Origin: Pseudomonadales bacterium
GTDB taxonomy: Bacteria; Pseudomonadota; Gammaproteobacteria; Pseudomonadales; Pseudohongiellaceae
DNA length: 32,343 nt
Assembly (NCBI GenBank): GCA_022821865.1
Contig: JAJECW010000009.1
Coordinates: 1-32,343, forward strand
Direction: 5' to 3'
The position numbers were made by a program, and so were the translations under genes. The notes below the pieces were generated by a model, which saw nothing but the letters and a program-made list of their open reading frames with translations, made no database searches and was not told the origin of the DNA. Shown one piece after another: positions 1 to 32,343 of this stretch (its first letter is position 1; every line of letters starts with the position of its first letter).

Positions 1-5
1 GAATT

Positions 6-79
6 CGTGAGCAAAACAAAACCACGCTTTTGTTTTGCGACAATGAAAAATTCCATGGATGGAATTTTTCAGAGAATAC
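6..79. repeat. Two-hairpin intergenic repeat, copy 1
   Basis: A 74-bp unit identical at 70 positions to 7797-7870. It contains hairpin B (arms 11-21 and 28-38, 11 perfect pairs, loop CCACGC) and hairpin C (arms 44-55 and 60-71, 12 perfect pairs, loop TGGA). The window edge may cut off a further left part, because copy 2 is preceded by another imperfect hairpin. It lies 114 bp before erpA. No transposase or coding potential is visible. Function is unknown; it resembles a REP/MITE-type mobile palindrome or a structured RNA. Confidence 0.85.
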
Positions 80-153
80 CCAGGCACTGGATAACCGTTC
101 CGGCCTGACCGGGGTCGGTCCCCTGCGCTACAATGTACGCCTGTACCATATCT

Positions 154-176
154 CAGGCCCATGCCTTGTGGGCCTG
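154..176 (+). promoter_or_regulatory. Hairpin in the erpA leader
   Basis: Perfect 8-bp stem CAGGCCCA / TGGGCCTG with a 7-nt loop, 16 nt before the erpA ATG and downstream of a TACAAT -10-like hexamer at 129-134. It could affect erpA translation or mark a processing site. No convincing -35 was found. Role inferred only. Confidence 0.35.
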
Positions 177-192
177 CCGTTTTGGAGACCCC

Positions 193-546
193 ATGTCCGT
201 TGTTCAGTCCCAGGACCCGGTAATCATGCAGTTCACCGATCAGGCTGCCGACAAGGTGCATCGCCTGATCGCCGAGGAAGGCAATGACAATCTGAAGCTG
301 CGCGTCTTCGTTACCGGCGGCGGCTGCTCCGGTTTCCAGTATGGGTTCACCTTTGACGAGGAAGTGGCCGAAGACGATACCGTTGTCCGCAACAAGGGCG
401 CGAGCCTGCTTGTCGACCCCTTGAGTTTCCAGTACCTGGTTGGGGCCAGGGTGGACTATGTGGAAGGGCTGGAAGGGTCGCGCTTTATCGTCGACAACCC
501 CATGGCCACGACCACCTGCGGCTGCGGGGCTTCGTTTTCCATTTGA
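193..546 (+). CDS. erpA: Iron-sulfur cluster insertion protein ErpA (A-type carrier)
   Basis: A 117-residue A-type Fe-S carrier that receives clusters from the Isc/Suf scaffold and passes them to apo-enzymes in the cytoplasm. The three family cysteines are visible: one in [11 protein letters not shown] and two in the C-terminal TTCGCGASF. Length matches ErpA/IscA (about 105-120 aa). The ATG at 193 was chosen because the reading frame upstream runs through a leader hairpin and does not resemble the family; the protein starts [19 protein letters not shown]. Assignment to ErpA rather than IscA rests on sequence style and on the neighbouring M23 peptidase and tyrS, a linkage known from Pseudomonas-type genomes, where anmK usually lies between erpA and the peptidase. 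It is absent here. The gene is convergent with the peptidase, with a strong hairpin between them. Confidence 0.93.
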
Positions 547-581
547 AGGTCAGGAATCTGGTCCGGCACTTCCATGTGCCG

Positions 582-614
582 CAGGGAAGCTCTGACTTAA
601 TCAGAGCTTCCCTG
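582..614. terminator. Bidirectional hairpin between erpA and the M23 peptidase
   Basis: Perfect 14-bp inverted repeat (arms 582-595 and 601-614, loop CTTAA) between two convergent genes. There is no clear U-tract, so intrinsic termination is likely but unproven. A related imperfect sequence (GGGAAGCCCTGA, then GTCAGAG) stands at 7771-7796 directly before repeat copy 2, so this may be the detached first hairpin of that repeat family. Confidence 0.6.
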
Positions 615-638
615 GGAGCCTGCGGCGCAGGCTCCTAG
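615..638. repeat. GGAGCCTGCG palindromic repeat (copy a)
   Basis: Arms GGAGCCTGCG (615-624) and CGCAGGCTCC (626-635) form a 10-bp near-perfect palindrome abutting the hairpin at 582-614. On the minus strand it reads CTAGGAGCCTGCG, and its TAG is the stop codon of the M23 peptidase. Related copies occur near 17302, 18402, 28938, 29059 and 32229. Confidence 0.8.
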
Positions 639-2140
639 TCGGCGCTGACGCCGGCATTGCTTCTGAGCAGTTCCTCGCTGCGCGCATCGAATTGGGCGAG
701 CAGCGTTTGCGTGTGATCGCGGAAACGATCCATCTCTTCGCCGTCAATGCCCGGGGCGGGAGGCATCAGGTCGAGCACCCGGGCCGGGTCCCGATGCACG
801 CCGTTCTTGAGCACTTCATAGTGCAGGTGCGGCCCGGTGGCGCTGCCGGTGGCGCCGACATAGCCGATGATGTCGCCCTGCCCGACCCGGACCCCGGGCC
901 CGATGCCTTCGGCGAATCGGGAGAGATGGGCATAGCGTGTTTCAAGCCCGCCCTCATGGGCGATGATCACGATATTGCCGTAGGAGCCGAAGCGCGAAGC
1001 CCTTGAGATATTGCCGTCGCTGGTGGCCCGCACCGGCGTACCCGTGGGGGCGGCGTAGTCGGTGCCCTTGTGGGCCCGGATGGTATTGAGGATGGGGTGC
1101 ATGCGGCGCGGATTGAAATTCGAGCTGATGCGGAATACATCCAGGGGATTGCGCATCAGGGCGGTGCGCATGTTGTTGCCGTCGGGACTGTAGAAGCCGA
1201 CCCAGCCATCGCTGGTTTCATAGCGCACCGCGAGATGCTCTTCGCCCCGATTGACGAAGCGCGCCACGAGTATGTCGCCCTCGCCGACGAATTCATCCTG
1301 CAAGTATTTCTCCTCGTACAGGATGGTGAACTGATCGCCGGGCTGGGTGTCGAGCATGAAATCGATCTTGCCGCCGAAGATATCGGCCATGCGCATGCTC
1401 TGGGTGGGTGAAACCTGTTCCCGCCGGGCGGCGGCGAACAGGCTGCTGTACACCGTGCCGCCCTTGATTTCGGTTTCGATTCGCGGCGAAAGCTCGACCT
1501 GTTCCACATGGAAGGCATCGCCTTCCCGACCGAAGGCGAGCACGTCAAGCGGTGAGCGCCGCAGCCGGAATTCGGCGAGCCCGCCGGAATCATCGAGTTT
1601 GAAGCCAAGCTCGTCGCCCACCCTCATGAGGTTGAGCGACCGGGCCTCCTCTCCGCTTTGCAACAGCCGCGCAAGGTCGGCCGGGTCAAGCTGGTATTCG
1701 GCGAACAACTCGCTCAGGGTATCGCCCTCGCGGACTTCCACATATTGCCAATCCGCGGACAGCGGGGGCAGCGGCTGGGGTTCGGCCCGGGCAACGGGTT
1801 CCCCAAGGTCCGCAGGTTCTCTTGCAAGTGGCGGTTCGAATTCTTCGGCTATGGGGATTTCCGGTAATGCCCGCCGGTTTGCCGCCAGGGCTTCGGTGGA
1901 CAAGTTCACCGGGGCGCTGCTGATTTCGGGGGCTGCAAGGGGTTGGGTCTCGGATTCCGCGGGAGTTTGCAGCAAGAACATGGAAAACAGGCACATGGCG
2001 CTGATTGGCATCAGCGCCATGATGGGTTGCCTGGCATCCTGGTGCCAGCGGCGTTGCGTGGATGGTATGCTGATAGCCCTCGCTCCATCGGATATCGCGG
2101 CAAAACGCCGGAGATTACACCTTTTTGACAGCTCTTGCAT
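635..2140 (-). CDS. Membrane-anchored OapA/M23 murein DD-endopeptidase (MepM-like)
   Basis: About 501 residues. A short cytoplasmic N-terminus is followed by a hydrophobic anchor around residues 40-60 (MALMPISAMCLFSMFLLQ), a Pro/Glu-rich linker, an OapA/LysM-like segment beginning near WQYVEVREGDTLSELF, and a C-terminal peptidase M23 (LytM) domain. Zinc-ligand motifs are intact: HKGTDYAAP (HxxxD) and TGPHLHYEV (HxH). The protein should act in the periplasm, cutting peptide cross-links during wall growth. The frame opens with GTG at 2143 followed directly by ATG at 2140; ATG is preferred. A start at the later Met near 2020 would leave only the anchor. It is divergent from tyrS, a conserved arrangement. 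Its TAG stop is provided by an intergenic repeat. Confidence 0.9.
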   Translation of the reverse strand: MQELSKRCNLRRFAAISDGARAISIPSTQRRWHQDARQPIMALMPISAMCLFSMFLLQTPAESETQPLAAPEISSAPVNLSTEALAANRRALPEIPIAEEFEPPLAREPADLGEPVARAEPQPLPPLSADWQYVEVREGDTLSELFAEYQLDPADLARLLQSGEEARSLNLMRVGDELGFKLDDSGGLAEFRLRRSPLDVLAFGREGDAFHVEQVELSPRIETEIKGGTVYSSLFAAARREQVSPTQSMRMADIFGGKIDFMLDTQPGDQFTILYEEKYLQDEFVGEGDILVARFVNRGEEHLAVRYETSDGWVGFYSPDGNNMRTALMRNPLDVFRISSNFNPRRMHPILNTIRAHKGTDYAAPTGTPVRATSDGNISRASRFGSYGNIVIIAHEGGLETRYAHLSRFAEGIGPGVRVGQGDIIGYVGATGSATGPHLHYEVLKNGVHRDPARVLDLMPPAPGIDGEEMDRFRDHTQTLLAQFDARSEELLRSNAGVSAD

Positions 2141-2157
2141 CACCTGATGCTGTCAAA
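2124..2157. promoter_or_regulatory. Inverted repeat TTTGACAGC / GCTGTCAAA in the tyrS-M23 divergent region
   Basis: Perfect 9-bp arms at 2124-2132 and 2149-2157 surround the start codon of the M23 gene, and each arm contains a TTGACA-like hexamer pointing inward. I could not pair either with a good -10. A TAGTAT hexamer at 2175-2180 could serve tyrS. A regulatory role is inferred from symmetry and position only. Confidence 0.35.
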
Positions 2158-2259
2158 TTGGTGGCCGATTACTGTAGTATCGGCAATTTTCTCCGGCGGG
2201 CCATTTCAATCCCCGGGACTTTTGACCTGCCCCGTCTCCAATAAGTTCCCGTTAATTTT

Positions 2260-3546
2260 ATGGGCGCAACCATGGCGCAGCCATCCATCATTGCCGATCT
2301 TGCCGCAAGAAATCTGGTGGCCCAGCTTGCCGGCGGCGACGAACTGAAGCAGCATCTGGCCACCGGGCGCCGCACGCTGTACTGTGGATTCGACCCCACC
2401 GCCGACAGCCTGCACATCGGCAATCTGCTGCCCCTGCTCGCCCTGCGCCGGTTCCAGCTTGCCAGCCATCGTCCTGTTGCCCTGATCGGGGGCGCCACTG
2501 GATTGATCGGCGATCCAAGCTTCAAGGAAGCCGAGCGCAAGCTCAACCCCGTGGCCACCATTGGCGACTGGGCCGAGCGCATCAAGCCGCAACTCGCCCG
2601 TTTTCTCGATTTCGACTGTGGCGAGGGCGCAGCGCTGCTCGTGAACAACCTGGACTGGACCCGGCACTGCGACGTACTGAGCTTCCTGCGCGACGTGGGC
2701 AAGCATTTTTCGGTAAACGGCATGATCCGGAAAGAGTCGGTGCGCCAGCGCATCGAGCGCGATGGAGAAGGAATTTCCTACACCGAATTCAGTTACATGA
2801 TCCTGCAATCGTTCGATTTTTCCGAATTGTTTCGGCGCCATGGCTGCACGCTGCAGGTGGGGGGCAGCGACCAGTGGGGCAATATTACCGGCGGGATCGA
2901 CCTGACCCGGCGGCTGCACAGACAGCAGGTCTATGGAGTGACTTTTCCCCTGATTACCCGGGCCGACGGCGCCAAGTTCGGCAAGACCGAATCCGGCACG
3001 GTGTGGCTCGACCCCGCCAGGACTTCGCCCTATGCCTTCTATCAGTTCTGGCGCAATGCCGCCGATGCCGATGTATACAATTTCCTGCGTTACTTCACTT
3101 TCCTTTCGCCGGCGGAAATCAGCGAAATCGAGCGCGGCGACGCCGCCTCGCAAGCCCGCCCGGAAGCCCAGGGCATACTGGCCCGGGAAGTCACCGAACT
3201 CGTCCACGGCCGGGAAGGACTCGCAGCGGCGCGGCGGATCAGCACGGCGCTGTTTTCGGGAGAGCTCACGGGTCTGCGGGAAGAAGACCTGTGGCAACTC
3301 GAACAGGACGGCCTGCCCTGCACGAATATCGCGGAGGACGCCCCGCTACTCGATGTGCTCGTGTCCTGCGGCCTCGCCCGCTCGCGCCGCATCGCCCGGG
3401 AACTGGTGCAAAGCGGCGCGGTGACAGCCAACAATGTGGTTCAGCAAACCGGCGACGAGCCGCTGGACCGAAAGATCGCGCTGCACCGGAAATTCTTCAT
3501 CATCCGCCGCGGCAAGAAGAACCACCATCTCGCCAGGCTGACCTGA
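2260..3546 (+). CDS. tyrS: Tyrosyl-tRNA synthetase (TyrS, class Ic)
   Basis: A 428-residue cytoplasmic enzyme charging tRNA-Tyr. The HIGH-like signature appears as SLHIGNLLPL near residue 50 and the KMSKS-like loop as KFGKTESG near residue 240, which is the bacterial TyrRS form seen in E. coli. The tyrosine-pocket stretch QVGGSDQWGNITGGIDL is intact. The C-terminus carries an S4 RNA-binding domain (SRRIARELVQSGAVTANN). Length fits the family (about 400-430). ATG at 2260 is used; an in-frame ATG at 2272 (MAQPSIIADL) is equally possible, and neither has a strong Shine-Dalgarno sequence. It is convergent with the NamZ-like gene, with a hairpin between. Confidence 0.95.
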   Translation: MGATMAQPSIIADLAARNLVAQLAGGDELKQHLATGRRTLYCGFDPTADSLHIGNLLPLLALRRFQLASHRPVALIGGATGLIGDPSFKEAERKLNPVATIGDWAERIKPQLARFLDFDCGEGAALLVNNLDWTRHCDVLSFLRDVGKHFSVNGMIRKESVRQRIERDGEGISYTEFSYMILQSFDFSELFRRHGCTLQVGGSDQWGNITGGIDLTRRLHRQQVYGVTFPLITRADGAKFGKTESGTVWLDPARTSPYAFYQFWRNAADADVYNFLRYFTFLSPAEISEIERGDAASQARPEAQGILAREVTELVHGREGLAAARRISTALFSGELTGLREEDLWQLEQDGLPCTNIAEDAPLLDVLVSCGLARSRRIARELVQSGAVTANNVVQQTGDEPLDRKIALHRKFFIIRRGKKNHHLARLT

Positions 3547-3581
3547 TCTCGTGTCGGTTTGAGGCGGGCAGTACTTGCTTC

Positions 3582-3610
3582 GTCATTACTGCGCGAAGTC
3601 GCAGAATGAC
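3582..3610. terminator. CATTCTGCG-family hairpin between tyrS and the NamZ-like gene
   Basis: GTCATT(a)CTGCG pairs with CGCAG(a)ATGAC around a short loop, between two convergent stop codons. It probably acts as a bidirectional terminator and belongs to the same repeat family as 4883-4915 and 31355-31433. Confidence 0.55.
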
Positions 3611-3618
3611 GGGGAGGG

Positions 3619-4833
3619 TTATCCCGAAGCGCCATAGACAAGATATGGCCGGATTCGCTCTACCCACTGCCCTTCATCCGCCCGGGCCAGACTGTCAAGA
3701 TCGCCGGGTTCGGACGATGGCTCATCTACCCATTCGCGAAGCGCCGGGCCTCCATTGATAACATCAATGGGGAGCTTGCCTGTTTCGTATTCATACGGGA
3801 AATCACGCCAGATCGGGTATTCCGGATACAGCAGGCGAATGGCCTTGAAGGCGAGCGCGACCAGCCGCCAGGGCCTGAAGGTGAAGTGATCGTAGTCCTT
3901 GCCGTCGGGATGGATCTGAACGCCGTGGCACAATGCGCCCGCATGTTTGTGGAAGGTCGGCTCGAACCAGCATTCGCGCAAGCGGCATCCCTCCAGCCAT
4001 GCGGGAGCCATGCCGTGCATCGTTTTCAGGATCGAACGGGCGTCGATGTCCGGCGCCCCGAAGAGTTCCAGCGGGCGAGTTGTACCCCTGCCTTCGGACA
4101 ATGTGGCGCCTTCGAGCATGACCGTGCCCGAAAAGGCGCGCGCCATTGACAGCGTCGGCGCGTTGGGACTCGGATTTACCCAGGAGCGCTCCGCGACCGG
4201 CCAGCCGAAACCCGGCGCTTCCGTCGATCCCCAGCCTTTCATCGCAATCAGGCGATAGTCGACATCCAGACCGAAACGGTCGACAAACCATCGCCCCATC
4301 TCACCCAGGGTCAGACCATGCCGCATGGGCATGGGTCCCGCGCCGACGAAACTTTCCCATCCCGAACGCAACAGCAGCCCTTCCACCGGCCGGCCCGCCG
4401 GATTCGGGCGATCCAGCACCCACACGGTTTTGCCGTGTTCCGCCGCCGCTTCCAGAACGTAAAGCAGCGTCGTGGCAAAGGTATAGATCCGGCAACCCAG
4501 ATCCTGCAGATCCAGCAGGACCAAATCAAAGCTGTCCATCATTTCGCGGGTGGGGCGGCGAACTTCCCCATACAGGCTGAAGACCGGAATGCCGTGAACA
4601 GGATCGACAAAATCCGGCGACTCGATCATGTTGTCCTGCTTGTCCCCCCGCAGTCCATGCTGCGGCCCGAATGCCGAGGTGATTCGTATGCCTTCGCACG
4701 CCGCCAGCGCGTCCAGCGAATGGCCGAGATCAGCGGTAACCGAAGCGGGATGCGCCACAAGAGCCACCCGCCGCCCGCGCAGCGGCCCGCGCAATTCCTT
4801 TTCCGCCAGCAGTCGATCAATTCCGAATTTCAT
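3619..4833 (-). CDS. namZ: NamZ-like exo-beta-N-acetylmuramidase (DUF1343)
   Basis: About 404 residues of the DUF1343 family. NamZ of Bacillus subtilis and Tannerella removes MurNAc from the non-reducing end of peptidoglycan fragments. Family landmarks in order: AHPASVT, FGPQHGLRG, SLYGEVRRPT, DLQDLGCRIYT, LDRPNPAGR, SEGRGTTRPLELF, EPTFHKHAG and CHGVQIH. The start at MKFGIDRLL is preferred to the in-frame ATG four codons upstream because it begins at the conserved fold. No signal peptide is visible, so cytoplasmic action is inferred. The PEHG motif I recall from characterised members reads PQHG here. It is divergent from murQ, whose product handles the phosphorylated form of the same sugar, which supports the role strongly. 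Specificity is not proven by sequence. Confidence 0.82.
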   Translation of the reverse strand: MKFGIDRLLAEKELRGPLRGRRVALVAHPASVTADLGHSLDALAACEGIRITSAFGPQHGLRGDKQDNMIESPDFVDPVHGIPVFSLYGEVRRPTREMMDSFDLVLLDLQDLGCRIYTFATTLLYVLEAAAEHGKTVWVLDRPNPAGRPVEGLLLRSGWESFVGAGPMPMRHGLTLGEMGRWFVDRFGLDVDYRLIAMKGWGSTEAPGFGWPVAERSWVNPSPNAPTLSMARAFSGTVMLEGATLSEGRGTTRPLELFGAPDIDARSILKTMHGMAPAWLEGCRLRECWFEPTFHKHAGALCHGVQIHPDGKDYDHFTFRPWRLVALAFKAIRLLYPEYPIWRDFPYEYETGKLPIDVINGGPALREWVDEPSSEPGDLDSLARADEGQWVERIRPYLVYGASG

Positions 4834-4882
4834 CGTGCAAAGCATACACCGTATCTTTTTGTCTGCGTCCTACCCTGATGGT

Positions 4883-4915
4883 CATTCTGCGACTGCTCTT
4901 CGCTTCGCGCAGAAT
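4883..4915. repeat. CATTCTGCG-family hairpin repeat
   Basis: CATTCTGCG (4883-4891) and CGCAGAATG (4907-4915) form a 9-bp perfect stem with a GC-rich loop, in the divergent namZ-murQ spacer. It is a second copy of the hairpin family at 3582-3610 and 31355-31433. It may separate the two promoters. Confidence 0.65.
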
Positions 4916-4972
4916 GGTATTCTTGGGATGCCGCCCACGGCGGGATGCCCAATCCACCAACCCATCAACAGT

Positions 4973-5000
4973 TTGCTTATTGGTTTAATACCACTACAAT
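4973..5000 (+). promoter_or_regulatory. Predicted murQ operon promoter with embedded operator-like palindrome
   Basis: TTGCTT (4973-4978), 16-nt spacer, TACAAT (4995-5000). The spacer holds TGGTTTAATACCA (4981-4993), with TGGT/ACCA arms like a HutC/NagR-type site but one base longer than the 12-bp site at 6708. Binding there would occlude RNA polymerase, so repression by the GntR protein encoded downstream is inferred. Confidence 0.5.
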
Positions 5001-5047
5001 ACAGCTTGGCCGCACAATCGGCGAATTACAAGGGTCTTGAGCAACAC

Positions 5048-5959
5048 ATGCCGACGGAAAATGTGAGCGAGCGATTCAGGGGTATTGACCGCTGGTCAAC
5101 GCCGGGCGCGGTCAGCGCCATGTTCGAGGCCCAGTTTGCGGCGATTGCGGCGATTGGCCCGGAACTGGCAAGCATCGCCGGGGCCGCGGAAGAGACCGCT
5201 CAGCGCCTGCTCGCGGGAGGGCGGCTGATCTACGCGGGCGCCGGCACCTCGGGCAGGATTGCCGTCCAGGACGGCGTCGAACTCGGGCCCACATTCGGCT
5301 GGCCCGCGGAGCAGGTGGTTTATGCCCTGGCCGGCGGCGAAAGCGCGCTGCTGAAAAGCGTGGAACTCGCCGAAGATGATGTGGAAGCGGCAGCTCGGGA
5401 CCTCAATGCGCTGGGGGTCAGCGAAAACGATGTGCTCATAGGCGTGTCGGCGAGCGGGAGCACGCCGTACACCCTCGCCGCAGTGGAAACCGCAAACGGC
5501 GCAGGGGCCCTGACCATTGGAATAGCCAATAACCGCCCGTCCCGGCTGCTCGACCAGGCCCGCATCGGCATCTGCGCCGAAACCGGAAGCGAAGTCATCG
5601 CCGGTTCCACGCGCATGAAGGCCGGCACCGCGCAAAAAATCATCCTGAACCTGCTTTCCACGGCGGCCATGATTCGTTGCGGACGTGTATATCAGGGCCT
5701 GATGGTCGATATGACAGTTAGCAACCGGAAGCTGCAAGCCCGGGCCGGGGCAATGATCGGGAGACTTGCGGGCGTTGACAAGGCCGCGGCGGAGAACGCC
5801 CTCAAGGCCGCTGAAGGCAATATCAAGCTTGCGGTGCTTTACGCCATGGGCCTGGCTGCCGCGGAAGCCGGGGAACTGCTGGCGCAACACGGCGGCATGT
5901 TGCGCGAGGCGGTCACCGCATTGCACGACAATCCTGCCGGGAAAGGAGGCAAGCCATGA
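5048..5959 (+). CDS. murQ: N-acetylmuramic acid 6-phosphate etherase (MurQ)
   Basis: A 303-residue SIS-fold enzyme that cleaves the lactyl ether of MurNAc-6-phosphate to GlcNAc-6-phosphate and D-lactate. The family signatures are AGAGTSGRIAVQDGVELGPTFGWP-like in the first third (key residues the SGR loop and the Glu of GVELGP) and SEVIAGSTRMKAGTAQK near residue 190. The acidic segment SVELAEDD corresponds to the second catalytic Glu region of E. coli MurQ. The ATG at 5048 fits the usual N-terminus and length; the much longer open frame upstream overlaps namZ on the other strand and is not family sequence. It overlaps the GntR gene by 4 bp (ATGA), indicating translational coupling. It is first in a likely operon murQ-gntR-nagB-II-nagA. 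Confidence 0.94.
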   Translation: MPTENVSERFRGIDRWSTPGAVSAMFEAQFAAIAAIGPELASIAGAAEETAQRLLAGGRLIYAGAGTSGRIAVQDGVELGPTFGWPAEQVVYALAGGESALLKSVELAEDDVEAAARDLNALGVSENDVLIGVSASGSTPYTLAAVETANGAGALTIGIANNRPSRLLDQARIGICAETGSEVIAGSTRMKAGTAQKIILNLLSTAAMIRCGRVYQGLMVDMTVSNRKLQARAGAMIGRLAGVDKAAAENALKAAEGNIKLAVLYAMGLAAAEAGELLAQHGGMLREAVTALHDNPAGKGGKP

Positions 5960-6675
5960 TCGATTTGTCCTCTCGAAAAGACAGCAATACGCCGCTATAC
6001 CTGCAAATCGCCAAAAGTCTCCGCCGCCAGATTGACGATGGCGAATTCGCCACGGGAGAGGCGCTTCCTTCGGAGCGGGACCTGTGCGAAATGACCGGCG
6101 CGTCCCGGGTGACCATCCGCAAGGCCGTCGATCAGCTCATTGACGAAGGGCTGCTGCTGCGCAAGCAGGGATCGGGCACCTTCGTCTCCGAGCGCATCGA
6201 AATGCCGGCGACCTATCTCGGCGGATTCACCGACGATGCCCTGGCCCGGGGGCAGGAGCCCGGCTCCATCTGGCTGGTGCGGAGTTACGCCCATCCCACC
6301 CGGGAAGAGGCGGCAACGCTCAGGATTTCCATGGCGTCCAGCGTCGCCCGGCTCGGCCGCGTCCGCCTGTCGGGCGGCGAACCCCTGGCCATAGAACACG
6401 CGATTATCCCGGAACCGCTTCTGCCGCCGATCGGGGAAATCGGGGATTCCCTCTACCAGGCGCTGGAATCGAAGGGGAACCGGCCAAAGCTCGGCCGGCA
6501 AAAGGTTCGGGCTTCATTGGCTTCACCCACCGAGGCGGGACTGCTGTCCATCCAGGAAAACAGCGAAGTATTGCGTATCGAGCGGGTAACCTGGCTGGAT
6601 GACGGCACCATGATTGAATTCACCCGTTCCGCCTATCGCGGCGACCGCTACGAATTCGTCACGGATATCCGGTGA
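5956..6675 (+). CDS. GntR/HutC-family regulator (NagR/MurR-like role)
   Basis: 239 residues. An N-terminal winged helix-turn-helix (NTPLYLQIAKSLRRQIDDGEF, then LPSERDLCEMTGASRVTIRKAVDQL, RKQGSGTFV) covers about residues 10-78. A UTRA effector-binding domain runs from about 90 to the end (RLGRVRLSGGEPLAIEHAIIP). HutC-subfamily regulators of amino sugar catabolism such as NagR/DasR respond to GlcN-6-P or GlcNAc-6-P, which makes it the likely local repressor. Its start overlaps the murQ stop. A site matching the HutC consensus GTMTAKAC lies 32 bp after its stop codon, before nagB-II. The effector is inferred, and MurNAc-6-P is a possible alternative. Confidence 0.9.
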   Translation: MIDLSSRKDSNTPLYLQIAKSLRRQIDDGEFATGEALPSERDLCEMTGASRVTIRKAVDQLIDEGLLLRKQGSGTFVSERIEMPATYLGGFTDDALARGQEPGSIWLVRSYAHPTREEAATLRISMASSVARLGRVRLSGGEPLAIEHAIIPEPLLPPIGEIGDSLYQALESKGNRPKLGRQKVRASLASPTEAGLLSIQENSEVLRIERVTWLDDGTMIEFTRSAYRGDRYEFVTDIR

Positions 6676-6682
6676 CAGTGCT

Positions 6683-6719
6683 ACCAGTTCACTTATTCGT
6701 ATTATACTGGTCTATACCA
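6683..6719 (+). promoter_or_regulatory. nagB-II promoter region with HutC-type operator
   Basis: TGGTCTATACCA at 6708-6719 is a 12-bp TGGTNTANACCA site; its minus strand contains GTATAGAC, an exact fit to the HutC half-palindrome consensus GTMTAKAC. It overlaps the last base of a -10-like TATACT (6703-6708), so the inferred transcription start lies inside the site. An extra inverted pair ACCAGT (6683-6688) / ACTGGT (6706-6711) overlaps it. The -35 is weak. Repression of nagB-II by the GntR protein encoded upstream is inferred. Confidence 0.7.
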
Positions 6720-6742
6720 ATCGCGATTCAAATGGCGAATTC

Positions 6743-7771
6743 ATGAACGCCAGCACAAGAATGTTCCGGGAAGCCGGCGAGATTTCCGCAAGCACCCGGC
6801 GGCAGCAAAGCGGCAATGCCGCGCCGGTCCGGGAAATCGCGGGAAAACTGCGCGGGAACGCGCCAAAGTTCATCGTTACCTGCGCCCGGGGAAGTTCAGA
6901 CCACGCGGCGACCTACGCCAAGTATCTGTTCGAAACCCGGATCGGCCTTGCCGTCTGCTCTTTCGCACCTTCGGTCGCCTCGCTGTATGCGGCCAAAACC
7001 GATATGCGGGAAGCGCTTTTTCTTGCGATTTCCCAGTCCGGCAAAAGCCCGGACCTGTTGAGCGCGGCCCGGGCCGCCAGAAAATCCGGCGCCTATGTGG
7101 TGGCGTTGGTGAATGATGAGGAAAGCCCGCTTGCCGCCATAGCGGAGGATGTGCTGCCGCTTGGCGTGGGCCCGGAACACAGCGTTGCCGCCACCAAGTC
7201 CTGCATTGGCGCCATGTCGGCCTTGTATCACCTGTGCGCCGAGTGGGGCGGAGACAAAGCCATGCGCAACGCCCTGGCCAGGCTCCCGGAAACCCTTTCC
7301 CGAGCCTGGGACATCGATTGGCCACAGGCACTGGCCCCCATGCGCGATGCCCGGCAGGCACTGATCCTGAGCCGGGGCATCGGGCTTGCCGGCGCCCAGG
7401 AAGCGGCCCTGAAGCTCAAGGAAACCTGCATGATCCAGGCGGAAGGCATTAGCGCGGCGGAAGTGCGGCATGGCCCCATGACAATTGTGGACCAGGGATT
7501 TCCGGTGATATCCATCGCCACTTTCGACGCCTCCCAGGAAAGCATCGAGAGCATTTCCCGGGATTTTCTCGATTGTGGCGCCTGTGTGCTTGTTGCCGGC
7601 GAACCCGTGCCGGGGGCGGCGTGCCTGCCAACGCCGAGAGCGCCCGACTCCAACTTGCAGCCCCTGGTGTTCCTGCAGGTCTTCTACAAGTTTGCCAACG
7701 CCCTGTCCCGGGAACGCGGCCTCGACCCGGATCGCCCTAGAAATCTCCGTAAAGTGACGAAGACGATATAG
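6743..7771 (+). CDS. nagB-II: SIS-type glucosamine-6-phosphate deaminase (NagB-II)
   Basis: 342 residues with two SIS domains and no glutaminase domain, the architecture of NagB-II enzymes known from Shewanella. These convert GlcN-6-P to fructose-6-P and ammonia and are unrelated to classic NagB. Markers: CARGSSDHAATYAKYLFET (first phosphosugar loop), AISQSGKSPDLL (second), SVAATKSCIGAMSAL, and the C-terminal QAEGISAAEVRHGPM segment, which resembles the isomerase half of GlmS. The ATG at 6743 follows the operator by about 24 bp and gives the usual family length. It supplies the last catabolic step for GlcNAc-6-P made by MurQ and deacetylated by NagA. A glucosamine-fructose-6-P aminotransferase-like name is often given to such proteins, but the context favours the deaminase. 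Confidence 0.88.
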   Translation: MNASTRMFREAGEISASTRRQQSGNAAPVREIAGKLRGNAPKFIVTCARGSSDHAATYAKYLFETRIGLAVCSFAPSVASLYAAKTDMREALFLAISQSGKSPDLLSAARAARKSGAYVVALVNDEESPLAAIAEDVLPLGVGPEHSVAATKSCIGAMSALYHLCAEWGGDKAMRNALARLPETLSRAWDIDWPQALAPMRDARQALILSRGIGLAGAQEAALKLKETCMIQAEGISAAEVRHGPMTIVDQGFPVISIATFDASQESIESISRDFLDCGACVLVAGEPVPGAACLPTPRAPDSNLQPLVFLQVFYKFANALSRERGLDPDRPRNLRKVTKTI

Positions 7772-7796
7772 GGAAGCCCTGATCAAGTCAGAGTTT

Positions 7797-7870
7797 CGTG
7801 AGCAAAACAAAACCACGCTTTTGTTTTGCGATAATGAAAAACTCCACGGATGGAGTTTTTCAGAGAATAC
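7797..7870. repeat. Two-hairpin intergenic repeat, copy 2
   Basis: 70/74 identical to 6-79. Hairpin B spans 7802-7829 and hairpin C 7835-7862. Two of the four differences are a compensatory T-A to C-G exchange in the hairpin C stem, one lies in its loop (TGGA to CGGA), and one lies between the hairpins. It is preceded at 7771-7796 by a degenerate GGGAAGC...TCAGAG hairpin related to 582-614. It sits in the nagB-II to nagA gap, where it could terminate, process or stabilise the operon transcript. Confidence 0.85.
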
Positions 7871-7902
7871 ATGGAAGAGATGCGGTTTTACAGGATGACG
7901 GC

Positions 7903-9042
7903 ATGAAAGCTTGCGTACTTGCCAATGGACGGATCGTCACGCCAACGGGGATCATCGACCGGGGCGCGGTTGCAGTCCGCGACGGGGTGATTGCCGGGGT
8001 GGGGGATTCAATTGCTTCCGGAAACCCGGCTGACGAGATCATCGACCTGAAAAACGATTTCCTGTTGCCGGGATTCGTCGACGTGCAGGTCAATGGCGGC
8101 GGCGGTTTGCTGTTCAATGACGATCCGGGCCCCGGGACAGCCATCAAGATGGCAAGGGCGCATCGCGCTTTCGGAACCACCAGCCTTTTGCCCACCCTGA
8201 TCAGCGACGATCTCGACAAGATCGAACGGGCTATCAGCGCCATCGACGGGGAAGTGCGCAAAAAAACGCCCGGCATCGCGGGCGTTCATATCGAGGGCCC
8301 TTTCCTGAATGTCGAAAAACGGGGTATTCACGACGAACGCAAGCTCCGCAAATTATCGAGCGAGGCAATCGCCATCCTGACTTCCGCGGAACACGCCGCG
8401 GTGGTGGTAACCCTGGCGCCGGAGTGCGTGCAAGCCGAACAGATCGCGCAACTCGTGGAAAGCGGGGTCAAGGTCTGTATCGGCCACACCAATGCGAGCT
8501 TCGATGAAACCCGCACCGCGCTGGCGGCGGGCGCTTCCGGCTTCACCCACCTTTTCAACGCCATGTGTCCCATGCAAACCCGGAACCCCGGGGTGATTCC
8601 CGCAGCCCTGGAATCCGGCGCCTATTGCGGAATCATCGTGGACGGCAAACATGTGCATCCCGCCATGCTGCGCCTTGCCCTGCGGGCGAAACGGGACCGC
8701 AGGCTCATGCTGGTTACCGACGCCATGCCGGTGGTGGGATCCGCGATCGATTACTTCATGCTCAATGACCGCCGCATCCTGGTCAGGGACGGCGTATGCC
8801 TTGCCGAGGACGGCACACTCGCCGGCGCCGCGCTATCCATGATCGAAGCCCTGCGGAACGCCATGTCGTTGCTTGGAATCGGGATTGTGGAAGCATCGAA
8901 AATGGCAAGCATGACGCCCGCTTCCTTTCTGGGTATTGCCAACCAGACCGGATCCATCGAAGCCGGACTGCGGGCCGACCTGCTTCGCATCACACCGGAA
9001 TTCGAACTTCGTCAGGTCTGGGTCGGCGGAGTGGAGCGGTAA
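7903..9042 (+). CDS. nagA: N-acetylglucosamine-6-phosphate deacetylase (NagA)
   Basis: 379-residue amidohydrolase that converts GlcNAc-6-P to GlcN-6-P plus acetate in the cytoplasm. Metal and substrate motifs in order: LPGFVDVQVNGGGG, GVHIEGPFLN (catalytic-metal Glu), CIGHTNAS (His), FTHLFNAM (His), DGKHVHP, and LVTDAMPVVG with the catalytic Asp. Start at 7903 (MKACVLANGRIVTP) matches the family N-terminus. The open frame extends to 7798 only by reading through a structured repeat, so that extension is rejected. It lies 131 bp after nagB-II and ends 8 bp from the convergent kinase gene. It receives GlcNAc-6-P both from MurQ and from direct GlcNAc phosphorylation. Confidence 0.95.
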   Translation: MKACVLANGRIVTPTGIIDRGAVAVRDGVIAGVGDSIASGNPADEIIDLKNDFLLPGFVDVQVNGGGGLLFNDDPGPGTAIKMARAHRAFGTTSLLPTLISDDLDKIERAISAIDGEVRKKTPGIAGVHIEGPFLNVEKRGIHDERKLRKLSSEAIAILTSAEHAAVVVTLAPECVQAEQIAQLVESGVKVCIGHTNASFDETRTALAAGASGFTHLFNAMCPMQTRNPGVIPAALESGAYCGIIVDGKHVHPAMLRLALRAKRDRRLMLVTDAMPVVGSAIDYFMLNDRRILVRDGVCLAEDGTLAGAALSMIEALRNAMSLLGIGIVEASKMASMTPASFLGIANQTGSIEAGLRADLLRITPEFELRQVWVGGVER

Positions 9043-9050
9043 CCCAATCC

Positions 9051-9929
9051 TCACAGATCGACATCGGTGGACGGTCCATTGCGGGCGAGTATCAGCGCTC
9101 CATCGAGCGAGTCGCCCCGGGCTTTGGTCAGTTTCGCCGCGGTTCGTTCCCGCAGCCAGGGCTGCAATCGCTGTGACAAGCCGCCGGCCAGGGCGCATCG
9201 CGGTGCGCCTTTCTCCAGGATGGTTTCGATGAATCGCTCCACATGTTTTACCGCGTCCTCCACAATGGAGCGTGCGATTTCATCGTTTTTTTCGGCATAG
9301 TCCATGATCATGGGAGCAAAAGCCGCGTAGTCTCCCGGAGTTGCTTCATCCATCCATTTGATTGCCCGTCCGGTATCGTGATCGAACCTTGCCGTCACCG
9401 CCGCGCTCAGTGGCGTGGGTTTGGTTCTGCCATCGAGGGCGCGGAGAGCGTGCCGCATGGCGCTCAGGCCCAGCGCCGCGCCACTGCCTTCGTCGGAAAT
9501 GGGAAAGCCGTAGCCGCCGATGGTGATGCCGACCTTGCCCATCTTGATATAGGCGACGCTGCCGGTGCCGAGCACCAGGGTGGCGCCGTCTTCGCCAAGA
9601 TGGGCGCCGAGATTCGCGATCACCGCGTCGGATTCCAGGTGCAGCGAGCGAAAGGGGAATTCGAGCCGGGAAAATGCCTGCAGCATGCCCGGGCGGGAGA
9701 TGCCGGCGATTCCCATACCGGCTTCCATCCGGGACAGTTCGCTTTCCTTCAGTCCCGCGGCCGCGGTTGCGTCGAGGGTAAGCGACAGCAGCACTTCGCG
9801 GAGATTTTCCAGGCCGATGCGGGCATTCGCCGGGCCGGCTTTCGCCTCACCGATCACGGTTTCATCAGCCCGGGTCAGGCGCGCCCGCGAGTGGCTGCCG
9901 CCAGCGTCAATGCCAAGAAAATATCGCAT
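9051..9929 (-). CDS. BadF/BadG/BcrA/BcrD-type sugar kinase (GlcNAc/MurNAc kinase-like, MurK/NagK)
   Basis: 292 residues of the ASKHA kinase fold. PHOSPHATE-1 loop FLGIDAGGSHSRARL at the N-terminus, conserved GPAN, SDA in the middle, PHOSPHATE-2 LVLGTGSVAY, and GGYGFPISDEGSGAALG as in human GlcNAc kinase relatives. Bacterial members include MurK, which phosphorylates both MurNAc and GlcNAc at O6, and glucosamine kinase GspK. Being downstream of a symporter by 8 bp and near murQ and nagA, a role in making MurNAc-6-P and/or GlcNAc-6-P is inferred. This would replace the PTS phosphorylation used by E. coli MurP. Substrate preference cannot be read from sequence. Confidence 0.85.
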   Translation of the reverse strand: MRYFLGIDAGGSHSRARLTRADETVIGEAKAGPANARIGLENLREVLLSLTLDATAAAGLKESELSRMEAGMGIAGISRPGMLQAFSRLEFPFRSLHLESDAVIANLGAHLGEDGATLVLGTGSVAYIKMGKVGITIGGYGFPISDEGSGAALGLSAMRHALRALDGRTKPTPLSAAVTARFDHDTGRAIKWMDEATPGDYAAFAPMIMDYAEKNDEIARSIVEDAVKHVERFIETILEKGAPRCALAGGLSQRLQPWLRERTAAKLTKARGDSLDGALILARNGPSTDVDL

Positions 9930-9937
9930 GGTTCAAT

Positions 9938-11500
9938 TTACCCCCTTTGCCGCCGCGAGTCTTCTGTCTCCCCGGCCGCACAGACCATTATCGAAATGCC
10001 AACGCCAATCAGCAACTGCCAGGGAAAGGCCAATGATTTCATGGCAGCCGGCAGACCCAGGGAATCGACGATATAGCTTTGTTGGACAAGAATGACGAGA
10101 AACCCCGTGGCCAGGGCGGCGATTACGGAACGGGACGACCCCCGCTTGCTGAAAACCGCCGTGAAGAAGACCGCAATGAGCCCGGCATAGGAGAAGGACA
10201 TCACCGCGAGGGCGAATTCCAGCAGGGCCATGTCGGTGTAGCGCTGCCAGTAAAAGCACAGGACCGCCATCACCGAAAGGAAAAGGGCCACAGCCAGCAT
10301 GCCCAGGCGTCCGGCGACGACATAATGTTCCGGTCTCTCGCTGGCGACGGCTTCCTTCCAGGGGCGGTAAAAGTCGCTGATCAACACAGACGACATGGCG
10401 TTCAATCCGGAATTCATGGTGGAAATGGCGGCGGCGATGATGCCCGCCGCGGCCAGCCCGCGCACCCCTGTGGGCATCTCGGACAGGATATACGACATGA
10501 ATACGGTAATGCTTTCTCCATTGAATTCCGGCATCAACCCGCCGCTGTTCGCCGGAGTCATCAGTTCGGGGCGCTCGTAAAGGAGGTGCAGGAGATGGCC
10601 TATGGTTACAAAAACAAAGACCACCGGAATCGCCGCCAGGGAGGAGATCACCAGGGCGCGCCCGCTGGCGTCGGCGTCCCGGCAGGTGAGCAGCCGCTGG
10701 GTGGTGTCCTGATCGAAACCGAAACTGCCCACATTGAGGAGGAATACGCCGCTGAGAATCGCCCAGAAGGTGAATGGCCTGGAGAAATCCAGCGAAAAAT
10801 CGAACAGTGTCAGCTTGTTTGCGCCGTCGGGAGCTTCCCTCAGCGCCGCCAACGCCTCACCCGGCGTGAGCGACAACTGCGACCAGATACTGAACAGGGC
10901 AATCAGCGCCGCGCCAAAATACACCACGAACTGTCCCAAGTCGCTCCAGATCACCGAACGAACGCCCCCGGCCAGCGTGATTCCCAGGGAAATCAGGGCA
11001 ATCGCCAGAATCGCCAGCACCACGCTTTGCGGCTCGATATTGAAGAACAGCATCATGGCCACGGCGATCGCCGCGATATACAGGCGCGCCCCGCTGGCGA
11101 ATACCCGGCCCACCAGGTACATCGCCCCCGCCGCGCGTTTGGCATTGTCGCCGTAGCGAATCGCCAGGAGTTCATAGACCGTGGTCACATTCAACTCGTA
11201 GAACCGCCGCAGCAGAAAGCGCGCCACGAACAGGGCCGCGAGCGCGGCGCCGAGGGAGGACCCGAGATAGGTGTAATCGCCGCGGAACCCGTAATCGGGC
11301 CCGCCGAGAAAAGTGGCGGCGGACTGGGTGGTGGCAATCACCGAAAACATGACCACCCAGGCGGACATCCGGTTTCCGCCGAGGAAGTACTCGTTCATGG
11401 AATGAGTGGATCTCCGCGAAAGCGCCACCCCGGCGCCAAGCACCGCGGCGACATAAAGCGCGATGATCGACCAGTCGATCGCTGTCAACGGCGTAGGCAT
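9938..11500 (-). CDS. Sodium:solute symporter (SSS family), probable amino sugar importer
   Basis: 520 residues with about 13-14 hydrophobic segments. SSS-family hallmarks: an N-terminal TM followed by MNEYFLGGNRMSAWVVMFSVIATTQSAATFLGGP, the GVRSVIWSDLGQFVVYFGAAL segment, and FGFDQDTTQRLLTCRDA. It is an inner-membrane importer driven by sodium. It lies between a TonB-dependent receptor (73-bp gap) and the sugar kinase (8-bp gap) on the same strand, so the order receptor-importer-kinase reads as an uptake operon. The Tannerella MurT-MurK-MurQ pathway is an analogous PTS-free MurNAc route. Substrate could be GlcNAc, MurNAc or a small muro-saccharide. A sialic acid role is unlikely, since no nanA/nanE-type gene is near. 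Confidence 0.85.
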   Translation of the reverse strand: MPTPLTAIDWSIIALYVAAVLGAGVALSRRSTHSMNEYFLGGNRMSAWVVMFSVIATTQSAATFLGGPDYGFRGDYTYLGSSLGAALAALFVARFLLRRFYELNVTTVYELLAIRYGDNAKRAAGAMYLVGRVFASGARLYIAAIAVAMMLFFNIEPQSVVLAILAIALISLGITLAGGVRSVIWSDLGQFVVYFGAALIALFSIWSQLSLTPGEALAALREAPDGANKLTLFDFSLDFSRPFTFWAILSGVFLLNVGSFGFDQDTTQRLLTCRDADASGRALVISSLAAIPVVFVFVTIGHLLHLLYERPELMTPANSGGLMPEFNGESITVFMSYILSEMPTGVRGLAAAGIIAAAISTMNSGLNAMSSVLISDFYRPWKEAVASERPEHYVVAGRLGMLAVALFLSVMAVLCFYWQRYTDMALLEFALAVMSFSYAGLIAVFFTAVFSKRGSSRSVIAALATGFLVILVQQSYIVDSLGLPAAMKSLAFPWQLLIGVGISIMVCAAGETEDSRRQRG

Positions 11501-11573
11501 GTCAGTCCGGCTTCGTTATCCGGTGAACGCCGCGCCGGTTCGTTGCGCTGGTCCGTCCACTGCGGCTGTGCTG

Positions 11574-14297
11574 TCAGAAGCTCGCCCGCAGCGATGCGCC
11601 GAAAGTCCTGCCGACCGGATCGTATTCACTGAGCGTGCCGAAGAAATTGCCGCCGGCCTGCGGGACCGGCGGCTTGTTGTCGAAAACATTCTTCACTCCC
11701 GCGGTTATGCGCATGACATCGTTCACATCATAGCTTCCCGACAGGTCAAAGTACTCATGCGGCCCAATCGTGTCAGCGGGATCACCGGCATTCCTGACAC
11801 CGCCGATGCGCCGCCAGGAAAATTGCGCCGCGAATGCGCCGCGGGTCCAGTTCAGATTGGCGCGGTGCTTGTAGTCGGGCTGCAGAAAACTGGCGAAGTC
11901 CCCGCTGCAGGAACCGCCGAATGTGCCTTGACAGTCCGTTGCCGGCACTGTGGCGTTCGCCTGCCGACTCTGATCAATAACGATCGCGGCTTCATAAGTG
12001 AAATCGAATTGTTCCCCGGCGCCGCCCAGAATGTCCAGTGGCAGGGCGAGGCGGACATCGTAGCCATCCTGTTTCAGGCTCGCAAGATTGAAATCATTGA
12101 CCAGCGCCTGTCTGATCAGGCCCGTCGCCGGGTCGCGCAGCACCGCCCCGCAGAGTGGATTGCCGGCGACGGGATTGTCGATGTAGCAATTTGTCAGCGC
12201 CGCTATCGGTTGAATCTGGCTGACCGCGTCCTCGATTTCGATACTGACGTAATCGACGACAAGGCTGGCGCCTGGATAGAATTCGGGCGTGAAGGCAAAA
12301 CCGACAGTCGTCGTTTCGCCCTTTTCGGTGTCTATGTTCGGATTGCCGCCGAAGCTGTAGGCCGCCGCACTGGTATCAAACGGCGTCCCCGGCGCGGCCG
12401 CCCCCAGGGTCGCGCACTGCGAGGCGTCGCCGCGACCGTCCAGACATGGGTCGCCATCGAAGCGGCCGCCCAGCCGAGGAATGAAACTGCTGCTGGTGGG
12501 ATCGAACAGCGACAGCGGCAACTGCACTTCCGGGCCCGCGAATTCGCCCAGATTCGGTGATCGGACCGTTGTCTGACGTTGGCCGCGGAGCCTGATCTGA
12601 TCGTTGATTGTCCAGGTCAGGCCGATCTTGTCGGCATCCCCCTCGCCGGTATTGGAAAAATCGAAACGCCGGTATGCGGCCTCAAGGTTGATTTGCCGGA
12701 TCAGGGGAAGACCGGACAGCAGCGGCACGAGCAATTCTCCGAACATTTCGTTGGTATCGAAGCCGGCGTCAATGGCGCTGACCCCGCCCAGTCCGAAAGC
12801 GAGGCCGCTGGCAAGCGCGGTCCCCGGGGTTTGACGACCGGTTTCTTCGCGGTACTCATAGCCACCGGCGAATCCTATCGGGCCCGCCGGCAATTCGAAC
12901 AGATCCGCAGTATCTCCCGAGACTGCCAATGAACCCACGAACTGATCGCGCATCCGGTCCGAATGCACAATCTGTGTGCCGAAATCACCCAGGTCGGCAT
13001 CCGGTCCGAATATGTCCACCGTATCCGCGATGGCCGCAAAGCGGCTGGTTCCCGTTGCGCTGTTGCGAATGGCGTTCCCGAAAACAATGGCATTTTCCTC
13101 CGCGCGACCGTATTGCGCATACAGATCCCATGCGATGTGATCCGTAACATCTCCACGGAAGCCGGCCACCACCTGGAATGTGTCGCGGCCGGTTTCGGTT
13201 TTTTGCAGGCCGAGTCCCAGATTCCGTTCGACATTGACAAGGGCGATGTCGTCAACAAAGGTGAGGAGTCCCGATGCCTGTGGCGGTATGAACGGATTGG
13301 CGCGGGAAATCGATACGGTTTCATTGACGCTGATTGGCGTCTGTCCCGTTGAACCGGCCCCGGTGAGATCGATATCCGTGAAAAAAGCACGCCCGTACAA
13401 CTCGATATCGGGCAGCAATTCGTATTTGAACAGGAGACTGGCGTGCAGCCTCGTCAGCGGCTGGATCAGGAATCGATCCGGGGTCACATCGACAGTCTGG
13501 CGCGCAGCGCCAAAACCGCCCTGGTCGTCAAAGGCAAAGAAGTTGCCCGACGCCACATCGGTGAAATTACCGCCTTCGGAGGGAATTGCGGTGACCGTGC
13601 CGGAGGTGAAGTCGCGTTGCCCCGCCAGCAGTTCAAACCGCTCGGTGTATCCGAGATAGCCCACCAGATGGCCGCGTCCGCCGTTGAGGTCAGAGCCGCC
13701 TATCAGCTCCAGATTTACGCTTTCCGCCCCCCCATCGGGAACTTCGCCGGTTGTCGTCAATTGAAATCCGTCAAACTCGTCATCGAGAATGAAGTTGACA
13801 ACGCCGGACACCGCGTCGGCGCCGTAAATCGCCGCTGCGCCGCCGGTAAGCACTTCAACCCGCCTGATCAGCCCGGTGGGCAAGCTGTTCGTATCCACGG
13901 CATTCCTGAAACTGAACGGAACCGCCCGGGCCCCGTTGATCAGCACCAGGGTCCGGTTCTGGCCGAGCCCCCGCAGATCAATCGTCGAGGAGCCAAGAGA
14001 ATCGCCCACGGATGCGCCGGTGGCATTGGCGCCGCCGCCCGCCTGCGGCAATCGTTGAAAGACATCTTCGATCATGACCGAACGATCAATGGCGATCTGC
14101 TCCGAAACGACTGTGGTCACCGGAGTTGATGAGGTCAACTCCGCTCGTTCGATTCTGGAGCCCGTGACGACAATCAGGTCCGGTACCGCCTGTTCGTCCG
14201 GCGATTGAGAAAATGCCGGCCCGGCCCCCGCAATCGCGAAAGCGACCGCTGGAACACGGGCCAGAGAGAGAAATCTTGCGATATCGATACGGGCCAT
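11574..14297 (-). CDS. TonB-dependent receptor 1 (amino sugar locus)
   Basis: 907-residue outer-membrane receptor. Signal peptide at residues 1-31 (ends ...GAGPAFSQ), then a TonB-box-like PDLIVVTGSRIER, a plug domain (STPVTTVVSEQIA, STIDLRGLGQNRTLVLINGARA, RRVEVLTGGAAAIYGADAVSGVVNFIL) and a C-terminal 22-strand barrel ending in ...FGASLRASF with the typical terminal Phe. Cys pairs in extracellular-type regions (CLDGRGDASQC, DCQGTFGGSC) suggest loop disulfides. It is first gene of a predicted receptor-symporter-kinase operon and divergent from a second receptor. Ligand is inferred to be a peptidoglycan or chitin fragment from context only. Confidence 0.9.
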   Translation of the reverse strand: MARIDIARFLSLARVPAVAFAIAGAGPAFSQSPDEQAVPDLIVVTGSRIERAELTSSTPVTTVVSEQIAIDRSVMIEDVFQRLPQAGGGANATGASVGDSLGSSTIDLRGLGQNRTLVLINGARAVPFSFRNAVDTNSLPTGLIRRVEVLTGGAAAIYGADAVSGVVNFILDDEFDGFQLTTTGEVPDGGAESVNLELIGGSDLNGGRGHLVGYLGYTERFELLAGQRDFTSGTVTAIPSEGGNFTDVASGNFFAFDDQGGFGAARQTVDVTPDRFLIQPLTRLHASLLFKYELLPDIELYGRAFFTDIDLTGAGSTGQTPISVNETVSISRANPFIPPQASGLLTFVDDIALVNVERNLGLGLQKTETGRDTFQVVAGFRGDVTDHIAWDLYAQYGRAEENAIVFGNAIRNSATGTSRFAAIADTVDIFGPDADLGDFGTQIVHSDRMRDQFVGSLAVSGDTADLFELPAGPIGFAGGYEYREETGRQTPGTALASGLAFGLGGVSAIDAGFDTNEMFGELLVPLLSGLPLIRQINLEAAYRRFDFSNTGEGDADKIGLTWTINDQIRLRGQRQTTVRSPNLGEFAGPEVQLPLSLFDPTSSSFIPRLGGRFDGDPCLDGRGDASQCATLGAAAPGTPFDTSAAAYSFGGNPNIDTEKGETTTVGFAFTPEFYPGASLVVDYVSIEIEDAVSQIQPIAALTNCYIDNPVAGNPLCGAVLRDPATGLIRQALVNDFNLASLKQDGYDVRLALPLDILGGAGEQFDFTYEAAIVIDQSRQANATVPATDCQGTFGGSCSGDFASFLQPDYKHRANLNWTRGAFAAQFSWRRIGGVRNAGDPADTIGPHEYFDLSGSYDVNDVMRITAGVKNVFDNKPPVPQAGGNFFGTLSEYDPVGRTFGASLRASF

Positions 14298-14336
14298 TCG
14301 TCACTCAATGTCAGATTACATGATGTACGGCAAGCG

Positions 14337-14365
14337 AATATATTACCAATCTAGTATCAATGCAA
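14337..14365 (-). promoter_or_regulatory. Sigma70-type promoter of TonB receptor 1
   Basis: Reading on the minus strand: TTGCAT (14365-14360), 17-nt spacer, TATATT (14342-14337). The spacer ends with ATTGGTAA and the -10 is followed by CGC. Inferred transcription start near 14330, giving a leader of about 33 nt. The ATTGGTNATATATTCG block is repeated in mirror image at 14413-14429. Confidence 0.65.
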
Positions 14366-14397
14366 CGCGCCATACCACCAGGGCTCGGCAAAAGGTA

Positions 14398-14426
14398 TTG
14401 TATTTATATTTTATTGGTTATATATT
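14398..14426 (+). promoter_or_regulatory. Sigma70-type promoter of TonB receptor 2
   Basis: TTGTAT (14398-14403), 17-nt spacer, TATATT (14421-14426), with ATTGGTTA directly before the -10 and CGA after it. Same design as the divergent promoter at 14337-14365. The inferred start near 14433 leaves a leader of about 130 nt before the receptor ATG. Confidence 0.65.
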
Positions 14427-14562
14427 CGAGTCACAGAAGCCAGATGTGTGGCTTGGCGCCTGGTCGCGGGGACGCCGCGTCCGGGACGGATCAGCCCGGA
14501 TACCATCCAAATACACATCAGGCATCGTACTAATGGGGGTAGGCAAGATGAAAGGTGAAATC

Positions 14563-17304
14563 ATGACTTTGCGAAAAATCCTGTGCCTGGCGCTGGTTTC
14601 CGGCCTGGGCTTTCCCGCCGTTGCCCAGGAACAGCAGTCAGGAGAGGCAAGGCAGGAAATCGAACTCATCGAAGTGATCGGCTATCGAGATTCGCTGAGA
14701 AAGAACCTCAGCATCAAGCGGGAGTCCGACACGATCGTGGACGCGGTATCGGCCGAAGACATTGGCCAGTTCCCGGATATCAATGTCGCCGACGCCCTGC
14801 AGCGCATTACCGGCGTGCAGGTGGAAAAGGACGAGCGGGACGGAGAAGGCGCCCGGGTGAGCATTCGCGGCACGGCGCCCCACCTGAACCTGGCGCTCCT
14901 GAACAACCAGCAGATCGCATCGGCCACCGCGAGCAACCGCCGCACCGAGTTGCGCGACCGCAGCTTCAACTATTACCTGTTGCCCACCGAGATTGTGGAC
15001 ACCCTGGAAGTCTACAAGTCGCCGGAAGCCAATATCGATGAAGGCTCCGTGGGCGGCACGGTCATCGTCAGAACCCGCAGGCCACTCGACGCCGACGCCA
15101 ACTCGGGCGCGGTTTCCGCCAGATACTTCAATTTCGACAACGCCGGCGAGAACAAGCCGCATGTTTCCGGCCTGTACAGTTGGAAGAACGACACCGGGAC
15201 TTTCGGTTTCAATCTTGCCTATGTACACCGGGACAGCGCCACGCTGATGGACTCCAAACGGAACACCGCAGGCTATTTCCGGCCAACGGACTACAACTCC
15301 GACGGCGTCAACGAGCGCATTCCCGTTCGCATCGGCGCCAACCGCTACACCGCCGATTACAGCCTCGACACGCCATTCGTCACCCTGCAGTTCGCGCCCA
15401 GCGACGACCTCGACGTGACCTTCACGGCATTGAATTCAGTGACCGAACGCGAGTCCCAGGGAATCTACTCCTTTGGGTTCTCCAGCCTTGCCGCCGCCCT
15501 TTCCCTGGCCGACATCCGCGCCAACAACCTCGTTGCCATCAGCGACGGCACCGTGGTTTCGGGTGATATTCCGGCCTGCTGCACCGCCTTCAACAGCCGC
15601 TCCAACCTCCAGGGCGCCACTTACGACACGGGTTTCTACCAGGACGAGGTGGAAACCACGGCCTTTGATATGGAAGCCACGCTCGAGCGCGACGCCTACC
15701 GGGTCACGGTGCAAGCCGGCCACAGTTACGCCGACGGTCTCGCCATCGACAAGGCGGCCCAGTTCGCCGCGCTGTCGGGCATTGCCTTCGACCTGACTTC
15801 CGGGGTGATGGAATCCACGCTCGATGCGGGCCTGGGCCCCGATGATTACGAGTTTTTCTACTCCCACATCAATACCATCCGCAACGACTCCGATTCGACT
15901 TTCCTGCAGGCCGATACGGAAATCACCGTCAGCAGCGATTTCTTCTCCAGTATCGAAGCGGGGGTCAAGTTCCGCGAGTACAGCAAGGCCGCAAGCCGGG
16001 TCAAACGGGATTTTGTGGAAGAAGGCACATTGGCCCAGTTCGCCGGTGCCGGAATCTCGGAGTTCAAGGTTGGCGCTGTGCCGGCGCAATTGTGGAGCTT
16101 TGACGTTGAAGCGTTTCAGCGCTGGCAAAACGGCATACCCGAGGTGGCGGGCACGGGGAACAGTTCGTGGAACGATCCCAATGATCGCTTCCAGGTGGAA
16201 GAGGAAGTAACCGCCGCCTATGTCAAGGGTAATTTCGAGACCGAAAACTTCCGCGGCAACCTCGGCCTGCGCGCGGTCAGCACGAGCACGACTTCCAGTG
16301 CCCGGCAATATGGCGGGGCCAACTTCAGCGCGGAACGCCGCGGCGCGGTGCAGGATGTGGCCATCGAAAACGACTATACCGACATCCTGCCCAGCCTCAA
16401 TCTGAACTACGTGGGTTTCGACGATGTCATCCTGCGTTTTGCCGCGGCCAAGGTGCTGGCGCGGCCGAACTACGTCAGCATCGCTCCCTTCGAGACCCTC
16501 AACTGCGGCAGCAGGGGCTGCACCGGATTCGAAGGCAACCCGGAACTCGAGCCATTTCGCTCCAATCAGTATGACCTCTCGGCGGAATGGTACATTGACG
16601 ATTCTTCGCTACTGGCGTTCGTGCTGTTCCACAAGGACATCGATTCCTATATCGACATCGAATCCTTCACCGCAACCCGGGACTACCGGACTCTCGACGC
16701 CAGCGGCGCGAATATCATTGAAGCTAGGGAATTCGCCCTGGAGCGCCCGGTCAATGGCGAAGGCATCAGCATCCAGGGCTTTGAAATCAACTATCAGCAG
16801 GACCTGGGATACGGCTTCGGCGTGACCGCCAACTACACCTATGCCGACGCCGACCTGAACCAGACCGAAGCGCAAAGGGAAGCCGGCCAGGAGCCCGTGC
16901 TGTTCGGGCATTCGGAGGACACCTGGAACGCAACCGCCTATTATGAACAAAATGGCCTGGCGGCCCGCCTGTCCTATACCTTCCGTTCCGAGTATCCATC
17001 GAACCATCTGCATGGTGCGAACATCCAGACTTCGACGCAACAGGCCGGAACCGCCGACCTCGGGCTCGGGTTTGGCGTGAGCCGGGGCCTGATCGGCTAC
17101 AAGGGCGACTTTGGCCAGCTCGACTTCAACGCCAGCTACAACGTGACGGACGATGTGGAACTGCTGTTCCAGGTGATCAATCTGGCCGATGAGGAAATCC
17201 TGTGGTACGCGAGCAGGGAGAATCATACGCCGGATACTGGCCGACCCATCGGGGTGTACAACCATGGTCGCCGCTATGCCCTCGGGGTGAACATGAGGTT
17301 CTAG
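14563..17304 (+). CDS. TonB-dependent receptor 2 (TIGR01782, Xanthomonas/Caulobacter type)
   Basis: 913-residue outer-membrane receptor. Signal peptide MTLRKILCLALVSGLGFPAVAQ, then the hallmark plug of the TonB-Xanth-Caul carbohydrate-receptor family: YRDSLRKNLSIKRES, TIVDAVSAEDIGQFPDINVADALQRITGVQVEKD, VSIRGTAPHLNLALLNN, EGSVGGTVIVRTRRPL. It ends in GRRYALGVNMRF with the terminal Phe. ATG at 14563 is chosen because AAAGGTG lies 5 nt upstream; an ATG at 14548 adds five residues, and the open frame reaches further upstream through the promoter. TIGR01782 receptors commonly take up oligosaccharides, consistent with the adjoining MurNAc/GlcNAc genes. The TAG stop begins a GGAGCCTGCG repeat. Confidence 0.92.
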   Translation: MTLRKILCLALVSGLGFPAVAQEQQSGEARQEIELIEVIGYRDSLRKNLSIKRESDTIVDAVSAEDIGQFPDINVADALQRITGVQVEKDERDGEGARVSIRGTAPHLNLALLNNQQIASATASNRRTELRDRSFNYYLLPTEIVDTLEVYKSPEANIDEGSVGGTVIVRTRRPLDADANSGAVSARYFNFDNAGENKPHVSGLYSWKNDTGTFGFNLAYVHRDSATLMDSKRNTAGYFRPTDYNSDGVNERIPVRIGANRYTADYSLDTPFVTLQFAPSDDLDVTFTALNSVTERESQGIYSFGFSSLAAALSLADIRANNLVAISDGTVVSGDIPACCTAFNSRSNLQGATYDTGFYQDEVETTAFDMEATLERDAYRVTVQAGHSYADGLAIDKAAQFAALSGIAFDLTSGVMESTLDAGLGPDDYEFFYSHINTIRNDSDSTFLQADTEITVSSDFFSSIEAGVKFREYSKAASRVKRDFVEEGTLAQFAGAGISEFKVGAVPAQLWSFDVEAFQRWQNGIPEVAGTGNSSWNDPNDRFQVEEEVTAAYVKGNFETENFRGNLGLRAVSTSTTSSARQYGGANFSAERRGAVQDVAIENDYTDILPSLNLNYVGFDDVILRFAAAKVLARPNYVSIAPFETLNCGSRGCTGFEGNPELEPFRSNQYDLSAEWYIDDSSLLAFVLFHKDIDSYIDIESFTATRDYRTLDASGANIIEAREFALERPVNGEGISIQGFEINYQQDLGYGFGVTANYTYADADLNQTEAQREAGQEPVLFGHSEDTWNATAYYEQNGLAARLSYTFRSEYPSNHLHGANIQTSTQQAGTADLGLGFGVSRGLIGYKGDFGQLDFNASYNVTDDVELLFQVINLADEEILWYASRENHTPDTGRPIGVYNHGRRYALGVNMRF

Positions 17305-17357
17305 GAGCCTGCGCCGCAGGAATTCGCGAAAGCGAAAATTCGCTATCGCCGCGACCC
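17302..17357. repeat. GGAGCCTGCG repeat (copy b) with trailing hairpin-rich tail
   Basis: CTAGGAGCCTGCGCCGCAGG followed by AATTCGCG...CGCTATCGCCGCG. The first TAG is the stop codon of the receptor gene. The tail AATTCGCTATCGCCGCG also occurs in the element at 28938. CCTGCG/CGCAGG can pair as a short hairpin and may help end transcription. Confidence 0.7.
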
Positions 17358-17427
17358 TGGTTGAGGATTTCGGAAAGCCAGCGATACATTGACGAGTAGC
17401 CATTCAAAAGCGGGGAACAATACTTCC

Positions 17428-18399
17428 ATGCGCAAGACTCTGCCATCTCTGTTTGTATTGGTGATTTTGCCGCTGGCGGCCCAGGCCGATGATTTCGCCA
17501 GCCGCCCCGAGGCGCTGGAGTTTGCGCGGGAATTCGCGGGGGAAAGCGATTTCGATGAGGGGGAACTGCTGTCGCTCCTCGGGCGGGCCGAGTATCGGCA
17601 AAGCGTCATCGACGCCATCAGCCGCCCGGCGGAGAGACAGCTTGTGTGGGCGGAGTACCAGGACATCTTCCTGACGGAGGAGCGGACATCCTCCGGCGTC
17701 AGGTTCATGACGGAACATCGGGAAGCGCTGGATGAGGCCTACCGGGTTTATGGCGTGCCGCCGGAGATTGTCACCGCCATCATCGGCGTGGAAACCATGT
17801 ACGGCAGAATCAGCGGCAGTTACCGCGTGCTCGACGCCCTGGCCACACTGACTTTCGACTATCCGCCCAGAGCCGAATTTTTCCGCGGCCAACTCAAGCA
17901 GTTCATTCACCTGGTTGAGCAAGAGGGGGGCGAGATCACCGGCTATCTCGGGTCCTATGCCGGTGCCATGGGGCTCGGCCAGTTCATTCCCAGCAGCTAT
18001 CTGAATTACGCCGTGGATTTCGACGGCGACGGCTTACGGGACATCTGGAGCAACCCCACCGACGCCATTGGCAGCGTCGCCAACTACCTGAGCGAACACG
18101 GCTGGCGGCGCGACGACGGGATTGCCTTGCGGATTGCGGCCGGCGGCTTGCCGCCGGAAGTCTTCAGCGAAGCCCTGGAGCCAAACAAGTCTCTCGCCGA
18201 ACTCGAGGCAATGGGCATGGAAGAGCCGCCGGGGAATCTCGACCGGGATCAGCAGGTGACCCCACTGCGCTTTGTGGGCAAGCAGGGCAATGAGTTCTGG
18301 CTTGGCCTTCAGAACTTTTACGTCATTACCCGCTACAACCACAGCAAGCTCTACGCCATGGCGGTGTATCAGTTGAGTGAGGACCTGCGGCAGCATTGA
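17428..18399 (+). CDS. mltB: Lytic murein transglycosylase B-like (MltB, GH103)
   Basis: 323 residues. A signal peptide (MRKTLPSLFVLVILPLAAQA) without a lipobox cysteine predicts a soluble periplasmic form, unlike lipoprotein MltB of E. coli. The catalytic Glu is residue 122 in IIGVETMYGRISGSYRVLDAL. The GH103 core SYAGAMGLGQFIPSSYLNYAVDFDGDGLRDIW and the following DAIGSVANYLSEHGW are intact. It cuts glycan strands to 1,6-anhydroMurNAc ends. Positioned next to the amino sugar locus, it may supply fragments for uptake or be general wall turnover. The ATG at 17428 starts directly at the signal peptide; the upstream frame extension is repeat-derived. Confidence 0.93.
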   Translation: MRKTLPSLFVLVILPLAAQADDFASRPEALEFAREFAGESDFDEGELLSLLGRAEYRQSVIDAISRPAERQLVWAEYQDIFLTEERTSSGVRFMTEHREALDEAYRVYGVPPEIVTAIIGVETMYGRISGSYRVLDALATLTFDYPPRAEFFRGQLKQFIHLVEQEGGEITGYLGSYAGAMGLGQFIPSSYLNYAVDFDGDGLRDIWSNPTDAIGSVANYLSEHGWRRDDGIALRIAAGGLPPEVFSEALEPNKSLAELEAMGMEEPPGNLDRDQQVTPLRFVGKQGNEFWLGLQNFYVITRYNHSKLYAMAVYQLSEDLRQH

Positions 18400-18401
18400 T
18401 G

Positions 18402-18428
18402 CCGGGAACCTGCGGCGCAAGCTCCCGG
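18402..18428. terminator. Hairpin repeat after mltB (GGAGCCTGCG family, degenerate)
   Basis: CCGGGAACCTGCGG...AAGCTCCCGG forms an imperfect inverted repeat, three bases after the mltB stop, between convergent genes. It resembles the repeat at 615-638 with two substitutions. No U-tract. Confidence 0.45.
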
Positions 18429-18486
18429 ATCTTCAGATGTCAAACTGTGCGCGGTTTGGATTCCAAGCCAAAAGGCCGGTTCCCGA

Positions 18487-19479
18487 CTACTGCCCCGCCT
18501 CTTCCCGCGCCATTCTCTCCTCGGCGCGATGGCCGGAAAGAATGTTGTACATGCCGTAATTACCTTCGTGGCAGGCGTATTCGTAGATCTTGTCCGGGGT
18601 GAAATCGAGCAGGATTTCCCGGGTATAGGGCGCGGTGAACTGGCCGGGGTCATCGGAAGTGAAGTGATACTGGATCTGGTCGTCGCTGATCCGCGTCAGC
18701 CGCTCGATATTCACTTTCCGGTCGGTTTCCGGCGCGGTGCCGCTAGCGTCCGAATAGTTGGTGGTTTCAATCACCAGGGTGTCGCCTTCCCACCAGCCCC
18801 GGGAATCCCCGTGCCACAGCTTGACCTTGCCGGTGAGATGGGGCTTTTCGACGATGGGTATGATGCGCACGTCGTGGGCCATTTCCTGGATGATCGCCAC
18901 GGTGTCCCGGGTTTGCACGATCTGCCAGTAGCTGTTGTAGCCCGAGCCGAGCCGGGGCGCGCCAAAGGACAGGCAGCGCTCGCCAAGCGGCCGGTCGGTC
19001 CAGGAATCCGCCGGGTGCAGGCGCCGGTGTTCGGCAAGCTCCCGGGCGGCGGCGACCGCCTCCAGGGTGCGCGGCGGATACTTGCCACTGGGCGGATCGA
19101 TAATCTGGGAAGTGCGGCGGTGCACCCTGCGGTCAACGATCCACTGGGAATCATAATTTCCCGTGGTGGGATCGTAGGAGTTGATTTCCCCGCTTACGGC
19201 GGCGGAAAAGAAGCCGTCGCCGAACAGCGCGTCCGCGCCGGACTCATTGACTTCCAGCGCCCGCCGCTGCAGGAAGGCGATCTCGTCGTCGGTGAAGAAT
19301 TCCTTGTCGGCGTATGCGTCCGGGCGTTCCACCGGGGTCAGGGTATTGTTCTCCCACACGCCCTGAAAATCGGGATGCCCATCAATGGTTCGCGGCGCCA
19401 CATAGTCGCCCTGGGCACCCGCCAGGGAGGGAATCGCCAGCAGGGAAAGCAGTGCGGCAGATATTCCAAATTGTTCCAT
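18487..19479 (-). CDS. Secreted protein of unknown function
   Basis: 330 residues with a signal peptide (MEQFGISAALLSLLAIPSLAGAQ). Recognisable conserved stretches are TIDGHPDFQGVWENNTLTPVERP near the N-terminus, GWWEGDTLVIETTNYSD in the middle and YEYACHEGNYGMYNILSG near the end. I recognise this as a recurrent uncharacterised family of secreted proteins, often found in Acidobacteria and marine Gammaproteobacteria, but know no biochemical role. A GGAGA Shine-Dalgarno lies upstream of the ATG. It is divergent from the STAND gene. The central WW/GDTL region suggests a beta-rich fold. No catalytic triad, metal site or transmembrane span beyond the signal was evident. Confidence 0.75.
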   Translation of the reverse strand: MEQFGISAALLSLLAIPSLAGAQGDYVAPRTIDGHPDFQGVWENNTLTPVERPDAYADKEFFTDDEIAFLQRRALEVNESGADALFGDGFFSAAVSGEINSYDPTTGNYDSQWIVDRRVHRRTSQIIDPPSGKYPPRTLEAVAAARELAEHRRLHPADSWTDRPLGERCLSFGAPRLGSGYNSYWQIVQTRDTVAIIQEMAHDVRIIPIVEKPHLTGKVKLWHGDSRGWWEGDTLVIETTNYSDASGTAPETDRKVNIERLTRISDDQIQYHFTSDDPGQFTAPYTREILLDFTPDKIYEYACHEGNYGMYNILSGHRAEERMAREEAGQ

Positions 19480-19554
19480 CGGGGTCTTCTCCCACGCAGA
19501 AAATCATCCCCGATTATCGCCAATCCAGCAATATCTGCAAGTGTTTTGCCGACA

Positions 19555-19598
19555 CTTCCCACTATCTATTTGCAAGACCTTGCGCTTCCCATTATGCT
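19555..19598 (+). promoter_or_regulatory. Promoter and direct repeats before the STAND gene
   Basis: TTGCAA (19570-19575), 17-nt spacer, TATGCT (19593-19598) is a good sigma70 candidate with an inferred start near 19605. Two direct repeats CTTCCCAYTAT (19555-19565 and 19585-19595) stand 30 bp apart, three helical turns, one before the -35 and one overlapping the -10. They could be operators for the HTH domain of the downstream protein. Confidence 0.5.
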
Positions 19599-19616
19599 TG
19601 GCCACGAAGTTAAGGA

Positions 19617-21674
19617 ATGACGCTTGCCCGGCGTTCCTGCGCAGCATGCTCCCTCCAGACTGGTTTCATGAAAAAACATCCCCGGCTCGCCAGGAAGCTC
19701 AGGCTTCTTTATAACCTGAAGGCCAACCCGGAAATCAGCAACAATCAGCATCTGGCCACAGTTCTCGGCGTCAGCCGGCAGTCGGTGAGCAAATGGGGCG
19801 CCGGTAGCCGGACGCGCTCGGGGGACGCCATCCCCGATGCGCATTTCTTTCGCCTGGGACAGATTTTCGGCATTGATTCCTACCTGTTCACGCTGGAAAT
19901 CGAAGAGTTCGAGGAAGAAGTCCGCCTGATCCTTGACCGCCGCAACCGCAGGCGATTGCGGCGGCCGCAGCAGATTTTCCACAACAATCTCCCCGCCGCC
20001 AGCGAACGCCTGTTCGGACGAGAAGCCGAGCTGCTCGCTCTGAACGAAGCCTGGAACCAACAGACCGCGAATGTGATACAGGTGATCGGCATCAGTGGCG
20101 CAGGGAAGAGTTCCCTGATCAATGAATGGCTCATGAGGATGGATGCGGAAAATTACTGCGGCGCCGATACCGTGCTCGCCTGGTCTTTTCATCAAGGTTA
20201 TGGCTCCCAGGCCGCCATTGCTTCTCCCGAGGCATTCCTGCGCCGCGCCCTGGCCCTGCTCGGCGAAAGTGATGCGGGCCAGTACGACCCGGAAAGCCAG
20301 GTGATCCGGCTGGTGCAATGGATCAGAAGACATCGGACCCTGCTCGTGCTTGATGGCGTGCAAAACCTGCAGGACGCTTACGGCCCGGGCTTCGGACATT
20401 TCCATGATCCCGGTTGCGCCTTGCTCCTGCGCGAACTCGCCAAGGAGAATCCCGGCCTTTGCGTTCTGACTTCCCGGCTCAGGAACGCGGACCTGGAAAC
20501 CATTGGCCAACCAAGAGCAAAGCTCATTACCCTTGGCGGAATTGGATTTGGCGCCGCCTGTGAACTCATGCGCTTCTGCAAGATTCGGGGCAAGGCGGAA
20601 CGTATCCGCCATCCAATAGAGCAGCACCAGGGTCTGCCGATGACCTTGCGCCTGCTTGGCCGGCATCTCGATCTTGTGCGGGATGGTGAGCTGGCGCACT
20701 ACATGGAGCTGGTTCCACTGCTTGAGGAAAGCGGTGAAGATGAAAGAGCCGCGGAGTACGGTCGGGAATGCCTTGCCCGGCTGCCGCTGCATGGACAGCG
20801 GATGTTTTTCTGTTTGCTGAGCCTGTATCAGCGACAGGCAAGCTTGCAGGAAATTCTGAAAACCTGCCGCGGGCTGGAAGTCGAAGGCCTCACTTCGGAG
20901 ATTCTTTCCCTGACCCACATGGAACTGCGTTATGGCATTTTCGCGCTGGAGAAAGCGGGCATCGTCCGGGTTTGGCGCAAACCCCAGGGCATGAAGCTGG
21001 AACTCGCCCGCTTTCCCGGGGCGGCCATGCTGTTGAATCTGAAACTGCATCTACCCGGGCTATGGCGAGCTGGAAACCGCCTGCTGTTCGCGCGGATGCG
21101 GGAGCGGGAAACCGGCGCCGGCGAATCCCCGAGAAATCGGGAAGTGCGTTATCTCTCGGTAATCAATGGCGTTCGCGCCGGTTGCTGGCATGAAGCTTTC
21201 ACGCTGTACTTCAGGGACCTTCGCAATAGTCGGTATGCTCCACCAGACACCGACTTTAGCCACCTCGACCAGGCCAGCCTGCGGGAGTTTTTCGCCGATC
21301 CCTGGTCCCGGGTGGACTCCGGGCTGGAAGACGAGGAAGCGCGAATCGACCTGCAGTGCTGTGCCGCCATCAATCTTGCGATTTTCGGCGATATTGGCGA
21401 AATGATTGCCCTGTCCCGGACCTGCCTGAAGTGGTTTCTGGCCAGGGGGAACTGGACAAAAGCCCGGGCTTTCGCCAGTGAGGCAATCACTATCCTGTTC
21501 ACCGAAGGCAGAAGGAAGGACGCGGCCCGGGTGTTGAAGCGCATTCGCGGCAAGCTCGGGGATGTCAATGATCCCGCAGCCGCTGAAATGCTGGATGGGC
21601 TTGCTGCCGTATTGGCTGATCTGCGGGCGGCGCGGAAAAAGGAAAGGCCGGCGGCGTGGCGCCGCCGGCCTTGA
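19617..21674 (+). CDS. HTH-STAND NTPase with TPR-like C-terminus
   Basis: Up to 685 residues. An N-terminal XRE-like helix-turn-helix (NNQHLATVLGVSRQSVSKWGAG, about residues 42-63) is followed by a STAND/NACHT-like NTPase: LFGREAELLALNEAW, Walker A GISGAGKSSLINEW near 160, the STAND-type WSFHQGYGSQ, and Walker B TLLVLDGVQNLQD near 242. The C-terminal third is alpha-helical and TPR-like, without a recognised effector enzyme. STAND proteins are ligand-triggered oligomerising switches and include MalT-type regulators and phage-sensing NLR-like proteins. Start is uncertain: ATG 19617 has AAGGA directly adjacent, while ATG 19668 (MKKHPRLARKLRLLYN) matches the domain start better. It lies between two secreted-protein genes, so transcriptional control of them is one hypothesis and defence another. 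Confidence 0.8.
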   Translation: MTLARRSCAACSLQTGFMKKHPRLARKLRLLYNLKANPEISNNQHLATVLGVSRQSVSKWGAGSRTRSGDAIPDAHFFRLGQIFGIDSYLFTLEIEEFEEEVRLILDRRNRRRLRRPQQIFHNNLPAASERLFGREAELLALNEAWNQQTANVIQVIGISGAGKSSLINEWLMRMDAENYCGADTVLAWSFHQGYGSQAAIASPEAFLRRALALLGESDAGQYDPESQVIRLVQWIRRHRTLLVLDGVQNLQDAYGPGFGHFHDPGCALLLRELAKENPGLCVLTSRLRNADLETIGQPRAKLITLGGIGFGAACELMRFCKIRGKAERIRHPIEQHQGLPMTLRLLGRHLDLVRDGELAHYMELVPLLEESGEDERAAEYGRECLARLPLHGQRMFFCLLSLYQRQASLQEILKTCRGLEVEGLTSEILSLTHMELRYGIFALEKAGIVRVWRKPQGMKLELARFPGAAMLLNLKLHLPGLWRAGNRLLFARMRERETGAGESPRNREVRYLSVINGVRAGCWHEAFTLYFRDLRNSRYAPPDTDFSHLDQASLREFFADPWSRVDSGLEDEEARIDLQCCAAINLAIFGDIGEMIALSRTCLKWFLARGNWTKARAFASEAITILFTEGRRKDAARVLKRIRGKLGDVNDPAAAEMLDGLAAVLADLRAARKKERPAAWRRRP
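21644..21672 (-). terminator. Rho-independent terminator inside the STAND gene end
   Basis: A perfect 13-bp stem (21644-21656 with 21660-21672, 3-nt loop). Read on the minus strand it is followed by TTTCCTTTTT, so it fits an intrinsic terminator for the cytochrome/monooxygenase-like gene that ends at 21687. The stem lies within the last codons of the opposite-strand STAND gene and touches its TGA. Confidence 0.75.
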
Positions 21675-21686
21675 TGAATGGCAAAA

Positions 21687-23018
21687 TCAATCTGACGCGG
21701 CGAGTGAGCGCTGTTCGGCCGCCCTTCGCTCCGCGAGGAGTTGCTGGTAACCCTCTTCGTCGAGATGGGTAATGGCAATCCAGGCGTGGGTCATTTCGTC
21801 ACCGGTGCGGCTGCCGCCGTACACCCATTGATCCGGGTCGGGATTATTGGGATTGGCGGCGGTATTGTCGTACCACTGCTTGAGTACGAGCACCGCGCCG
21901 GCAGGCACAAGGGGAGCCACATCGGGCTCGTAGATATGGCTGTGATGCCAGGTGGCGCTCCAGTTGGAAATCTGGCTGATCTGCTCGGTGCGGCCGGTTT
22001 CGGGATAGAAGATTTCCAGCGATGCGGCGTTCATGCGCAGATGGCCATGCGGCTGGAAGCTGTCGACGCGAACCGGATGATCGAAGGATTGGAAACCCTG
22101 GGTCATGTGATAGCCGTTGGGCGGAATCACCAGGTCATCCTGTTCGCTGATGCGGTACAGCTTGAGGTCCTGCTTGTACCTTGCCTGTTCCACATAGTCC
22201 TCATCGTGCAGCCAGAGGCCGATTTCCACCACGTTGTCCCGAATCATCTGGCCCTGGGCCGTGGGGCCCACGCCGCCGGGATACATGTGGATGCTCCAGC
22301 GCACCATCGAGCCCGCCGGAATCGTGCGGCAGACGCCTTCGGGGACGATTTCGCCCCATTTGCCCATGGCGTATTCGGTCAACTGGCCATAGCGCTCCAT
22401 GGTGCCGTCTTCGCGCATCAACTCAACCGATGAATTGGCATGATGCACCACCGCCTTGGCATCGCCCCGGGGCTTGACCTGGATCGCCTTGATGCAGCGG
22501 TCGCCGGTGATGCCGCTGGGCACATAGTGGTTGCTCCACATGTCGTTGCCGGTGGCGGGAATGTCGATGGGAATCGAGGGGATTACCATGGTGGGCTCGC
22601 CGAACTCATCGACGAAATTCCATTCGGAAGGATCATTCAGATCCGGCGGGGGAACCACCAGATCGGGGTCGCCCAGTGGCGCGCCCTGATCCACCCAGGC
22701 GACAATGGTGTCGATATCTTCCTGGGACAACCGCCAGTCGCCCTGCAACTCCTGGATGCCGATGCCGTGGTCGTAGGCGTAGGGAGGCATTTCGCGATTC
22801 GCCACCCGTACGGAAATCAGCGGCGCCCAGGGGCGGATCTGGTCATAGGTCTCGAACTGCATCGGCCCGATGCCGCCTTCCCGGTGGCAGACCACGCAAT
22901 TCTCATTGATGATGCGCCCGACATGGCTGTTATAGCTGATCTGTCCGTCGTCCTGGGCCAGGGCTGCGGAAGTCATGCCCGCCGCGGCGAGGAGTCCTGC
23001 CAGTACTCGAAGTTTCAT
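21687..23018 (-). CDS. Secreted c-type cytochrome fused to a type II copper (PHM/DBH-like) domain
   Basis: 443 residues. Signal peptide MKLRVLAGLLAAAGMTSAALA, then a single heme motif CVVCH at 41-45 followed by REGGIGPMQF, a cytochrome domain to about residue 115, and a long beta-rich domain. The latter shows the six-ligand pattern of peptidylglycine/dopamine monooxygenases in order: His192-His193 (VVHHANSS), His244 (WSIHMYPGG), His324-x-His326 (QPHGHLRM) and Met409 (GDEMTHAWI). Predicted periplasmic; the heme could feed electrons to the copper centre. ATG at 23018 has a GGGAGA Shine-Dalgarno; the frame's earlier start at 23054 adds no family sequence. Substrate is unknown. Divergent from uvrD, convergent with the STAND gene. 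Confidence 0.85.
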   Translation of the reverse strand: MKLRVLAGLLAAAGMTSAALAQDDGQISYNSHVGRIINENCVVCHREGGIGPMQFETYDQIRPWAPLISVRVANREMPPYAYDHGIGIQELQGDWRLSQEDIDTIVAWVDQGAPLGDPDLVVPPPDLNDPSEWNFVDEFGEPTMVIPSIPIDIPATGNDMWSNHYVPSGITGDRCIKAIQVKPRGDAKAVVHHANSSVELMREDGTMERYGQLTEYAMGKWGEIVPEGVCRTIPAGSMVRWSIHMYPGGVGPTAQGQMIRDNVVEIGLWLHDEDYVEQARYKQDLKLYRISEQDDLVIPPNGYHMTQGFQSFDHPVRVDSFQPHGHLRMNAASLEIFYPETGRTEQISQISNWSATWHHSHIYEPDVAPLVPAGAVLVLKQWYDNTAANPNNPDPDQWVYGGSRTGDEMTHAWIAITHLDEEGYQQLLAERRAAEQRSLAASD

Positions 23019-23203
23019 GGGATTCTCCCCAAGATGGGTTTGGTTCCGCATCAATTAGTAGCACAGCAAAAGAAGCCCCCGCAACGCCACAAGCGTTACA
23101 AAGTTTGACAGTGAACCGACTTGCGATATCAATCGGCATTGGGCTGCGGCGCCAGCGCGGATAGCCGGCGCGGCCTGGCCGCGAGCTTTGCTAGAATGCG
23201 CCG

Positions 23204-25429
23204 ATGGATGCCACTCCCCTTCTCGATCCCCTCAACGAAGAGCAGCGCGAAGCGGTTACCAGTGAAGCCCGCAATCTGCTTGTGCTTGCCGGCGCCGGCA
23301 GTGGCAAGACCCGGGTTCTGGTGCATCGCATTGGCTGGCTGCTTGCCACGGGGCAATCGTCGCCGTTTGAGCTGCTTGCGGTGACCTTCACCAACAAGGC
23401 GGCCCGGGAGATGCGCGAGCGGGTTGCCGCGCTGTTGGCCGCGGGCCATGGCGAGCATCCGGTGGAAGAGAGTGGCGGCCTCGTCAGCAGGATGTGGATC
23501 GGCACATTCCACGCCCTGGCGCGGCGCTTGCTGCTTTCCCACAAACAGGAAGCGGGATTTCCCGAGGGTTTCACCGTCATCGACAGCGATGATCAGTTGC
23601 GCATGATCAAGCGGCTGTCCCGGGACCTGAACGTGAACGAGACGAACTGGCCGGCGCGCAAGTGCCAGGGGGTCATCAACGCCTGGAAGGAGGAGGGCCG
23701 GCGGCCGGACAGTATCGAGCCGGGAGAGAGCAAGTCTTCCCGGGAATTGCTGCCGCTGTATGAGGCTTATCAGGTCGCCTGCGACCGGGGCGCCATGGTG
23801 GATTTCGCCGAGTTGCTGCTGCGTGCCCACGAACTCTGGCTCAAGGATCCGCAGTTGCTCGCCCATTACCGCAATCGCTTCCGCAATATCCTGGTGGACG
23901 AATTCCAGGACTGCAATTCGATCCAGTACGCCTGGGTTCGCGTGCTTTCCGGCGAACAGGGCCGGGTGACCGCGGTGGGCGACGACGACCAGTCAATCTA
24001 TGGCTGGCGCGGCGCGAAGATCGAACATATCCAGCGGTTCCAGGGCGATTTTCCCGATGCCCGCCTGCTGCGGCTGGAGCGGAACTACCGCTCCACCTCC
24101 AACATTCTGAACGCCGCCAACCAACTCATCTCCCGCAACCGGGGGCGGCTTGGCAAGACCTTGTGGACCGACGCCGGCGACGGCGAACCCGTCGGCCTCT
24201 ATGACGCCTTCAACGAACAGGACGAGGCGCGCTTCATCGCGGAACGCATTGAATCCTGGGTCAGCCAGGGCGAGCGCCACTGCGATGTGGCGGTGCTGTA
24301 CCGCTCCAATGCCCAGTCCCGGGAACTCGAAGATGCGCTGTTGCGGGTCAATATTCCCTATCGAATCTACGGCGGACTGCGCTTCTATGATCGCCTGGAA
24401 ATCAAGAACGCGCTGGCCTACCTGCGGCTGCTGGTCAATCGACACGATGACGCGGCGCTGGAGCGGGTCATCAACCTGCCGGTCCGGGGTATCGGCAGCC
24501 GCACCCTGGACGAGATCCGGCAGTTGGCCCGCCGCGGGCAAAGCTCGCTCTGGGCCGCCGCGGTGCAATGCGTCAACAGCGAACTGCTCGCCCCCCGCGC
24601 CTCGGCCGCGGTGCTGCGCTTTCTGCAATTGCTCGATGCGCTGCAGGGCGAATCGGCGCGGCTCGACCTGCCCGAGCAGATCAAGTTCGTCATCGAACAA
24701 AGCGGGCTACTTGAACACCATGAAAAGGAAGGCGGCGAAATCGCCCGGAACCGCATCGAGAATCTGGAAGAACTCGTCAATGCGGCCGGCGGGTTCGCCG
24801 AACTGATGGAGCGGGAGGATGCCGGGGAGGCAAACCCGCTGGTGGAGTTTCTCGATCAGGCCGCGCTCGACGCCGGCGACGCACAGGAAGGGGAGAACAG
24901 CGATGCGGTGCAGTTGATGACGCTGCATTCCGCCAAGGGGCTGGAGTTTCCCCTGGTCTTTCTCGCCGGCATGGAAGAGGGTCTGTTTCCCCACCGGATG
25001 TCGTTGGAAAGCCACAATGGCCTGGAGGAAGAACGCCGGCTGTGCTATGTCGGCATCACCCGGGCGCGGGTCAAACTGTATCTGACGTATGCCGAATCAC
25101 GGCGGCTCCACGGCAACGTCAGCCTGAGCATGGCATCGCGCTTTATCAGCGAAATCCCCCGGAATCTGATCGAGAATCTGCGATTGCGCGCCCAGGTACG
25201 GCAACCGCGCTGGGCTGCCAATACGCCGCGGCAATCCACGCCGGTAGCGGACCCGGCACCGGCAGGACTACCGCTTGGCCAGCGCGTTTCCCACAACAGA
25301 TTCGGCGAAGGCGTGGTGCTGCAAAGCGAAGGCAATGGCGAAAACGCGCGCGTACAGGTAAATTTCGACGATGCGGGAAGCAAATGGCTGGCCTTGTCAC
25401 ACGCCAAACTCGAACTCATCGGGTCCTGA
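23204..25429 (+). CDS. uvrD: DNA helicase II UvrD
   Basis: 741-residue SF1A 3'-5' helicase of mismatch and nucleotide excision repair (E. coli UvrD 720). Motifs in order: Q-motif LNEEQREAV, Walker A LAGAGSGKTRVL near residue 30, FTNKAAREM (Ia), VDEFQDCNSIQY (II), GDDDQSIYGWRGA (III), RLERNYRSTSNIL (IV), VQLMTLHSAKGLEFPLVFLAGMEEG (V), ERRLCYVGITRARVKL (VI). The C-terminus has the UvrD/PcrA Tudor-like module (GQRVSHNRFGEGVVLQSEG). This C-terminal module and the length favour UvrD over Rep. DctP begins 16 bp downstream on the same strand. Confidence 0.95.
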   Translation: MDATPLLDPLNEEQREAVTSEARNLLVLAGAGSGKTRVLVHRIGWLLATGQSSPFELLAVTFTNKAAREMRERVAALLAAGHGEHPVEESGGLVSRMWIGTFHALARRLLLSHKQEAGFPEGFTVIDSDDQLRMIKRLSRDLNVNETNWPARKCQGVINAWKEEGRRPDSIEPGESKSSRELLPLYEAYQVACDRGAMVDFAELLLRAHELWLKDPQLLAHYRNRFRNILVDEFQDCNSIQYAWVRVLSGEQGRVTAVGDDDQSIYGWRGAKIEHIQRFQGDFPDARLLRLERNYRSTSNILNAANQLISRNRGRLGKTLWTDAGDGEPVGLYDAFNEQDEARFIAERIESWVSQGERHCDVAVLYRSNAQSRELEDALLRVNIPYRIYGGLRFYDRLEIKNALAYLRLLVNRHDDAALERVINLPVRGIGSRTLDEIRQLARRGQSSLWAAAVQCVNSELLAPRASAAVLRFLQLLDALQGESARLDLPEQIKFVIEQSGLLEHHEKEGGEIARNRIENLEELVNAAGGFAELMEREDAGEANPLVEFLDQAALDAGDAQEGENSDAVQLMTLHSAKGLEFPLVFLAGMEEGLFPHRMSLESHNGLEEERRLCYVGITRARVKLYLTYAESRRLHGNVSLSMASRFISEIPRNLIENLRLRAQVRQPRWAANTPRQSTPVADPAPAGLPLGQRVSHNRFGEGVVLQSEGNGENARVQVNFDDAGSKWLALSHAKLELIGS

Positions 25430-25445
25430 ACCTGGGAAAATCACT

Positions 25446-26564
25446 ATGCGAATTTCATCCTTGCTGTGCCTGGTTGGGGGGCTGCCTCTGCTTGTGGCCT
25501 GCGGTGAACCGACCGCACCAGCGGAATCGGCCGCCGCAGCCATTTCGCCCCCGGCGGAGGAATCGGTATTCGAATGGAAAATGATCACCTCCTGGCCGAA
25601 GAACCTGCCCGCGGTCGGCACTTCGCCGGAAGAGTTTTCCGAGCGCGTCGCGCGCATGACCAACGGCCGCTTGCAGATCCGCGTCTACGGCGCCAACGAA
25701 CTCGTCGGCGGGCTCGAAGTCTTCGACGCGGTTTCCCAGGGCGTCGCCGAAATGGGGCATAGCGGCGCCTACTACTGGCAAGGCAAGATCGCCGCCACGC
25801 CGTTTTTCTCCAGCATCCCCTTCGGCCTCACCGGCTCGGAGCAGGACGCCTGGCTGTCCTACGGCGGCGGCAATGAACTGTGGCGCGAACTGTACGAACC
25901 CTTCGGCCTGATTCCCGTGCGCGGCGGCAATTCGGGCACCCAGATGTTCGGCTGGTTCAACCGCGAGATCAATTCGCTCGAAGACATGCGGGGCCTGAAG
26001 ATGCGCATTCCCAGCCTCGGCGGCGAAGTATTCCGCCGCGCCGGCGGCACGCCGGTGACGATGCAGGTCAGCGACGTCTTCAACGCCTTGCAGACCGGCG
26101 TCCTCGACGCCACCGAATTCATCAGCCCCTACAACGATCTCGCCGCCGGCTACCACACCGTGGCGGATTACTATTATTACCCCGGCTGGCACGAGCCCGG
26201 CTCGACCCTCGAAACCGTCATCAACAAGGCCGCCTTCGACGCCCTGCCGCCGGACCTGCGGGAAATCCTGCTCACCGCCACCGAGGCGATGAACCAGTTG
26301 CTGCACGACGAGCTCACCGCCAGGAACAACGAGGCGCTGCGCATTCTGGTAGAAGAACACGGCGTACAGCTACGCAAGCTGCCCGACGATGTGCTGATCG
26401 AGCTGCGCCGCATTTCCGAGGAAGTGGTGCAGGAACTCGCCGCCACCGACCCAGCCACCGCGCGCATCCACGAATCCTGGCGCGATTTCCGCGAAGGCGT
26501 CATGAGCTACCGCGACATCGCCGAAGAAGCCTTCATCGAAGCCCGCCGCCTGCCGGCGAATTAG
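25446..26564 (+). CDS. dctP: TRAP transporter solute-binding lipoprotein (DctP family, TakP-like)
   Basis: 372 residues. Signal sequence MRISSLLCLVGGLPLLVAC with a lipobox LVAC, so probably a lipoprotein tethered in the periplasm. The mature part starts with a flexible Ala/Glu-rich segment, then FEWKMITSWPKNLPAVGTSPEEFSERV, typical of the 2-oxo acid/mannitol-chloroaromatic branch (TakP-like). Further marks: EMGHSGAYYW, GGNSGTQMFGWF (with the ligand-binding region), LKMRIPSLGGEVFRRAGGTPV and DATEFISPYNDLAAGYH. It delivers an organic acid to DctQM. Unusually, its membrane partners lie on the opposite strand and converge on it. The start was taken at ATG 25446 where the signal peptide begins; an AACCTGGGA stretch precedes it. 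Confidence 0.92.
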   Translation: MRISSLLCLVGGLPLLVACGEPTAPAESAAAAISPPAEESVFEWKMITSWPKNLPAVGTSPEEFSERVARMTNGRLQIRVYGANELVGGLEVFDAVSQGVAEMGHSGAYYWQGKIAATPFFSSIPFGLTGSEQDAWLSYGGGNELWRELYEPFGLIPVRGGNSGTQMFGWFNREINSLEDMRGLKMRIPSLGGEVFRRAGGTPVTMQVSDVFNALQTGVLDATEFISPYNDLAAGYHTVADYYYYPGWHEPGSTLETVINKAAFDALPPDLREILLTATEAMNQLLHDELTARNNEALRILVEEHGVQLRKLPDDVLIELRRISEEVVQELAATDPATARIHESWRDFREGVMSYRDIAEEAFIEARRLPAN

Positions 26565-26586
26565 GAATCAGCGGAGATTTTGGAAT

Positions 26587-26670
26587 ATGAAGCCTCGTGA
26601 CATCGGAAATGAAATCCTCGAAGGCATTGAGGAGATCAAGCAGTTCAAGAAGGGAAAGATTTCGCTTAAG
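26587..26670 (+). pseudogene. 5' relic of an XRE-type antitoxin gene
   Basis: The first 28 or so codons (MKPRDIGNEILEGIEEIKQF, KKGKISLK) strongly resemble the N-terminus of HTH antitoxins that start with an IGxEILxGIREIK helix and are partners of RelE/HigB toxins. After that the frame runs into the antisense of dctM and the family sequence is lost, including the whole helix-turn-helix. The break falls within a few bases of the dctM stop codon at 26673-26675. GGAG lies before the ATG, so the start region looks functional. No toxin gene remains. Remnant of a toxin-antitoxin locus cut by rearrangement; the family match is from memory of the motif. Confidence 0.6.
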
Positions 26671-26672
26671 AA

Positions 26673-28043
26673 TTATTGCCGCAACAGTTCCGGCAAGACG
26701 GTGGCCAAGCCAGGGTACAAGGCAAGTAGCAACAATACTCCCAGCTGCATGAGTACGAAGGGGATTGCGCCGCGGTAGATTGCGCCGGTGGGGAGGTCGT
26801 CCGGGGCTACGCTGCGCAGGTAGAACAGGGAGAAGCCGAAGGGCGGGGTGAGGAAGGAGGTTTGCAGGTTGACGCAGATCATCACGCCGAGCCAGATCGG
26901 GTCGACTCCCATGCCGAGCAGCGCTGGCCCGACCATGGGCACGACCAGGAAGGTGATCTCGATGAAGTCGAGAATGAAGCCGAGCAGGAAGATCACGAGC
27001 ATGACGATCAGGGTGGCGGAGAATACGCCGCCCGGCAGTCCGCTGAAGATTTCCTCGATCAGTTGCTCGCCGCCGAAACCGCGGAAGACCGATGAGAATA
27101 TCGTCGCGCCGAGCAGGATCAGATAGGCCATCGACGTGAGCCGCACCGTCACCAGCGACACGTCGCGCAAGACATCCAGATTCAACTTGCGCCGGCTGAG
27201 CGCGAGCAGCGCCGCGCCGATGGCGCCCACTCCGGCGGCCTCGGTCGGCGTGGCGAGTCCGAACAGGATCGACCCGAGCACCGCCACCATCAGCACCACC
27301 GGCGGCAGCAGGCCACCGAGCAATTTGCGCACCGGGACCTCTCGCGATCCTCTCCTGAACGGCGGCGGCGCCTCCGGGTCGAAGCGGGCGACGATTCCCA
27401 CATAGGTCGCGTAGGCGACCACGAGCAGCAGGCCCGGCACGACCGCGCCGGCGAAAAGATCGCCGATGGTAACGAAGTCCGGCGCGAAGGCGCCGGCGTT
27501 GAGCTGCGATTGCTGATAGGCGTTGCTGATGACTTCGCCGAGCAGGATCAGGCAGATCGAAGGCGGAATGATCTGGCCGAGGGTGCCGGTGGCGCAGATC
27601 GTTCCGGCGGCCAGCGATGGGCGGTAACCGGCCTTGAGCATGGAAGGCAGCGAGAGAATGCCCATGGTCACCACCGTCGCGCCGACGATACCGGTGCTCG
27701 CCGCCAGCAGCATCCCGACGAACACCACGGAAATGCCGAGGCCGCCGGGCAGGCGGGCGAAGGCCGATTCCATGCTTTCGAGCAACTCCTCGGCGATGCG
27801 GGATTTTTCCAGCATCGTGCCCATGAAGACGAACATGGGCACGGCGTAGAGATTCTGGTTGACGAAAATGCCGTAGATGCGGTTCGGGATCAGGCCGAGA
27901 AAGGCGCCGTCGAACACGCCGGCGGCGAGCCCCAGGCCCGCGAACAGCAGCGATACTCCCGATAAGGTCAGCGCGACCGGATAACCCGCCAGCAGGAACA
28001 GGCAGATGACCAGAAACAGCAGCAGCGGCAGCAGTTCGATCAC
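26673..28043 (-). CDS. dctM: TRAP transporter large permease DctM
   Basis: 456 residues and about 12-13 membrane spans. Family marks: LAGYPVALTLSGVSLLFAGLG, NLYAVPMFVFMGTMLEKSRIAEELL, STGIVGATVVTMGILSLPSMLKAGY, CATGTLGQIIPPSICLILLGE, LFGLATPTEAAGVGAIGA and NLQTSFLTPPFGFSLFYLRSVAP. It forms the sodium-driven channel with DctQ. The frame is open upstream to 28184, but the GTG at 28043 (reading VIELLPLLLF) overlaps the dctQ stop as GTGA, a typical coupled start, and begins at the first membrane span, so it was chosen. It ends against the antitoxin relic. Confidence 0.92.
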   Translation of the reverse strand: MIELLPLLLFLVICLFLLAGYPVALTLSGVSLLFAGLGLAAGVFDGAFLGLIPNRIYGIFVNQNLYAVPMFVFMGTMLEKSRIAEELLESMESAFARLPGGLGISVVFVGMLLAASTGIVGATVVTMGILSLPSMLKAGYRPSLAAGTICATGTLGQIIPPSICLILLGEVISNAYQQSQLNAGAFAPDFVTIGDLFAGAVVPGLLLVVAYATYVGIVARFDPEAPPPFRRGSREVPVRKLLGGLLPPVVLMVAVLGSILFGLATPTEAAGVGAIGAALLALSRRKLNLDVLRDVSLVTVRLTSMAYLILLGATIFSSVFRGFGGEQLIEEIFSGLPGGVFSATLIVMLVIFLLGFILDFIEITFLVVPMVGPALLGMGVDPIWLGVMICVNLQTSFLTPPFGFSLFYLRSVAPDDLPTGAIYRGAIPFVLMQLGVLLLLALYPGLATVLPELLRQ

Positions 28044-28546
28044 GCGCGGAATTTCTCGAGCGAGCGGAGGAATTCGGCAAACCCTTGCAGCAGGAGCAAG
28101 CCCGCGAGCACGGGAATCAGCGTCTTGAGGAGGAAAACGAAAGGCAGCCCGCTCGATTCCGGCGAGCCTTCGAGGCTGCTCCACGACAAGGCGACATAAT
28201 CCCAGCTCGTCCAGATGATGAACACGCCGGTGACGCCGAGGAAAAACACGGCGCCGAACATGTCGACCAGCGCCTGCGCCTTGCTCGTCAGCCGGTTGTA
28301 GAAGAAATCCACCCGCACATGGCCCCGGGCTTTCAGGGTGTAGGCGGCGCCAAAGGCGAACAGCGCCGAGTTGATATAGATCACCGATTCCTGCAAGCCG
28401 ATATGGCCGATGCTGAACAGGTAGCGCAGGGATACGATCAGCAACACCACCAGCACTTCGGCCACTGCCAGCCAGCAGATGATGCGCCCCGTGCGTTCGC
28501 TGAAAGCGTCGATGGCGGCGATGACCGCGGCGGTTTTTCCGATCAT
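28040..28546 (-). CDS. dctQ: TRAP transporter small permease DctQ
   Basis: 168 residues with four predicted membrane spans: around 18-35 (IICWLAVAEVLVVLLIVSLRY), 50-65, 92-115 (MFGAVFFLGVTGVFIIWTSW) and 130-150 (LPFVFLLKTLIPVLAGLLLLQG). The LKARGHVRVDFFYNRL segment is typical of DctQ. It is the partner of DctM, with a 4-bp GTGA overlap, and lies 4 bp downstream of a small membrane-protein gene in the same direction. Starts MIGKTAAVIAAIDAFSERTGR. Confidence 0.9.
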   Translation of the reverse strand: MIGKTAAVIAAIDAFSERTGRIICWLAVAEVLVVLLIVSLRYLFSIGHIGLQESVIYINSALFAFGAAYTLKARGHVRVDFFYNRLTSKAQALVDMFGAVFFLGVTGVFIIWTSWDYVALSWSSLEGSPESSGLPFVFLLKTLIPVLAGLLLLQGFAEFLRSLEKFRA

Positions 28547-28550
28547 GGCT

Positions 28551-28913
28551 TCATCCCATGTGCCACACCCGCAGCAATTGCCAGGTCAGCACGAGCACCG
28601 CGGCGGAAAGCCCGAGCATTGCCAGCCCCAGCACCCGGAGCATGCCCCGGTGCATGCCGCGGGCCAGCCGGCGGCGCCAGGCCATGTCCCGCGTGGCCCG
28701 GGGTGGCACCGATTCGAACAGACGGCCGAAGCTCAGCAGCGTCAGCGACCAGCACAGCGCCACCACGCCCGGCATGAGCCAGCGGTCATCGGCCAGCCAG
28801 GGATTGGAAACCGCGCTTGCCGCCACGAGCGCCAGGGACGCCACAACGAGCAGCAACCAGAGCCAACGCCCCCGCTGCACCATGACGGCGATTCGTCCCA
28901 GCCGGTCAATCAT
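28551..28913 (-). CDS. Small inner-membrane protein of unknown function (TRAP operon)
   Basis: 120 residues from the preferred ATG at 28913 (MIDRLGRIAVMVQRGRW); a frame start at 28949 would add 12 residues. Three hydrophobic spans are visible: WLWLLLVVASLALVAASAV, MPGVVALCWSLTLLSF and LGLAMLGLSAAVLVLTWQLL, with a basic Arg-rich loop between the second and third. I recognise no family. It precedes dctQ by 4 bp on the same strand, so it is probably co-transcribed with the transporter. It could be an accessory subunit, or unrelated to transport. Confidence 0.6.
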   Translation of the reverse strand: MIDRLGRIAVMVQRGRWLWLLLVVASLALVAASAVSNPWLADDRWLMPGVVALCWSLTLLSFGRLFESVPPRATRDMAWRRRLARGMHRGMLRVLGLAMLGLSAAVLVLTWQLLRVWHMG

Positions 28914-28937
28914 GGATTCAGCCCTTGTAAACCTGGG

Positions 28938-29078
28938 AGCCTGCGCCACACGAATTCGCTATCGCCGCGCTCCTGGCTGATCGATCGAGGCGAATATTGG
29001 TGGATATTCAACGAAATCGAGCGGCCAGGGGCGTGGACGGGAGCGGATTTGCAGCCGTGAATTCCTGTGGCGCAGGCT
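28938..29078. mobile_element. MITE-like element with 20-bp terminal inverted repeats (GGAGCCTGCG family)
   Basis: Left end 28938-28957 and right end 29059-29078 are inverted repeats matching at 19 of 20 bases, core AGCCTGCGCCACA followed by GAATTC. The 141-bp unit contains no open frame of note. Its left interior (ATTCGCTATCGCCGCG) matches the tail of the repeat at 17302-17357. No transposase is in the window. It fills most of the 249-bp space between the small membrane protein gene and yaaA. A target-site duplication was not clearly identified. Confidence 0.6.
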
Positions 29079-29162
29079 TCTGGGCAAGCTTAGCAAACCC
29101 ACAAGGATTTGACGCTCATGTATCATGTCGCCTTGTAGAACGCCAACAAGAGAGCACAACCG

Positions 29163-29948
29163 ATGCTTACTGTCGTTTCCCCCGCCAAAACCCTGGACTT
29201 TGAAAGCCGCGTGGCGACGCGCAAGTGTTCCCAGCCAAAATTTCTGGAGCAGGCTTCCCGCCTCGTGGAACATATGCAGACCCTCGATCCGGGAGACCTT
29301 TCGGACCTGATGGACATCAGCCCGGATCTGGCGGAACTCAACTGGCGGCGCTACGCCGCCTGGCGGGCGCCTTTCACCCTGCGCAATGCCCGGCAGGCGG
29401 TTTTCGCCTTTCGCGGCGATGTGTATCTGGGGCTGCGGGCGGAACAATTCGGCACCGCCGAATTGAACTTCGCGCAAAAGCACTTGCGCATCCTGTCCGG
29501 ACTGTACGGCGTGTTGCGTCCCCTCGACCTGATTCAGCCGTACCGCCTGGAGATGGGCCGGCAGGTTGCCGTGGACGGCGCCGCCAGCCTGTACGAATTC
29601 TGGAGGGAAACGCTGGCGCATTCCCTCAACGAAGACCTCGCCGCCCAGCCGCAAAAGCGAAAAGTGCTGATCAACCTCGCTTCCAGCGAGTACTTCCAGT
29701 CCATCGATACCGGGGCGCTGGCGGCCGATGTCATCACGCCGGTTTTCAAGGACCAGACCGGGCGCGGCGATTACCGCGTTCTCAGCTTCATGGCGAAACG
29801 CGCCCGGGGCGAGATGGCGGCCTGGATCATCCGCAACCGCATCAATGCCGTCCCGACACTGAAGAAATTCGACGAAAGCGGTTATCGCTACAGTGAAGCG
29901 GAATCCTCCAGAGAGCGGTTGGTGTTTCTGCGCGAGCGCAGGAGCTGA
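29163..29948 (+). CDS. yaaA: Peroxide-stress protein YaaA (DUF328/UPF0246)
   Basis: 261 residues, usual length about 257. The signature N-terminus MLTVVSPAKTLDFES is present, with the later family segments NWRRYAAWRAPFTLRNARQAVFAFRGDVYLGL, HLRILSGLYGVLRPLDLIQPYRLEMG and VLINLASSEYFQSID. The E. coli homologue lowers intracellular free iron and damage during hydrogen peroxide stress and binds DNA. Cytoplasmic. GAGAG stands before the ATG. A methyltransferase gene follows after 14 bp on the same strand and is probably co-transcribed. Confidence 0.94.
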   Translation: MLTVVSPAKTLDFESRVATRKCSQPKFLEQASRLVEHMQTLDPGDLSDLMDISPDLAELNWRRYAAWRAPFTLRNARQAVFAFRGDVYLGLRAEQFGTAELNFAQKHLRILSGLYGVLRPLDLIQPYRLEMGRQVAVDGAASLYEFWRETLAHSLNEDLAAQPQKRKVLINLASSEYFQSIDTGALAADVITPVFKDQTGRGDYRVLSFMAKRARGEMAAWIIRNRINAVPTLKKFDESGYRYSEAESSRERLVFLRERRS

Positions 29949-29962
29949 CCCGCGCCGGAGCC

Positions 29963-30559
29963 ATGGAAGACCTGCCTTTCAGCCAGGCCAGCGAGAACAA
30001 CAAGGGTCCGATTCTTGCGGTGCTGCGGCAGCATCTGGGCGACACCGGCTCCCTGCTCGAAATCGGCGCCGGCACCGGCCAGCATGCCGAACATATGGCC
30101 GGGCGCTTTCCGGGCCTGTGCTGGCAGACTTCGGACACCGCGGCGAATTTGTCCATATTGCGGCCGCGCGTCAGCCGGGCCGGCCTGCCGGCGCCGATCG
30201 CGGTCGACGTGAATGCGGCTGACTGGAACTGCGGGCGCTTCGAGGCGGTTTTCTGCGCCAATATGCTGCATATCATCGCCGCGACATCGGTGGAGAATTT
30301 CTTCCTGGGGCTGGGTCCCCATCTGCTTCCCGGTGGCCTGTTACTGGTGTACGGCCCCTTCCGCTACCGCAATGCCTACACCTCCCCAAGCAACGCCCGT
30401 TTCGACCACTGGCTGCGGCAACGCGACCCGCTCAGCGGCATCCGCGATTTCGAGTGGGTCAATCGACTGGCGGAAGATGCCGCCCTGGCGCTGGTGGAAG
30501 ACCATGCCATGCCCGCCAATAATCAGTTGCTGGTCTGGAAAAAGAGCCCCGGGAATTGA
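29963..30559 (+). CDS. DUF938 SAM-dependent methyltransferase-like protein
   Basis: 198 residues. The family opening FSQASENNKGPILAVLRQHL leads into the SAM-binding loop LLEIGAGTGQHAEHMA (motif I), then VDVNAADW, FCANMLHIIA and LLPGGLLLVYGPFRY, with FRYRNAYTSPSNARFDHWLRQRDPLSGIRDFEWV typical of DUF938. Cytoplasmic class I methyltransferase fold. The substrate of this family is not known to me. Likely in a two-gene unit with yaaA. Confidence 0.9.
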   Translation: MEDLPFSQASENNKGPILAVLRQHLGDTGSLLEIGAGTGQHAEHMAGRFPGLCWQTSDTAANLSILRPRVSRAGLPAPIAVDVNAADWNCGRFEAVFCANMLHIIAATSVENFFLGLGPHLLPGGLLLVYGPFRYRNAYTSPSNARFDHWLRQRDPLSGIRDFEWVNRLAEDAALALVEDHAMPANNQLLVWKKSPGN

Positions 30560-30582
30560 GATTTCCAAGGAGCTTCAAGTTA

Positions 30583-31011
30583 TCAGGAGTGTGCGGAAGA
30601 CAGCAGCGGAATGCGCTGCCTGCGGTGTTTCCGATAGACGTCAAAATCGCTGTCCAGGGTGAAAACCACGCTTTGGGACTGTTGTTCAGCCATGCGAACG
30701 ATACAGCCGTCCGCAAGTGACATGGGAACGCTCCTGTACTTCGCCAACAAACGTTCCACCGCGGACAATTCCTCGGCAAGGCTGAAAGCCAGCCGGAACA
30801 CCCCGCGCTCGAAAAACTGAAAAATCGCCTGTTGCGCGCCGGGGTCGAGGCATCGCGCCAGATAGTGCGCCTCTGTCAGCACAGGTTCGCAAACGAGCAA
30901 TGGAAAGGAGATCTGGCTCCAAGAATCGCGAACCCACTTGTGATGCTGATCGTCTCGGTTCAACAGGGCGATCAAGGGCCCCGTGTCCAGGATGACTTTG
31001 GCTTCACTCAC
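30583..31011 (-). CDS. vapC: PIN-domain toxin (VapC-like)
   Basis: 142 residues from a GTG start at 31011, which overlaps the antitoxin stop (GTGAGTGA, 8-bp overlap); a longer frame to 31212 would run antisense-like through the antitoxin gene and is rejected. PIN acidic residues: Asp9 in VILDTGPLIALLNRDD, Glu47 in EPVLTEAHYLAR, Asp in SLADGCIVRM and the FTLDSDFDVYR end. Expected to be a metal-dependent RNase cutting tRNA or rRNA when freed from its antitoxin. Divergent in sequence and target class from the second PIN toxin at 31779. Confidence 0.88.
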   Translation of the reverse strand: MSEAKVILDTGPLIALLNRDDQHHKWVRDSWSQISFPLLVCEPVLTEAHYLARCLDPGAQQAIFQFFERGVFRLAFSLAEELSAVERLLAKYRSVPMSLADGCIVRMAEQQSQSVVFTLDSDFDVYRKHRRQRIPLLSSAHS

Positions 31012-31246
31012 CAAAACCGTCCATATGTTTCCTCGCCGCCGACAAATCCGCGGGACCGGAAAAAGCGCCCACCAGGTCGGCAACCTGGGAAAGCGCGGAC
31101 TCGGGTCGCGCCGAGGCTTCCTCGGCAAGCAGAAACGACCGAATCGCCTCGCGCACCAGGACCGATTTGCTGACGCCCCTGCGACTCGCAGCCGCAGCAA
31201 GCTCAGCGACAAGGGTTTCAGGTATTTTCAGGGAGATCGTGCCCAT
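31004..31246 (-). CDS. Ribbon-helix-helix antitoxin (CopG/ParD-like)
   Basis: 80 residues. The ATG at 31246 (MGTISLKIPETLVAELAAAAS) opens directly on the RHH beta-strand, followed by two helices (RRGVSKSVLVREAIRSFLLAEE); the remaining 45 residues form the toxin-binding tail. Upstream frame to 31285 reads through the promoter and is rejected. The gene precedes and overlaps the toxin gene, the usual VapBC order. The start codon lies only about 4 nt past the predicted transcription start, suggesting a leaderless mRNA. Autoregulation through two TAATACAAA direct repeats is inferred. Confidence 0.85.
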   Translation of the reverse strand: MGTISLKIPETLVAELAAAASRRGVSKSVLVREAIRSFLLAEEASARPESALSQVADLVGAFSGPADLSAARKHMDGFGE

Positions 31247-31256
31247 GGCGGTCAAA

Positions 31257-31286
31257 ATAATACAAATAGGACTAAAGTAATACAAA
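31257..31286 (-). promoter_or_regulatory. Promoter and operator repeats of the first toxin-antitoxin pair
   Basis: On the minus strand TTGTAT (31285-31280), 17-nt spacer, TATTAT (31262-31257). Direct repeats TAATACAAA at 31258-31266 and 31278-31286, 20 bp apart (two helical turns), cover the -10 and the -35. RHH dimers binding there would shut the promoter. Confidence 0.65.
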
Positions 31287-31354
31287 AGTCGGTGGGCAAG
31301 TCAAGCTCCTTGCCGCGGTTTCAGCTACTCTCATTTTGGCGCTTCACCCCACAT

Positions 31355-31433
31355 GTCATTCCGCGCGAAGCGCAGTCGCAGAATCTCTTTCAGTGGCCAT
31401 GCAATGAGATCCTGCGACTGCGCGCAGGATGAC
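31355..31433. repeat. CATTCTGCG-family inverted repeat (large cruciform)
   Basis: The left arm starts GTCATTCCGCGCG and ends CAGTCGCAGAATCTC; the right arm is its near-complement, GAGATCCTGCGACTG...GGATGAC. The two arms flank a loop of roughly 18 nt. It contains the same CTGCG/CGCAGAAT core as 3582-3610 and 4883-4915. It lies in the 299-bp space between the two divergently placed toxin-antitoxin loci; otherwise that space holds only their promoters/operators. Confidence 0.65.
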
Positions 31434-31490
31434 CAAAGAGCGCACGTTGAACTCCATAATGAGAATTGCTGCTCTGGGAGGCAGTACCCT

Positions 31491-31527
31491 ACCATATATA
31501 TGGTAACTCTGATATGGTCACACCATA
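31491..31527 (+). promoter_or_regulatory. Operator palindromes of the second toxin-antitoxin pair
   Basis: ACCATATATATGGT (31491-31504) is a perfect 14-bp palindrome and TATGGTCACACCATA (31513-31527) an inverted repeat with the same ATGGT/ACCAT arms; their centres are about 22 bp apart, two helical turns. They lie just before the antitoxin ATG at 31546 and fit autoregulation by an RHH antitoxin or the VapBC complex. Confidence 0.7.
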
Positions 31528-31545
31528 CCAGCCAGGAAAAGCCTG

Positions 31546-31782
31546 ATGAAAACCACATTGAACCTCAATGACAGGGTTCTGCTACAGGCAAAGGAACTTG
31601 CCAGGAAGCAGGGGGTCACGCTCACCAGCTTCGTCGAAGACGCCCTGCGGGCCAGGCTCATGCCTGCCGCCCGGCCCGCCAGGGGCTACAAGTTCGACCC
31701 TCCCATCGTTCGGGGCGCCAGGCCGCCGGCGGTGGATGTGGCGGACCGCAACGAACTGTACGATTTTCTGGACCGGGAATGA
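31546..31782 (+). CDS. vapB: VapB-type ribbon-helix-helix antitoxin
   Basis: 78 residues. N-terminal RHH MKTTLNLNDRVLLQAKELAR, then KQGVTLTSFVEDALRARL, followed by a Pro-rich, toxin-binding tail with RGARPPAVDVADRNELYDFLDRE. It overlaps the toxin gene by 4 bp (ATGA). AGGA lies before the ATG. The strong palindromes upstream are the likely operator. It neutralises the downstream PIN toxin and represses its own promoter; both roles are inferred from the family. Confidence 0.87.
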   Translation: MKTTLNLNDRVLLQAKELARKQGVTLTSFVEDALRARLMPAARPARGYKFDPPIVRGARPPAVDVADRNELYDFLDRE

Positions 31783-32219
31783 TCGCGGTCGATACCAATA
31801 TTCTCGTCTACGCCCATCGCGCGGAGAGTCATTTCCATGCCGCGGCGTTGCGGCAACTCAGGGAACTTGCCGAGGGAACACGGCAATGGGCGATTCCGGT
31901 GTTCTGCGCGGCTGAATTCCTGCGTGTCGTCACCCACCCGCGAATCTGCGCGCCACCGTCCACCATGAAAGACGCCCTGGGCTTCATCCACGAGCTTATG
32001 GCGGCGCCCGCGTGCCGCATCGCTCTCCCCGATGAAGCATTCATCGACGAGTTTGAATCATGCCTTCATCAAGGCAATGCAAAAGGCAACCTGGTCTTCG
32101 ATGCGCAGATCGCGGCCCTGTGCCGGCAAAAGGGCATTGAGACCCTGCTCACCCAGGACCGCGATTTCACCCGATTCCCGAATCTGCGGGTATTGCCCCT
32201 GAGCCCGGGAATCAATTGA
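31779..32219 (+). CDS. vapC: PIN-domain toxin VapC
   Basis: 146 residues. PIN motifs: Asp5 in MIAVDTNILVYAHR, Glu46 in FCAAEFLRVVTHPRI, Asp in GNLVFDAQIAALC and Asp in LLTQDRDFTRFPNLRV. This is the DTNILVYA subgroup usually paired with VapB antitoxins like the one encoded just before it. Translationally coupled by the ATGA overlap. Expected sequence- or structure-specific RNase; target unknown. Complete, no frameshift. Confidence 0.9.
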   Translation: MIAVDTNILVYAHRAESHFHAAALRQLRELAEGTRQWAIPVFCAAEFLRVVTHPRICAPPSTMKDALGFIHELMAAPACRIALPDEAFIDEFESCLHQGNAKGNLVFDAQIAALCRQKGIETLLTQDRDFTRFPNLRVLPLSPGIN

Positions 32220-32228
32220 TTTGCCGTC

Positions 32229-32245
32229 TAGGAGCCTGCGCCCTA
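32229..32245. repeat. GGAGCCTGCG repeat fragment (copy after vapC)
   Basis: CTAGGAGCCTGCGCCCTAG follows the vapC stop by about 10 bp. It matches the start of the copies at 615-638 (minus strand) and 17302. The remainder of the window (to 32343) shows no gene and ends in an AT-rich stretch. Confidence 0.6.
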
Positions 32246-32343
32246 GGTATTCACCGCTGCAAAACCCCTCGCATCCACGCCCCCGGCCCCTCGATTTAGT
32301 TGAATAATTTACAAAATTAGCCTCAAAACACCCGCCCGGGGCG

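Follow-up and report, generated by a model that had tools for sequence, protein, structure and literature searches.

A P-Q-H-G NamZ-type protein as a proposed replacement of AnmK in cytoplasmic peptidoglycan amino-sugar recycling

The window, the whole stretch of DNA analysed here, is 32,343 nucleotides long and comes from a Pseudomonadales bacterium. Between positions 3619 and 18399 it carries a block of amino-sugar genes for a NamZ-like protein, MurQ, a GntR regulator, NagB-II, NagA, a BadF-family kinase, an SSS symporter, two TonB receptors and MltB (Table 1). Profile matches confirmed that the named genes lie where the initial annotation had placed them. The NamZ-like frame (3619-4845(-)) matched NamZ_N with 238 bits and NamZ_C with 133 bits, and NagA (TIGR00221, 305.5 bits) and MltB (TIGR02282, 349 bits) scored above their cut-offs. 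MurQ passed the cut-off of NF003915 (343.9 bits; cut-off 168) and fell below that of TIGR00274 (267.5 bits; cut-off 302), and the NagB-II match, at 315 bits, was under the equivalog cut-off of 430. The locus has no PTS genes, and its earlier description as PTS-free reaches no further than the locus. A palindrome and shared-word scan of the intergenic regions gave no convincing shared operator.

Table 1. Features of the window
Feature	Position	Strand	Remarks
ErpA-like iron-sulfur protein gene	133..546	+	named from sequence alone; syntenic in L036, L026, L029 and L030
erpA-M23 gap, 88 bases	547..634		place of anmK in AnmK-positive relatives; without anmK in the window
M23 peptidase with LysM_OapA domain	635..2143	-
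tyrS	2260..3546	+
Block missing in G056, a relative without NamZ	3547..18486		between tyrS and the gene at 18487; basis: window compared with L036
NamZ-like protein, PQHG subfamily (GH171/DUF1343)	3619..4833	-	no signal peptide; likely start 4833, listed ORF from 4845
murQ, MurNAc-6-phosphate etherase	5048..5959	+	start inferred
GntR/UTRA (HutC-type) regulator	5956..6675	+
nagB-II, glucosamine-6-phosphate deaminase, SIS type	6743..7771	+	start inferred
nagA, GlcNAc-6-phosphate deacetylase	7798..9042	+	true start perhaps 7903
BadF-family sugar kinase (NagK/MurK-like; BcrAD_BadFG)	9051..9929	-
SSS sodium:solute symporter (SSF)	9938..11500	-
TonB-dependent receptor 1	11574..14297	-
TonB-dependent receptor 2, TonB-Xanth-Caul type	14563..17304	+	start inferred; listed ORF from 14308
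MltB lytic transglycosylase	17389..18399	+	N-terminus signal-peptide-like, read by eye

The grouping of genes at the locus is more than chance, and it is not unique to the window: its core recurs in nine other genomes of the genus. On the contig stretches of these nine NamZ carriers, namZ, murQ, nagA, the kinase and the symporter were each present in all nine (in G036 namZ is represented by its first part, at a contig edge), nagB-II in eight, and gntR and at least one of the two TonB receptors in seven each. The mltB gene was found in two of the nine, several stretches stopping short of its position. In G074, a second NamZ, which looks exported and is of the ordinary P-E-H-G type, directly follows mltB. 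Across the genus, AnmK was matched in none of the 10 genomes with NamZ compared with 66 of the 74 others. The genomes with NamZ form one clade in the genus tree, with one member inside that lacks NamZ. This tree held 78 genomes (5 outgroups; FastTree supports); 80 had been fetched, G027 and G069 were dropped for low coverage, and nine of the 84 members of the genus (G006, G016, G033, G042, G053, G058, G073, G078 and G082) were left out.

The kinase matched PF01869 with 103.7 bits, and its nearest NCBIfam model was NagK_SO3507 (239 bits, below the cut-off of 370). At the positions where the lactyl group of MurNAc lies in MurK (94 and 133-136), and where a bulky charged residue would speak against MurNAc, it has S and GGYG, as placed by eye from the DEGS motif rather than from a MurK alignment; the MurNAc/GlcNAc kinase 8zo3 has GGWG where the window kinase has GGYG. 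These residues are compatible with MurNAc use and are not diagnostic of it, and an attempt to tell MurNAc from GlcNAc use by them failed, as they do not discriminate. We infer that the kinase accepts MurNAc, while the nearest curated model, by sequence, is a GlcNAc kinase. In Tannerella, murT-murK-murQ is a PTS-independent route in which MurT is a sodium symporter, according to the portion of the source available (PMC5790795). The likeness to this logic that had been proposed for the locus is borne out by the clustering of symporter, kinase and MurQ in the window and in all nine relatives.

The NamZ-like protein itself has a fold like that of the solved DUF1343 proteins 4k05 and 4jja (Foldseek match to 4k05: E 1.3e-23, TM 0.75/0.78, 27% identity), although the structure model was of moderate confidence (mean pLDDT 74). 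It belongs to a subfamily with P-Q-H-G in place of P-E-H-G: glutamine was found in all 106 distinct subfamily rows (110 with repeats) and glutamate in all 12 ordinary NamZs. We presume that the glutamate of P-E-H-G has a catalytic role. The change from glutamate to glutamine could mean different or lost catalysis. The window protein also differs from ordinary NamZ at H32 (for N), I120 (for F), W186 (for M) and W215 (for L), and its stretch W346-F349 is missing from most ordinary members. Its frame closes eight codons before the match, too short a stretch for an export signal. N-termini near M[KR]FGIDRLL were seen by eye in 27 of 80 listed PQHG proteins, with starts that are inferred and some frames open upstream; the subfamily is apparently cytoplasmic.

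AnmK (PF03702) had no match in the window genome, and the Pfam scan of the NamZ-like protein gave NamZ domains only, without PF03702. The ErpA-like gene is one flank of the usual anmK site. In L036 anmK sits between erpA and M23, and this order was found in 18 of the 20 AnmK regions compared, 17 of them with tyrS adjoining M23; G069 had no M23 match there, and G040 was cut by a contig end. The AnmK tree suggests that G056 kept the old anmK, regain by recombination being the alternative. G069 was considered as a member of the NamZ clade and rejected, as its AnmK groups with that of G011 in the same tree; its murQ operon together with AnmK looks like a separate case.

The exclusion between the PQHG subfamily and AnmK extends across the phylum. 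In a sample of 397 Pseudomonadota genomes, AnmK was matched in 0 of 30 PQHG-containing genomes and in 345 of the 367 others (Fisher p 2e-31, with genomes treated as independent of kinship). By contrast, all 14 genomes with ordinary NamZ only had AnmK. As 22 of the 397 genomes hold neither gene, the absence of AnmK is not diagnostic when taken alone. The subfamily is not rare; its best 80 matches in GTDB genomes lie in Alpha-, Beta- and Gammaproteobacteria. Of the genomes behind these 80 loci, 50 were tested, with completeness not given and at least three of the 80 loci also in the phylum sample, and 47 had no AnmK match. The other three had one as well as PQHG, two of them intact and one a 59-residue piece at a contig edge. 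Both states occur inside families f1, f49, f90 and f91 and inside genera g1, g166 and g228. Thus, the switch happened at least twice.

Taken together, the lack of an export signal, the P-Q-H-G motif and the tracking of AnmK absence across the phylum make the window protein read as an internal recycling enzyme. The initial annotation had read it as the usual exo-muramidase, secreted and placed where a scavenging route begins outside the cell, and the same three observations speak against this. The MurNAc/GlcNAc catabolic route that it described survives in part: the gene set is real, coherent and kept in part of the genus, in a genome with no AnmK, and the part without support is NamZ as an ordinary secreted exo-muramidase.

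The chromosomal place of the two genes is also related. In genomes from other classes, anmK is divergent from tyrS in seven of eight AnmK-positive genomes, and the PQHG gene and tyrS are divergently oriented in 12 of the 20 fetched loci and, with the two no more than 2 kb apart, in 37 of the best 80 (the 80-locus and 20-locus sets share three loci, and L120 is G021 repeated). In alphaproteobacterial relatives the PQHG gene often adjoins tyrS, the place of anmK in their relatives. In both genomes that have an intact AnmK as well as PQHG, anmK occupies the tyrS position and namZ lies elsewhere.

An ordinary scavenging role is an unlikely competitor. The protein would then act in the cytoplasm, with the usual exo-muramidase specificity, on MurNAc-GlcNAc that had been imported; MurNAc would pass through the kinase and MurQ, and the loss of AnmK would be incidental. 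The NamZ fold and domains, the TonB receptors and MltB at the locus, the resemblance of symporter, kinase and MurQ to the Tannerella cluster as far as the available text describes it, and the second, exported-looking NamZ of G074 all fit such a role. However, it leaves unexplained why, in the phylum sample, AnmK is absent with PQHG and always present with ordinary NamZ alone, why the two genes share a place at tyrS, and why murQ is nearby in just 2 of the best 80 PQHG loci, one of which belongs to the genus of the window.

Could place and descent suffice, a mobile tyrS-linked cassette having overwritten anmK in a few ancestors without any shared function? Many PQHG genes do lie at tyrS, the carriers in the window genus are nearly one clade, and Fisher tests are blind to kinship. 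Against this, AnmK is absent also where the PQHG gene lies away from tyrS (in G118 and in 8 of the 20 fetched loci), several families include genomes of either state, and PQHG-containing genomes keep a MurU homologue. We consider this explanation very improbable. G118, a genome of another family on one contig, has PQHG-NamZ and MurU, lacks AnmK and has no MurQ over the cut-off.

A MurU homologue of at least 137 bits was present in 31 of 31 PQHG-containing genomes, although only 5 of the 31 matches passed the curated cut-off of 250 bits, and in 1 of 11 genomes (of the 22) with neither gene, a contrast confounded by genome reduction, as 7 of these 11 are smaller than 2 Mb. AmgK adjoins the MurU homologue in 11 of 12 loci read, and the window genome holds homologues of both.

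Of 98 distinct loci, 92 have a small gene directly upstream of the PQHG gene (95 of 101 when repeats are counted). The structure model of this small protein is similar to putative carbohydrate-binding proteins (best PDB match 4jpq, E 1.2e-5; CBM9, 1.6e-3); the third and fourth best PDB matches were a nitrite oxidoreductase subunit, and a fold search among viral proteins found no match with E under 0.001. Neither Pfam (two complete proteins and a 90-residue piece) nor NCBIfam (two proteins) gave a match. Among 35 chosen genomes the gene was found in 5 of 17 with PQHG and 1 of 18 without, and it was found in none of the 10 NamZ-containing genomes of the window genus. It is possible, if rather doubtful, that PQHG replaces AnmK in another way, its substrate being a larger anhydro-muropeptide, such as GlcNAc-anhMurNAc or anhMurNAc-peptide, or its activity depending on the small partner or on a different co-substrate. 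The frequency of this carbohydrate-binding-like neighbour is in keeping with that idea. However, 6 of the 98 loci and the window clade do without the partner, which is therefore not universally required.

We favour the view that the PQHG NamZ-type enzyme is a non-orthologous replacement of AnmK within a cytoplasmic peptidoglycan amino-sugar module. Replacement as such is well supported. As to the chemistry, we infer that the enzyme probably opens 1,6-anhydroMurNAc to MurNAc without ATP. The full proposal, to which we give an even chance, is that the subfamily consists of cytoplasmic, ATP-independent 1,6-anhydro-MurNAc hydrolases, replaced AnmK several times in Alpha-, Beta- and Gammaproteobacteria, made MupP needless, and is helped by the small partner in most lineages. 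Lytic transglycosylases, including MltB, would produce anhydro-muropeptides, from which NagZ and AmpD would release 1,6-anhydroMurNAc in the cell. After its hydrolysis by the PQHG enzyme, MurNAc (and GlcNAc) would be phosphorylated by the BadF kinase, and MurNAc-6-P and GlcNAc-6-P would be converted to fructose-6-P via MurQ, NagA and NagB-II. Alternatively, MurNAc could be reused as UDP-MurNAc through AmgK and MurU. The TonB receptors and the symporter probably import outside sugars of the same kind. The literature searched gave no description of a replacement of AnmK by PQHG.

In the available parts of the sources, AnmK is presented as the conserved Gram-negative enzyme that makes the sugar released by lytic transglycosylases usable (PMC5371407), and its loss in Caulobacter as increasing sensitivity to fosfomycin and beta-lactams (PMC11980594) or, in another study, as causing moderate ampicillin sensitivity (PMC13046382). 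Many genomes near Sphingomonas, Brevundimonas and Phenylobacterium are without AnmK and would be taken to have no means of recycling anhMurNAc. The apparent occurrence of PQHG instead of AnmK in many Proteobacteria points to an unrecognised step of cell-wall reuse. If PQHG performs the AnmK step, both the annotation and the pathway models of a large part of the Proteobacteria will have to be corrected. It would be a third way into peptidoglycan sugar recycling, and a natural contrast to the puzzle of why MurNAc is phosphorylated by AnmK and then dephosphorylated by MupP.

Compared with known systems, the window protein shares the NamZ_N and NamZ_C domains and the fold of the NamZ exo-beta-N-acetylmuramidases (GH171; Bacillus subtilis YbbC; relatives 4k05 and 4jja). 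Unlike them, it has no signal peptide, carries PQHG rather than PEHG, and belongs to a subfamily tied to AnmK absence. NamZ1 and NamZ2 of Tannerella are reportedly exo-muramidases. With MurT-MurK-MurQ of Tannerella forsythia, as given in the available text (PMC5790795), the locus has a sodium symporter, a sugar kinase and MurQ in common; it adds NagA, NagB-II, TonB receptors and a cytoplasmic PQHG NamZ, and its kinase is nearest to NagK_SO3507. The NCBIfam models that fit the kinase and the deaminase best are those of the Shewanella GlcNAc pathway (NagK, SO3507; NagB-II, SO3506), but here both proteins score below the curated cut-offs and are joined to MurQ and NamZ. AnmK, the anhydro-N-acetylmuramic acid kinase, has the same proposed substrate and pathway position as PQHG, and the same tyrS place in genomes of other classes. 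PQHG differs in being from an unrelated protein family, with no kinase domain and no expected use of ATP. Last, as in the anabolic AnmK-MupP-AmgK-MurU recycling of Pseudomonas and Caulobacter, homologues of AmgK and MurU are kept in PQHG-containing genomes, but these lack AnmK, and our proposal would make MupP unnecessary.

PQHG-NamZ proteins, the NamZ-like (GH171/DUF1343) proteins with P-Q-H-G in place of the ordinary P-E-H-G, and the anhydro-N-acetylmuramic acid kinase AnmK exclude each other in an evenly drawn sample of 397 Pseudomonadota genomes, each at least 90% complete. AnmK was present in 345 of these genomes, and the subfamily profile matched 44, of which 30 are of the PQHG type, scoring at least 690 bits, and 14 have the ordinary type only, scoring no higher than 282 bits. 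When the lists were crossed by script, AnmK was found in none of the 30 PQHG-positive genomes, two of which hold an ordinary NamZ as well, and in all 14 ordinary-only genomes (Fisher p 2e-31 for AnmK, PQHG-positive versus the rest, a test that ignores kinship). By subtraction, 22 genomes have neither PQHG-NamZ nor AnmK. The 30 PQHG-positive genomes are spread over seven families; AnmK-positive genomes also occur in four of these (f1, f49, f90 and f91), and both states are found within genera g1, g166 and g228. We take f90 and f91 to be Caulobacteraceae and Sphingomonadaceae because three sampled genomes are identical in sequence to named loci: G399 to L165 (Caulobacter), G310 to L145 (Brevundimonas) and G482 to L147 (Sphingomonas). 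Among 50 genomes examined from 80 named loci, the best PQHG matches in GTDB genomes, three gave an AnmK match. AnmK is intact alongside PQHG-NamZ in Phenylobacterium kunshanense and one Parvularculaceae genome; the third match is a 59-residue piece at a contig end.

The same pattern is seen among relatives of the window. AnmK is present in 123 of 146 relatives, and NamZ_N matches 12, of which 10 belong to the window's genus (84 genomes). None of these 10 has AnmK, and 66 of the 74 genus members without NamZ have it; one of the remaining eight is at least 90% complete. In the same order, G118 has a PQHG NamZ and no AnmK match, and G119 has AnmK with an ordinary NamZ. The NamZ-free, AnmK-positive genus member G056 has the gene order erpA-anmK-M23-tyrS followed by the gene at window position 18487, and 18 of 20 further AnmK-positive relatives likewise carry anmK in the interval from erpA to M23. 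In the window, only 88 bases separate erpA from the M23 gene, and a 15-kb block sits between tyrS and the 18487 gene. In a phylogeny built on the concatenation of five proteins (rpe, murU, amgK, surA, lptD; 78 genomes), the NamZ-positive members form one clade (support 1.0), with G056 nested inside it (supports 0.995 and 0.978).

Features of the window, which spans the whole of C152, one of the 153 contigs that make up a draft genome of 3.38 Mb
Feature	Position	Strand	Remark
namZ	3619-4845	-	divergent from murQ
murQ	from 5048	+	divergent from namZ
gntR	downstream of murQ	+	first of three
nagB-II	downstream of murQ	+	second of three
nagA	downstream of murQ	+	third of three
kinase		-	
symporter		-	
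TonB receptor 1		-	
TonB receptor 2		+	
mltB		+	
STAND/AAA-type ATPase gene	19617-21674		adjoins block; shorter relative in G056
TRAP transporter DctP	25371-26564	+	
TRAP transporter DctM	26673-28184	-	

The initial annotation read the block as a PTS-free locus for scavenging peptidoglycan amino sugars. Every gene it named was recovered by domain and family searches, and the grouping is not unique to the window: namZ (partial in G036), murQ, nagA, kinase and symporter recur in 9/9 stretches from other NamZ-positive genus members. However, reading-frame inspection leaves the window NamZ no room for a signal peptide, and its subfamily tracks the absence of AnmK. Thus, the gene set and its conservation stand, the scavenging interpretation is supported only in part, and the AnmK-replacing PQHG subfamily is the stronger finding. 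Beyond the genus, L191 (titled alphaproteobacterium, another genus) clusters kinase, murQ, nagA, nagB-II, small partner and namZ, and a search of its genome gave no AnmK match. The available DNA around PQHG namZ holds no murQ in 78 of the 80 named loci, the exceptions being L191 and L120 (window's genus). G069 has murQ, kinase and AnmK matches and no NamZ match; its murQ operon (L034) is adjoined by an MmeI-type restriction-modification gene and a TsaD gene. In G074, a second NamZ (L024:4463-5371), an ordinary PEHG protein with an export-signal-like N-terminus, directly follows mltB in the same locus, which suggests one NamZ outside and one inside the cell.

The subfamily is well defined in sequence. 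A GTDB scan with an alignment of 10 PQHG proteins gave at least 583 confirmed relatives, not sorted by subfamily; judged by their record titles, the top 80 belong to Alpha-, Beta- and Gammaproteobacteria, with FGPQHG in 79 and IDPQHG in the other. In our alignment, the motif column holds Q in all 110 subfamily rows (106 distinct) and E in 12/12 ordinary NamZs, many of which have export-signal-like N-termini when read by eye. The window NamZ has P-Q-H-G and the solved relatives 4k05 and 4jja have P-E-H-G; its predicted fold, a model of only moderate quality, matches 4k05 (E 1.3e-23).

A small partner gene, some 175-190 codons long and in most cases overlapping the namZ start, accompanies 95 of 101 PQHG loci (92/98 without repeats); searches of the window's genus did not find it. 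Its product has no match in Pfam or NCBIfam, and proteins of this kind are named DOMON-like in public databases. The confident model (pLDDT 96) best matches a putative carbohydrate-binding protein and a nitrite oxidoreductase subunit in the PDB and, lower down, CBM9 modules. In G401 (L345), an AnmK-positive genome without PQHG-NamZ, the partner gene has one stop in frame.

PQHG namZ and anmK also share a place beside tyrS. Of eight AnmK-positive genomes from other classes (taken as alphaproteobacteria), seven have anmK and tyrS in divergent orientation; in the eighth, G407 (L277), anmK lies near nagB-II and nagA, away from tyrS. PQHG namZ, usually preceded by the small gene, has this divergent arrangement with tyrS in 12 of the 20 loci fetched, and 37 of the 80 named loci show it with the two genes no more than 2 kb apart (three loci are common to both sets). 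The window namZ adjoins tyrS too, but convergently. Both genomes with intact AnmK and PQHG-NamZ have anmK at tyrS and namZ elsewhere, which is the pattern that stepwise replacement would leave.

Because PQHG-NamZ and AnmK exclude each other, the simplest reading is that PQHG-NamZ would do AnmK's job for the cell, rendering 1,6-anhydroMurNAc (anhMurNAc) usable. NamZ-family hydrolases act at the anomeric carbon of MurNAc, and anhMurNAc carries its 1,6-anhydro linkage, an internal glycosidic bond, at that same carbon; thus, the most likely chemistry is hydrolysis of anhMurNAc to MurNAc. The E-to-Q change in the conserved motif may fit the enzyme to this new substrate, or may argue for something else. 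PQHG-positive genomes can probably make use of MurNAc once it is formed, since a MurU homologue (137 bits or more) is retained in 31/31 (the 30 sampled plus G118; five pass the curated MurU cut-off) and AmgK adjoins MurU in 11 of the 12 loci inspected, as it does in the window's genome (L040). Among 11 of the 22 genomes with neither enzyme, one has a MurU homologue and seven are below 2 Mb. The window's genus has kinase-MurQ-NagA-NagB in addition to AmgK/MurU. With no AnmK in the genome and no PTS at the locus, the obvious candidate to supply MurQ with MurNAc-6-P would be the BadF kinase, whose residues are compatible with MurNAc but not diagnostic of it.

We found no description of a NamZ-family replacement of AnmK in searches of open-licence papers or in passages of PMC13041923, PMC10465942, PMC5371407, PMC13046382, PMC11980594, PMC5790795 and PMC5061867. 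If our proposal is true, hydrolysis of anhMurNAc would save ATP and bypass the AnmK-MupP detour. A different arrangement occurs in the genus member G062 (L035), where a second, divergent anmK adjoins a distinct murQ, 41% to that of the window; this anmK-murQ pair is like that of E. coli.
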